The position numbers and the translations under genes are program-made. From a virus: a stretch of 45,112 nucleotides of DNA. The notes below the pieces were generated by a model, which was given only the letters and a program-made list of their open reading frames with translations, was not told where the DNA came from and did no database searches. The stretch is from positions 1 through 45,112 of IMG/VR virus record IMGVR_UViG_3300021976_000032; one strand, 5' to 3'. Shown in pieces: positions 1-45,112 of the stretch (the stretch's first letter is position 1; each line of letters opens with the position of its first letter).

Positions 1-126
1 TCAGTCCACCCGGCGGCAATCGTATTGGTGACCGCCCCGCCCATGAACAGGACCAACAGACTGCCCGCTGTGGCCGTGAACCCGAACGTGACGGTATGGC
101 TAGTGGTGCCGTTGCGGGCCGCCGTG
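1..126. repeat. Terminal direct repeat, left copy
   Basis: These 126 bases are identical to 44972-45097. The gene reading off the left edge on the minus strand continues in frame at 44971, so this is the overlap of a circular assembly rather than a repeat of independent function. True virion ends cannot be read from it. Confidence 0.9.
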
Positions 127-170
127 CCGCCGGTTTTGTTGAGCCACGGCGGTTCGGTGACCGTGGCCAT
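1..170 (-). CDS. Tail/appendage repeat protein, N-terminal part (joins 44971..43732)
   Basis: This is the start of a 469-residue protein whose body lies at the other end of the window; circular joining gives ATG at 168-170 and stop at 43732. The N-terminus begins MATVTEPPWLNKTGG and runs on into a hydrophobic, beta-rich head. The upstream gene ends in TGA at 173-175, so the junction is TGA-TC-ATG. The product is probably a virion appendage or decoration protein; see the other half for the repeats. The family is not recognised. Confidence 0.75.
   Translation of the reverse strand, partial: MATVTEPPWLNKTGGTAARNGTTSHTVTFGFTATAGSLLVLFMGGAVTNTIAAGWT
130..152. repeat. Inverted match to the right contig end
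   Basis: These 23 bases are the reverse complement of 45090-45112. Short inverted arms (gccgtg at 121-126 and cacggc at 145-150) flank the segment, and the right contig end reads as if the loop between them had been flipped. This is either a hairpin-induced assembly tail or a micro-inversion. In the flipped form the tail gene meets a TGA, so the unflipped left copy is the functional one. Confidence 0.7.
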
Positions 171-172
171 GA

Positions 173-520
173 TCAGGTACTAGAGCCGTTAATGGTCAGC
201 GTGTTGATCGTGTACTCGCCGGCCGCATTGAACGTCTGATCACCGGTCAGAGCTTGCGAGCCTCGGAACGTGCCGCCCGTGATTGCTGACCACAGACCGA
301 CATACGTAGCCGGGCCGGATGCGGCGCCGCCGGTGAACGCTAGGGGTGCGGTGGCGGTGATGTCTCCGCTGGCAGCGGTGCCCCAAGTCACGGCGACCCG
401 GGCCGATGTGGCCGGGTTGGAGCCGGTGCCGTCGGGGGCGGCGGTGTGGATAGCCACATGGGTGATGGCGGCACCGATGGCGGTAGCGCCGATATTGAGG
501 GTCGTGTCAAGTAGGGCCAT
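173..520 (-). CDS. Small virion-associated protein (115 aa)
   Basis: A 115-residue protein rich in Ala, Thr and Gly with no membrane segment or Cys. It begins MALLDTTLN and its beta-propensity pattern is typical of small tail or decoration proteins. ATGATCATG gives two possible starts; the second, at 520, has AAAGGAAA at good spacing and is preferred over 526. It lies between a collagen-tipped protein and the repeat-bearing appendage protein, so a structural role is inferred from context. No family motif was recognised. Confidence 0.7.
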   Translation of the reverse strand: MALLDTTLNIGATAIGAAITHVAIHTAAPDGTGSNPATSARVAVTWGTAASGDITATAPLAFTGGAASGPATYVGLWSAITGGTFRGSQALTGDQTFNAAGEYTINTLTINGSST

Positions 521-562
521 GATCATTTTCCTTTGCGGTCAGGGGGTTGCCGCCGAAGATGA

Positions 563-1045
563 TCAAGGGGCAACTAGGTACCAAACCCCGGGCTCGGTGT
601 CTTCCGGGTCGGGCGGGGTGGACACGACAACGACGTTGGCAACACCCGGGTCGCCCTTATCGCCTTTGGTGATCAACACCCCGCCGGATGATCCGACCGG
701 GGTGGCTAACGTCAGGTCGGTCTCGACACCTTGCGGCACGTTGATGCCGGCAATGACGTACGCCTTGTACCCGGCGGAGGCGGACACATCCACGCGGTAC
801 GTCCAACCGTGCGGGTTGAGGTCGAGGTCATCGTTAGCGATCAATTCAAGATCAAATGAGCCATCCGCGTCGGTGGTGACCGACTGGGGCGTAAGCATGA
901 TCGTGACGGGCGGCACGGATGAGGAATCCAATAGCCGCGAGACCGATGGGGTGAATTTGACGGTGGGTGTGTACGGGTCGCCACCGGGCACCTTGAGGAA
1001 TTGCCCTTTAACGGTCCCGGTGCCCACGTTCGGCGGGTAGGGCAT
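563..1045 (-). CDS. Minor tail-like protein with collagen-like tip (160 aa)
   Basis: The protein begins MPYPPNVGTGTVKG and contains a beta-rich domain. A short collagen-like segment (KGDKGDPG, about residue 130) is followed by a C-terminal sequence ending in WYLVAP. Short Gly-X-Y stretches are common in phage tail fibres and appendages. AAAGG lies nine bases before the ATG at 1045. It is the first gene after the tandem terminators of the early operon and opens the virion-gene run that crosses the circular junction. The precise role is unknown. Confidence 0.75.
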   Translation of the reverse strand: MPYPPNVGTGTVKGQFLKVPGGDPYTPTVKFTPSVSRLLDSSSVPPVTIMLTPQSVTTDADGSFDLELIANDDLDLNPHGWTYRVDVSASAGYKAYVIAGINVPQGVETDLTLATPVGSSGGVLITKGDKGDPGVANVVVVSTPPDPEDTEPGVWYLVAP

Positions 1046-1080
1046 GGGTCAACCTTTGGGGTTGGGGTGGCAAGCAAAAA

Positions 1081-1108
1081 CCCCGCCAATCGCTGAGCGA
1101 TGGCGGGG
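1081..1108 (-). terminator. Intrinsic terminator, leftward
   Basis: CCCCGCCA (1081-1088) pairs with TGGCGGGG (1101-1108), with an inner TCGC/GCGA extension. On the minus strand the stem is followed by TTTTTG (1080 downward). It ends the early operon. Confidence 0.85.
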
Positions 1109-1116
1109 AGTTAAAA

Positions 1117-1168
1117 GGGCGGAGAATCGCGCTCGGCTTCGGGGTCGCGTGACGACGATTCCCCGCCC
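1117..1168 (-). terminator. Second intrinsic terminator, leftward
   Basis: Arms 1117-1129 and 1156-1168 match at 12 of 13 positions. On the minus strand the stem is followed by TTTTAA. In tandem with the terminator at 1081-1108 it separates early genes from the virion block. Confidence 0.8.
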
Positions 1169-1186
1169 TCAGACAGTGGGTGTGGC

Positions 1187-1212
1187 CCCCGGCAATCCGT
1201 CGATTGCCGGGG
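1187..1212. other. Perfect 10-bp hairpin without U-tract
   Basis: CCCCGGCAAT (1187-1196) and ATTGCCGGGG (1203-1212) form a perfect stem just beyond the last early gene. There is no T-run on either strand, so it may protect or process the transcript rather than terminate it. Confidence 0.6.
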
Positions 1213-1277
1213 ATGCAAGCTCATCGACATTGCATTGAGCATGCAACGACGCCACGCGCGTTCACAATAGGCCAAGA

Positions 1278-2036
1278 TCAACGAATGGACAACGGACGGC
1301 CGACCCGGACCGAATCGGCGACGCGGCGAACGGCGATCAGGCTATAAACGGCGACCCCGTGCCGTCGGCCGACGGGACCGATCCACCCGTTCATTTTCCA
1401 CCGCCGCAACGTCTCGACCGGCCGGCCTACTTCGGCGGCTATCTGGCGCAACGTGCATGAGTCGGCCTGTTCGGCTAACAGTCGATCAATTTCGGCGGCA
1501 CTCGTCCAGGTCCGGTGACATCCGGTGCACACCCACCACGCTTTACCGTCCCGAGGTTCTATTACCCATTCGCACCGGGGGCAATGGTATGTGACCTCGG
1601 GGCGGACCCCGCACGCCCGTTCTAGGTCGCGGTGCATTCGGGCTATGGCGGTCACGAACGCCGGCCATTGGGCGGCTATCGCGTCGACGTGTGCGGCTAG
1701 CCATTGGCACAGGTCGGCGGGGGTGGCGGCCGGCGTCGGGGCCGGCAGGGCCAGGGCGTGCCGAGCCCGGTAGGCCCACAGCCACAGGGTGCCGGCGACA
1801 CCGTGCCGGGCGTGATGGTCGCCGGGGCGCCAGGTGGCCCAGTCGGGTTTGCGGTGGGCGGCCAGGTCAACCACGTTCACCGACAGCGGCGAACGGGTGT
1901 CCAGCGGCCGGCCGGGCGGCCTTGGCATGTCGGGGTCGGCGGAACCGCTGCCAAGGCGTAGGAACCCTCCGAGGCGGGCAAGTAGGGCGGGCAGCTCGGC
2001 TAGTTGGCGTCGGGTCGTGGTCAGGGCGTCAGTCAT
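1278..2036 (-). CDS. Zinc-ribbon and helix-turn-helix DNA-binding protein (252 aa)
   Basis: The N-terminal two thirds is alpha-helical with no recognisable motif. Around residues 150-175 a CPRC ... CTGC pair forms a zinc ribbon. The last ~60 residues look like a MerR/HTH_17-type domain (LRQIAAEVGRPVETLRRWKMNG). Proteins of this build are common last genes in actinophage early operons and are usually annotated as HTH proteins. A role as transcription regulator or origin-binding protein is inference. GAGG precedes the ATG at 2036. Tandem terminators follow directly. Confidence 0.75.
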   Translation of the reverse strand: MTDALTTTRRQLAELPALLARLGGFLRLGSGSADPDMPRPPGRPLDTRSPLSVNVVDLAAHRKPDWATWRPGDHHARHGVAGTLWLWAYRARHALALPAPTPAATPADLCQWLAAHVDAIAAQWPAFVTAIARMHRDLERACGVRPEVTYHCPRCEWVIEPRDGKAWWVCTGCHRTWTSAAEIDRLLAEQADSCTLRQIAAEVGRPVETLRRWKMNGWIGPVGRRHGVAVYSLIAVRRVADSVRVGRPLSIR

Positions 2037-2055
2037 GGGCGTACCTCAGGGAGGG

Positions 2056-2529
2056 CTAGAACGGGCATTGGGCGGCCTCGGCGGGGTTGGGCGTCTCTCT
2101 GACCACAGGTACGAACACGGACGCCTTGACGGCCTCGGGCGGCGGCTCAGGGCCGCACCGGTGCTCGGCCAACACGTCACCGGCACCGATGGGCGAACGG
2201 TCTCGGATGTGCCACGGCTCACGGGCCGTCAACAGGAACCGGCCACAGGACCGCGTCAGCCGCACCGTGGCCAAACCGCCGAGCCGGGCCAGGGCTTCAC
2301 CGAACGGCGACAGCGGCACCGGATCGGCCCTGACCATGAACGCGCAACGGTCACCGTCAAGGCCGGCAATGACGGGCCGGCGGCACTCGGGACACCGGCC
2401 ATTTCGGGCATGCCTCGGGCCGACTTTCCCGACCGAGGCGTCCTTAATCAGATTCAAGAGTAGGGCATATGACACGTCATACCGGCTTCCGACATAAACC
2501 GACCCCTCGCGCATTACGTGATAACACAT
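2056..2529 (-). CDS. Putative zinc-binding protein (157 aa)
   Basis: The protein carries a CPEC motif near residue 47 and further Cys near residues 61, 93, 124 and 155, suggesting one structural zinc site. Family not recognised. The ATG at 2529 has GGA in front (cggaaaaaa); an internal Met at 2514 lacks any ribosome-binding site. A 117-bp gap upstream separates it from the helicase gene, so it may have its own promoter. Function unknown. Confidence 0.65.
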   Translation of the reverse strand: MCYHVMREGSVYVGSRYDVSYALLLNLIKDASVGKVGPRHARNGRCPECRRPVIAGLDGDRCAFMVRADPVPLSPFGEALARLGGLATVRLTRSCGRFLLTAREPWHIRDRSPIGAGDVLAEHRCGPEPPPEAVKASVFVPVVRETPNPAEAAQCPF

Positions 2530-2646
2530 TTTTTTCCGTATGGTGAAAGTTCCCTAGTGAAAGCGACATTGAGTGTTTGTAGCATTTAGGGTCAACTAAC
2601 CCGATTTTCGTGGGGGTCGGTATGACAGCCGTCATATATGTCATCC
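2530..2646 (-). promoter_or_regulatory. Intergenic leader/promoter region
   Basis: This is an AT-richer gap between the helicase stop and the next leftward gene. On the minus strand it contains TTGACC (a -35 match) and on the plus strand GTATGACAG...GTCATA, a broken palindrome near 2620-2636. No convincing -10 box could be placed, so the promoter call is tentative. Confidence 0.35.
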
Positions 2647-4380
2647 TCATTCCGGCCCCGTGGTGGCCCATCGAATTACGCGCCTATTTCCGTCGCGCTC
2701 ATCCCGAATGTCACCGATGGCCGCCAACCTATGGACGGCCTCACCGAGGTAAGCCACGTCCCGCCCGACCTTGCGCCGGAGGTCCGACCAACCAATTTCG
2801 AGGTCGGCGGCCAGGTAGCGCCGGATATTGGCAACCACCCGGCGCGTGGCGGCCTCAATTACGGCTTCATCGGTCGCCACGGCCCGGCCGGCAATGACGG
2901 CTTTACGCCCTTCCTCGGCTTGGCGTTCCTTAATGGTCAGCGTGTTCTGTATCCCGGCCCGGGTTCGGTCGGAGACGGCCATGACGACGCCCGATAGCTG
3001 CCAGTCCTCATCCGTCATCACGGCGCGGCCATCTAGCACGGCCAGGGCGTAGGCCACTTTTTCTCGCGCGAATAACGCGTGGCCGTCTAGCGCGTCCCCC
3101 TCATCCCTTGCCCGGGCGGCGGCACTGTTCCGGACCAAGTCGGCAACTTGATCAGGCACCGGGATTCGCCGGCGGCCCCCGTCGTTCAGGTCGACCGGCA
3201 GTAGGTTCCATTCGGGCGTTTTGAATGGCCAGGGCGCCGGCTGTTCGGGCGGTGTGGCGGTAATGGCCGGGTCGGTGGCACGGAGCCATATGAACCGTTG
3301 CGGGGTGCCGCCGTCACTGTCGTTGATCAACGGTCCGGCCTTTTCGGGTTGCACGCCGCAGATGAGCCCGAGCCGGTACCCGTGCCGTTCGATGGGGATG
3401 CGTTTCAGCGCGTCGGCGTAGCCGAACCCGAGCCGTTCCCCCGAAAACGCCGACCGAAGCTGAGTGAGCAGGGTTGCCCCTTGGCGGCTTCCGAGGGCGG
3501 CCAGCGTGTCCACTTCGGGGCATGTGAACAGGACCGAGAATCGATCCATGATCACGTCATCTTTGCCCCGGTGGGCGTACTGGTGTGCGATCCCTTCGCC
3601 GGAGCCGACGGAGGCGGTGTAGATGGCCGGCCAGCGGATGGCGTCGGCGGCGGCGGATTCGGCGGCCCCCTTCCCGGCCCCTGACCGCCCCACCAAGGCC
3701 GCAAACAGGTTGAGACTTCCGGACCCACCGACCAAGCCGGGTAGGACGACGTTGGGCGGCACCACGGCCAGGGCGCGCAGTAGGGACACGCCCAACACGG
3801 CCCACGGTGAACACATCCGGGCCAACGCGAACAGTCTCAGGTGGGCCAGGTAGGGCCGGGCGTCCCAAAAGTCAACCGTCGTGTCGGTGACCTCGCCGGT
3901 GTCGGTGTTGATCACCTCCCGGGCTATCGAATCGATCGCATCAACGCCACCGTTGATCTTGGGCGCGTTCGGGTCGGGAACCTTGTCACGTGGCTTCCCT
4001 TCGGCCGCCCTCAGCCCGGATGCGATGGTCCGTTCTGTTTCGGTCAGGCTGAGGCCGCACCGTTGCCCGGCTTCGGTCAGGGTGTCGCGTACGTCGTCGG
4101 TCGTCAGGTGGCCGGCGTGGACGAGTTGCCCGAGCGCGAACGCGGCCCGGTTGAGCGTGTCGTTACGTTCCCCCTCGGTTTGTCCGCCGACGGTGGCGGC
4201 CTCCCGGGCCAGGGCGGCACTCCCGTACGCCGTAGCTGCCCCCTGTGGCCCGTGGAAACCGTTTAGGGGGTCAGTGCCCATGGTCGGCGTTCCTGAGCCG
4301 TTAGTGGGCCGTGTGCGGTTCAGCGCGTCCATAAAGCTGAGCCGGCCACCGCTGTCGTCGTCGCTCACCTCGCTTTTCAT
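2647..4380 (-). CDS. Replicative helicase / DUF3987-like ATPase (577 aa)
   Basis: A helicase-like ATPase expected to unwind DNA at the replication fork. The Walker A-like loop GRSGAGKG lies near residue 212. It is followed by a Walker B-type region (VLFTCPEVD) and a C-terminal helical domain typical of phage primase-associated ATPases. The reading frame stays open far upstream of the ATG at 4380. That ATG overlaps the primase-polymerase stop as ATGA, which fixes the start and implies translational coupling. In many actinophages the primase and helicase are one polypeptide; here they are two. The N-terminal ~100 residues are low in complexity and may be a linker. Confidence 0.8.
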   Translation of the reverse strand: MKSEVSDDDSGGRLSFMDALNRTRPTNGSGTPTMGTDPLNGFHGPQGAATAYGSAALAREAATVGGQTEGERNDTLNRAAFALGQLVHAGHLTTDDVRDTLTEAGQRCGLSLTETERTIASGLRAAEGKPRDKVPDPNAPKINGGVDAIDSIAREVINTDTGEVTDTTVDFWDARPYLAHLRLFALARMCSPWAVLGVSLLRALAVVPPNVVLPGLVGGSGSLNLFAALVGRSGAGKGAAESAAADAIRWPAIYTASVGSGEGIAHQYAHRGKDDVIMDRFSVLFTCPEVDTLAALGSRQGATLLTQLRSAFSGERLGFGYADALKRIPIERHGYRLGLICGVQPEKAGPLINDSDGGTPQRFIWLRATDPAITATPPEQPAPWPFKTPEWNLLPVDLNDGGRRRIPVPDQVADLVRNSAAARARDEGDALDGHALFAREKVAYALAVLDGRAVMTDEDWQLSGVVMAVSDRTRAGIQNTLTIKERQAEEGRKAVIAGRAVATDEAVIEAATRRVVANIRRYLAADLEIGWSDLRRKVGRDVAYLGEAVHRLAAIGDIRDERDGNRRVIRWATTGPE

Positions 4381-4964
4381 CGTGCTACCTCCCGTAGGTC
4401 GATCAAGGGCCGCCGCCACGTGTAGGGGCCGGGGTGGGGCACGTCGGGGCCGGGTGTGATCACCGACGGCGGCACGACGACATATCCGCCCCGCCCTCGG
4501 TAGTCGATCCCGGGCAGCATGGCGGCCCGGTTGCCGTTGCCGGTGGAACGCACATACAGGTGGGTGCCGCCGGGCCGGGGCGTGTTGACGACACCGACCA
4601 CATCCGGCATGTCGCCAAGCTGTGCCCACGACTGGACACCGGCCGGGCCGTCCACGTCGATCACGTCCACCCCGTGCCCGGTGGCGATGGCGATGTTGGC
4701 TGTGGGTAGCCGAAACCACCATGACCGGATGCGGTCCGCCTCGGTCGTGGCCTCGGTCAACCCTTTGGACCGCCACGTCGGGACTTTGGTGCCCGGGGAC
4801 AGCGGGAAGATCGGCAGACCGAACCCCGCATACCACAGGGCAGCACTGACCAGCGACACCGACGGCCGTGGCTCGGCGTCCAAGATCACGCCCAACGATT
4901 CGGCTAGGGGCCAGTTACCGTCCACCATGGCGTCACGGATCGATGTTTCAAGATCATCTGGCAT
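4377..4964 (-). CDS. Bifunctional primase-polymerase domain protein (195 aa)
   Basis: Matches the Prim-Pol (AEP superfamily) N-terminal fold: LWYAGFGLPIFPLSPGTKVP, then NIAIATG, the catalytic acidic DVIDVDGPAG (about residues 96-105), TPRPGGTHLYVR with its conserved His, and GRGGYVVVPPS. It should synthesise primers for the helicase encoded next, with ATGA overlap. At 195 residues it is the bare catalytic domain. It overlaps the preceding gene by 11 bases. Confidence 0.85.
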   Translation of the reverse strand: MPDDLETSIRDAMVDGNWPLAESLGVILDAEPRPSVSLVSAALWYAGFGLPIFPLSPGTKVPTWRSKGLTEATTEADRIRSWWFRLPTANIAIATGHGVDVIDVDGPAGVQSWAQLGDMPDVVGVVNTPRPGGTHLYVRSTGNGNRAAMLPGIDYRGRGGYVVVPPSVITPGPDVPHPGPYTWRRPLIDLREVAR

Positions 4965-5169
4965 CGGCCCAAACGATCCGAGTCTTGCCGTTGTGGCCGT
5001 GGATGGCGATCACGTCGGCAACGTCGTCCCACACCACCGTTGACCGGTGATCACCAACTTGCCACCGTAGGGCCACCTGACCATCACTAAATTGGATGCC
5101 CTCGGCCACGACGCCGGTGCCCGAGATTCCGGTCTCGTCCTCATCACGGTGCAACTCGAATGTGCGCAT
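4954..5169 (-). CDS. Conserved small phage protein (71 aa)
   Basis: Begins MRTFELHRDEDETGISGTG and is rich in beta-strand residues. Similar short proteins sit beside replication genes in actinophages, but I cannot name a function. The ATG at 5169 is chosen because GGGAGG lies just ahead; the longer MGGS form would translate through that ribosome-binding site. Confidence 0.75.
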   Translation of the reverse strand: MRTFELHRDEDETGISGTGVVAEGIQFSDGQVALRWQVGDHRSTVVWDDVADVIAIHGHNGKTRIVWADAR

Positions 5170-5215
5170 GCTTCCTCCCATTGATCGTCAGGCGTTCATC
5201 TAGCCGCCGACCGAA

Positions 5216-5251
5216 TGCCCCGGGCCGGGTGAGGGGATACGGCCCGGGGCA
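5216..5251. other. Perfect 12-bp GC hairpin
   Basis: TGCCCCGGGCCG (5216-5227) pairs with CGGCCCGGGGCA (5240-5251) between the SSB-like gene and the next gene. No T-run follows on either strand. It may attenuate or stabilise the early transcript. Confidence 0.6.
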
Positions 5252-5268
5252 CAGGGACAGCGGCTAGG

Positions 5269-5796
5269 TCAGAACGGGGGGGCCGCTGTCGGGGTGGCCG
5301 ACGCGTCCCAAGGCGAACCTTGGGCCGCTGCCGGCGGGGTGTAGTTGGCCGGCGGGGCCACATACTTAGCCGAGTAGAGTTTCCGGCGTCGTCCTACCGG
5401 TCCTTCCTCGGCGTCAAACCTGAGGGTCAACGTTCCGCCGGGGTCGATCGTCCCGGCCCGGGTGGCGATTTGGGCGGCGGCCAGGGCGGCGGCCGTGGTC
5501 GTTTTGCTTTCGGGCTTCCGACTTCCCTTGAGGTAGACGCACCGGATGCCGTCGTCATCCTGTAGGGCCGGGTCGAAATCCTTCAACCCTTCGCCGCTAC
5601 GCAACGTCGTTTGCAGGGTCACGCGGTGCATGATCATCGCATCGCCATTGTCGAACGTCTTAACCTGCCCCGTGGTCAAGTCGGTCTGTTTGAGGTTCTT
5701 CTCAAACGAAATGATCACGCCGGTGACCTCATCGCCGGGGTTGCGGAATTGGAAGCTTCGGCCACCTTCGCCACCGAGGTCTAGACCTTCACTCAT
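5269..5796 (-). CDS. Putative single-stranded DNA-binding protein (175 aa)
   Basis: Beta-rich body of about 140 residues (GDEVTGVIISFEKN, then LTLRFDAEEG), a Pro/Ala-rich flexible tail and a C-terminal tip ending PPF. This resembles the layout of SSB proteins, whose acidic tail ends in PF and recruits partners. The tip here lacks the usual run of Asp. It lies between nuclease and primase genes. AAAGGAG gives a strong ribosome-binding site before the ATG at 5796. The call rests on layout and context rather than on a clear OB-fold signature. Confidence 0.5.
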   Translation of the reverse strand: MSEGLDLGGEGGRSFQFRNPGDEVTGVIISFEKNLKQTDLTTGQVKTFDNGDAMIMHRVTLQTTLRSGEGLKDFDPALQDDDGIRCVYLKGSRKPESKTTTAAALAAAQIATRAGTIDPGGTLTLRFDAEEGPVGRRRKLYSAKYVAPPANYTPPAAAQGSPWDASATPTAAPPF

Positions 5797-5848
5797 GGGG
5801 GTGTGTCTCCTTTAACTGTGAGGATTGGTTGACTGCTAGCAAGATCGT

Positions 5849-6088
5849 TTAGGCCGCGAACGGGCCAGGGGGCGGGCCAGCATCGGTCGGCTCGGATTCC
5901 GTTTCGGGGGGTGCATTGACCGCGTCGGGGAGGTCGGTGCCGTATTCCACGAACACGGCCCGGTAGCCGGCCAGGGCGGCCAGCCGTAGCGCCTTGAGTT
6001 CCGAGGCGTACGGGACGACGGTGGGGATAGGGCTGTCGGGCGGGTAGGTCAACCACACACCTGTGCGACGAAGAACTTTTCCGGTCAT
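5849..6088 (-). CDS. Hypothetical early protein (79 aa)
   Basis: Short protein beginning MTGKVLRRTGVWL, with an amphipathic middle and an acidic Pro-rich tail (PPETESEPTDAGPPPG). Family not recognised. The upstream gene ends in TGA at 6091-6093, so the junction is TGA-TC-ATG. AAAGGA is well spaced for the ATG at 6088 and too close for the one at 6094. Confidence 0.65.
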   Translation of the reverse strand: MTGKVLRRTGVWLTYPPDSPIPTVVPYASELKALRLAALAGYRAVFVEYGTDLPDAVNAPPETESEPTDAGPPPGPFAA

Positions 6089-6090
6089 GA

Positions 6091-6378
6091 TCATTCCTTT
6101 TCCATCACTTGGATTCGGTAGGGGGTGGGGGGTAGGGGCAGGGCCGGCGCCTCAAGCTGCACGACGGCGGCCACAATCCCGGACATGTAGCGGCCTTGAT
6201 CGTCGGTGACGGGGGCCGCGTAGCTGATCGTTCGTGAGTCGTCGTCACAGATGAGAGGGTGATCAAGTAGGACGTGGCCGGTGTCGAGGCCGTGCCGGCA
6301 CAGCCACACCCACCATTGCTCGCGGTCTTCGCTGACCATGTCGGGGAGTGCCCGATCAAGGTGCACGATCCTGATCAC
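6091..6378 (-). CDS. Hypothetical early protein (95 aa)
   Basis: Begins MIRIVHLDRALPDMV from a GTG at 6378 that overlaps the previous stop (GTGA). Contains Trp-rich WWVWLCRHG and several acidic patches. No membrane segment, zinc site or known motif seen. Confidence 0.65.
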   Translation of the reverse strand: MIRIVHLDRALPDMVSEDREQWWVWLCRHGLDTGHVLLDHPLICDDDSRTISYAAPVTDDQGRYMSGIVAAVVQLEAPALPLPPTPYRIQVMEKE

Positions 6379-6680
6379 GGCGCGTCCATCATGTGGGCCA
6401 GGGCGTCAGCCTCGGCGGCGTCAATGGACGGTTGGTCGGGGCCGTGCCAGCCGCACCCGCACGCGCCCCGCTCGGCCCCGAACAGGGACGTTTCGATGTA
6501 GGGGTGGTGAGTCATCGGCCGGCGTACGTTCCGCTTGGCGGATGTGATGTGCCGAGCAAGATCAACTTCCGCGTGTCCGGTGGAGTCCCGGCGGGTGCCC
6601 GTCCAACCACACACGCACTCGGCGCGGGCAATCCATGTGGTCACCCGGCCAGCGTGCTCAGCCTTGGCCGGCTTAACCAT
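6375..6680 (-). CDS. Two-module CxCGWxG zinc-finger-like protein (101 aa)
   Basis: Holds two copies of a short module: ECVCGWTG followed by a helix ending in ARH, and ACGCGWHG followed by a helix ending in AHM. The neighbour at 6673-6867 carries a third copy (CSCGWRG ... RRH). A Cys-x-Cys plus downstream His arrangement suggests metal binding. The ATG at 6680 is preferred because GAGGGT precedes it; a GTG at 6689 is the alternative. Function unknown. Confidence 0.65.
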   Translation of the reverse strand: MVKPAKAEHAGRVTTWIARAECVCGWTGTRRDSTGHAEVDLARHITSAKRNVRRPMTHHPYIETSLFGAERGACGCGWHGPDQPSIDAAEADALAHMMDAP

Positions 6681-6867
6681 CGGACTCACCCTCGGCCTTG
6701 ACCTCTCGATAGTGCCGCCTCAGGTCGGCTCGGGCGGTGTTCGGTGATGACCGGTTAGGGCCGCGCCACCCGCACGAACATTCACCCCGTGAGAAGTTGA
6801 AGCCCGACCAATCGGTGATCACCTGCCCGTCATGCTTGCTGTCGTCGGTGTCGATCATGGTTGTCAT
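6673..6867 (-). CDS. Single-module CxCGWxG protein (64 aa)
   Basis: Carries the module CSCGWRGPN followed by a helix with RRHYR, matching the two modules in the next gene. The ATG at 6867 overlaps the upstream nuclease stop (ATGA). It looks like a product of local duplication. Function unknown. Confidence 0.65.
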   Translation of the reverse strand: MTTMIDTDDSKHDGQVITDWSGFNFSRGECSCGWRGPNRSSPNTARADLRRHYREVKAEGESDG

Positions 6868-7910
6868 GAGGCCGCCGCCAACGATTCAAGGGCGGCCTTG
6901 CGGGCGGTCGCGAGGTCGGTGTGGTGCGCCTTCCATCGGGGGCCGGCGGCCTGCCACAGTTTGATCAGGTCGGCCTCGGTCGGTGCCGAATGGATAGCCT
7001 CAGAAAGTGCGGCGTCGACGGGGTCCATCATGGTTCCGGTGCTGACCGGGGTGGCGGTGTCGGTGACCTCGGGCGGCTCGGGGATGAACAGGGTGCGATC
7101 CCGGGACCGGTAGCGGCGGGCGGCCAGGCAGGTGGCGACCGCTTCCCACCCGGCACGGATGTCTAGCCACTTCAACTCACACGTGCCGGTGTAGGCGTCC
7201 AACGCGATGATGATTCCGTGATCAAGATCAACATTACCGATCGGGATACGTTCCCCGTCGTGCACGTCATAGATGACACTGTGGGCATAGATGGCTAGCT
7301 GTGCCGCCATCTTGCCGACGCCGTACTGTGTCTGCCCGGTTTTCGTGTCGGCAATGATCAACTTCTCATAGCCAGGAATGCGGACGATGCGGTCAGCGGT
7401 GCCGCCGATCTTGTGCTCATCGTGCACTAGGAACCGTTCCACGTGGACCATGTCCAGATGGGCGGTGGCTTCCTGATAGGCGGCCAGGTGGGGCAGGTAG
7501 GTGTCGGGCACCGGCCCGACTTCCTGACCCCGGTCCATCCGTTCGGTGATCTTGTGCAGGGCCGTGCCGATCGTGGCGGGGGCCGATGCGGCGGCGGCTT
7601 CCTTGGCCTGTTCGGTGACCCGGTCCATGTCTCGGCACCACCGCTTGTATCCGTCGGGGTCACTCTGGCGAACCGGCGGCATACCGTGGCCAGCTACAGC
7701 CATCCGAAGATCGGGACGCATGCCGAGCCCGACCGCCACCATACGTTTCTGCCACATGTTGAGGTTGTAGGTGTCTTCGATCGTGCCGGCCACGGTCGTG
7801 CACCGGGTATAGGCGACCGGGTCACCCCCGCCGGGGGGCATGATGAGCGGCCGTTCCCACCGGTCGCGTTTGATTTCGGGGGGCACAAGATCAACTACGC
7901 CATCCGTCAT
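6864..7910 (-). CDS. Cas4/RecB-like PD-(D/E)XK nuclease (348 aa)
   Basis: Expected to be a DNA exonuclease used in recombination or replication. The PD-(D/E)XK core is visible in order: GGTADRIV (catalytic Asp, about residue 185), IIADTKTG (Asp-x-Lys, about residue 203) and AAQLAIYA (the QxxxY-type helix). A C-terminal helical region of ~80 residues follows. The four Cys of an iron-sulfur cluster are not evident, so it is closer to RecB-like phage exonucleases than to classical Cas4. ATGA overlaps link it to both neighbours. No Cas genes or CRISPR array are present. Confidence 0.8.
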   Translation of the reverse strand: MTDGVVDLVPPEIKRDRWERPLIMPPGGGDPVAYTRCTTVAGTIEDTYNLNMWQKRMVAVGLGMRPDLRMAVAGHGMPPVRQSDPDGYKRWCRDMDRVTEQAKEAAAASAPATIGTALHKITERMDRGQEVGPVPDTYLPHLAAYQEATAHLDMVHVERFLVHDEHKIGGTADRIVRIPGYEKLIIADTKTGQTQYGVGKMAAQLAIYAHSVIYDVHDGERIPIGNVDLDHGIIIALDAYTGTCELKWLDIRAGWEAVATCLAARRYRSRDRTLFIPEPPEVTDTATPVSTGTMMDPVDAALSEAIHSAPTEADLIKLWQAAGPRWKAHHTDLATARKAALESLAAAS

Positions 7911-8143
7911 GATTCGTCGTCCCCTTTCACTAGGTGCATCGTGGCCGTCTGCCGGATGACGCTGTGGGCAAGCTCACGAAAGATGCACGCGCACGGCCGG
8001 GGCCGGCACCGTTGATCATGAGTCTTGATCAACAAATCCAACACCGCTATAAGTCGATCGTTACAGGCACGCTCGATAGCCGGGCTGGCCTCGGCGGCAA
8101 CCTCGGCAACCAAGGCATCAACCACGGCTTGAGTGAAGATCAT
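7907..8143 (-). CDS. Hypothetical helical protein (78 aa)
   Basis: Mostly helical (MIFTQAVVDALVAEVAAEA), with RCRPRPCACIF in the middle, a possible metal-binding or disulfide cluster. ATGA overlap with the gene above. No family recognised. Confidence 0.65.
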   Translation of the reverse strand: MIFTQAVVDALVAEVAAEASPAIERACNDRLIAVLDLLIKTHDQRCRPRPCACIFRELAHSVIRQTATMHLVKGDDES

Positions 8144-8598
8144 TCGTCGTCACCCCTGACCACCGCACGGGACACTAGACCGCCGATACGCATTTCGGGG
8201 GCGTCGGCGCCGATCATGGCGGCAACCTCGGTGTCGATAGGGAAGCCAAGCCGCTCGCACTCGTCAACGAATCGGTGAACGACTCCAAGCGTCAGGCCAC
8301 GCGTGGATGTCCCGAGCCGACGCACGGTGACGCGCTGATCGGTCATTGACTTGACCGATCCCCAGAGAGTCGGCGAATCGCCATCCGATTCCTTGATCAA
8401 CTCGTACCGCAACAGGTCGGGGCCGCCGGGGTTGTCGCACCCGCCGTCAGGCTGTGGGACCAAGGCCACGCCCCCGTATTGCCGTAGGTAGGTCCATCCA
8501 CAGGTGCCGCACCGAAGGATCTCTAGGTAGTCGGCCTTGCTCGGTGGTTGGTGGCCGGTGAGCATGCCGCCCGTTCTGTACTTTTCCGCGTCTTTCAT
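8140..8598 (-). CDS. Zinc-ribbon-containing hypothetical protein (152 aa)
   Basis: RCGTCGWTYL near residue 30 and a GGCDNPGG loop near residue 54 suggest one structural zinc. The C-terminal part is helical. The start at 8598 is fixed by a TGA-TC-ATG junction with the gene above; upstream in-frame Met codons would overlap that gene heavily. Function unknown. Confidence 0.7.
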   Translation of the reverse strand: MKDAEKYRTGGMLTGHQPPSKADYLEILRCGTCGWTYLRQYGGVALVPQPDGGCDNPGGPDLLRYELIKESDGDSPTLWGSVKSMTDQRVTVRRLGTSTRGLTLGVVHRFVDECERLGFPIDTEVAAMIGADAPEMRIGGLVSRAVVRGDDE

Positions 8599-8600
8599 GA

Positions 8601-8819
8601 TCAAATGTCCGCCTTGATCGGTCGCTGATCGACGTAGATTCCTTGAGCGGTGCGCCGACAGGCGTTGCACCATGGCTCATTCCCGTCACGGTGCTTAACG
8701 GTGCTGTGCCGGCCAGGGCACCGCTTGATCAGTTCTAGACGTAGCTCGGCCCACGCCTTGGCGATCCGGCGGCGGTGCCGCTCGAATACCTCATCTGTGG
8801 CAATAGTGCTGAGGCTCAC
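8601..8819 (-). CDS. Small CxxC protein (72 aa)
   Basis: Basic helical N-terminus (ERHRRRIAKAWAELRLELIKRC), then WCNACRRTAQG. The GTG start overlaps the previous stop as GTGA. Cys residues near 34, 51 and 54 plus His could bind zinc. Function unknown. Confidence 0.65.
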   Translation of the reverse strand: MSLSTIATDEVFERHRRRIAKAWAELRLELIKRCPGRHSTVKHRDGNEPWCNACRRTAQGIYVDQRPIKADI

Positions 8820-9082
8820 GAGTCGGCCCCGTCGTCGGCCCCGGTCAGTTGGGCGTATGCATGTAGGTACCGCACGGTTTCATGGTGAGCGTTCAGAATG
8901 ATCACTAGATGATCACCAATGGTGTTCCAATCGTGCGGGGCAAACTCGGAAAAGTCGTCGCGGTCATGGCCGCTGAGGAAACGGTTGATCAGGTCGGCGG
9001 TGATCCGGCGGGCCACGATCAGGCAGGCCGCGTCATCGGTCATCGCGCCAGTGGTCGTGGGGGGTGTGGTGTTGGTGTTCAT
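8816..9082 (-). CDS. Hypothetical early protein (88 aa)
   Basis: Thr-rich start (MNTNTTPPTTTGAM) and a helical body with no Cys pair. The ATG at 9082 is chosen because GAAAGG sits eight bases ahead; the longer in-frame form from 9136 would run inside the preceding small gene. No family recognised. Confidence 0.65.
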   Translation of the reverse strand: MNTNTTPPTTTGAMTDDAACLIVARRITADLINRFLSGHDRDDFSEFAPHDWNTIGDHLVIILNAHHETVRYLHAYAQLTGADDGADS

Positions 9083-9102
9083 GGGTGGTGCCTTTCTCAG
9101 CT

Positions 9103-9240
9103 TCAATGTTGATCGTGCGGTGTTGCGGCTAGCCATGCCTTAGCCCGAGCGAACAGTCGTCGCTTGGTCCGGTGCCGAACCCATCCGATGGCGGCTAGCC
9201 AAATGATCAAGATGGCGGCGTGGATCAGGACAGCGGTCAC
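9103..9240 (-). CDS. Micro-membrane protein (45 aa)
   Basis: GTG start at 9240 overlapping the RuvC-like stop (GTGA). The product begins with a hydrophobic segment (VLIHAAILIIWLAAIGW) followed by a strongly basic tail (RHRTKRRLF), the positive-inside pattern of a one-span protein. Stop TGA at 9103-9105. Size and layout make it a genuine small gene, though its role is unknown. Confidence 0.65.
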   Translation of the reverse strand: MTAVLIHAAILIIWLAAIGWVRHRTKRRLFARAKAWLAATPHDQH

Positions 9241-9722
9241 GCCACGTCAGCCGCGTACACGGCCAGGGCGTACGCCTGCCAGATGTCCTTTTTGAACCCG
9301 TAAAACCATCCGGGCTCATCCTTGGTGCCCTTGCCGTGGTTGCGCTGGCCGGGCGCGAACCGATCGACCAACGCCTGTGTGATGTTGGAATCATTGGCCC
9401 GGCCCGATCGGCAATGGTGAAGCTTGATCGGGTTCCGGGTGATCAACTTGGGTTCGGTGTGCGGCCACCATGACGCCCGTACCGCCTCGGCGAACCGGCC
9501 GACCCACACGCACGTTTCGAACACGTCGGCACCAACCGCCATGCCGTATGAGGCGACCATTTCAATCACGACCCGGTCGGCCTCGATTTCGTCGTAGCCG
9601 CGCACGATTTTCGTGCGGAGGGTGGCGTTGTCGATCTTGCCGAAGATCATCGGGGAACATTCCTCATCGATGACCACGTAGGCCGATTCCGTCGTGCCCG
9701 GATCTATGGCGAGTAGCCTCAC
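9237..9722 (-). CDS. RuvC-like Holliday-junction resolvase (161 aa)
   Basis: RNase-H-like fold nuclease expected to cut branched DNA before packaging. The first catalytic strand reads LLAIDPGTTESAYVVID (Asp near residue 6), the second acidic motif is VVIEM, and a late acidic pair sits in the C-terminal helix (QAYALAVYAADV). Length suits phage RuvC proteins. The GTG at 9722 overlaps the stop of the micro-membrane gene (GTGA) and follows a GGGGGG stretch, so the much longer N-terminal extension is rejected. Confidence 0.8.
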   Translation of the reverse strand: MRLLAIDPGTTESAYVVIDEECSPMIFGKIDNATLRTKIVRGYDEIEADRVVIEMVASYGMAVGADVFETCVWVGRFAEAVRASWWPHTEPKLITRNPIKLHHCRSGRANDSNITQALVDRFAPGQRNHGKGTKDEPGWFYGFKKDIWQAYALAVYAADVA

Positions 9723-9823
9723 TTCGGCACCCCCCATAGGGCGATCCCGGCCGCGACGATCCCGGCCAGCAAGATCAGATAGCCGCCGGCCACGATCAGG
9801 AACCCGCCGAAATCCCGCTTCAT
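9719..9823 (-). CDS. Micro-membrane protein (34 aa)
   Basis: ATG at 9823 overlaps the previous stop (ATGA) and TGA at 9719 overlaps the RuvC GTG. The product is one hydrophobic span (FLIVAGGYLILLAGIVAAG) with a charged KRD head and a short tail. The overlap at both ends is good evidence that it is translated. Function unknown. Confidence 0.7.
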   Translation of the reverse strand: MKRDFGGFLIVAGGYLILLAGIVAAGIALWGVPK

Positions 9824-10050
9824 TGCGCGGCCTGACGGTAGCCGTAGGTCCGGTGCGCGGTCTTGCACTCGTCACAGCGGCACCCATAGTTGGTGTAGGC
9901 GTTATAGGTGCCATGCAAGTGGTCGGGGATGGGGTTGCCGTACCGCTTGAGCCGTGCCCGGTAACAGACTTCGGTGTGGGCGGCCCGGCAGGCGTCGCAG
10001 CGGCACCCGTGGTTGGTGTAGGTACCGGCCTTGCCGTGCACCCAACTCAT
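9820..10050 (-). CDS. Tandem-duplicated CRCDxC zinc protein (76 aa)
   Basis: Two near-identical halves: GTYTNHGCRCDACRAAH and AYTNYGCRCDECKTAH, each followed by a Tyr-Arg end. Cys-x-Cys-xx-Cys plus His in each half suggests two small zinc knuckles. ATGA overlaps on both sides. Single-module relatives occur in actinophages without known function. The duplication is clear in the sequence. Confidence 0.7.
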   Translation of the reverse strand: MSWVHGKAGTYTNHGCRCDACRAAHTEVCYRARLKRYGNPIPDHLHGTYNAYTNYGCRCDECKTAHRTYGYRQAAQ

Positions 10051-10424
10051 GCCCGCTCGCCCAACACGACGGCCAGGTCTAGCGCGATGGCGGCGACTTC
10101 GGATTCGTGGCGTTCCACGGCGAGCATGAGTAGCCGTCCAAGATCACGCGGCCGGGTGCTGATCAGCCGCACGATGGCACGGTCTAGTCGGGCGTCGGCC
10201 GACTGGCGCCGCTCGGCGGCTTCCTGCCGTGCCACCGAGGCCTGATAGGCCGTCATTCGGCGGGTGTGTTCGTCCCGCTTGGTGGCGTGTTCGCTGACGA
10301 ACGCCCTCAGGTGCCCGACGCAAAACCGCTTGGCGGTATTGCAGTCGGCACAGTCGGTTGGGTCGGTGATCAGGTCAGGGACCGTGCTGGAATGGTCAGT
10401 AAAAGGGGTCAGTAAATCCGTCAT
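10047..10424 (-). CDS. First gene of the early operon, hypothetical (125 aa)
   Basis: Begins MTDLLTPFTDHSS, has DCADC...C near residue 25 and then a long, mostly charged helix (EHTRRMTAYQASVARQEAAERR) that could form a coiled coil. The start at 10424 has AAAAGG nine bases ahead; a TTG at 10448 is the weaker alternative. It follows the ~470-bp control region with TGTA-nn-TACA sites and opens an operon of overlapping genes down to 8140. Function unknown. Confidence 0.7.
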   Translation of the reverse strand: MTDLLTPFTDHSSTVPDLITDPTDCADCNTAKRFCVGHLRAFVSEHATKRDEHTRRMTAYQASVARQEAAERRQSADARLDRAIVRLISTRPRDLGRLLMLAVERHESEVAAIALDLAVVLGERA

Positions 10425-10623
10425 GGTGGGTAGCCTTTTCAAGATCAAAGGGGATGACAGGATGAACGCGCAGGGTCCGGGCGCGTGTGAACGGCTAGGT
10501 GGCGGGCGCGGGGTCCGGGCAACCCGCCAAGGGGGTCAGGGCGTGCTAGGTCACAAGGAAGATCAGTCGTTGATCAACTGTGTTGACCGCACCGCGAGAC
10601 ATAGACAGACCTTGATCATTTAT

Positions 10624-10643
10624 GAACGGTTCCCCAACCGTTC
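10624..10643. repeat. Perfect inverted repeat in early leader
   Basis: GAACGGTT, four C, AACCGTTC: an 8-bp perfect stem with a tight loop. It could be an operator or an RNA hairpin in the early leader. Confidence 0.6.
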
Positions 10644-10796
10644 GTGTGAGCAACCATCCCCCGCAAGCTGGCCGGCCCCCACCGTTCGGCTCAGGAAGGA
10701 TGATCAAGCATTGCCCCTACCTTGGCCGAACATTGACCTAAGAGTCAAGGGCGTTCGGCGTGTTCGCTTGACAAGGTTCGCGGAACTAACCATCGA

Positions 10797-10842
10797 TGTA
10801 GCTACAGCACGGAATCGCTGTATATACAAGGATGTAGGTACA
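10797..10842. promoter_or_regulatory. Triple TGTA-nn-TACA operator cluster
   Basis: TGTAGCTACA (10797-10806), TGTATATACA (10819-10828) and TGTAGGTACA (10833-10842). The first two are perfect palindromes and start 22 bp apart, about two helical turns. The same motif recurs twice with 22-bp spacing at 15192-15223. This is the pattern of a dimeric repressor or activator; the protein is unknown. Confidence 0.65.
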
Positions 10843-10847
10843 CGGCT

Positions 10848-10863
10848 GTTCCTATTTAGGAAC
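10848..10863. repeat. Inverted repeat GTTCCTA-TT-TAGGAAC
   Basis: Seven-bp perfect arms separated by TT, directly beside the TGTA-nn-TACA cluster. Could be a second operator type. Confidence 0.5.
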
Positions 10864-10899
10864 GGGAGTGCACGATAAATGATCATGGACTGTCATGGC

Positions 10900-11055
10900 T
10901 CAGGCCGCGCGGGTGTCCCGGAGGATAACGGCGATATCCCGTAGCTCGTCAGGTCTGAGGGGGGTTAATCGTGCAACCTCAGCGGCGACGCGCTCGGGGT
11001 GGGTATCGGCGTACAGGGGTTTCTGATCTTGATCGGGGGGTGGCAACTTGGCCAT
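10900..11055 (-). CDS. Small hypothetical protein (51 aa)
   Basis: Begins MAKLPPPDQDQKPLYAD and ends in an amphipathic helix (LTPLRPDELRDIAVILRD). The ATG at 11055 is chosen for the GGGGA before it; in-frame starts at 11082 and 11094 lack good spacing. It lies alone between the integrase-operon terminator and the early control region. Function unknown. Confidence 0.5.
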   Translation of the reverse strand: MAKLPPPDQDQKPLYADTHPERVAAEVARLTPLRPDELRDIAVILRDTRAA

Positions 11056-11171
11056 GAAAGTCCCCGGGGCACGTGTGGACATGCCGGGCGTCATCCCTTC
11101 GAAGCTGTGGCGTATCCCGCTAGATGGCCCGGGCCGAGTGAAGGAATGACGGATGCACTGAGGAAAACTGA

Positions 11172-11222
11172 GACGCCCGGAAGCGGTGTCACGGATGTTA
11201 GGCCGTCACGCTTCCGGGCGTC
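11172..11222 (-). terminator. Terminator of the integrase operon (possible attP alternative)
   Basis: Perfect 14-bp arms (11172-11185 and 11209-11222) with further inner pairing. On the minus strand the stem is followed by TCAGTTTTCC, fitting a leftward intrinsic terminator. A spaced inverted repeat next to a serine integrase gene could also be an attachment site, but the site at 13218 fits that better. Confidence 0.65.
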
Positions 11223-11250
11223 TAGTCCGTACGTTAGAGAGTGAGACTAT

Positions 11251-11505
11251 CTAGTCTTGTTGATCATGGAATGACAGCGATGTAAGTTCCGACGCCGATG
11301 GTCGCTGGTCGGGGTGGATGTAGTCCACCCGGCGGCCGCCGCAATAGGAACAGGGTTCATCGCCGTGCCCGGTATAGGGATGGTCGTTGTGCAGATGGCA
11401 GTAAGGGTCGGTGTCCAACCGGACCACGTCCCGCCCCATGTTCACGCCGTACAGCCTCCCCAGTGACCGCTCACCATATGGACAGGTGCACTCGGGCTTG
11501 ATCAT
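11251..11505 (-). CDS. Cys/His-rich small protein after integrase (84 aa)
   Basis: Begins MIKPECTCPYGERSLG and has CTC, CHLHNDH and CSYCGG clusters, consistent with two zinc sites. The ATG overlaps the integrase stop (ATGA), so it is co-translated with integrase. It may be an accessory or control factor for integration; that is inference from position only. Confidence 0.65.
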   Translation of the reverse strand: MIKPECTCPYGERSLGRLYGVNMGRDVVRLDTDPYCHLHNDHPYTGHGDEPCSYCGGRRVDYIHPDQRPSASELTSLSFHDQQD

Positions 11506-13016
11506 GACGACACCGCCCGCCGGACCAACTCAACCCGGCCAGGGTCGAACGCCGGGCCGGTGCGGATGCCCAACGGTGCGGGCTTGACAAACACCGCATC
11601 GAACGCGGCGCCGAGCATGGCCCGCCGCTGGTCAATGTCGGCCGCGTCCCACACGGCCTCATCCACGGCGGTCAGGTCCGGCCCGTGGGTGTCGGTCAGC
11701 CACGTCTCCCGGTCGGCCTCCAGCGCCTCACGCTCGGCCTGTAGTGCCCCTAGGCGGCGGTGTAGGGCGTCAGCCTTGAGCACGCCGGCCGTGTACTGGT
11801 CGAGGAATACTTCGGTGGTTTCGTCAATCTCGGCCAATCGGGCATCACCCGTGAACGGGGCACGTTCGATCCGTTCCAACTTCCGATCTTGCAACAGCCG
11901 AACCATGATCGTTGACACCCAACGGTCAAGCTCATTGCCCGAGACTGAGGTCACGTGACCTTTGCCGGCTACCGGCGCGCACCGATAGAAATAGCGGATG
12001 TCGTTGCGTCGATTGCCGTACATCGGCTTACCACAGGTGCCGCACCGGATGAGCCCGACCATCAGGTAACGACGGACGCCGGGCTTAACGGTGACGGTGG
12101 CACTGTAGGCATCGGCCCGGCCCCTGATCGTGGTCAGGATGTTGGCGTGGGTCGCGTCATCGATGATCGGTTGCCACTGGCCACGGATCGGGGTGCCGGT
12201 GCGGTCCCGGGCAATCTCGCCGTGATGGATACGCCACCCGGCCAACCGGGGATTAGTGATCATTTTCTTGAACGCGTACGGTCGCCACGGCTTGCCCTTT
12301 GGCGTCTTTACCCCGGCCGCTTCCCATCGGGTGAGGATGACGCGCACGGCCACGCCGGCGATAAGGTCCGCCGCCGCTTTCTTGATCAGCTCCGCCTCGG
12401 CTAGATCGATCGTGGTGCGGTCTTTGCGATAGCCGAAGGGCCGAATACCCCCGCCGGCTGATCCTTCCATGGCCCCCTGTAGTGCGGCCCGTGACACGCG
12501 CTCGGAAATCTGTTCCGCTTCCAACGTGTCATAGATAGCCATGTTGCGCGCCATGGCCCGGCCGGCGGCGGTAGAGAAATCAACCATGCCGGTGGCGGTG
12601 CGAATGACTGTGCGGTGTTCGTGGTAAAGATCAATGAGCCGTTCGAATTCTTTCGGCCGGCGGGTGAGGCGGCTACTTGAGTAGGACAGGATGACCCCGA
12701 CCTCCCCGGCCTCGGCGGCCCTCATCAGCCATTCGAAGTCGGGTCGTTTCTTGCGACTCTTGCTGGACGCGCCAATGTCGTTGTCCACGTAAAGATCAAC
12801 AATGCGGATGTGGTGCCGGTTGGCCAAGTCATAGCCGTCATCGGCTTGCCGTTCCACGCCCCGTTCGCGGCCCTCGCGGTCATCGCTGATACGGCAATAG
12901 ATGGCACCCGGTGTCCAGTCGTCGGCGGCCTCGGGCTGTTCCCTCATCAGGCGCCGAGCAAGATCATTTGCGGGGCGCCCCTTGGCGGCCAGGGCGCCGG
13001 CCAGGGCGGCACTCAT
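11502..13016 (-). CDS. int: Large serine integrase (about 504 aa)
   Basis: Site-specific recombinase that joins phage attP to host attB. The N-terminal resolvase domain shows AIYCRISDD with the nucleophilic Ser, then SYSSSRLTRR, and the long E-helix (GRAMARNMAIYDTLEAEQ). The recombinase domain (GIRPFGYRK ... WRPYAFKKMITNPRLAGW) and a zinc ribbon (RCGTCGKPMYGN ... YRC) follow, then a coiled-coil region with EALEADRE. The start at 13016 overlaps the upstream stop as ATGA; ATG at 13028 is possible. Length is typical for the family. It ends in an ATGA overlap with the next gene. Confidence 0.93.
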   Translation of the reverse strand: MSAALAGALAAKGRPANDLARRLMREQPEAADDWTPGAIYCRISDDREGRERGVERQADDGYDLANRHHIRIVDLYVDNDIGASSKSRKKRPDFEWLMRAAEAGEVGVILSYSSSRLTRRPKEFERLIDLYHEHRTVIRTATGMVDFSTAAGRAMARNMAIYDTLEAEQISERVSRAALQGAMEGSAGGGIRPFGYRKDRTTIDLAEAELIKKAAADLIAGVAVRVILTRWEAAGVKTPKGKPWRPYAFKKMITNPRLAGWRIHHGEIARDRTGTPIRGQWQPIIDDATHANILTTIRGRADAYSATVTVKPGVRRYLMVGLIRCGTCGKPMYGNRRNDIRYFYRCAPVAGKGHVTSVSGNELDRWVSTIMVRLLQDRKLERIERAPFTGDARLAEIDETTEVFLDQYTAGVLKADALHRRLGALQAEREALEADRETWLTDTHGPDLTAVDEAVWDAADIDQRRAMLGAAFDAVFVKPAPLGIRTGPAFDPGRVELVRRAVSS

Positions 13017-13213
13017 CGCCGTACCCATTGCCGTGCCTTAGCGGCTTTGCGCTCGGCCCGGATGGCGGCTGTAGTGTCGGCCTCACTCATGTTGCCGCGT
13101 AGGCCGATGGGGGTCGTTTGCGGCCCTCCGGTGGGTACTGAGGTGGGTACAGATTTGAGGCTCGGGCGGGTTGCTTGCTCGCCGTTTTCGTTTGCTGTCA
13201 TGTGGGACAGCAT
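13013..13213 (-). CDS. Short ORF leading into integrase (66 aa)
   Basis: Begins MLSHMTANENGEQATRP, polar and basic, ending AERKAAKARQWVRR. No family recognised. Its stop overlaps the integrase ATG. There is no ribosome-binding site before the ATG at 13213 or 13201, and the inverted repeat ends four bases upstream, so translation could be leaderless. It may simply be a coupling peptide for integrase. Confidence 0.5.
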   Translation of the reverse strand: MLSHMTANENGEQATRPSLKSVPTSVPTGGPQTTPIGLRGNMSEADTTAAIRAERKAAKARQWVRR

Positions 13214-13217
13214 ACCC

Positions 13218-13261
13218 GGGAATTATCGCAACTTCTGTAACCCGATGTTGCGATAATTCCC
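13218..13261. promoter_or_regulatory. 44-bp inverted repeat: candidate attP or bidirectional operator
   Basis: Perfect 15-bp arms (GGGAATTATCGCAAC and its complement) flank a 14-bp non-symmetric centre. Each arm contains GATAAT, a good -10 hexamer, pointing outward. The place, just ahead of the integrase operon, and the ~45-bp spaced symmetry suit a serine-integrase attP. The same layout could be a shared operator for divergent promoters. Confidence 0.6.
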
Positions 13262-13618
13262 ACCTGTGTCGTGCCTAGTCACAGCCCGGTTCCGTGAGAC
13301 CAAGGGTGACCCCGACCGAGGGACAGCAACGGGGGCCGGCAAGCAAGCGGCCATGTACCCCGGCCGGGGCGTGCCCATCGTAACCGGCTCGGGTGAACGT
13401 TTCACCACCGCGTCACCACCGCGCCCCCACCCGCCCCGTTCCATGATCAACCGCATGATCATCTTTTGTATGTCCTGTCATACCTGTACCCACACGGGCA
13501 ACCGATATCTCCGATTTGGTAGCCAAGCTATGTGCGAAAGGGGTAGGTTCCCGTTCACGCTCATCTAGCATGGAAGTTGTGAAGCAACACACAACCACCA
13601 ACGAGAGGCGGGGAGTCA
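13262..13618. promoter_or_regulatory. Divergent intergenic region (~360 bp)
   Basis: No supported gene; a 79-aa minus frame overlaps the inverted repeat and lacks a start signal. It contains GTATG-TCCTGT-CATAC near 13469-13484 and a small hairpin (GTTGTG...CACAAC) close to the first rightward gene. It should carry the promoter for the rightward block. Confidence 0.5.
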
Positions 13619-14044
13619 GTGAGCGAGCAAGACAGCAACGGACGAACACCGAAGGATGCAGAGAGGCAAGCCCGACAGTGGTCAGATGAGTTTCTACAGT
13701 GCCGGACCTACGGTCACCCGTGGCGGCCCGGCACAGCACGATGGAACAGCCGCTACAAGTACTGGGCCACGGTTGAGAAATGCCCCCGGTGTACTTCGGA
13801 GAGGCACCGAGAGTTGACCCGCACTGGCCGGGTCGTATCTTCCAACATCGATTACGCCGACGGCTACCTGTCGGAGCCCGGCGGTGGAAGATTCACCGGT
13901 GAAGCCCGGGACATGTTGGTATTGGCCACGGTGACCCGGACTTTCGTAGTCGAGAAAGTTAATGGCAAGCGGGCCGGTGAGGAATTGCCGCACTCGCTGG
14001 GCATGCGGCGTGAACTGGCATTGGAGTTTGGGGAGGCTAGCTAA
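13619..14044 (+). CDS. Conserved phage protein with CPRC motif (141 aa)
   Basis: Opens the rightward block from a GTG preceded by GGGGAG. It contains CRTYGHPW near residue 28 and EKCPRCTSERH near residue 55, together a plausible zinc site, then a helical C-terminus. Proteins with this HPW...CPRC pattern recur in actinophages without assigned function. Its place next to the integration region suggests early or lysogenic expression, as inference. Confidence 0.7.
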   Translation: MSEQDSNGRTPKDAERQARQWSDEFLQCRTYGHPWRPGTARWNSRYKYWATVEKCPRCTSERHRELTRTGRVVSSNIDYADGYLSEPGGGRFTGEARDMLVLATVTRTFVVEKVNGKRAGEELPHSLGMRRELALEFGEAS

Positions 14045-14599
14045 ATGGCCTCCGAAGCCATTGTGCGAACGTGGTGTGATGTATGTCTGGCCAAAGATAT
14101 GCGGATGGACGCTACCCCCTACCCCCGAATGTCGATTGGCCGGCTGACGCGGGATATCGATTTGTGCGAACAATGTCGCGAGGTTCCCGACGCGTTCAAA
14201 GAATGGCTGACGACGTACGGCGCCAAGGTTGACCAGGAAGCGGAACGTAACGCGACCCCCGGACCCCGGGTCGAGTCCGACGAACCCCCCTTGGTGTGCT
14301 TGGCGCAAGGATGCCCGAGCCGGCGCCGGCCCTTCGGGACCCTGCAATCACTTCGCGCTCACGTTCGAACCTCACACGGGCTCAGCTTGCATGAGTTAGG
14401 CCGGAAACTTGAGGCGGCAGGGATTATCCCGGTCGACCCTCACCGGCCGGCGTTGTTGGTGTGTGACGCGCCCGGCTGTGATTTCAAATCAGACGGCGCC
14501 CAAGGTCTTGCTACCCACAAGATCAGGGCGCACGCTGAGGCCAGGGGCAACCGCCCTAGAACTAATGGCCGGCGGCGTAAATCTGAGGTTGTGGCATGA
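14045..14599 (+). CDS. C2H2 zinc-finger protein (184 aa)
   Basis: Four metal sites are visible. WCDVCLAKD with DLCEQCREV (residues 10-45) makes a four-Cys N-terminal site. CLAQGCPSR...LRAHVRTSHG (about 84-112) and CDAPGCDFK...LATHKIRAHA (about 140-165) are two classical C2H2 fingers. The C-terminus is basic (GRRRKSEVVA). C2H2 fingers are rare in phages and suggest DNA binding. GGGGAGG precedes the ATG. A regulator of the rightward block or of host genes is possible but unproven. Confidence 0.75.
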   Translation: MASEAIVRTWCDVCLAKDMRMDATPYPRMSIGRLTRDIDLCEQCREVPDAFKEWLTTYGAKVDQEAERNATPGPRVESDEPPLVCLAQGCPSRRRPFGTLQSLRAHVRTSHGLSLHELGRKLEAAGIIPVDPHRPALLVCDAPGCDFKSDGAQGLATHKIRAHAEARGNRPRTNGRRRKSEVVA

Positions 14600-14844
14600 G
14601 TAGACATCACCGTGTTGGTCGTTACCGTGTTGCAGGTCAGCGATTCCTCTCCGACGATTCGGAGGGTGGATTAGCGGCGATATTCCCGCCGAGGATTCAC
14701 GTGGAAGTTGTGGCGTCTTGGCCCCCGGGCACCCCTGAGGGACAGGTCAACGCCGTCGTTGCCGAGGTAGCGAACAGGTTTGTTGAGGAACTGGCCGATG
14801 CGGAATCGGCCCGGCCGGACGACTGGTCATGGGAGACCGGTTAA
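14596..14844 (+). CDS. Hypothetical protein (82 aa)
   Basis: ATGA overlap with the zinc-finger gene. Beginning MSRHHRVGRYRVAGQRFLSD, it looks like a small alpha/beta protein. No known motif. Confidence 0.65.
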   Translation: MSRHHRVGRYRVAGQRFLSDDSEGGLAAIFPPRIHVEVVASWPPGTPEGQVNAVVAEVANRFVEELADAESARPDDWSWETG

Positions 14845-15191
14845 ACGGCTAACTGAGCTAGCACAGCCGCGCCGACGGTAAGCAAAGTCCGCCGCGTAGG
14901 TTCCCCTGTCCAGTCTCGTCCCCCATGCTGCCCACGGCGGCGGCACTCCCATTCCTGTGTCCGTGTTGCCGCCGCTGTGGGTACCCCGGGTGAACCTCCC
15001 TCACCCTCGGTGCCGCTACGCCCCCTGTGGGCCGCGTGGCGCCTCACCCGGGGGTTGTTCTGGCCCCCTCCCGGGGGTTGCCGTCCCCCCTCGGTTATGT
15101 CGTGATTCCTGAGGGGGGCACCTGACGAACCCCGGCGCGGCGTTACGCCCCCAACGGATGGACCGCGCCGGGGTTCCTCATTCTCTGGTCA
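14845..15191. ncRNA. Structured non-coding stretch, candidate ncRNA or leader
   Basis: About 350 bases with no credible gene. A 15-bp stem with one mismatch (14931-14945 with 14967-14981), a repeated CCCGGGGGTTG and a strong terminator at the right end suggest a folded RNA. Expression is unproven. A 68-aa minus frame inside looks like a shadow. Confidence 0.35.
15127..15176 (+). terminator. Strong hairpin terminator, rightward
   Basis: GAACCCCGGCGCGG (15127-15140) and CCGCGCCGGGGTTC (15163-15176) form a perfect 14-bp stem followed by CTCATTCTCT. It separates two rightward transcription units. Confidence 0.7.
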
Positions 15192-15223
15192 CGTACCTAC
15201 AGATGTGGAACTATGTACCTACA
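15192..15223 (+). promoter_or_regulatory. Paired TGTA-nn-TACA operators before second rightward operon
   Basis: CGTACCTACA (15192-15201) and TGTACCTACA (15214-15223) start 22 bp apart, the same spacing as at 10797/10819. TATGTA at 15212-15217 may be the -10 of the promoter. A leader with GCAAGCAAC and a ribosome-binding site follows. Confidence 0.6.
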
Positions 15224-15257
15224 GGCAAGCAACCCACCGCAACGGGGAAGTAGGCAC

Positions 15258-15485
15258 ATGTTCATTGTCAGCGGAAGCAAGCAACGCGCCCGGATCAGCT
15301 ATGACGGCCACGGCCGATGTAGCGAACGGGCGTGCCGGCGGTCAGCCACGCACATCGTGTGCCGTAGCTCCGGCCGTGTCACCGACGTTCGCGCCACCTG
15401 CCGCGACCATGCGTTGTCCGAGGTCTTCACCGGCCAGGGCTACGCCCAATTTTCGATCAAGATCATCGTAGGGGGTGTGTCGTGA
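15258..15485 (+). CDS. Small Cys/His protein (75 aa)
   Basis: Begins MFIVSGSKQRARISYDG; contains CSERACRRSATHIVC and CRDH, a likely single zinc site. GGGGAAG lies upstream. The longer in-frame start at 15213 would overlap the operator. First gene of the second rightward operon. Function unknown. Confidence 0.6.
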   Translation: MFIVSGSKQRARISYDGHGRCSERACRRSATHIVCRSSGRVTDVRATCRDHALSEVFTGQGYAQFSIKIIVGGVS

Positions 15486-15817
15486 GGTTGAACCGCGAAC
15501 AGCGGGCGCGGTTGCTCGCCCACGCGATTGACTATGTGCAAGCCGACGGCCTGACCGAGGTAGCGGCGGAAGCTGAGGTGTTGATCAAGTTTGTTAATGA
15601 TCTTATCGCCGCCCCCCGGGGGTTCGCCGCTGACCGTGGCTGGCACCAAGCCCGGCAGGAACGCGACACGTACGCCCGTTCGGCCTGTGATCAGTTGATC
15701 ATCGGCAGCATCGATCGGGCCACGGCCTACGCACAGCAGTCGGCCAAGTGGCAGGCCAAGATGGAAGCCATCGAAACGCGGTACCAAGATCAACAGCAGA
15801 GAGGGAAGCAAGCATGA
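15482..15817 (+). CDS. Hypothetical helical protein (111 aa)
   Basis: GTG start overlapping the previous stop (GTGA). Almost wholly helical, with a charged C-terminal coil (KWQAKMEAIETRYQDQQQRG). No motif recognised. Confidence 0.65.
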   Translation: MRLNREQRARLLAHAIDYVQADGLTEVAAEAEVLIKFVNDLIAAPRGFAADRGWHQARQERDTYARSACDQLIIGSIDRATAYAQQSAKWQAKMEAIETRYQDQQQRGKQA

Positions 15818-16083
15818 TGACCGACCTGACCACCGTTACCGATGAGAACGTGAGGCGCCTAGCCACGGTGGCCCTCAGTGCACGTGACGAACCGGCGCCC
15901 ACGATCCTTGATCATTGGGAGGTCGGAACTGATGTGTGGTTGATCAACTTCCGCAACGGCACCGGGGACGACGCGGCCATGACGGCCACACTGACGCCGA
16001 GCCTTGCCGGTGGGTACGCGGTCGCGTGGTATGACCCTTGGGGCCAGCCACGGTACAGCTACATCAGGGCCGAGGAAGTCTGA
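15814..16083 (+). CDS. Hypothetical protein (89 aa)
   Basis: ATGATG start overlapping the previous stop. Contains DVWLINFRNGTGDDA and ends WGQPRYSYIRAEEV; a small alpha/beta domain of unknown role. GAGGG serves as ribosome-binding site. Confidence 0.65.
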   Translation: MMTDLTTVTDENVRRLATVALSARDEPAPTILDHWEVGTDVWLINFRNGTGDDAAMTATLTPSLAGGYAVAWYDPWGQPRYSYIRAEEV

Positions 16084-16085
16084 TC

Positions 16086-16367
16086 ATGACCGGTGATCAG
16101 GTGTTCGACGTGACCTGCCCGCACTGTGGCCGGACCAACAACTTTCACAGTGACATCGATGGCCAAGCCACCCCGGCGCCCGGTGACATGTCGGTGTGTT
16201 GGAAGTGCCGGCGGGTCGGGGTGTACGCCGAAGACCTCAGCATCCGGAAGCCGACCGTATCGGAACAGAACGAAATCGACGCTGACGGCGGTGTCAAGCG
16301 GGCGCTAGCCGCTATGACCGAGTCGAACTATCCGGCCGAGGCGCTGAGGCTGACGCGACACAAGTAA
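16086..16367 (+). CDS. Zinc-ribbon protein (93 aa)
   Basis: VTCPHCGRTN and VCWKCRRVG form a clear CxxC...CxxC ribbon in the first 45 residues, with a helical tail. TGA-TC-ATG junction; GAGGAAG is well spaced for the ATG at 16086. Function unknown; small ribbons of this type often bind nucleic acid or RNA polymerase. Confidence 0.7.
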   Translation: MTGDQVFDVTCPHCGRTNNFHSDIDGQATPAPGDMSVCWKCRRVGVYAEDLSIRKPTVSEQNEIDADGGVKRALAAMTESNYPAEALRLTRHK

Positions 16368-16371
16368 GACC

Positions 16372-16420
16372 GCCCGCCCGGGATGGGTGATCGTCGGGGG
16401 TTCGACTCCCCCGGCGGGCA
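16372..16420 (+). tRNA. tRNA-like minihelix (acceptor plus T-arm only)
   Basis: GCCCGCC (16372-16378) pairs over 7 bp with GGCGGGC (16413-16419), followed by A. The T-arm is GGGGG, TTCGACT, CCCCC (16396-16412) with the canonical seven-base loop, abutting the acceptor strand as in real tRNA. Only 17 bases lie where the D-arm, anticodon and variable loop should be, so it cannot decode. It may be a truncated tRNA, an old attachment-site remnant or a functional mimic. Confidence 0.4.
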
Positions 16421-16462
16421 CGGCAAGCAACCGGCATGCAAGCAACAGCAACGGGAGTGATC

Positions 16463-16765
16463 ATGAGAAGAGCTATCGATTTCTACGAGTTCGGAAGGGA
16501 AGCGCCCCCCGTGCCTAACCACACGCCGAGTCGCAACGTACGCGTGTCCGATGAACTTTGGATGACGGCTGTTCGCAAGGCCACCGATCAGGGCGTCACG
16601 GTCACGTCGGTGATCATTGACGCCCTTGAGGCTTACGTCAACGAACCGGGCGGGATGCGGTCGGTGCCCCGGTCCCTTGAGGAACTGGTTGCCCGGCTCA
16701 ACCTTGACCGCACCGAACAGTTGGCCGTGATGTTGATCAAGAAACTACGGGCGGCGGGACGATGA
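16463..16765 (+). CDS. Ribbon-helix-helix regulator (100 aa)
   Basis: After a short N-terminal arm the RHH core reads NVRVSDELWMTAVRKATDQGVTVT (strand, helix, turn), continuing VIIDALEAYV. This is the fold of Arc/CopG-type repressors, which bind palindromic operators as dimers. The C-terminal helix has a leucine-rich face. GGGAG precedes the ATG. It is a candidate for the protein that reads the TGTA-nn-TACA sites, an inference from family and position. Confidence 0.65.
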   Translation: MRRAIDFYEFGREAPPVPNHTPSRNVRVSDELWMTAVRKATDQGVTVTSVIIDALEAYVNEPGGMRSVPRSLEELVARLNLDRTEQLAVMLIKKLRAAGR

Positions 16766-17169
16766 AACGCAACACGATGACGCGGAACAAGGTCTTGGTG
16801 GCCGTGTTGGTGATCTTGCTACTGACCACGGGTGCCAAGGCGTGCAAGGGAGACGGGCCGCCGCCACCCAAGTCGGACAGCAAGGGTGCGAAGAAAGACA
16901 CCCGGCCACCGGGCAAGGTGTTGAACAACGGGGGTTCCAAGGCGCCGATCATGGTGCACTATGAGGACGGCGGGAAGCCGACCGAGGTCGGGCCGGGCTC
17001 GGACTCCAACAGCATGCGCAATGTGACCAAGGTTTGTACGGTCAAAGGGTCGTTCATCCGGGATAACAATTGGTGGAACTATGATGTCAAGTTTTCCGGG
17101 CTCAAGGCCGGCAAGTGCCGGGGTGTTGAGCGCGGCGACAGCATCGTGGTACTGACGGAATGGGGATGA
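16762..17169 (+). CDS. Secreted or lipoprotein-like protein (135 aa)
   Basis: Basic start, a hydrophobic segment (VLVAVLVILLLTTGA) and an early Cys (AKACKGDG, about residue 28), then a Pro/Lys-rich linker and a folded domain with VCTVKGSFIRDNNWWNY and KCRGVERGDS. The site resembles a lipobox but has Lys at -2, so plain secretion is possible. ATGA overlap with the RHH gene. Such proteins in lysogeny regions often act in superinfection exclusion. Confidence 0.6.
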   Translation: MKRNTMTRNKVLVAVLVILLLTTGAKACKGDGPPPPKSDSKGAKKDTRPPGKVLNNGGSKAPIMVHYEDGGKPTEVGPGSDSNSMRNVTKVCTVKGSFIRDNNWWNYDVKFSGLKAGKCRGVERGDSIVVLTEWG

Positions 17170-17348
17170 TGATGCGGGCACTACCCAAGATCATTACGGG
17201 CGCGGCGGCGGTCGTGATCCTGACCATGCCCGCCGCGTCGGTGCCGACTGTGCGGCCCTCAGCACCGGCACCCGCCGGCCAGGGCGTCACACCCGGACAG
17301 ATGGACGCCCGCCGGACCATCCCGCCCTGTCGGTGTGGTGAACGGTGA
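17166..17348 (+). CDS. Small secreted protein (60 aa)
   Basis: ATGATGATG start overlapping the previous stop. The N-terminal segment (ALPKIITGAAAVVILTMPAAS) looks like a signal peptide with an AxA-like end, leaving a short Pro-rich mature peptide ending PCRCGER. Function unknown. Confidence 0.55.
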   Translation: MMMRALPKIITGAAAVVILTMPAASVPTVRPSAPAPAGQGVTPGQMDARRTIPPCRCGER

Positions 17349-17665
17349 CGTTCTGTTCCATGTACTGCGAGCACAACGCCGGATCGGCATGTGGTTGCGG
17401 GCCGTGCACGTTCATCAGGACTCAAACCGGCTTCGAACACGCCGAGGGGTGCCCGTACGGTGAGCCCGACCCCGAACCTAACCCGGACCTGTTGACGCCC
17501 GAGCAAGCGGCCAGCTTCCTTCACATGACCGAAGCCGAATTGGCGATCACGTGGACCATGGGCAAGGGGCCGGAACTGACCATGGTCAACGATCGACCGA
17601 GGTTCAAACTACTGGACCTGATCAACTGGCAACTCTTACGGCATGATCAAACTGAGGGGGAGTAA
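17345..17665 (+). CDS. Excisionase-like wHTH protein with Cys-rich N-terminus (106 aa)
   Basis: The first 40 residues hold CSMYCEH, CGCGPC and GCPYG clusters. The C-terminal part, LLTPEQAASFLHMTEAEL with KGPELTMVNDRPRFKLLDLINWQL, matches the excisionase/HTH_17 layout (helix-turn-helix, wing, helix). It is a candidate recombination directionality factor for the serine integrase. A general regulator is also possible. GTGA overlap with the gene above. Confidence 0.55.
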   Translation: MTFCSMYCEHNAGSACGCGPCTFIRTQTGFEHAEGCPYGEPDPEPNPDLLTPEQAASFLHMTEAELAITWTMGKGPELTMVNDRPRFKLLDLINWQLLRHDQTEGE

Positions 17666-18096
17666 TGGAATGGTGGCAAACACCGTGGGTCGCCGTAGTG
17701 GCCGGCGTGCTCGCGGGCGGTTTCGTGGCGTGGCTCGGGACACGTGTCATGGTGCGGCGGTTCATCACGTCCCTGCCGCTGCCCGACGATGAGGCAGACC
17801 GCGACTACGCCCGACGCCGGCTGATCGACCTCGGACCGCCGGCCACGGACAACCCGTGTGGCTACCGTCGGGCCGTGCTTGATCACTGGACTTGTGTGCT
17901 GGCCGAGCATGGGCCGAGCCTGCAACACCGCAACTTTGAGGGCCGGCCGTTCGTGACCGGGATCGGCCACACCGACCCGGCCGAGCCTGACGACACCGAC
18001 GACTATGACGGGGATGGCGACGATGACGAATTCGAGCCCGGCCCGACAGGTGTGGGTGACGGCGGGGATAACAGCGGTGATCATGGCCGAGCATGA
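17665..18096 (+). CDS. Membrane-anchored acidic protein (143 aa)
   Basis: A single N-terminal span (WVAVVAGVLAGGFVAWLG), a cytoplasmic-type basic stretch, then a very acidic C-terminus (DDTDDYDGDGDDDEFEPG). The ATG shares one base with the previous TAA. Family not recognised. Confidence 0.6.
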   Translation: MEWWQTPWVAVVAGVLAGGFVAWLGTRVMVRRFITSLPLPDDEADRDYARRRLIDLGPPATDNPCGYRRAVLDHWTCVLAEHGPSLQHRNFEGRPFVTGIGHTDPAEPDDTDDYDGDGDDDEFEPGPTGVGDGGDNSGDHGRA

Positions 18097-18238
18097 GCAC
18101 GAATGGGTTGCACAGTCCGGCACGACCAACGACGACGGTAGCTATTCGATCACATACCGGTGTGAGTGCGGGGCCACGACCGAGACATTTACGGCGGCCA
18201 AGACGGTTGACCAGGGAGGCTCACCCGATGCGGCGTGA
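18083..18238 (+). CDS. Small RCECG protein (51 aa)
   Basis: Begins MAEHEHEWVAQSG with GATC directly before its ATG, and contains YRCECGATTETF, a CxC half-site that with the HEHEW residues could hold zinc. It overlaps the previous gene by 14 bases. Confidence 0.55.
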   Translation: MAEHEHEWVAQSGTTNDDGSYSITYRCECGATTETFTAAKTVDQGGSPDAA

Positions 18239-18707
18239 CAAGACGCGGGCACGGTTCGGCTCGGCACTGGGGGCCAGGGCGCCACGGGGGTTCCACGTGT
18301 ACGCCTGTGGGGACGCGGGCGGCATGCGGTGGGCCATCTGTCGATCAGGCTTCCCGTGGGCGGTCAACGGCTACGTGCGGTTACCGAAGGGTCATCCGCT
18401 GTTCGGGATGGAATACGGCGACATGCCACCGATCCCGGTGCACGATGGCATCACGTACGGCTGTGATCATGACGGGTGGATCGGGTTTGCCACGGCCCGG
18501 CCGACTGACGTGTGGCCCCGCATGCATCCGCTAATGCTCAACCTGTCGCGGACGTTGGGGATCCTGTTTGGTGAGTTGACCTACTGGAAACGGCGCGATG
18601 TGGCCCGGGAGGCTCGGCGATTGGCGGCCGGCTTGACCTGCCACCGAACGGCATTGCGGAACATGATCTTGCGGGAACAGTTGCTGGCCAAACGGGATGT
18701 GAATTGA
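18228..18707 (+). CDS. Hypothetical protein (159 aa)
   Basis: Begins MRRDKTRARFGSALGARAPRG. The ATG at 18228 has GGGAGG eight bases ahead, so the longer upstream frame is rejected. Mixed alpha/beta with AICRSGFPWAVNGYV and YGCDHDGWIGFATA; the C-terminus is helical and basic. No family recognised. Confidence 0.65.
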   Translation: MRRDKTRARFGSALGARAPRGFHVYACGDAGGMRWAICRSGFPWAVNGYVRLPKGHPLFGMEYGDMPPIPVHDGITYGCDHDGWIGFATARPTDVWPRMHPLMLNLSRTLGILFGELTYWKRRDVAREARRLAAGLTCHRTALRNMILREQLLAKRDVN

Positions 18708-18709
18708 TC

Positions 18710-19144
18710 ATGGAACTGTCGCACTACTCCGACCACACGGCAGTCGCACCGCACGCGTGCGCTCAACCGGCCTATTCGATGAAGCCAAAAGGGCTATGGG
18801 TGTCGGTTGACGGCCCCGACGACTGGGCAGAGTGGTGCCGTGATAACAATTTTGAGCGCGGCGCCAACCGTTTCAAGATCACGGTAGCCGAGGGGCCGCT
18901 GATCCTGTCCACGGCCGATGACGTACGGGCGTTCGGTCGCCAGTACGCGACGAAACAGGACCCCAGTCTGTCACGGTTGATGTTGGATTGGTGGCGCGTA
19001 GCCGAACGGTGGCCAGGGCTGATCATCACGCCCTACCAATGGTCATGCCGGTTGGACATGGATACATCGTGGTACTACGGGTGGGATTGCGCGTCAGGGT
19101 GCATTTGGAACCCCGACGTGATCACGTCCGTACGGAAGGGATGA
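18710..19144 (+). CDS. Conserved HYS-family phage protein (144 aa), possible ADP-ribosyltransferase fold
   Basis: Starts MELSHYSDH, then KPKGLWVSVDG with WAEWCRDNNF, and later WYYGWDCASGCIWN. Small phage proteins with an H-Y-S strand followed by K-P-x-G-L-W-x-S are widespread. The pattern loosely recalls the His motif and the G-x-Y/W-x-S strand of ADP-ribosyltransferases, but no catalytic Glu can be assigned. The start is set by a TGA-TC-ATG junction. Confidence 0.55.
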   Translation: MELSHYSDHTAVAPHACAQPAYSMKPKGLWVSVDGPDDWAEWCRDNNFERGANRFKITVAEGPLILSTADDVRAFGRQYATKQDPSLSRLMLDWWRVAERWPGLIITPYQWSCRLDMDTSWYYGWDCASGCIWNPDVITSVRKG

Positions 19145-19146
19145 TC

Positions 19147-19293
19147 ATGGACCCTGACATCGTGCGGGCCGTTGGTCTGTGGATTGGGGCACTTGGCTCG
19201 GTCGTTCTGGCCGTGATCATGATCATGTTTTACGTGGCCGTGCGGCGTGGGAATCGGAAAGATAATGATCATGATGACCGCTGGCCACGGTGA
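19147..19293 (+). CDS. Micro-membrane protein (48 aa)
   Basis: One span (VGLWIGALGSVVLAVIMIMF) followed by a basic stretch (RRGNRK) and an acidic/His tail (DNDHDDRW). TGA-TC-ATG junction with the gene above; AAGGG is well placed for 19147. Function unknown. Confidence 0.6.
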   Translation: MDPDIVRAVGLWIGALGSVVLAVIMIMFYVAVRRGNRKDNDHDDRWPR

Positions 19294-19470
19294 CGACAGT
19301 GACTGACGTTACCGAACCGTTAGCGCTACTGGTCAGACTGACCCCGGCCAGGGCGCACACTAAAGTAAGCGCTCGGCGGGGCGGGGGAAACCCTCGCCCG
19401 CCGAGCTGGCCCCCGGAAGGAACCGCCAACCGGGGACCGACCGACCGACTACCAGAAAGCCGAATCGATC
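19294..19470. other. Intergenic stretch with 10-bp GC hairpin
   Basis: GCTCGGCGGG (19371-19380) pairs with CCCGCCGAGC (19397-19406). No T-run follows, so it may be an attenuator or leader fold before the membrane protein gene. A 120-aa frame from 19290 crosses this stretch and overlaps the next gene; I see no support for it. Confidence 0.5.
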
Positions 19471-20064
19471 ATGAGCAACCCTACACAGCCGCAAGGCTTC
19501 CCACAGCAACCCGGCCAGGGCCAGCCCGGCCAGTACCCGACGCCCGGCCAGTACATGGCCCCGCCGCCCCCGCCGAAGAAAAAGCGGGGCAAGTGGATCG
19601 TGCTCGGCATCATCGGCGTCGTGGTGATCATCATTTTCGGATCGTGCGTTAGCTCACTCGTCAACAACGCGTCGGCCCCCACGCCGGGCGTCGTTGTGAC
19701 CGAGTCGACCGACGACACGCCCACGTCCAAGGCGCCGACCAAGGAAGCGAGCAAGCCGGCCGTCCCGCCGAAGGAAGCCGAGCCGTACACGATCAAGGCC
19801 ACCGCGTGTGAGCGTGGCGACTACGGGCAGGTTGAAATCAAGGTCAAGGTCACCAACAACACCGACGAAAAGCGGACGTACATCTTTGACATCGCCGTTG
19901 AGGATGACGACGGCAACACCGTCGGCAGCGGCTTCGGCAGCATCGGCAACGTCAAGGCCGGCAAGACGGGCACCGCTAGCACGTTCGCATCCATGTCCGA
20001 TGAGGACTATGACGGGAAGATCACGTGCGTCATCGACGTGACCAACTTCTCCGAGGCTAACTGA
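19471..20064 (+). CDS. Single-pass surface protein with Pro/Gln-rich N-terminus (197 aa)
   Basis: A cytoplasmic N-terminus rich in Pro, Gln and Gly (GQGQPGQYPTPGQY), a KKKRGK stop and a membrane span (WIVLGIIGVVVIIIFGSCV) come first. A Thr/Pro/Lys linker and an outer beta domain (about residues 105-197) follow, with two Cys (ACERGD, ITCVIDV) that could pair. This matches actinobacterial FxLYD/Ig-like surface proteins. In a phage it suggests lysogenic surface modification or superinfection exclusion, as inference. Confidence 0.65.
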   Translation: MSNPTQPQGFPQQPGQGQPGQYPTPGQYMAPPPPPKKKRGKWIVLGIIGVVVIIIFGSCVSSLVNNASAPTPGVVVTESTDDTPTSKAPTKEASKPAVPPKEAEPYTIKATACERGDYGQVEIKVKVTNNTDEKRTYIFDIAVEDDDGNTVGSGFGSIGNVKAGKTGTASTFASMSDEDYDGKITCVIDVTNFSEAN

Positions 20065-20066
20065 TC

Positions 20067-20153
20067 ATGGACGGCAAACAGGTACTCAAAGCCCTAGCCA
20101 TCGTCGCCGGTGTCATGATCGTGATCCTTGCGCTCAACCGGCTGATGACCTGA
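20067..20153 (+). CDS. Micro-membrane protein (28 aa)
   Basis: Starts at a TGA-TC-ATG junction and is nearly all one membrane span (ALAIVAGVMIVILAL) with a Lys-bearing head. It ends just before the block terminator. Probably co-expressed with the surface protein upstream. Confidence 0.55.
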   Translation: MDGKQVLKALAIVAGVMIVILALNRLMT

Positions 20154-20172
20154 GGCACAGCAAGGGTGGGGA

Positions 20173-20205
20173 CAACCCCCGACGTCGACCAGGCGCCGGG
20201 GGTTG
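20173..20205 (+). terminator. Terminator of the rightward block
   Basis: CAACCCCCG (20173-20181) pairs with CGGGGGTTG (20197-20205), followed by TTCTAT on the plus strand. Confidence 0.7.
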
Positions 20206-20218
20206 TTCTATGCCCGGG

Positions 20219-20254
20219 CTAAGTCGGAATCTGGCCGGCGCTATTCCGACTTAG
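20219..20254. terminator. Convergent-junction hairpin
   Basis: CTAAGTCGGAAT (20219-20230) and ATTCCGACTTAG (20243-20254) form a perfect 12-bp stem over the methyltransferase stop codon. It sits where the two gene blocks converge and may stop transcripts from the right. Confidence 0.6.
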
Positions 20255-20867
20255 TCGGCTTCCGGATGACGGCGGTGATCGACTCGGCCGGGCTGTCGCC
20301 TAGCCATTGGATGGCGCCCGTGTCGAACCCGTGCCGGCTGAGGAACGATTTCGGTTCACCCTGTGCCCGGCCGAACATGATCACGTCAAGGTCGGTGGAT
20401 GCGGCGAGGAATTCAAGGGTGGTCAGGGCCGAGTTCACATAGTTGGACATGAACGATGTGTGTAGGTCTTCGATCACATACGACCCGCCGGGCCGCACCG
20501 CCGGCCACAGGTAGCCGAACGTGGCTTGTTGATCCCGGGTCATGTGCGACCCGTCGTCAATGATCACATCGAACGTGCCGAGGGTGGCCAGGGCGGCCGG
20601 GTCGGTGGCGTCAAGCTGCAACACCTGTACCCCGTCGATCTTGAGCGGTGGCCGGATGTCCACGCCGACGATGGCCGAGGCGCCCGGGTAAAACTCCCGC
20701 CACATCCTCAGCGAGCATCCGTCCATGACGCCGATTTCTAGTAGCCGGTCGACCCTGCCCGGTAGGTGGTGTTCGTAGAAGTCACAGAACCCGTGGAACG
20801 TGGCCTTATCGGTGCGGTGCCTGAGACCGATGTCGTGCAACCGCTCGGTGCGTAGGTCGGGGTACAT
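20241..20867 (-). CDS. Sugar O-methyltransferase-like SAM-dependent enzyme (208 aa)
   Basis: Class I SAM fold. Motif I is LLEIGVMDGCSLRMW (about residue 40), followed by VGVDIRP, then DVIIDDGSHMT (metal/substrate acidic cluster, about residue 105) and GGSYVIEDLHTS (about residue 129). The IDDGSH and IEDLHTS signatures are those of metal-dependent sugar O-methyltransferases such as MycE-type enzymes of macrolide pathways. Two glycosyltransferase genes precede it, so it probably methylates the sugar they add to virion or host glycans. AAAGGG before the ATG. The motifs argue against a DNA methyltransferase. Confidence 0.75.
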   Translation of the reverse strand: MYPDLRTERLHDIGLRHRTDKATFHGFCDFYEHHLPGRVDRLLEIGVMDGCSLRMWREFYPGASAIVGVDIRPPLKIDGVQVLQLDATDPAALATLGTFDVIIDDGSHMTRDQQATFGYLWPAVRPGGSYVIEDLHTSFMSNYVNSALTTLEFLAASTDLDVIMFGRAQGEPKSFLSRHGFDTGAIQWLGDSPAESITAVIRKPTKSE

Positions 20868-20885
20868 GGTGCCGCCCTTTCATGA

Positions 20886-21299
20886 TCAACTAGGGATGTC
20901 TAGCCACGCTTTGAGTTGGGCGTCGGTCGATAGTTCGATGATCTGGACTAGAGCCCAATTCTCGCGGTGGTTCGGGGCGTGCCGGAGATGATCAGACCAA
21001 TCGGCCGCATACTCGCGTAGCGCCTCCACCGCCCCGTCAACAGCGTCGGCCAGGGTGGCACCGTCAGCGGCGATCGACTGACCGGAAATGATCACGCTCC
21101 ACCCGCCGCCCTCAGCGGTGACCATCGCTCGAGCGGGGGTCAGCTTGCTCAGGTGGCGGCGCAACCGGTCGGCGTCCACCAACGCGGCCCGGTCGTGATT
21201 GCGCCGAACGGTGGCCGGCCTGCCGTCGGCGGCGGCGTCCATGAGGTCGGCCAGGTGGGCGCGCCCTTCCCGAACGGTTGCGTAGTGCACGGATGACAT
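20886..21299 (-). CDS. Orphan antitoxin-like protein, Phd and HicB-like fusion (137 aa)
   Basis: Residues 1-50 match the Phd/YefM pattern (VREGRAHLADLMDAAADG, then ATVRRNHDRAALVDAD). Residues 58-95 resemble the HicB antitoxin domain (GGGWSVIISGQSIAADG, then ALREYAADW). No toxin gene is adjacent. A palindrome TGTGTACACA overlaps the start codon, as expected for a self-repressing antitoxin. It may neutralise a host toxin-based defence. Start codon with no ribosome-binding site, so possibly leaderless. Confidence 0.6.
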   Translation of the reverse strand: MSSVHYATVREGRAHLADLMDAAADGRPATVRRNHDRAALVDADRLRRHLSKLTPARAMVTAEGGGWSVIISGQSIAADGATLADAVDGAVEALREYAADWSDHLRHAPNHRENWALVQIIELSTDAQLKAWLDIPS

Positions 21300-21322
21300 G
21301 TGTACACACTAATGGCCGGGCG

Positions 21323-21952
21323 TCAGAACGGGAGTTGGATGCTCGGCACGGCCCACGTGGGGCGGACCCCGACGCGGTGAGCACGGCGGGCCAGGGGGCG
21401 AACCCGGCGGACCAAGCTCGGGCCGTCGGCGTGGTCGAACAGGGATGGCCACGTGTAGCCGACGGGCAGGCCGTGAGTGACCGCCCAAATGGCTAGGCGG
21501 CGATCGTAGGGCACGGCAGACGGGGCCACGGCCGCGAGCATGGCTGGCACTAGTTCGGCCCTCAGGGCCACCGCTACGCCCCAGCACAGCCGGTGTCCGA
21601 TCATCCACCCGGCGCCGGCCTCATCAGCCCGGCCGGTGGCGGCCATAGCGGCGGCTGAGACGCCCGTGGGGTAGCCGGTGCCGTAGTAGAACGACACGAC
21701 TTCAGTGGGTGCCTCAGAGAGGGCGTCACGGGCTTGCTGCACCACGTGGGGCACCGGCACCGCGTCATCTTGGACGACGATGTGCCAGGTCGAGTCCGGC
21801 GGGCAGGCTGACCACGCCCGATCGGCGGTCGCGTTTTCCCCGCCGCCGTCGTCCATGACCAGCGTTGCCCCGAGCAGCGTCGCCAACGGCCGCGCCTGCC
21901 ACAGTCGGGCCGGGTGAGCCATCACCGACCAAGTCACTTCCCCGATATCCAT
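21323..21952 (-). CDS. Glycosyltransferase-like protein (209 aa)
   Basis: Resembles phage glycosyltransferases with a GT-A-like core: an early SVMAHPAR strand, WHIVVQDDAVP (metal-binding DD, about residue 70) and a late DHADGPSLV. The start at 21952 (MDIGEVTW) sits just after the previous stop with TAGGG ahead; a longer frame inside that gene is rejected. It probably acts with the two-domain transferase upstream to decorate virion proteins. Donor sugar unknown. Confidence 0.6.
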   Translation of the reverse strand: MDIGEVTWSVMAHPARLWQARPLATLLGATLVMDDGGGENATADRAWSACPPDSTWHIVVQDDAVPVPHVVQQARDALSEAPTEVVSFYYGTGYPTGVSAAAMAATGRADEAGAGWMIGHRLCWGVAVALRAELVPAMLAAVAPSAVPYDRRLAIWAVTHGLPVGYTWPSLFDHADGPSLVRRVRPLARRAHRVGVRPTWAVPSIQLPF

Positions 21953-21956
21953 GGCC

Positions 21957-23312
21957 CTACGGTATCGCCGGTTGTCTCGCCTGCCACGCCCGATAGCGAG
22001 GATCGTCGGCAAACTTGGCCTGCCCATACTTGGCGTTGAAGATCGACACCTGACGCCAGGTCAGGTCATCGGCGTTGGGCACCGACTTGAGCGTGCGTGA
22101 GGCCAGGTGGCGGACCTTGGCGCCAGGCACCACCATGGGCAGCACCCCGGCGGCCTTGACCTGTTCGACCGTCACATCGTCGGAGCACCAAAAGTCAACG
22201 CACTCATCTAGCCCGCCGATGGCCCGCAACAGTAGCCGGCTGATCATGAAACACCACCCGGACAGGTGGCGGCCGTTGACATCCCCGAGGGCGTTGTCGG
22301 TCAGGTCACGTTGCCGGGTGTCACCCGGGTTGATCGGGGACACGACGGGATGGTCGGCGGCCAACAGCTCATGTAGCCACCCGTTGGCGAATTCAAGATC
22401 ATTGTTAGCGACCATCACCCATTCGGCCGTGCCGAGCCGGGCGCCCGTATTGGCCGAGCGATTGTAGTTGAACGGGCCAGGGTTGGCCACGGTGCGGGCA
22501 CGTTGGTATGTGGTCGGCCCCTGTTCCATCACGATCACGTTCACCGGCAGGGAGTTGGCGCCGGCCAGGCAGGAATCTATGGTGCGTTGGGTCATCCGTC
22601 GGAGTTGGCCGGTGGTCGCGTTGGACATGATCACCACGTCAACGACGGGCGGCTGTGACCGGGTGCGTATCTTGGCCTGTCGTTCGTGCTGCGCCTCGGT
22701 CGTGTCGGTGTTGTAATCGTAGTGATACAGCACTCGGCCGATGTGGTGTTCGGTACTGATGTGCGGGAGTAGCAACTTGGAGTAGGCGGAGTCCTCCCCG
22801 TACAGCAGGTTCGGAAAGGTGGCCTTGAGTGCCACGTCACGCCGGATGCAACAGATGTGGTTAGGTAGCCGGCGGTACTCGTTGCGGGTGTTGTGATCGT
22901 GGCCGTAGGTCTTGCTGTAGCGGCACACCTTGGGCGGCTCACCGTTGATCGACACCGAGGCATGGAACGTGATCACGTCGGCGCCCGACTCATCAATGCC
23001 GGCCAGGACTGAGGCGATCATGTCGGGTTCGACCCGATCGTCGTCGTCGACAAACTGGACGTAGCGGCCTTGGGCGGCGTCAACCATCACGTTGCGTTTC
23101 TCGCCCAGCATCATCTTTTTGTTGTCGGTCAAGATCATGACTTCGACCCGTGCCTGATCGTCCGGCGGGAGCGCGGCGTACTGTGGCCAGATTTGATCTT
23201 GGATGGCCCGGCCGAACGTCAGGTAGCGGGTGTGGGTGGAACAGATGAGGATCGACAGGGTGACCCCGACGCCGTTGCCGCCGGGATCAACCTGTTCAAC
23301 TGTCGTCGTCAC
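21957..23312 (-). CDS. Two-domain family 2 glycosyltransferase (about 451 aa)
   Basis: The first GT-A domain (residues ~15-220) has TLSILICSTHTRY, EKRNVMVDAAQG and FVDDDDRVEPD (DxD). The second (residues ~230-451) has DVVIMSNATTG, YNRSANTGA, VMVANNDLEF and GWCFMISR, ending near DVTVEQVKAAGV. Both carry metal-binding acidic motifs, so both may be active. The start is uncertain: GTG at 23312 overlaps the holin gene by 17 bases without a clear ribosome-binding site. It heads a decoration cassette with another transferase and a methyltransferase. Confidence 0.8.
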   Translation of the reverse strand: MTTTVEQVDPGGNGVGVTLSILICSTHTRYLTFGRAIQDQIWPQYAALPPDDQARVEVMILTDNKKMMLGEKRNVMVDAAQGRYVQFVDDDDRVEPDMIASVLAGIDESGADVITFHASVSINGEPPKVCRYSKTYGHDHNTRNEYRRLPNHICCIRRDVALKATFPNLLYGEDSAYSKLLLPHISTEHHIGRVLYHYDYNTDTTEAQHERQAKIRTRSQPPVVDVVIMSNATTGQLRRMTQRTIDSCLAGANSLPVNVIVMEQGPTTYQRARTVANPGPFNYNRSANTGARLGTAEWVMVANNDLEFANGWLHELLAADHPVVSPINPGDTRQRDLTDNALGDVNGRHLSGWCFMISRLLLRAIGGLDECVDFWCSDDVTVEQVKAAGVLPMVVPGAKVRHLASRTLKSVPNADDLTWRQVSIFNAKYGQAKFADDPRYRAWQARQPAIP

Positions 23313-23598
23313 TGTTGCTGTCGTCGGTGTCGTCGGCCAGGGCAAGCCGGGGTGCGACCAATGCGGCGTCATCCTCCGGCTTGATCATGAACCGTCTGAC
23401 CACATACTGTGCCGCCGCAATGACCACGGTCTTGCCGAGGCTGACCCCGAACAGGGCCAGGGCGTCAACGTCGTTGATCCGGTCCAATTGGGCAATGATC
23501 AACAGGGCCAGGGCAACCCCGACGTCGATGGCCAAGCCGGACAGGAACGTTTGCCATCCCCGTTTGACCGCGACCTGTTGCGGCGTGATCGTGTCCAT
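23296..23598 (-). CDS. Holin-like membrane protein (100 aa)
   Basis: Two membrane spans (FLSGLAIDVGVALALLII and LGKTVVIAAAQYVV) with a charged N-terminus and a very acidic C-terminus (DDTDDSNSDDDS). Size, topology and place right after the endolysin suit a class II holin that permeabilises the membrane. GATC precedes the start region. Confidence 0.7.
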   Translation of the reverse strand: MDTITPQQVAVKRGWQTFLSGLAIDVGVALALLIIAQLDRINDVDALALFGVSLGKTVVIAAAQYVVRRFMIKPEDDAALVAPRLALADDTDDSNSDDDS

Positions 23599-23601
23599 TG
23601 A

Positions 23602-24213
23602 TCAATCCTTCCGCTTTCCTTTGCTCAGAAATTCCTTGGCAAACCAGTTGTCGGCGGCGGTCACACCCCACGTTCGGCGGCTGTCCGTCTGCCAGTGATC
23701 AATCGCGATGTTGCGGCCGGGCACGGCTTTAATGTTCTGTGTCTTGCCGTGCTTCAACCCCCACAGGAACGATGTGACCTTATCGGGGTTGACGTGCCAC
23801 CAATCCGTCACCTTGCCGCCGCCACCGGATGAGGGCGGGGCCACGTAGGCACCGTCAGCAAAGAACACGTGCACGTGATCGGTGTGCGGATTCTCGCCGG
23901 TGTAGTGGGTCGCTGTGGACGGCTTGCCTTTGGTGGTTGATCGGATCGTGTGATACCAGATGATCCATTTGACCTTGAGCCGTGTTCGGTTGGCCCACAG
24001 GTACGCGGCGAGGAAGTCACCCGCCGCACGCCCCAAGCCTTTGCCGTCGATCATCAGGTCAAGCGCCCGGCCGGTGGGGTGTTCGGTGCCGGATGTGCCA
24101 ATGCCCCAAATCCGCGTGAGTTTGTAGCCCTTGGCGGCGGCTACTCCGACTAGTTCCTCAGCCTTGGATCGGGTGGCCGTGGTGATCTTGCCCATCTGGT
24201 CATAGACGCCCAT
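23602..24213 (-). CDS. Endolysin with M15-like/ARB-07466 peptidase domain (203 aa)
   Basis: A cell-wall hydrolase. Zinc ligands typical of the VanY/M15-like fold are visible: TEHPTGRALDLMID (His and Asp, residues ~43-56) and NPHTDHVHVFF (His-x-x-His-x-His, ~108-118). After a Gly-rich linker, a C-terminal domain with WWHVNPDKV and HWQTDSRRTW may bind the wall. The same catalytic signature occurs at the C-terminus of the tape measure. It likely cleaves stem-peptide bonds. Confidence 0.8.
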   Translation of the reverse strand: MGVYDQMGKITTATRSKAEELVGVAAAKGYKLTRIWGIGTSGTEHPTGRALDLMIDGKGLGRAAGDFLAAYLWANRTRLKVKWIIWYHTIRSTTKGKPSTATHYTGENPHTDHVHVFFADGAYVAPPSSGGGGKVTDWWHVNPDKVTSFLWGLKHGKTQNIKAVPGRNIAIDHWQTDSRRTWGVTAADNWFAKEFLSKGKRKD

Positions 24214-24215
24214 GC

Positions 24216-24389
24216 CTATTCGACCTCATCGGCTTCCGGTTCGTCGTCGGGTTCGTCGTCCAAGTCCTCATCAGCCGGCACGTCATCCTGTGCCGGTGGG
24301 GTGTCGTCGGCGGGGGCGGTGTCGGGAACGTCGGCCGGTTCGGTCGGTTCAACCTCGGGCATTACATCGGTCATATCCGGTTCCGTCAT
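24216..24389 (-). CDS. Small acidic protein in lysis cassette (57 aa)
   Basis: Consists mainly of Asp, Glu and Pro (PADEDLDDEPDDEPEADEVE at the end), with no hydrophobic segment. AAAGGA and ATGATCATG precede it and it ends two bases before the endolysin ATG. Likely disordered; function unknown. Confidence 0.65.
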   Translation of the reverse strand: MTEPDMTDVMPEVEPTEPADVPDTAPADDTPPAQDDVPADEDLDDEPDDEPEADEVE

Positions 24390-24391
24390 GA

Positions 24392-24745
24392 TCATTCCTT
24401 TCGGGGGGGTAGTTTTAGCTCGGGCGGTGATTCCAACTTGGAACCGTTCGCGCGCAACTCTTCATAGGCACGGGTGATCCACCGTTGGACACGCCACGCC
24501 CACTGTTCGACGGCTTGGCGTTCGTCCTGTTGCTGTCTGACGTCATCCTCAAGATCATCTATACGGGCACTGAGCCGGCCGTTTTCCGTCTGCAAGCGGT
24601 TGATCATCGTGTCCGCCGCCGACGTGGCAATACTGGCCGCCTCGGCCCTGATCTTGGGGCGGGTCAATACGAAATTGATCACGGCCGCCACGACACCGCC
24701 GCCGCCAATGGCCAGGATGGCTTGCAAGATCAGGTCAGGTGTCAT
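24392..24745 (-). CDS. Membrane protein with coiled coil, holin- or spanin-like (117 aa)
   Basis: An N-terminal span (ILQAILAIGGGGVVAAVINFVL) is followed by a long heptad-rich helix (MINRLQTENGRLSARIDDLEDDV) and a short tail. It overlaps the gene above by 11 bases. One span plus coiled coil in a lysis cassette suggests a role in timing or in envelope disruption. Confidence 0.65.
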   Translation of the reverse strand: MTPDLILQAILAIGGGGVVAAVINFVLTRPKIRAEAASIATSAADTMINRLQTENGRLSARIDDLEDDVRQQQDERQAVEQWAWRVQRWITRAYEELRANGSKLESPPELKLPPRKE

Positions 24746-25154
24746 CGTGGTCACGCTTCCGGGCAGCCATAATGGCCGCGTTGATCGTCCACCAACGGCC
24801 AAAGGTGAGAAGACCGAGGGCGCCGACAAACCCAATGGTCACCAGCGCCGACCATCCGAATTGAATGATCACGGCACCCATGAACACCAAAGCGCACACG
24901 GACACGGCCAACCATCCGGCGTATTCGGCGCCGAGCGCTATCTGTGCCCGCATCGAATGGCCGGCCTTGCGGAACAGGGAACCGAGGCAGGCCAGCATGG
25001 ACGCGGCGAACAATCCCACCGCCCAAGCGGGCGTGAGGACTGGGCCGAGGGTTCCCGACAGTGTGCCGGTCGCGGCACGCAATTGAAGGGCCGTCGTGAA
25101 TGTGGCCATGGCTAGGCCACCGGCCGCGCCGGCATCAATGAGACGGCTTGGCAT
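24735..25154 (-). CDS. Multi-span membrane protein (139 aa)
   Basis: About four hydrophobic segments (AWAVGLFAASMLACLGSL, AGWLAVSVCALVFMGAVII, LVTIGFVGALGLLTF and a weaker first one), with a basic end (AARKRDHDDT). The start at 25154 has GAAGGG ahead and GATC next to the ATG. Probably part of the lysis apparatus. Confidence 0.65.
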   Translation of the reverse strand: MPSRLIDAGAAGGLAMATFTTALQLRAATGTLSGTLGPVLTPAWAVGLFAASMLACLGSLFRKAGHSMRAQIALGAEYAGWLAVSVCALVFMGAVIIQFGWSALVTIGFVGALGLLTFGRWWTINAAIMAARKRDHDDT

Positions 25155-25201
25155 GATCAACATCCCTTCGGGGATTGTTGCAAGATCAGCGTGCGGACCC
25201 T

Positions 25202-27430
25202 TTAGACGAGTGCGGCCCAACCACTGGCGTTGACCTTGGTGATTTGAATGGTGGTGTGGTTGGCCGCCACCGTGAACGCGTGGCCGGTGACGGTGTGCCG
25301 GGCGCGGAGTTTGAAGATTCGATCACCGGCAGTAAGCCCGGTGATTTCGTAGGTTTGCGTCACCATTCCGCGCGCCCATTGCACGCCAGGAACGCCGAAG
25401 ATTGCTTGTGATGTGGACTGATCAACACCGTCCACGGACAGGATGCCGATGAACTTGCACGTATTCGCCTCGGTGACGGACACGGGTGCGGCCGTCTCGT
25501 GCCGAACGTCGAACACCACCTGAACGAGAAACAGGTCTTCCGTTCCGCCGACCGGCACCGTGATCGTGCATCCGGTGTCGGCCACGACGGTTGCGCTGAA
25601 AACGGTGGTGTAGTTGGACGCCTGCCGGGTGCGCCATGCCGCCACGCCCGAACCTCGGAGGATTGACCTGAGGTGTGAGCCGGCAAAGGTACCGGCGCCG
25701 ACGGTGATCATCGGTGAGTAGCCGGTCGGGAGTAACCGTGTGGCCTGTGACTTTTCGTCCACCGAGGCCAGGTAAAGCATTGGTCCCGTGGTGCCGGTGG
25801 CTGTGATGCCATCAAGATCAACAGTCGTGGCCGTGTTCGACGCCCGGAAGACTGGAATTTTGAGCGAGGTTTCGACCATGACGTTGCGCATGGTGAACTG
25901 GTTTGATTCGGTGCCGTAGGCCGAGGCCAGGGTTACCAAGCCGCGCCCGGTGCCGGTGTCGGCAGCATCGGCGCACGCCCCGTTGACGTAGACGCCGTCA
26001 ATGGTGACGTTGTCGGCGCCGAAATCACAGGTGATGTTGTTGGCGAACGAGCCGGTGCCGCCGCGAATGATCAAGTTGCGGACTTCGACATTGCGATAGC
26101 CGGCCACGTACACGGAATAGGTGATCAAGTCTTCCGGGGTGGCGGCCTTTTGTTCCACGTCGTGCGATTCACAGTCGATCAAGGAAACGTTTTTCGCCCA
26201 CGACACGGCGCCACCGGTCAGGGTGTCCGGGTCGGCGGCATAGATGTGGAAGGAAGTCTTGCAGCGCACGGCCCGACAGCGGGCCAGGTGCACGTCACGG
26301 GCCGGCGTCGTGTTGGTGTGGCCCTTGACCTGATAGCCGGCGTTGTGATCTTCCACGACACAGTCCACAACGGCCACGCGCCGGGAACCCTCATCGATTT
26401 CTATGCCGTGGATATCGCCGCTGGTCAGTGCCCGGGTGCGGTACACGTGGCACCGTTGGATCAGCAGGTCTTCCGAGTCGTGGGTCGTGATCGGATCGTC
26501 CCTGACGCTGTCGTGGCTGACACAGTCGCTGATCAAGACTCGTTGGCTCGGCCCTTCCATGATCCGGTTGGACGTCTCGGGTGTGCCCGGTGAGCCGGGT
26601 GACGGGCTCGGCATGTACTGAGAGGCGCACACATCGATGTTGTGCAACACCCCATCGTGCGACCGAACGTTAATGATCTTGGAATCACGGACCGTGGAAA
26701 ACTTGACATTGCATCCGTGGGTGTCGTTCGGGATGACGATGTCCCGCTCATCGCCTCGGCCGTCCACGGTGAGGTTGGCCAGGGTGATGTTTTCGCAGTA
26801 GTTGTCGTGCTCGATACCGTCCGTTGTGGTGTTGGCCGACATGACTAGATCAAGGTTGTTCGGCATGTCCATGTCGGCTTGAATGATCACACTGTCCCGG
26901 TCGGTGCCGAACAGGGTTTGATTAGTGTTCAGCTTGATCGTGGAACCGATCACGTACGTGCCCGGGGTCAACATCACCCGGTCATGCACGTCTAGCAGCG
27001 CCTGTAGGGCGGCGGCACAGTCGGTGAGGCCGTCGGCGATAACCCCTTCGGCTTGGGCGTCGATGGCGGCACGGTCGAGCCGGGCCACCAATGCCTGTGT
27101 GCTGTCGCTGACGGCGTCGGTCACCAGGTCTTGGATGATCTTGGTGATTTCGGTGGCGTTGATCGGCCAACGGTCCGTGTCGTCGTTGAAGTCAAGGAAC
27201 AACGTGCCCGGCGGCTCATCGGCAAAGAATGCGATCCGGCCTCGGGCGTCGGCGGTCACAACCCCACCCGTGGCGGCACCCGGCGTCATGGTGCCGTCGA
27301 ACGCGTACGTTGCCCCGAACAGTGACCCACCCGTCAGGGCCGTGAAAACCTGCGCCTCAGCGTCAGGCAGGACATTGCCGCTTGTGTCGGTGGCGATAGA
27401 GTCCGGGCTGAGGCCGTATAGGAAGATCAT
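25202..27430 (-). CDS. Tail spike with parallel beta-helix, pectate-lyase-like (742 aa)
   Basis: The N-terminal ~120 residues form a virion-attachment part, including a carbohydrate-binding-like strand set and GTLFLDFND. From ~135 (IADGLTDCAAALQALLDV, the typical lead-in) to ~540 the sequence is a right-handed parallel beta-helix with Asn ladders (ITLANLTVDGRGD, VLISDCVSHDS, VSLIDCESHDV, VTIDGVYVNG). A ~150-residue C-terminal beta domain ends NASGWAALV. Such spikes bind or cut surface polysaccharide. No catalytic residues can be named with confidence. Confidence 0.8.
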   Translation of the reverse strand: MIFLYGLSPDSIATDTSGNVLPDAEAQVFTALTGGSLFGATYAFDGTMTPGAATGGVVTADARGRIAFFADEPPGTLFLDFNDDTDRWPINATEITKIIQDLVTDAVSDSTQALVARLDRAAIDAQAEGVIADGLTDCAAALQALLDVHDRVMLTPGTYVIGSTIKLNTNQTLFGTDRDSVIIQADMDMPNNLDLVMSANTTTDGIEHDNYCENITLANLTVDGRGDERDIVIPNDTHGCNVKFSTVRDSKIINVRSHDGVLHNIDVCASQYMPSPSPGSPGTPETSNRIMEGPSQRVLISDCVSHDSVRDDPITTHDSEDLLIQRCHVYRTRALTSGDIHGIEIDEGSRRVAVVDCVVEDHNAGYQVKGHTNTTPARDVHLARCRAVRCKTSFHIYAADPDTLTGGAVSWAKNVSLIDCESHDVEQKAATPEDLITYSVYVAGYRNVEVRNLIIRGGTGSFANNITCDFGADNVTIDGVYVNGACADAADTGTGRGLVTLASAYGTESNQFTMRNVMVETSLKIPVFRASNTATTVDLDGITATGTTGPMLYLASVDEKSQATRLLPTGYSPMITVGAGTFAGSHLRSILRGSGVAAWRTRQASNYTTVFSATVVADTGCTITVPVGGTEDLFLVQVVFDVRHETAAPVSVTEANTCKFIGILSVDGVDQSTSQAIFGVPGVQWARGMVTQTYEITGLTAGDRIFKLRARHTVTGHAFTVAANHTTIQITKVNASGWAALV

Positions 27431-27432
27431 CT

Positions 27433-28023
27433 TTAACCCCTTGCGAAGATCAGGGAGGCGGTCAGGTTGGTTAGGTTGTTGAGTGATCCGTTGGGATACA
27501 GGTGGGTAATTTCCACGCTGCCGCTGACGTAGGCGACGAACACGCCCGGCGATGAGGCGAGGAACGTTCCCGGAATCTGCTGATGAACCGGGTTGACGCC
27601 TGAGGGCAAAGTCAAGATCGGGATATCCGGAATGCCACCCGTATCGGGGGCATTGACGGTGACGCCGGTAAAGGTGGCCCGAATGTCAACCATCGTGTAG
27701 CCGTTGACCCGGCGCCATGCGGAACTGATGTTGTCCCAGTCAGCCTCGAAGTTGGCATCGGCAATGGTTTGCCACCCGGTGTCTTCACTCGTCACCCGCC
27801 ACCCCGAGGCCACCTTTTGATACATGGCAGGGATCGACGGGATGCTGACCACAGTTCCCAACGGGGCGGCCCCGTACGATGAGGTCATGTCTGACACGGA
27901 CGTGGCAAACAGAACGATGTGCGGCTCAAGATCATCACGGAAATCGGTCAGGGCCGCCGGCAGGTTGGCCGCCTCGGACAGCAACGGCACGGGCAGGCCG
28001 GAGTAACTAGACGTGTCGGGCAT
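27433..28023 (-). CDS. Minor tail protein (196 aa)
   Basis: Begins MPDTSSYSGLPVPLLSEAAN with a helix, then a DWDNISSAWRRVNGYTMVDI strand set typical of phage tail-fibre/receptor-binding domains. GAAAGG precedes the ATG at 28023. Its place between baseplate and spike genes supports a tail-tip role. Confidence 0.7.
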   Translation of the reverse strand: MPDTSSYSGLPVPLLSEAANLPAALTDFRDDLEPHIVLFATSVSDMTSSYGAAPLGTVVSIPSIPAMYQKVASGWRVTSEDTGWQTIADANFEADWDNISSAWRRVNGYTMVDIRATFTGVTVNAPDTGGIPDIPILTLPSGVNPVHQQIPGTFLASSPGVFVAYVSGSVEITHLYPNGSLNNLTNLTASLIFARG

Positions 28024-28045
28024 TACGGAACCTTTCGGTATGTGA

Positions 28046-28288
28046 TCAAGACAGGTCAGGGTCGGGGGCGTTGACAACCCCGAGGATGATTCGGCCCGAC
28101 CGGATGTTGACGACTAGCACACGATCACCGGCGGCCCGGTTCGCGTATGAGGAACAGCACGGCACGTCGGGCAGGATGGCCCCGCCAAGATCAAGATCAC
28201 ATCCGGTGATGCCCACAGCGGCGACGATGGCCAGGGAGAACGGCTCGGCCGCCTCGGCCAGGTTGGACAGGAGAGACGCGGTGCTCAC
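28046..28288 (-). CDS. Small tail-associated protein (80 aa)
   Basis: GTG start with GGGAG ahead. AEPFSLAIVAAVG, then a CDLDLGGAILPDVPCC turn and AGDRVLVVNIRSGRIILGVV, which looks like a small OB/beta-barrel with possible disulfides. Similar small proteins sit between hub and fibre genes in siphophages. Function unknown. Confidence 0.65.
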   Translation of the reverse strand: MSTASLLSNLAEAAEPFSLAIVAAVGITGCDLDLGGAILPDVPCCSSYANRAAGDRVLVVNIRSGRIILGVVNAPDPDLS

Positions 28289-28307
28289 TTGGGTACTCCC
28301 TTGGTAC

Positions 28308-29453
28308 TCATTCGGTGACCTCGGTTTCGTCGGTCACGGCAACAACTTGCCCGGCCGCTGATGATCTAGTGGTGCGCGTGTCGGCCGACATGGGGCCGCC
28401 CCGAAGTGAGTACGTGACCGCGTCCAAGATGGCCCGCATGGGTGCGTCGTACGGCGAGCGGATGAGGACAACGTCACCCGGCTCAAGTAGCGGGAAGTGC
28501 AGAGAGTCGAACGTGATCGTTTGTTGCACGCCGAGCCGCTGAGCGAGCATGGCTTTAGCGGTCCGCTCGGCTTGGGCGTACGTGATGATCATGGGTGACG
28601 TGTAGAACATGGGCACCGTGCCAAACCCGCCCGCTGTGGGCTTGCGCCGGAAGTAGGTTGGTGAGTCGGGATCATCGTCGGCCACCCGGGCGGTGGCCGT
28701 CACCACCCCTTCGGTGGACTCACCCCGGACAACCATCATGTTCGCTACGCCCTCCGAGGTTTGATCAACGGCGGAGGCGACCAAGACGCCACCCTCCCCG
28801 GACCGAACCTCGAACACCGGTTCGTCGGCCAGGGTGGGAACAGCGATGACGACGAACCCGCCCGAGGCGTCAGCGATGATCCGGGCACCGGCCGCGTTGG
28901 CGATCGACGGTGACGACGACTTACCGTCCACCAATTCCCACCGCTCGCGCTCGGCTTGGATGGCCGGCACGTGCATGGTCGGGGTGGTGCCGTCACGCCA
29001 CCGGGCCATCAGCGGTTCGTAAAACACTTCGCTGATGATCAAGTCCAACATGCCTTGAGCCGAGTTGGGGACGTACCGCTTGGGTGCCCCGAGCCGGTGC
29101 CGGATGACGAACGACTCATAGGATTCCCCGTGAATCGCCATCGTGCCCGACTGGCGATCGGGCGTGACGCTGGCCACACGGTAGTAACCGAAGTCGATCA
29201 GCTCAAGATCACCCGGGGCGTAGGCGATGCCGTGCCGGATTCGAACCCGGGTGTTGGTGGAGTTGACGTTGTCGTTTTGGGTGACTGTCACGTCACAGGT
29301 CCAATGGATTTGTTGCGACAGTGACCGAACGACGGTGCCGGCGGTCATGGCCAGGGCTTCCCATGTGGCACCGTCGTTGGTGTATTCGATCACGGTGACC
29401 CACCGGGTGGATGTACCGATCTGATCATGGAAACGTTGCGATGCCTCAAGCAT
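28308..29453 (-). CDS. Baseplate/tail-tip protein, DUF5047-like (381 aa)
   Basis: Begins MLEASQRFHDQIGTSTRW. The hub-like strands include HGESYESFVIRHRL, FEVRSGEGGVLV and LEPGDVVLIRSPYDAPMRAIL. Similar proteins in actinophages carry the DUF5047 label and sit two genes after the tape measure. It probably forms part of the tail tip hub. TGA-TC-ATG junction with the preceding gene. Confidence 0.7.
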   Translation of the reverse strand: MLEASQRFHDQIGTSTRWVTVIEYTNDGATWEALAMTAGTVVRSLSQQIHWTCDVTVTQNDNVNSTNTRVRIRHGIAYAPGDLELIDFGYYRVASVTPDRQSGTMAIHGESYESFVIRHRLGAPKRYVPNSAQGMLDLIISEVFYEPLMARWRDGTTPTMHVPAIQAERERWELVDGKSSSPSIANAAGARIIADASGGFVVIAVPTLADEPVFEVRSGEGGVLVASAVDQTSEGVANMMVVRGESTEGVVTATARVADDDPDSPTYFRRKPTAGGFGTVPMFYTSPMIITYAQAERTAKAMLAQRLGVQQTITFDSLHFPLLEPGDVVLIRSPYDAPMRAILDAVTYSLRGGPMSADTRTTRSSAAGQVVAVTDETEVTE

Positions 29454-29455
29454 GA

Positions 29456-30334
29456 TCAGCTATCCCCGATGGCCTCAGCGGCACCCGTGGCCAGTTGACG
29501 CCAGTTTTCATTAGCGGCGGCCACTAAAGTCCAGTTGGCATAGGCGTCGTTCACGTCACCCCATGAGTATTCGGGGATGTACAGGGCGGCGCCGCCGGCT
29601 GAGGGGCGGGCAACCTCGGTGAACGTCGTGCTGATTTCTTGGGCCGTGACGCTGACCCCGTGGACGGTGTCATAGCGGGCGCGGGTGATATCGCCGGCCA
29701 GGGCGTACACGTCGGGGAAATCAACGTCGGGGTTCGTTTGGAGTAGGACGATCCCGGAGCTAAGGCACGTGGTCAGCCGGAGCCGGGCCGCCTCGGTCGC
29801 TGTGTCGAACGACAGCGCGAACGACGACGCCTGCCACACATCCCACGACGCGACCGGGAACGGCGATCCTAGGACGTTCTGTGACTCACTACGGGTGGCG
29901 TAGCTGATCCCGGCCAGCGGCCCCAGCACGGTCGCCAAGACCGATAGCGTCGGGTTGCTGACCGACTTGACCCACAACTGCCCAACCTCGACCGCCGGCA
30001 TGGTGATCGTCACCGAATCCGACACCGTCCCGAGGGTCCCGTCGTCGAACACCGGATACGCGACCCACGACGACGGCACCCCGACCGGCACCTCATGATC
30101 AAACCCGATGGCCTCATTGCCGATAGCGGTCGCGTCAGTGCCCGAGCGGACAGCGAAGCTCGGCACCCGGACAAACCTGACGCCGCGAACATGGGTCGGC
30201 AGTAGCCCGGAAAAGTCGGCCGACAGCAGGACACCACCCGAGCCGTACAAGGTGGCGGTCAGAATGCCGTCGGCGCCCGTGTCCGTCTGGGGTGGCGGCG
30301 GTAGCTCGGCGTCGGGGTCAACGATGAACGGCAT
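29456..30334 (-). CDS. Minor tail / distal tail protein (292 aa)
   Basis: Directly follows the tape measure, the usual site of the distal tail protein. Begins MPFIVDPDAELPPPPQ, then a long beta-rich sequence with RFVRVPSFAVRSGTDAT and a C-terminal NENWRQLATGAAEA. AAAGG nine bases before the ATG. Assigned by order and composition. Confidence 0.7.
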   Translation of the reverse strand: MPFIVDPDAELPPPPQTDTGADGILTATLYGSGGVLLSADFSGLLPTHVRGVRFVRVPSFAVRSGTDATAIGNEAIGFDHEVPVGVPSSWVAYPVFDDGTLGTVSDSVTITMPAVEVGQLWVKSVSNPTLSVLATVLGPLAGISYATRSESQNVLGSPFPVASWDVWQASSFALSFDTATEAARLRLTTCLSSGIVLLQTNPDVDFPDVYALAGDITRARYDTVHGVSVTAQEISTTFTEVARPSAGGAALYIPEYSWGDVNDAYANWTLVAAANENWRQLATGAAEAIGDS

Positions 30335-30348
30335 GGGTGATCACCTTT

Positions 30349-33300
30349 CTAGCTGCGGGCGTTGACGGCGGAACGGACTTCCTCGACCAGCACGCCCCGC
30401 ACGAACCCGGTCAGCCCGTTGCCCATGTCGAGGGTTCCTTCGATCCGCATCGGTCCGTTGGGGGTGTTGATCATGCGGCGTGAATCCTCATTGGAATACA
30501 CCCGGGCGCCGGGAAGCCTGATCAGCTCCGGCCCCTGTTCACCGGTGACCGCCCAACCGTTCGGCAGGGTGCCACCCTTCGCGAAGAACGACAGGTGGAC
30601 GTGGTCGGTGTGCGGGTTCGGTGTGCCGCTGTAGGGCCGCCACCCCTCACGGTTGCGTTGCACCGACCAAATGCGCCGGTTCCAAATCGCATACATGACG
30701 CCGAGGTTGGATGCGTGTTCCTTGGCGTAGGCGGCCATGGCGTCGCCTTGACCCTTAGACTTGATCATGAAATCCAGCGCGCGGGCTTGGCTCGGGTCGT
30801 GGCCGGCGTACGTGCCGATGTCGGAGAAACCGAACATGGGGCCGAGGATGGATGCGGCCCGGCGGGCGGTGGCCCCGGCGGCACCGTCCACACCGCCGTC
30901 ACCGGCTCCGAAACTTCCGGGCTTGCCGACCGAGCCGAGCCCGACCAGTTCCTTGCCCTTGTTGATCAAGCCGTCCACTAGCATCTTGGGCACGCCGGCA
31001 ATGATCTTGCCCAGCGGGTTGCCGGTGATTTCGGAAACCTTGCCTACGGCCCCTTCGATGAACGCGCGGAACGGGGCCAGGAAGATTTCAAACGGTGACC
31101 AGTTGAACCCGGCCTCCCCTTGCCCTTCGGTCGGGCCGCTGGCGCCGCCGGCCCCCTTCAACCAGTCCAGGGTGAATTGCCGGTTGGCCGAGGAACCGAA
31201 CCCGCCGGCCCCGTTGATCTCAAAGTGGATGTGGTTGCCGGATGAATTGCCGGTCGAGTCGACCAGGGCGATTCTCTGGCCGGCCTTGACCAACTGGCCG
31301 ACCTGTGCCAGCACGCGCAACGTGTGGCCGTAGACGGCCGTCAGGCCACCCTCAAGGGATTGGAACACCGCATTGCCGTAGCCGCGTCCCCAGCCGCTGT
31401 AGGTGATCGACCCGTCCCCGGCCGCATAGATCGGCATGCCACGGCCGTCGGGGATGTCAATGCCGGAGTGACCGCTGTAGCTGCCGGACAGCGCCCGGGT
31501 TGTTCCCGGCCACACTCGGCCGCCGCCCTGCAACCCGCCGGCGAACCGACCGGTGCGGACATCGGAACGCCACTTCGCCATTGCGGCATGACCGCCCGGG
31601 AAGCGGGCCATCTCTTCCCGCGTCCAGACGTGTTCCTCATGATCAAGATAGGCCGGGATGCGGTCACGCCCACGACGCTGCCGACCCGAGCCGAACACCG
31701 GGCCGCCATGCTGCCAGCCGGCCGGCGGCCAGGGGATGAGGTCGATCGGATCAACGCCGACCTTTTTGGCCAGGAAGTTGAAGCCGCCGCCGCTGCCATC
31801 CTTCGGCCCAATCAACCCTTGATTGATCACGGTGTTGACCACGAAATCGATCGGCTTTTTCACGGTCTCAGCGATCTTGTCCCACACGACACCGATGGCC
31901 TTTTGGACCTCATCGAAGATCGTTTGTAGCCCTTCGATGGCCGTTCCGAAAGCGTCGATAATGGGCTTGATCGTTTGGTTATAGACGTCGTTGATCTTGG
32001 TACCGATCAGGCCGAACGCTAGGCGCATGGCGGTGCCGACGATGTCCATCACGCGGCGTACGTCTCGGAGCCGGTCGGCAAGGAAGCCGATCACCGGCTT
32101 GATCACGGCGTTGTAAACGTCGTTGATCTTGGTACCGATGAACGCGAACGCGTTGCGGATGGCGAGACCGACGGCGGCCATCACGCCCTGTAGCCATTTG
32201 ATCTTGTCGGCAAAGAAGTTGATCACCGGCCGGATGACGGTGTTGTAAATGAATTCGAACGCCTTGGCCACGGATGACCACAACGCGCCGAGAATCGTCG
32301 TCGCGCCGAGGAACGTCACGCGCGCGAACACCGTAAAGATCTTGGCGAAAATGTCGATCACGGGCTTAAAGATCTTCTCATAGGCGATCCGGAACGCGAG
32401 CGCCAGGAAATTCCAGGCATCCCCGATTGCCTTAAATACAGGCGATGCGACGTTTTCCCACAGCCACGTAAAGACGCCGCCGATGGCCGTAAACACGGTC
32501 GCAATATTGGTGCGGAGTCCTTCGGTGCTGGTGATCAGGAAGTTGATCAAGGCGCCGAACGTGATCTTGAGTCCTTCGATGGCGCCGCCGAAGATCGACG
32601 TTATGGCCTGCCACAGTCCGCCGACGATCAGTTGCAATCCTTCCCCGGCTTTCTGCCAGTCGCCTGTCAGGACACCTGTGATGACCTTGATCAATCCGTC
32701 GATGATCTTGAACGCGCCCCCGATGATTCCGATCAAGGTGCCGAACACGTTTTGGATCAGCGGTAGCAGAACGGGACCCAGGGCGGTCCAGACCTGACTA
32801 AAGAGTGCGGCGAATTGGGTCACGATTTCGGCGACCAGTCCGAACACCTCACCGACAATTGAACCGATGGATTCGAAGATCATCTTTATGGTCGGCCAGT
32901 TCTGCTCAAGGGCCGACATCAGGGTCCCGACGATTTGTTCCACGACGGGCAAGATCACCTGTACGGCGCCCGACACAGCGGTGATGATCTTTTGGACGCC
33001 GGGCATAATGGCGATGATCAGACCGCCGACACCTTGAGCGATGCGGCCGATCAGCGGCAGGACCTGACCAAGGATACGGGTCACGGTTGCGATGATCATC
33101 TGTGCGATCGGCGCGACCTGTTGCACGATGTTGATCAAGCTCGGGCCGATCTGCGCGAACAGGCCGCCGTAATTCTTGGCCGCCCCTTCGACGTAGGTAC
33201 CGATCAGGCCGAAGACCGACTTAGCCACCGGGGCCAGGGATTGAAACACTGGCGTCAGGTCATCGAAGATTCCCCGCACCCGGCCGCCCGCGTCAATCAA

Positions 33301-34287
33301 CGGATTCATCCACTGTTCGGGCACGAACGCGTCGGAACCCTTACCCGTAAAGGCGCCGACGAACAGTTGCGCGGCACCGGCGGCTGTGGTCAGTGCCCCG
33401 CCGATCTTGGTTCCGACCACGGTGGCGATCGGCTCAAGCTTGCCGAACAGGCCGGTAATGCCGACCAGGGCGCCACGGATATTGGGGAACACGCCCTTGA
33501 GGACGTTGGCGCCGATGCGGGAGATAGACGCCCACATGTTTTTCCACGCGCCAACGGTCGTGTCACCCGAGGCCAGGGCGGCCCCGCCGATGTTTTCGGT
33601 GATCACCTTGCGGAATGTGACGGCGTCAACCTCGCCACGGGTGACCATCTTTTTAAGCTCAACCGCCGAGACGTTATAGGCTTCCTGTAGCCATGTGAAG
33701 ATCGGCAACCCACGGTCGGCCAGGGCGTTAAGATCATCGCTCATGACCTTGCCGGACGTCGTTGTCTGGTTAAAGATCGAACCCATTTCAGCCATGTCGG
33801 TGCCGGCAATGGTGGCCGCGTCCGCGACTAGGCGGAGATAGTTCTCCAGTTCCTTGCCCGGCTTGATCCCGGCGGCAACAGCCGTGGCGGCAGTCGTGGC
33901 GGCCTCATCCATCGCGAACGCCGTACCGCGCACCGAGTTCAGCGCGTCGGTCATGATCGACTGGACGACCTTGGTCGAGTTGCCCAAGCCCTTCAGTTTC
34001 GCCTCGGCCTGTTCGATGGCCGACAGCCGGCTAAACCCCTTGGTGATCGTCACACCGAGGGCGGCCATAGCGGTGACCCCAGCGCCCACAATGCCGGCCT
34101 TAAGGGCACCGCCGAGCCGGCTAGTGGCATTCTTAGCGAACGACGTTTGGAAGCCGGCGCCGGCCCTTGTGCCCACCTTTTGAATCTCGGGGGTCGACGC
34201 GACTAGCTCACCGACAATTTGCTTACCGAGGCCACGTGACGATATGGCCAGGGAGACATACCCGGTTGCTAGTTCAATACCGGCCAT
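30349..34287 (-). CDS. Tape measure protein with two peptidase domains (1312 aa)
   Basis: Sets tail length and lies inside the tail tube. Residues 1-300 hold the coiled-coil tape-measure N-domain (STPEIQKVGTRAG, EMGSIFNQTTTSGK). Residues ~300-860 are helical with hydrophobic spans and repeated IGTKINDVYN...IKP units. Residues ~930-1030 are an M23 peptidase (SGHSGIDIPDGRG; HIHFEI). Residues ~1160-1240 are an M15-like/ARB-07466 domain (ARALDFMIKS; HTDHVHLSFF) related to the phage's own endolysin. The enzymes probably open peptidoglycan during DNA injection. Confidence 0.92.
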   Translation of the reverse strand: MAGIELATGYVSLAISSRGLGKQIVGELVASTPEIQKVGTRAGAGFQTSFAKNATSRLGGALKAGIVGAGVTAMAALGVTITKGFSRLSAIEQAEAKLKGLGNSTKVVQSIMTDALNSVRGTAFAMDEAATTAATAVAAGIKPGKELENYLRLVADAATIAGTDMAEMGSIFNQTTTSGKVMSDDLNALADRGLPIFTWLQEAYNVSAVELKKMVTRGEVDAVTFRKVITENIGGAALASGDTTVGAWKNMWASISRIGANVLKGVFPNIRGALVGITGLFGKLEPIATVVGTKIGGALTTAAGAAQLFVGAFTGKGSDAFVPEQWMNPLIDAGGRVRGIFDDLTPVFQSLAPVAKSVFGLIGTYVEGAAKNYGGLFAQIGPSLINIVQQVAPIAQMIIATVTRILGQVLPLIGRIAQGVGGLIIAIMPGVQKIITAVSGAVQVILPVVEQIVGTLMSALEQNWPTIKMIFESIGSIVGEVFGLVAEIVTQFAALFSQVWTALGPVLLPLIQNVFGTLIGIIGGAFKIIDGLIKVITGVLTGDWQKAGEGLQLIVGGLWQAITSIFGGAIEGLKITFGALINFLITSTEGLRTNIATVFTAIGGVFTWLWENVASPVFKAIGDAWNFLALAFRIAYEKIFKPVIDIFAKIFTVFARVTFLGATTILGALWSSVAKAFEFIYNTVIRPVINFFADKIKWLQGVMAAVGLAIRNAFAFIGTKINDVYNAVIKPVIGFLADRLRDVRRVMDIVGTAMRLAFGLIGTKINDVYNQTIKPIIDAFGTAIEGLQTIFDEVQKAIGVVWDKIAETVKKPIDFVVNTVINQGLIGPKDGSGGGFNFLAKKVGVDPIDLIPWPPAGWQHGGPVFGSGRQRRGRDRIPAYLDHEEHVWTREEMARFPGGHAAMAKWRSDVRTGRFAGGLQGGGRVWPGTTRALSGSYSGHSGIDIPDGRGMPIYAAGDGSITYSGWGRGYGNAVFQSLEGGLTAVYGHTLRVLAQVGQLVKAGQRIALVDSTGNSSGNHIHFEINGAGGFGSSANRQFTLDWLKGAGGASGPTEGQGEAGFNWSPFEIFLAPFRAFIEGAVGKVSEITGNPLGKIIAGVPKMLVDGLINKGKELVGLGSVGKPGSFGAGDGGVDGAAGATARRAASILGPMFGFSDIGTYAGHDPSQARALDFMIKSKGQGDAMAAYAKEHASNLGVMYAIWNRRIWSVQRNREGWRPYSGTPNPHTDHVHLSFFAKGGTLPNGWAVTGEQGPELIRLPGARVYSNEDSRRMINTPNGPMRIEGTLDMGNGLTGFVRGVLVEEVRSAVNARS

Positions 34288-34302
34288 GGGTGGTCAGCCT
34301 CC

Positions 34303-34695
34303 CTACAGTTTGCCAGCGGCCCGCCGTTCGGCTAGCCACGTATCAAGCTCGGTGATCGTTGTGCCCTTGACTTTGCGGTGCCGGGGCGCGGACTGATCAC
34401 GGGTGATCATCCGGCCGGGCACCTTCACCGGCGGTTCGAATCGACGCCGGCCCCCGTATTTGAGGTGGACCTGTTGGGCCAGGGTGTTGAGCAGGCCGGC
34501 CAACAGTTGGGTTCGGAGGTCCATCCATTCCCAATGTTTGGGGTGCAGATCCTTGCCGACCGCCGAATCCGGCGGCAGATGCTTAATGATTACCTTGAGG
34601 TCGCGCCACGTAAGGATCGGGGTACCGAGCCAATCCAACCGCAAGCCGAGTTTGATCAACTCAAACTCGACAGCGGTTGAATGGTCGGTGATCAA
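34303..34695 (-). CDS. Tail assembly chaperone, -1 frameshift extension (T-like part)
   Basis: This frame is -1 relative to the upstream chaperone and opens before its stop codon. The first in-frame start here is a TTG at 34695, but expression as a G-T fusion by slippage at 34713-34719 is expected. The sequence is helical (STAVEFELIKLGLRLDWLG) and ends in a basic region (MITRDQSAPRHRKVKGTT). Such fusions load the tape measure with tail protein. Confidence 0.7.
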   Translation of the reverse strand: MITDHSTAVEFELIKLGLRLDWLGTPILTWRDLKVIIKHLPPDSAVGKDLHPKHWEWMDLRTQLLAGLLNTLAQQVHLKYGGRRRFEPPVKVPGRMITRDQSAPRHRKVKGTTITELDTWLAERRAAGKL

Positions 34696-34709
34696 CTCCC
34701 GTAGCGCGT

Positions 34710-34979
34710 CTATTCCCCCAGCGTGACGCCGCTATCTTTCTGCCATTCGTTGACCAACGCCTCAAACTGGCCGACCTGTAGCGACTTGATAGCCGCTGTG
34801 GTCGCGTCGTCGTTGGTCAGCAGGGACAGGCCGGCGTGGACCTGTTCCCGTGCAAAGTGTTCGCTCATCTGTTCGTAGACATCGATGGCCAGCGACTTGA
34901 CCCGGGGCAACGTGTACGTCACCCCGCCAAGCTCAAACTCCCACCGGTCATCTGTTGCATCGGGTACGTGAAAAACCAT
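34710..34979 (-). CDS. Tail assembly chaperone (G-like, 89 aa)
   Basis: Small acidic helical protein between major tail and tape measure genes, begins MVFHVPDATDDRWEFELGG with YTLPRVKSLAIDVYEQMS. Ends CTG GGG GAA TAG, which lies on the slippery run. Together with the next frame it makes the classic pair of chaperones. Confidence 0.8.
   Translation of the reverse strand: MVFHVPDATDDRWEFELGGVTYTLPRVKSLAIDVYEQMSEHFAREQVHAGLSLLTNDDATTAAIKSLQVGQFEALVNEWQKDSGVTLGE
34713..34719 (-). other. Programmed -1 frameshift site
   Basis: On the minus strand the run GGGGGAA precedes the TAG stop. Slipping back one base at GGG continues as GGIDALRELITDHS into the downstream frame without interruption. The heptamer is not a perfect X-XXY-YYZ, so single-tRNA (P-site) slippage is more likely. 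Confidence 0.65.
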
Positions 34980-35006
34980 AGTCCGCCGACTTCCTTTTCT
35001 GATCTT

Positions 35007-35053
35007 GCCGCCGACTGTTGATCAAGCTTGAGGCGGACGGGTGAGTCGGCGGC
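35007..35053. other. Perfect 10-bp hairpin between major tail and chaperone genes
   Basis: GCCGCCGACT (35007-35016) pairs with AGTCGGCGGC (35044-35053). No T-run. It may lower read-through after the highly expressed tail gene or protect its transcript. Confidence 0.55.
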
Positions 35054-35080
35054 GTGATTCCCCGCCCGCCCCAAGATCAA

Positions 35081-35641
35081 TTAGGAATCGTCCTCAACAT
35101 CCTTGTACTCGTGATAGAACTTCCCGGACTCGTCACGGAAACACTTGATCGTGATTTCATACTGCTTAAGCTCGGTCCGCGTGTACTGACGTTCGCCACC
35201 GCCCGGCGTGGTGACCTGACCATCGTTGATCACCAAACGGCCGACGTGATCACCGTCTTTCAGCTCGAACACGAACCGGCGATGGGGCATGACCTCGCCA
35301 TCGAACGACAGATGGATTGCGTCGCCAACGACGGTGACGTTGTCTTCACCGAACACCTCGGCCAGGGTGACCGCGCCGGACTCAATGAGGGTCAAGGTGA
35401 CCTCGGCGCCGCGTTCGGTCAGCAGCGTACGGACAACGTCCCCGCCCCAATCCTTACGGTCTTCGGTCTCAACCTGAGGGGTGACGGTGACGCCATCCTC
35501 GGACACGTAGCCAAGCTCGGAGCTATAGCCGACTAGGGCGGCGGCGGCGGTGGTCGGCGGCACGGCGGTTTCAAGATCACCCGCGTATGCATACCCGCCG
35601 ACCTTGGGGGAACCTACTTCCACAAATTCGGTACTAGGCAT
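35081..35641 (-). CDS. Major tail protein (186 aa)
   Basis: Beta-rich tube subunit: MPSTEFVEVGSPKVGGY, then TPQVETEDRKDWGGD, LTLIESGAVTLAEVFG and a C-terminal KQYEITIKCFRD. Length and position upstream of the chaperones are typical of siphophage tail tube proteins. GAAGGA precedes the ATG. Confidence 0.85.
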   Translation of the reverse strand: MPSTEFVEVGSPKVGGYAYAGDLETAVPPTTAAAALVGYSSELGYVSEDGVTVTPQVETEDRKDWGGDVVRTLLTERGAEVTLTLIESGAVTLAEVFGEDNVTVVGDAIHLSFDGEVMPHRRFVFELKDGDHVGRLVINDGQVTTPGGGERQYTRTELKQYEITIKCFRDESGKFYHEYKDVEDDS

Positions 35642-35686
35642 TACCTTTTCCTTCCAAGATCATCGGTAGCCGCCGACTTTTCTTGA

Positions 35687-36076
35687 TCATGCGGGCAACA
35701 GCCGCCATGTGATTTGTGCGTTGAACAACACCAAAGGGGTGTCGGTGTCAGGGTCGTTCGTCATCGTCGGGCCAACAATCGACGTGACGTAATAGACAAA
35801 CGACTGACCAAGCCGCATGCCCTCAAGGCCGAAGATCAATCCTTCGGCTAGGCGGCCCAACAGCGACGCGCGTTCGTAGGTTGCTGCCCACGCCCATACG
35901 CCGATCGTGGCCTGATCTTGAATCATGATTCGCCGGTTGCCGCCGAGCCGAGCGATACGAACAAACTCGACCGGCCGCTGGTGTGGAACCTTGGTGACCA
36001 CCGGCACGCCAAGGCCATCCTTGAGGTACGGGACTAGGGCCGCTTCAATGTCGTCACTGATCAACACTTCGGCCAT
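35687..36076 (-). CDS. Tail terminator-like protein (129 aa)
   Basis: Mixed alpha/beta protein (MAEVLISDDIEAALVPYL ... IGVWAWAATYERASLLG ... ITWRLLPA) whose strand-helix order matches lambda gpU/tail-terminator types. It lies between the connector genes and the major tail gene. Caps the tail tube before head joining. Confidence 0.7.
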   Translation of the reverse strand: MAEVLISDDIEAALVPYLKDGLGVPVVTKVPHQRPVEFVRIARLGGNRRIMIQDQATIGVWAWAATYERASLLGRLAEGLIFGLEGMRLGQSFVYYVTSIVGPTMTNDPDTDTPLVLFNAQITWRLLPA

Positions 36077-36080
36077 CGGT

Positions 36081-36347
36081 CTATCCCCTTCCCGCGTTCA
36101 ATGCCCTCAGTGGTGTTTGTTCGGTGATCGATTCGCGCCGAGCCTCCGGTGTCGTGGCGACGACGACATACCGCGCCCGTTTCGGATTCTTGGTTTGGGC
36201 CGGTTCCGCTTTCCATCCCGGGCCGGCCGCGTTGGCCACCCGTTCCGCCCGCTTCCGAAGATCATCGGTAACGGCCGGCGACGTGCGTAGCGCGCGGAAC
36301 CCTTTCAGGTTGAACTTGACCCGCTTAACGCTGTAGTCGAACGTCAC
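36081..36347 (-). CDS. HK97 gp10-like head-tail protein (88 aa)
   Basis: Basic protein with KFNLKGFRALRTSPAVTDDLRKRAERVANAAG, the helix typical of gp10-type minor proteins, then a strand pair. GTG overlaps the previous stop. Position supports tail completion. Confidence 0.65.
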   Translation of the reverse strand: MTFDYSVKRVKFNLKGFRALRTSPAVTDDLRKRAERVANAAGPGWKAEPAQTKNPKRARYVVVATTPEARRESITEQTPLRALNAGRG

Positions 36348-36688
36348 CCTTCGGCCCGCCGTAGCTCAACCGCTAGGCCGGCGTCGGGGTGGTCCCATGG
36401 CCCGTTTGTCCAGTCACCGGGGAACCTGTTGACGGCGTACTCTCGGCCGTCCACAATCACAAGATCACGATCGTCAGGCGCGTCGTCATTCTTGGGGCCG
36501 TAGACAGTCCAGATGATTTCCGATAGGTCACGCTGAGTCTGTAGCGGATGGGTGCTGGCGCCGGGTGCGATCCCGTGCACGTTCCACGGCTCGGGATCAC
36601 CGTAGACAACGACCGCGTTGCCGTAGCTGTCTTCCCCGGCGGTGCTGTAGCGGCGAACGTGGACGGTGTGGGGCGTGGGGATGGCCAC
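36344..36688 (-). CDS. Head closure (stopper) protein (114 aa)
   Basis: Beta-barrel-like sequence (VHVRRYSTAGEDSYGN, EIIWTVYGPKND, GREYAVNRFPGDW, WDHPDAGLAVELRR) similar to gp16-type stoppers. GTG start at 36688; a GATCATG motif lies just upstream. Confidence 0.7.
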   Translation of the reverse strand: MAIPTPHTVHVRRYSTAGEDSYGNAVVVYGDPEPWNVHGIAPGASTHPLQTQRDLSEIIWTVYGPKNDDAPDDRDLVIVDGREYAVNRFPGDWTNGPWDHPDAGLAVELRRAEG

Positions 36689-36692
36689 ATGA

Positions 36693-37109
36693 TCACCAAT
36701 CCTCGGTGATCACCGGGGCGGCGGTCCGTTCACTGACCATGGGCACTGACACCCCATCGGTGCATCGGTACCGGCTCAAGATCAACTTGTCCATCTTGGT
36801 CAGCCACGCCGCATCCCCGCTGGCCACATCCTCGGAATAGCTGGTCGAGAATGGCCCGGAGGTCTGTTGCATGTGACCGATCGGGATTGGCTCATCGGCG
36901 CCGGCCCGGGCCAGGGCGCGAACGACGATGTTGGCGACGACGCCGGCAACAGCCGGGGGTGTTGGGATAGGCAGCGGGCACACGACGTACGCGCGGACGA
37001 TGGCTGACGCGTCGATGATCAAGACTTCGACGCGCGCCAATTCGGCCCCGGTAACCTCCCGGCCCAACCTAAGTTCAACGTCCCCGACTGTTGCTAGCGG
37101 CTCATCCAT
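36693..37109 (-). CDS. Head-tail adaptor (138 aa)
   Basis: Begins MDEPLATVGDVELRLGREV, the start typical of gp15/Gp19-like connectors that bind under the portal, with further helices (VLIIDASAIVRAYV, VVANIVVRALAR). Directly follows the capsid gene. Confidence 0.7.
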   Translation of the reverse strand: MDEPLATVGDVELRLGREVTGAELARVEVLIIDASAIVRAYVVCPLPIPTPPAVAGVVANIVVRALARAGADEPIPIGHMQQTSGPFSTSYSEDVASGDAAWLTKMDKLILSRYRCTDGVSVPMVSERTAAPVITEDW

Positions 37110-37123
37110 GACGGTGCCCCTGA

Positions 37124-38083
37124 TCAGCTTTCGTCGGTGCTACCGACAGCGGCAACCGGGGAACGGGTCACGGAGGCGGTCGAATTCTCCGCCATCGTGT
37201 CGCCCAACACGTACGCGTAGCGCGCCTTGAATCGCAACGCAATCATGTCGTTTTCGGCCAGGTTGACCCCGCCGACGGTGGCCTGATCAAGGAACTTGAC
37301 GGTGATGTCTTGCCGGACACCGATGCGGACACGGTCACGGTCAACGATCAACGCGGTTGCGTCGGCCGAATCCCACACCTGAACGTCACCGAACACGGTG
37401 CCCTTAAACCAGCGGGCGGTGAGGCCGGCGACCGAGTCAAGCGCGCCCGGGGTGGACGACAGAGACGGGATATAGATGGGCGTGCCGTCCGCCGCACGGA
37501 GGTTGGCAAGCTTGTACCGCAGACCACGGCGGGCCAGGAAGTCCGACGCCTCATAGCCGTTGTCGTCCAACATGCCGGCGGCCTGAAAGATGGCGCCAAC
37601 AAGATCATCCACGCCCGGGGTCGGGGACACTTCGATGACCTGATCAGCCGCGTCCGCCGAGTCGAACAGACTCGGGGACGTCCACGACGCCGGCTTATTG
37701 GTGCCGAACGCCACGGCCGCGTCGAGGGCGTAGGCAATGGCCCGCCCCCCGAGCGTGGCGATGTCACCAAGGATGTCTTCATTGGCGTCATCGATCACGT
37801 TTTCATGCACGGGAACGATGACGGCAACTTCCTCCGCGACCAGATTCTTGTTTTCCCACGTGGCTTTAGCGGTCGGCTTGACACCGGTTCCGCCCGGCGC
37901 CTCACCGATCCACTTGGCGTGCGGCACAGTGGCCAGCACCGGCAGAACGTAGGTCTTGGTACCCATGTTCACGGTGGGGAACGTGGCCAGGACCTGAGAG
38001 GTTGCCCCGGCAACCTCATGGAACGTGTCGGAGTAGGCGTTTTGGATCAAGCCCGCCACATCCTCACGGGTGATATCAGCCAT
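37124..38083 (-). CDS. Major capsid protein, HK97 fold (319 aa)
   Basis: Typical phage capsid of the HK97 type: N-arm (DVAGLIQNAYSDTFHE), TKTYVLPVL, the spine region AIAYALDAAVAFG, an A-domain with DSVAGLTARWFKG, and the C-terminal strand ALIVDRDRVRIGVRQDITVKF ending FKARYAYVLGD. AAAGGAAA and TTGATCATG precede the start at 38083. Separate scaffold gene upstream. Confidence 0.88.
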   Translation of the reverse strand: MADITREDVAGLIQNAYSDTFHEVAGATSQVLATFPTVNMGTKTYVLPVLATVPHAKWIGEAPGGTGVKPTAKATWENKNLVAEEVAVIVPVHENVIDDANEDILGDIATLGGRAIAYALDAAVAFGTNKPASWTSPSLFDSADAADQVIEVSPTPGVDDLVGAIFQAAGMLDDNGYEASDFLARRGLRYKLANLRAADGTPIYIPSLSSTPGALDSVAGLTARWFKGTVFGDVQVWDSADATALIVDRDRVRIGVRQDITVKFLDQATVGGVNLAENDMIALRFKARYAYVLGDTMAENSTASVTRSPVAAVGSTDES

Positions 38084-38142
38084 GATCAATTTCCTTTCTA
38101 CATGGCGTTAACATCCGGCGGCGGGCTTGCCGTCGGTCAAGA

Positions 38143-38649
38143 TCAACTAGGCCGCATCGCTCGCATAGCGGCGGCGGCGGCCTGTTTGGGTGTCATGGCG
38201 TCTTGATCAGACTTCGATGCCCCGGACTTAAACCCACCTTTGGGGTTCAACGTCCGTGACTTCGCCGCCTCATCGCGCCACGACAGGATCGATTCGGCGG
38301 CCTTTTCGAGTTCCTCGCGCGTACTGCCGGCCAGGGCCGTAAGTGGCACGCCCTTGGCGCCGGCCACCTCGGCCCGTAGTGCGGAAATCTCCGCATCCTT
38401 GGCCCGTCGTTCGGCGGCGTCGGCGCGCTCGGTCGCCTTTTGAATCTCCGACTTGGTCGCCTCGGACGCCTTGTCAAGCTCGGCGGCCTTGGCTTTCAAC
38501 TCGTCATAGTCGGCAAACTTGCCACGCTCGCGCGCGACCCGGTCACCGATGATCCGATCTAGATCGGCTTGCGATGCGGGCGGTGTGAACGCGGCCGCCT
38601 TGGTGGCGGCCCCTTGATCATCAGCACCCTTAGTTGCATCGTCGGTCAT
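38143..38649 (-). CDS. Scaffolding protein (168 aa)
   Basis: Highly charged coiled coil (YDELKAKAAELDKASEATKS ... ATERADAAERRAKDAEISALR) with a Gly/Lys-rich end, directly upstream of capsid, as in most HK97-like phages. GGAAAGGAAAA and CGATCATG mark the start at 38649. Confidence 0.85.
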   Translation of the reverse strand: MTDDATKGADDQGAATKAAAFTPPASQADLDRIIGDRVARERGKFADYDELKAKAAELDKASEATKSEIQKATERADAAERRAKDAEISALRAEVAGAKGVPLTALAGSTREELEKAAESILSWRDEAAKSRTLNPKGGFKSGASKSDQDAMTPKQAAAAAMRAMRPS

Positions 38650-38721
38650 GATCGTTTTCCTTTCCGTAAGCCCGTCGGCATAACCGACCCATTGCCCGGG
38701 GTCGTGGCGGGAAGTAGTGAG

Positions 38722-38793
38722 GGCCGGCCGAGACAAGGTGTTGACCGCCCGGTCAATTTGCAGGTAACGGACGATCTTCGGTCTCAGCCGGCC
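38722..38793. other. Nested inverted repeats upstream of scaffold
   Basis: Outer arms 38722-38734 and 38781-38793 match at 12 of 13. Inside lies TTGACCG-CC-CGGTCAA (38741-38756). It is a possible RNA-processing fold, operator or cruciform in front of the most highly expressed genes. No U-run. Confidence 0.5.
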
Positions 38794-38802
38794 ACGTCTA
38801 TG

Positions 38803-39537
38803 TCAGGCCGGCGGCAACAGGTCCGGGCTATGCCGGTTGTCGGAAATCCACTGGCGCACGCGGGCCAGGTCTTCCGGCGATTGGTTGCCCTTGCTGGCCG
38901 TGAATTGGATGACCGAAGCCGGCTCGCCACCGCCGTAGGCCGGCTCGGCCGAACAGTTGCAGTTGTCGTGTGAGGCGAACCGGGCCGAGTCGGCGGCATA
39001 AACCTCGCCGCGCCCAATCAACATCCGGCAGAATTCACACGACCCGACCCCGACGCGTCGCCATCCCCCGACGTTGGGCGCTGCCTTGATCGTTTCCGTG
39101 ATCGTTTGCCGGCCACCGTTCAGGATGTGCCGTTTCGCCGCGCCGGCCATGAGTCGTTCCATGGCCGCCGCCGCCGCTCGGACCTCCCACCCGTGGGCGG
39201 TCAGCGACTTGATCCCGACCGGGCCGGTGACCCGTAGGGATGTCTCGGCGGCCCTACGTGCCACGGTGACGGCCGGAACGACCACGATGGGTGCCCGTAC
39301 ACCCTCGGCCAGGGCAAAGGTCCGTAGATAGGCCGTGGCGGCCGCCGCTGAGGCTTCCCGACCTGCCATCACCAGGGGCAGCACGACGGCCAACCACACC
39401 GCCGTGGTGCCGTCCACGTCGTCGGGGTCGAGTAGCCGCCACGCCTGCCGGATCATCCGTTGATAGCGGACCGCCACAACATCCTGTGCCGCCCGGTGTA
39501 GCCGGGTGGCGGTGGCCCCGAGTTGGGTTGTGGTCAC
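38803..39537 (-). CDS. MuF-like minor head protein (244 aa)
   Basis: Helical N-terminal portal-binding part, then the MuF signature: GVGSCEFCRMLIGRGEVY ... FASHDNCNCSAEP (about residues 160-200), a Cys/His cluster. Helps genome ejection or head assembly. GTG start at 39537. Confidence 0.8.
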   Translation of the reverse strand: MTTTQLGATATRLHRAAQDVVAVRYQRMIRQAWRLLDPDDVDGTTAVWLAVVLPLVMAGREASAAAATAYLRTFALAEGVRAPIVVVPAVTVARRAAETSLRVTGPVGIKSLTAHGWEVRAAAAAMERLMAGAAKRHILNGGRQTITETIKAAPNVGGWRRVGVGSCEFCRMLIGRGEVYAADSARFASHDNCNCSAEPAYGGGEPASVIQFTASKGNQSPEDLARVRQWISDNRHSPDLLPPA

Positions 39538-39540
39538 GGC

Positions 39541-39624
39541 TCACCCAAGGCCGGTGACAAGGATGATGACCAGCACGATCAGAATGGCGATCAGCAAGAT
39601 TGTTTGAACGACGCCGTTAGTCAT
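39541..39624 (-). CDS. Micro-membrane peptide between portal and MuF genes (27 aa)
   Basis: ATG at 39624 forms TGA-TC-ATG with the portal stop; GAGGAGAAA is at good distance. The product is one membrane span (TILLIAILIVLVIILVTGLG). An unusual gene to find inside a head operon. Confidence 0.6.
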   Translation of the reverse strand: MTNGVVQTILLIAILIVLVIILVTGLG

Positions 39625-39626
39625 GA

Positions 39627-41204
39627 TCATTTCTCCTCAAGGCCGGCGGCGTCGGACTCGGGCAGTCTCAGGCTGACCGGGATTGCGCCGGTGAACGCCA
39701 AGCCCTCAAGACCGAGCCGGGCCGCCGCGTTTTCGGGTTCGACGCCGGCCCGGATAGCGACGCCGAGCGCGTCAAACTTGGCCTTAAGCTCGGTCGCCTC
39801 CGCTGCCCCGTCGGACTGTTGGTCTTGTCCGCCGCCACCCTCGGCGCCGGCCAGGGATTGAAGGGCCGTCATGATGTCTTCGGAGGCTGTGAGCCGTTCC
39901 CGAATGGCCGAGATTTGCGGCTGTGTCAGCCCGGGAATCATGGACAGGATGAGGTCGATCGGGACGCCGGCCGAAGCCAACTTGGTGACGCCGTCCACAA
40001 CGGAGCCGAACGATCGGGCCTCAGTGTCTTTCCACACGACCTCGGCGCCGATATCGTCGGCGGCTTCGGTGCCCCGCATAGCCTGATCAAGCCGTAGCGC
40101 CTGTTCGTGTGACTCCCCGAATGATTCCCGCTTGCCGCCGATCTTGCGCTGTTGGTTGGCTTCACCGGCGGCCAGGGCTTCAGCCGAAAGGTTGATCATC
40201 TTGCCGGTGACTTGTGACGGGGAAATCTGGGCGATCATCGCCACGTGTTCCATCATTTCGGCCAGCAACGCGTTATAGGGTTCGATCGACGCGGGGGCCA
40301 GGGTGGTTGCGTTCACGTCGGGGTCATCGAACGACCACACTCGGGACGCGGCGGCCTTGAGTACCTTGTCCGGTGTGGATGTCCATCCGCTGATCACCTT
40401 TTGCGGGAAAGCCCCGAACCGGGCCACGATCAACCGGTCATTGTTGACCTCATTGATAGCTAGCTGAGGGATGATCAACGGTTCGACCTCGCCCATGATC
40501 AAATCATCGGCGTCACGGCCATTCACGTACCGCACGACAGGACAGACGGGTGCTCCGTCGATCACGGCCCCGTGTTCGATCGGTGAGCCGACCTCGAATT
40601 GCCCTTCCCGCGCGAGCAACGTCAACGACTGGGCACGGGAACCGATGATCGGCGTCGACCCGAAATTCAACGGGTAGACAGCCTCGGCGTCGATCAGGAA
40701 ACCCTTGATCGTGGGCTGGCCGTCGGTCTCGTCCCGGAACAACTCAAGGGCGTACTGAGGCCACGCGTCGATCTGTGGATCTTCATAGACCGCCACCAAT
40801 TGGCGCGGCGATCGTGGACGCCACACAATCCGGCCATCGGCACGCTTGGTGATCGTCAGATAGGACACGCCATAGTTGCAGGCCGCGCGGTGCACCTCGG
40901 CCTGACGGGCATCCATGCGCTGTTCCTGCCACGACGCCCATGCCCGGGCGTCGTCGGTGGCGTTGGCGTGACGGTAGCCGACGACGGACAGGTTTTGCAC
41001 GAACGAGTCGACAACTAGGCCGATCACATTCTTTCGGCTGATCCGGGCAATGTCTTTGATTTCTTGCTCGGCGGCCTCGGGCACGTTGGGCGTACCAAGA
41101 TCACCACGCGCGAATCCGTAGATGCGATCATGCCGGGGCCGTTCCGCCTCATGTAGCCGCCGCATGCGGAACACCAACGAGTTGATTTCGTTCCGATCAA
41201 GCAT
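39627..41204 (-). CDS. Portal protein (525 aa)
   Basis: SPP1 gp6-like portal: N-terminal RMRRLHEAERPRHDRIYGF, wing strands with YLTITKRADGRIVWRPRSP, stem region (LLAEMMEHVAMIAQISPSQ ... EALAAGEANQQRKIGG) and a Gly/Gln-rich crown. It forms the packaging ring at the vertex. ATG at 41204 preferred to GTG at 41207 by spacing from AGGGGG. Confidence 0.88.
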   Translation of the reverse strand: MLDRNEINSLVFRMRRLHEAERPRHDRIYGFARGDLGTPNVPEAAEQEIKDIARISRKNVIGLVVDSFVQNLSVVGYRHANATDDARAWASWQEQRMDARQAEVHRAACNYGVSYLTITKRADGRIVWRPRSPRQLVAVYEDPQIDAWPQYALELFRDETDGQPTIKGFLIDAEAVYPLNFGSTPIIGSRAQSLTLLAREGQFEVGSPIEHGAVIDGAPVCPVVRYVNGRDADDLIMGEVEPLIIPQLAINEVNNDRLIVARFGAFPQKVISGWTSTPDKVLKAAASRVWSFDDPDVNATTLAPASIEPYNALLAEMMEHVAMIAQISPSQVTGKMINLSAEALAAGEANQQRKIGGKRESFGESHEQALRLDQAMRGTEAADDIGAEVVWKDTEARSFGSVVDGVTKLASAGVPIDLILSMIPGLTQPQISAIRERLTASEDIMTALQSLAGAEGGGGQDQQSDGAAEATELKAKFDALGVAIRAGVEPENAAARLGLEGLAFTGAIPVSLRLPESDAAGLEEK

Positions 41205-41225
41205 CACGAACCCCCTTCCCTTGTC

Positions 41226-42629
41226 TCATACGAAAACGGCATCCTGCATTCGCTTTACGGTCTCGGCGCCGAACAGGGCCAGGGTGCCGGCCACTAGCGG
41301 CGAGATATCGACGTCGGGGTCGGACCGGTCGAACCCCCAGCCGCCGGCCGCGCCGATCGGTCGTTTGATCGCACCGAGTAGCGCCACCTTGATCGACTCT
41401 TGCCCGCTGTGGGTGACGTGGCCGGTGTTGGCCTTGTCGACCAACAGCCCGCACGCCTTGGCCATGTCGGGCGCGGTGGATGTCACAACCCGTAGCCGGC
41501 GGCCCTTGAGCGGTGCGACCAGGGCGGCGGCCGGGCTCATCGCATCGATCACGATCGGCGTACGCCGGGTGGCCCTCAAGATCAGCCATTCCATGGCGGC
41601 CGATGCGTCGGGGCCGGCCCACACTTCCTCAAGGTGGGTTGTCTCCCCTTCCCGCCACGCGGCGGCAATCGAGACAAAACGATCATGATTCATGTCGACG
41701 GCCAGGGCTGAGGGGGCCACGCCGTCAGCCGGGCCAACGTCGGCCAGGGTGTCCCACACGTACGGACTGATCACGGCGCGGTGTTTCTTGACCTCATCCC
41801 ACACCCCGAGCGCTTCCCGGCGGAAACTCTCGGCCGTCAGATTCTTCCTCAGCCGCAACATGGCCCGCTCGGGCGTGCGGCTCGGGAATGACGGGTTGGC
41901 TTTGCGCCACTGTTCGCGGTCATCGATGTCAGCGGCACGATCGGCGGAAAGCTCTATATATAAGGTTTCCCGAGAGTCACCGGCCAGGGCTTCCTGCCTG
42001 ATCATGGTGAAGACTTCGCCCATGTCTTTCGGGCGGGGAGGCGTGCCGGCCATGATCGTTAACGGGTTCGGCGCCACGTTCTGCGCCGCGAGCATGTCTT
42101 CCATGGCCGATTCACCAAGAATCTGCGCCTCATCGAACACCAAAATATCGACCTTGCTGAACCCTCGGCCGAAGCCCTGTTCCCTTGCACCGAACAGAAC
42201 CCGTGACCCGTTGGTGAAGTTGACCGCCTCATCGCCTCGGCCACGGACGATCTGTCGAACGTGAGCCTTGACCTTGGCCTGCTGAGCTAGCCCGGTCATC
42301 GATGCGAACGTCTCTTTAGACGTTTTCACCCGGTGCGCCGTCCAGATGGCGGTGATCTTCGGGTTGATCAAGCACAACGCGAAAATGATTGCGGCCATGA
42401 GATAGGTTTTGCCGACCTGCCGGGGAATCGACATGGCGACCGTGTCCGAGGCGTAAAGGCCGTCGTCACGCGTGGCCAAGATCAGCCGGCCGGCCCCGTC
42501 TTGCCACCCGTCGAACACCCACCCGAACCGCTCACAGGTGGAACGGACGCGGGGCCAATCGGTGCCCGCTATGCCCGAGGGTTGGATGATGTGGCGGGCA
42601 ACATCAGATAGCCGACTGATCCCAACCAC
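41226..42629 (-). CDS. Terminase large subunit (467 aa)
   Basis: Packaging ATPase and nuclease. Walker A IPRQVGKTYLM (about residue 70), Walker B VDILVFDEAQ (about 160), coupling motif MAGTPPRP, and nuclease acidic residues in ALAVDMNHDRF and IVIDAMSP. Ends with KRMQDAVFV. GTG start at 42629 overlaps the small subunit by 26 bases; the start could be slightly downstream. Confidence 0.92.
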   Translation of the reverse strand: MVGISRLSDVARHIIQPSGIAGTDWPRVRSTCERFGWVFDGWQDGAGRLILATRDDGLYASDTVAMSIPRQVGKTYLMAAIIFALCLINPKITAIWTAHRVKTSKETFASMTGLAQQAKVKAHVRQIVRGRGDEAVNFTNGSRVLFGAREQGFGRGFSKVDILVFDEAQILGESAMEDMLAAQNVAPNPLTIMAGTPPRPKDMGEVFTMIRQEALAGDSRETLYIELSADRAADIDDREQWRKANPSFPSRTPERAMLRLRKNLTAESFRREALGVWDEVKKHRAVISPYVWDTLADVGPADGVAPSALAVDMNHDRFVSIAAAWREGETTHLEEVWAGPDASAAMEWLILRATRRTPIVIDAMSPAAALVAPLKGRRLRVVTSTAPDMAKACGLLVDKANTGHVTHSGQESIKVALLGAIKRPIGAAGGWGFDRSDPDVDISPLVAGTLALFGAETVKRMQDAVFV

Positions 42630-42903
42630 CCGAATCGTCAGCCTTGGCGGTGATCGAATCCGGCCCGTCGGACACCGTCAGCGTTTCAATCTCGCGGCTG
42701 ATTTCGATCTGCCGGCGCATGAGCGGCGACAGGTCACGCGGGTGTGTCTCCGGATCGTCAAGGGCCATGGCCAGCCGGCGACGCATGGCGCGCAATTCCT
42801 CGACCCGGGTGCCACGCTCGGCGGCGTCAAGGATCGGCGTCTTAACGGCCGCGTCGCCATGCTCAACCGCGCGTAGAACAGTGTTGCGGACCATCGTTTT
42901 CAC
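42604..42903 (-). CDS. Terminase small subunit-like protein (99 aa)
   Basis: Short helical protein (LDAAERGTRVEELRAMRRRLA ... LSPLMRRQIEISREIETL) just before TerL, the typical place and build of actinophage small terminases. GGAGG lies too near the GTG at 42903 and a little far from the ATG at 42894; either may be used. Confidence 0.65.
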   Translation of the reverse strand: MKTMVRNTVLRAVEHGDAAVKTPILDAAERGTRVEELRAMRRRLAMALDDPETHPRDLSPLMRRQIEISREIETLTVSDGPDSITAKADDSGGWDQSAI

Positions 42904-43057
42904 ATCCTCCGGGGTTGTCCTTTAATTAAAGCCAATCGTTTTATTTAATTCCGTGGCCTTTTGCACAATGAAACCGGAGTTTCACTGGGGGGGCGTCCGC
43001 GTATGCCGCGAGCAGCCCGGCGGCGTTGTTGGGGGCACCCCCCCACCCCCTTGTTGA
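42904..43057. promoter_or_regulatory. Terminase upstream region: candidate cos/pac site and promoter
   Basis: An AT island (CTTTAATTAAAG at 42920-42931 and more to 42957) is followed by a hairpin (TGAAAC-CGGA-GTTTCA) and a G/C block with runs of seven G or C. On the minus strand TTGTGC is 17 bp from AATAAA. In HNH-terminase phages the cos site lies between HNH and TerS; which bases are cut cannot be read. Confidence 0.45.
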
Positions 43058-43357
43058 TCACCACACCCTATGAGTGGTGTATGTACGGGCCGCTAGCTCA
43101 CTGGCCAGGGCGTCGGACTTGGCACGGTTGCACGTGTTGTGGGCGGGTTGCTTGTTGTCTAGCGTGTCGTCCCCGCCCCGGTTGATCGGGATTACATGAT
43201 CAACTACGAATGAGCGCAGATCGGGATAGGACAGTGCATAGTCGATGTCTGCACCGCATATGCCGCATGGTGGCTCGCCACGTCGGATGACACGACGGTG
43301 ACGATCACGAATGGTCGTGTTCCCACGTGGCGTAGCGATCACATCGTCACGTTTCAT
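43058..43357 (-). CDS. HNH endonuclease (99 aa)
   Basis: Zinc-supported HNH: CGIC (about residue 31), DHVIPINRGGDD (catalytic His, about 53), NKQPAHNTCNRAKSD. Terminase-linked HNH proteins are needed for cos cleavage and packaging in several phages. Start at 43357 after GATC; in-frame ATGs up to 43369 lack a better ribosome-binding site. Confidence 0.85.
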   Translation of the reverse strand: MKRDDVIATPRGNTTIRDRHRRVIRRGEPPCGICGADIDYALSYPDLRSFVVDHVIPINRGGDDTLDNKQPAHNTCNRAKSDALASELAARTYTTHRVW

Positions 43358-43370
43358 GATCATCATCACC

Positions 43371-43407
43371 CATGATCAACAGTGTGCGTGGTGCATGATC
43401 AACAGTG
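43371..43407. repeat. 14-bp direct repeat pair
   Basis: CATGATCAACAGTG at 43371-43384 and 43394-43407, starting 23 bp apart, directly upstream of the HNH gene. Two helical turns apart, so a protein-binding site is possible. Confidence 0.55.
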
Positions 43408-43414
43408 GTGATCA

Positions 43415-43603
43415 TTAGTCCTGTAGCTCAAGGCTCACGATGTGGTGACGTTGCACTAGCACAGTGACGTCACCCACAGTGAACGTGAGGACAGGGCTAC
43501 CACCTAGGTCGGCTAGCTCAGCGGCCATGTGGACCGCTGTCTCAGTGGGCATGTCTGCCATGGTGAGCGCTCGGCCGTCGGTGGTGTGCACGGTGCACCG
43601 CAT
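43415..43603 (-). CDS. Small hypothetical protein (62 aa)
   Basis: Begins MRCTVHTTDGRALTMAD and ends VLVQRHHIVSLELQD; a small alpha/beta fold. AGAGAGG lies rather far upstream. No family recognised. Confidence 0.6.
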   Translation of the reverse strand: MRCTVHTTDGRALTMADMPTETAVHMAAELADLGGSPVLTFTVGDVTVLVQRHHIVSLELQD

Positions 43604-43693
43604 GGTGTGGGTGGCCTCTCTGTGAGGGGTGGCCCATGATGATCATGGTGGACGCCTGAGGGGTGGGGGGTGTCTGCACACCACCCCCTGTCT

Positions 43694-43722
43694 GGGGTAG
43701 GGGGGTGGTGCAGGGGTGGGGG
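43694..43722 (+). other. G-quadruplex motif in G-rich gap
   Basis: Runs of 4, 6, 4 and 5 G separated by 2, 7 and 1 bases on the plus strand. It sits right after the repeat-protein stop (43732), within a ~130-bp gap also holding a GGGGGTG/CACCACCCCC hairpin. It could pause leftward transcription. Confidence 0.6.
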
Positions 43723-43731
43723 TGGTTGGCC

Positions 43732-45097
43732 CTACCCCTGGACTAGCCCTAGGACGGGCTTAGCTCCGTCCGGGGTACCTATCCACAGTTGCCCTTGCCT
43801 GATCACGTCACCGTCTCGCCATACCATGATCAACGCCCCCGTATTGATCGCAACCACAACCCACATGGTGCCTAGCGTGGCTTGCCCTGTGCTGGCCTTG
43901 AGGCCGGCCGCTTGGACGCCCCATTGGTGGGCCAGGGTGGACGATCCCGACGCTGACAGCGTGCCCTCAACACTCATCCCCCATGCTGTGGTGAGGATGG
44001 CTGTTCCGGTGTTGGTGCCCCCCGATACCGCCAAGATCACCCATTGATGATCAACAGCGGCCGTTCCCCCCGATGGACTTGTGCCCTCGGCGGTGGCGGA
44101 CCATGTCGTGTCAAGGGTGGCGTTACCGACGGACGTTCCACCCGACACGGCCAGCATGTTCCATACAGTGGAAACCGCGGCCTCACCTAGTGAAACTCGC
44201 CCACCGTCGGCCTGTGCAGCGTATTCCATGATCAACACGGCATCGCCGGACAACGGATGTGCACCGCTGGCCAACACCACATAGGTGTGGGTGGCCACAG
44301 CTTCCCCGGCCGACGTATGGACGCCGGCCGCTGTGGCCACGTATAAAGCCGCCATGGTTGCGGCCCCCTTGGGGGTTCGCTTCCCGGCGGAAGTGACCAC
44401 GTAGACCGCTGAGGCGCTAGCCGTGCCCTTGGGCGTCCGCTTGCCCGTGTTGGTGATCACGTAGGCCGCTGAGGCGCTAGCGGTGCCCGAATTCGGCACA
44501 CTGAGGGCGGCCACGGTGAACGCACCTGTGACTATTTCACGATCCGGTGAAAATGAACCGGTGCCATAGGTCGGAGTTGACGCGGGGGTGATCGACGTTG
44601 CCGTGATGTTGATGGCATGCGCCACGGTCAGATAGATGCCGTCGGTCGGTGAGGCGGCGGCGGCGGCGTCCAAGTCTTCTACCCATGGCGCCGTCCATAC
44701 CTGTGATGGCGCCGCACCGCCCGAGGTGCATGATCGACACCGAGCCGCAAGGATCACTTGTGCCGTGCCAGGGAGGCCAGTGAACGCCGGCCACGTGTCA
44801 TCACTGGGGGTGGAAGAGTTCGAACCGGTGTAGGTCGATCCGGCCGGAAACTCATACAGGCACCACCCGACCGGGTAGTTGCTTCCGTTGTGTGTAACGG
44901 TGACCGAGGTTTGCCCGGCCCCTGTTGCTGTCCACATGGACAGCTCGGCCGATGACACCGGCTGTTGTCTCTCAGTCCACCCGGCGGCAATCGTATTGGT
45001 GACCGCCCCGCCCATGAACAGGACCAACAGACTGCCCGCTGTGGCCGTGAACCCGAACGTGACGGTATGGCTAGTGGTGCCGTTGCGGGCCGCCGTG
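43732..45097 (-). CDS. Tail/appendage repeat protein, main part (joins 170..1)
   Basis: Carries on from position 1 at 44971; 44972-45097 repeats the left end. The full protein has 469 residues. A beta-rich N-terminal domain (~250 residues, with YEFPAGSTYTGSNS and WTAPWVEDLDAAAAAS) is followed by about eleven ~20-residue repeats of the form alternating hydrophobics, Y/W-V, xxxG, xxxxG (for example GKRTPKGTASASAVYVVTSA). It looks like a repetitive stalk or decoration. Placement before HNH/terminase is unusual for a tail gene. Confidence 0.7.
44972..45097. repeat. Terminal direct repeat, right copy
   Basis: Identical to 1-126; marks circular closure. The next 15 bases (45098-45112) do not continue the left-end sequence but match its reverse complement at 130-144. 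Confidence 0.9.
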
Positions 45098-45112
45098 GCT
45101 CAACAAAACCGG

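Follow-up and report, generated by a model that had tools for sequence, protein, structure and literature searches.

We asked why a single octamer, GGCCAGGG, should stand dozens of times on one strand of a phage genome and never on the other. The window analysed here, that is, the whole stretch of DNA, is a complete linear IMG/VR record of 45,112 bp. The virus is a temperate siphovirus of Actinomycetota with terminase, portal, protease, capsid, tail and serine integrase genes; for replication and recombination it encodes a Prim-Pol and the helicase that partners it, as well as a PD-(D/E)XK exonuclease and a Holliday junction resolvase. Most genes run leftward, and a rightward block lies at 13.6-20.1 kb. 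The nearest proteins, 50-62% identical, belong to phages or prophages of Nocardia, Gordonia, Nocardioides, Mycobacteroides and Mycobacterium, and no DNA match for the right half of the window was found in the phage collection.

An exact count over the whole window gave 54 copies of GGCCAGGG on the plus strand and 0 of CCCTGGCC (Table 1). The imbalance is thus stronger than in a preliminary description of this DNA, which had reported about 50 copies on one strand and none on the other, and whose twelve example positions are all correct. Its expectation of two to three copies per strand from base composition agrees with the 2.7 and 2.5 that we computed for the plus and minus strands; an order-2 model gave 2.9 and 1.7, so that about 2-4 copies are expected overall. 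When octamers were ranked by strand bias, as had been suggested there, GGCCAGGG came out as both the most polar and the most enriched of the window. We scanned loci of at least 8 kb, and also a wider set, for polar, enriched and dispersed octamers: the window reached a score of 27.8, far ahead of the 14.7 for the best octamer in any other locus of that size compared. The same scan picked up a sequence in TM4, which we take to be its known start-associated sequence, as well as pieces of the T7 promoter, and therefore detects real signals. The copies cover the whole window at 1.2 per kb, slightly more evenly than random (spacing CV, P~0.04; largest gap 2,419 bp, P~0.02), and single-base neighbours of GGCCAGGG are rare.

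Table 1. Copies of the polar octamer, the pentamer exception and the genes discussed in the text.
Feature	Position	Strand	Remark
GGCCAGGG	1749..1756, 2287..2294, 3040..3047, 3227..3234, 3766..3773, 4207..4214	+	
GGCCAGGG	5479..5486, 5863..5870, 5969..5976, 6396..6403	+	
GGCCAGGG	8711..8718	+	gap between genes
GGCCAGGG	9261..9268, 11537..11544, 12987..12994, 12999..13006	+	
GGCCAGGG	14539..14546	+	rightward gene, G-GCC-AGG-G (rare Arg codon)
GGCCAGGG	15432..15439	+	rightward gene, GGC-CAG-GG (Gly-Gln-Gly)
GGCCAGGG	17277..17284	+	gap in rightward block
GGCCAGGG	18272..18279	+	rightward gene, G-GCC-AGG-G
GGCCAGGG	19011..19018	+	rightward gene, GG-CCA-GGG (rare Pro codon)
GGCCAGGG	19346..19353	+	rightward block, overlapping ORF
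GGCCAGGG	19513..19520	+	rightward gene, GGC-CAG-GG
GGCCAGGG	20586..20593, 21048..21055, 21389..21396, 22475..22482, 23335..23342, 23455..23462	+	
GGCCAGGG	23506..23513, 25925..25932, 26777..26784, 28229..28236, 28827..28834, 29349..29356	+	
GGCCAGGG	29696..29703, 31727..31734, 33232..33239, 33571..33578, 33718..33725, 34246..34253	+	
GGCCAGGG	34477..34484, 35360..35367, 36909..36916, 38329..38336, 39307..39314, 39849..39856	+	
GGCCAGGG	40170..40177, 40296..40303, 41277..41284, 41700..41707, 41742..41749, 41982..41989	+	
GGCCAGGG	43103..43110	+	gap
GGCCAGGG	43930..43937	+	
Sole CCAGG on - (CCTGG on +)	43737..43741	-	only exception to pentamer polarity
Helicase/primase partner of Prim-Pol	2647..4380	-	PHROG DNA polymerase/primase
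Prim-Pol domain protein	4377..4964	-	PF09250, 6e-33; candidate reader if the octamer is a priming site
PD-(D/E)XK exonuclease	6864..7886	-	
Holliday junction resolvase	9237..9914	-	
Rightward gene block	13600..20100	+	tells genome polarity apart from coding polarity; holds 7 GGCCAGGG, 0 CCCTGGCC
Terminase large subunit	41226..42629	-	
Terminase small subunit	42604..42903	-	marks packaging end

The coding sequences allow selection on protein to be separated from selection on DNA; the gene models were made in this analysis and single-gene boundaries may be off, and the coding result rests on totals. In the leftward genes, [A/P/T/S]-Leu-Ala is spelled xCC-CTG-GCC at 40 of 50 sites, so that the plus strand reads GGCCAGGG, and both Pro-Trp-Pro sites are spelled to the same effect; the corresponding [APTS]-Leu-Ala spelling is found at 2/24 sites in TM4, 0/21 in Reyja and 5/28 in phiGD17-1. 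Leucine is CTG in 40 of the 41 NCC_GCC contexts, as against 17 of 204 other contexts that precede a non-GCC G codon. The rightward block holds 7 copies: five in assigned coding sequences, the one at 19346 in an overlapping ORF and the one at 17277 in a gap. The preliminary description had put six copies there, which was one too few, and was right about the shared strand and the copy in a gap. The peptides that permit the octamer in rightward genes (Ala-Arg-[GAVDE], Gly-Gln-Gly and [RWG]-Pro-Gly) carry it at 7 of 10 sites, a tally in which two ORFs overlap and one copy is possibly counted in two frames; in leftward genes these peptides have it at 0 of 34 (P=3e-6). The rightward copies are often spelled with the rare codons AGG or CCA. 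Coding direction, as had been argued earlier, is not the explanation.

Codon-aware null models gave the same answer. Synonymous-codon shuffles, a test of the kind that the preliminary description had named as able to refute it, yielded on average 17 copies on the plus strand and at most 24. Independent codon sampling from the phage's own usage predicted 5.9 copies in leftward genes, where 38 are seen (P~1e-18), and 0.54 in rightward genes, where 5 are seen (P=2e-4). There is next to no chance that the octamer is a by-product of codon usage and strand composition, since these nulls fail in both gene directions and refute that account as a full explanation, even though 40 of the 45 copies in called leftward coding sequences lie in an Xaa-Leu-Ala frame. 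Because the nulls fail and the octamer is used in both gene directions, selection for GGCCAGGG is positive and acts on DNA; it is genome-polar and close to saturation, with about 80% of the places permitted by the proteins occupied.

The polarity extends to a shorter unit, in the form of a loss. The bare pentamer CCAGG stands 94:1 in favour of the plus strand. Within coding sequences, the minus strand has 1 CCAGG where about 37 are expected, whereas the plus strand is neutral (79 versus 82 expected). The other one-substitution pentamers of CCAGG are near symmetric and, therefore, the purged unit is exactly CCAGG. Avoidance of CCWGG restriction was rejected, as CCAGG and CCTGG are two readings of one palindromic site and polarity would be impossible. 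Orientation-dependent (Type III) restriction, which the preliminary description had not raised, is consistent with the reverse pentamer having been lost completely.

A third feature concerns the palindrome TGATCA, also near saturation with 151 copies (3.35/kb); it occupies 57 of 69 permitting peptide sites in the window, versus 6 of 20 in TM4. Among the sampled Actinomycetota genomes (sets of 395 and 396), none exceeded about 0.65/kb. One may tentatively imagine a two-signal code, GGCCAGGG and TGATCA each at about 80% of permitted sites, that some directional machine reads in an actinobacterial host not yet sampled; the octamer could then represent the first example of a Chi-like signal recognised by an end-processing enzyme of actinobacteria.

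We then looked for the same signal elsewhere. Across 79 loci with related portal proteins (919 kb), GGCCAGGG stood at 17:42, about 0.06/kb, and the signal therefore appears private to this lineage or to its host. Conservation in related phages, the lack of which the preliminary description had named as evidence against its proposal, is absent at 50-62% relatedness. Scans of viral contigs with the major capsid protein and the primase returned no relatives, and pattern scans of viral contigs returned no second phage with the octamer code; one locus considered as a second carrier (L243) was rejected, being TGATCA-rich and otherwise unlike the window. The host was not found by a TerL scan of genome contigs, by GGCCAGGG in 395 Actinomycetia, by TGATCA in 395 and 396 genomes or by the serine integrase in 396 genomes. 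One genome whose GGCCAGGG-to-control ratio ranked among the highest of the 395 Actinomycetia (G269) was set aside, as the motif is not polar there; since this genome proved mixed, the plus-only hits returned for many genomes were read as a listing artefact. GGCCAGGG was not polar in any sampled stretch of actinobacterial chromosome, where the polar octamer is CGGGGGAG (29:0, 15:0, 13:0 and others). Of the earlier view that the pattern bears the hallmark of Chi-like or DNA-orienting sequences, one part stands: the octamer is genome-polar, dense and no coding by-product. The other part, a role as a Chi, packaging or translocase sequence, is a proposal; the sampled stretches of actinobacterial chromosome show no polarity of the motif.

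In our preferred reading, GGCCAGGG is recognised at the level of DNA by a machine that encounters the phage genome in a single direction, and the signal is most likely Chi-like; we give this a probability of roughly 0.36, and our confidence in any single mechanism is below one half. Three things make a Chi-like reader seem most likely: what kind of selection is seen, how evenly the copies are spread, and that the phage apparently lacks an annealing recombinase and a nuclease inhibitor. A host helicase-nuclease of the AdnAB/RecBCD type would enter at one end of the phage DNA; on meeting GGCCAGGG in the orientation that it can read, it would cease to degrade and begin recombination; each extra copy would slightly help a phage that apparently lacks both functions of its own. 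GGCCAGGG displays over-representation beyond composition and one-sided orientation, both of which are criteria for Chi. The phage has an exonuclease and a Holliday junction resolvase, while neither a single-strand annealing recombinase nor a Gam-type protein turned up among the PHROGs-scanned proteins; many small genes have no assignment. Lambdoid phages without a recombinase over-represent Chi, with a median O/E of 3.1 and a density of about 0.2/kb (PMC3784561). However, the density of GGCCAGGG is about six times that value, no polarity was seen in the actinobacterial chromosome stretches tested, the octamer is absent from the phage relatives, and Chi need not be purged in reverse down to a pentamer. 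Because Chi alone does not require the loss of the reverse core, we invoke a second cause: the purge of reverse CCAGG is probably separate and Type III-like, and an orientation-dependent restriction of CCAGG might act simultaneously as a second layer. In mycobacteria and their relatives the main end-processing enzyme is AdnAB, whose regulation by Chi-like stages has been called unclear and described as unresolved (PMC13309787). A phage in which nearly every permissible site has been turned into a polar octamer would provide a concrete candidate sequence and orientation for this control.

Alternatively, the phage might be escaping restriction by a Type III (or Type ISP) enzyme whose target is CCAGG and which cleaves DNA only where two such sites face each other. 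All CCAGG sites would face one way, making the genome uncuttable, and either orientation would serve. We regard this as possible but doubtful. An asymmetric core of 5-6 bp standing one way, with a purge exact to five letters, is what such an enzyme would leave. Moreover, among 230 sequences only one other shows such a polarity of CCAGG, a Bifidobacterium rousetti prophage, with CCTGG 31 : CCAGG 0 on the plus strand of its contig, confined to the prophage. The purge there affects both gene directions (0 versus 68 and 0 versus 9 expected), CCAGG is the only pentamer of its kind, and the genome of its host contains a complete Type III restriction system with EcoP15I-like Mod and Res, a candidate for an enzyme acting on CCAGG. 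What this prophage has in common with the window is limited to structural genes (TerL 43%), and it lacks GGCCAGGG. Relative to TerL, its pentamer is oriented opposite to that of the window, in line with an orientation that is arbitrary on the genome map. On the other hand, we expected the same polarity in prophages of hosts that share the B. rousetti Type III specificity region, and this failed in the sole case available, Bifidobacterium G786: its Mod specificity region is 74-86% identical and its TerL-related prophage has no CCAGG polarity. In T7, all 36 EcoP15 sites have one orientation (PMC3874151); by our computation the EcoP15I site is at 1.6 times its expected count and no more polar than other T7 hexamers. 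T7 is therefore a precedent for purge and not for gain, and escape from restriction gives no reason why GGCCAGGG should be gained to near saturation, no gain in the permitted orientation being predicted. Two phages, distantly related, that both purge exactly one pentamer but in opposite orientations would form a natural counterpart of the T7 escape, and they suggest a general way of reading host restriction specificities from phage genomes.

It is unlikely that the octamer is a priming or assembly site of the phage Prim-Pol on the lagging-strand template of a one-directional fork. The phage does encode a Prim-Pol and its helicase partner, and the Prim-Pol of phage NrS-1 recognises an octamer, TTTGGTTA (PMC8718748). 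The copies are evenly spaced, and about 0.8 kb would match Okazaki fragments. However, no comparable polar octamer occurs in five phages whose Prim-Pol/helicase genes are related, the sign of the GC skew switches near 30 kb while GGCCAGGG keeps its orientation, and priming does not predict the reverse pentamer purge. A PDB search with the Prim-Pol gave nothing useful.

We consider it improbable that GGCCAGGG orients a packaging motor or a DNA translocase of the FtsK/KOPS type. We know of no polar packaging signal of such a kind, and the relatives of the packaging genes lack the motif. KOPS/AIMS are typically strictly polar and harmful when reversed (PMC5993296), but the sampled actinobacterial chromosomes use CGGGGGAG, which stands at 0/1 in the window. 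Very improbable, in our judgement, is a binding site for a phage DNA-binding protein like the stoperators of mycobacteriophages. Asymmetric, repeated, one-orientation sites are indeed known in actinophages (PMC9283540), but stoperators follow transcription and sit in promoters and short intergenic spaces, whereas the GGCCAGGG copies lie mostly within genes and are indifferent to gene direction.

Compared with known systems, the window shares traits with several. Like NrS-1, the phage carries a Prim-Pol replicase (PMC8718748); its octamer has a different sequence, and phages with related replicases show no polarity. With KOPS/AIMS it shares the strict strand polarity of an octamer (PMC5993296), yet GGCCAGGG is not the polar octamer of the sampled actinobacterial chromosomes and has no replichore context. 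Cluster A mycobacteriophage stoperators likewise are many asymmetric one-orientation sites in an actinophage, but they are 13-mers outside coding sequence that follow the direction of transcription (PMC9283540). The window differs from E. coli Chi (GCTGGTGG, read by RecBCD) in the sequence of its octamer, in a density of 1.2/kb versus about 0.2/kb, and in its 54:0 polarity, near saturation and purged reverse core; the likeness lies in an octamer that is over-represented in phages and whose orientation matters (PMC3784561), carried, as in the recombinase-less lambdoid phages, by a phage apparently without annealing recombinase or nuclease inhibitor. Finally, T7 has a barely enriched site, while the octamer of the window is strongly gained in a genome whose genes run both ways; with its short asymmetric core in one orientation genome-wide, as in T7 (PMC3874151), the purge in the window nevertheless resembles the escape of T7 from EcoP15I.

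The palindrome TGATCA occurs 151 times in the window (sites 170 to 44454), where only 5-10 copies are expected. It frequently lies at gene junctions, where a TGA stop codon is followed by TCA (TGATCATG), and the spelling NTG-ATC-A was found at 57 of the 69 [MVL]-Ile-[TNKSIMR] sites, versus 6 of 20 in the actinophage TM4. None of the sampled Actinomycetota genomes showed a TGATCA density above about 0.65/kb. A second, highly TGATCA-rich phage contig, L243 (IMGVR_UViG_3300047322_000407), holds 28 copies over 5.5 kb, and a TGATCATGATCA cluster at 5.2-5.5 kb accounts for half of these; its terminase is 31% identical to that of the window. L136 (NYZC01000117.1), a contig labelled as a Phycisphaeraceae MAG, encodes a terminase of actinophage type that shares 58% identity with that of the window; the bin is therefore probably mixed.

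Other words are strongly avoided across the whole window. The palindrome CCGCGG was seen once for 44-51 expected copies, and strong avoidance extends to the palindromes GGATCC (one copy), GGGCCC, CTGCAG, CAGCTG and GAGCTC (none), and, on both strands, to CGCAG, CCCAG, CTCCA and AGGAG.

Strict polarity of CCAGG (31:0) was observed in a prophage of Bifidobacterium rousetti (G008:C11, about 29.9-69.5 kb; loci L452-L455).

Coordinates of a repeat in the window and of a restriction gene pair in B. rousetti
Feature	Location	Remark
Direct repeat, ATGATCAACA-type, several copies	window 43186-44739	close to terminase end
Type III Mod/Res pair	G008 C11 485-490 kb	encoded by host of CCAGG-polar prophage

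Polar words were likewise found in actinobacterial chromosomes. In G269, GGCCAAGG (CCTTGGCC on the plus strand) is distributed 23:0 across 200 kb (contig 1, 1-200000). CGGGGGAG is strand-polar in the stretches checked in eight sampled genomes (G269, G372, G002, G317, G142, G284, G363 and G398), strictly so in all but G142 (5:1), the shorter stretches holding few copies each. We propose CGGGGGAG as a candidate KOPS-like sequence of the phylum, KOPS being the polar octamers that orient the DNA translocase FtsK.
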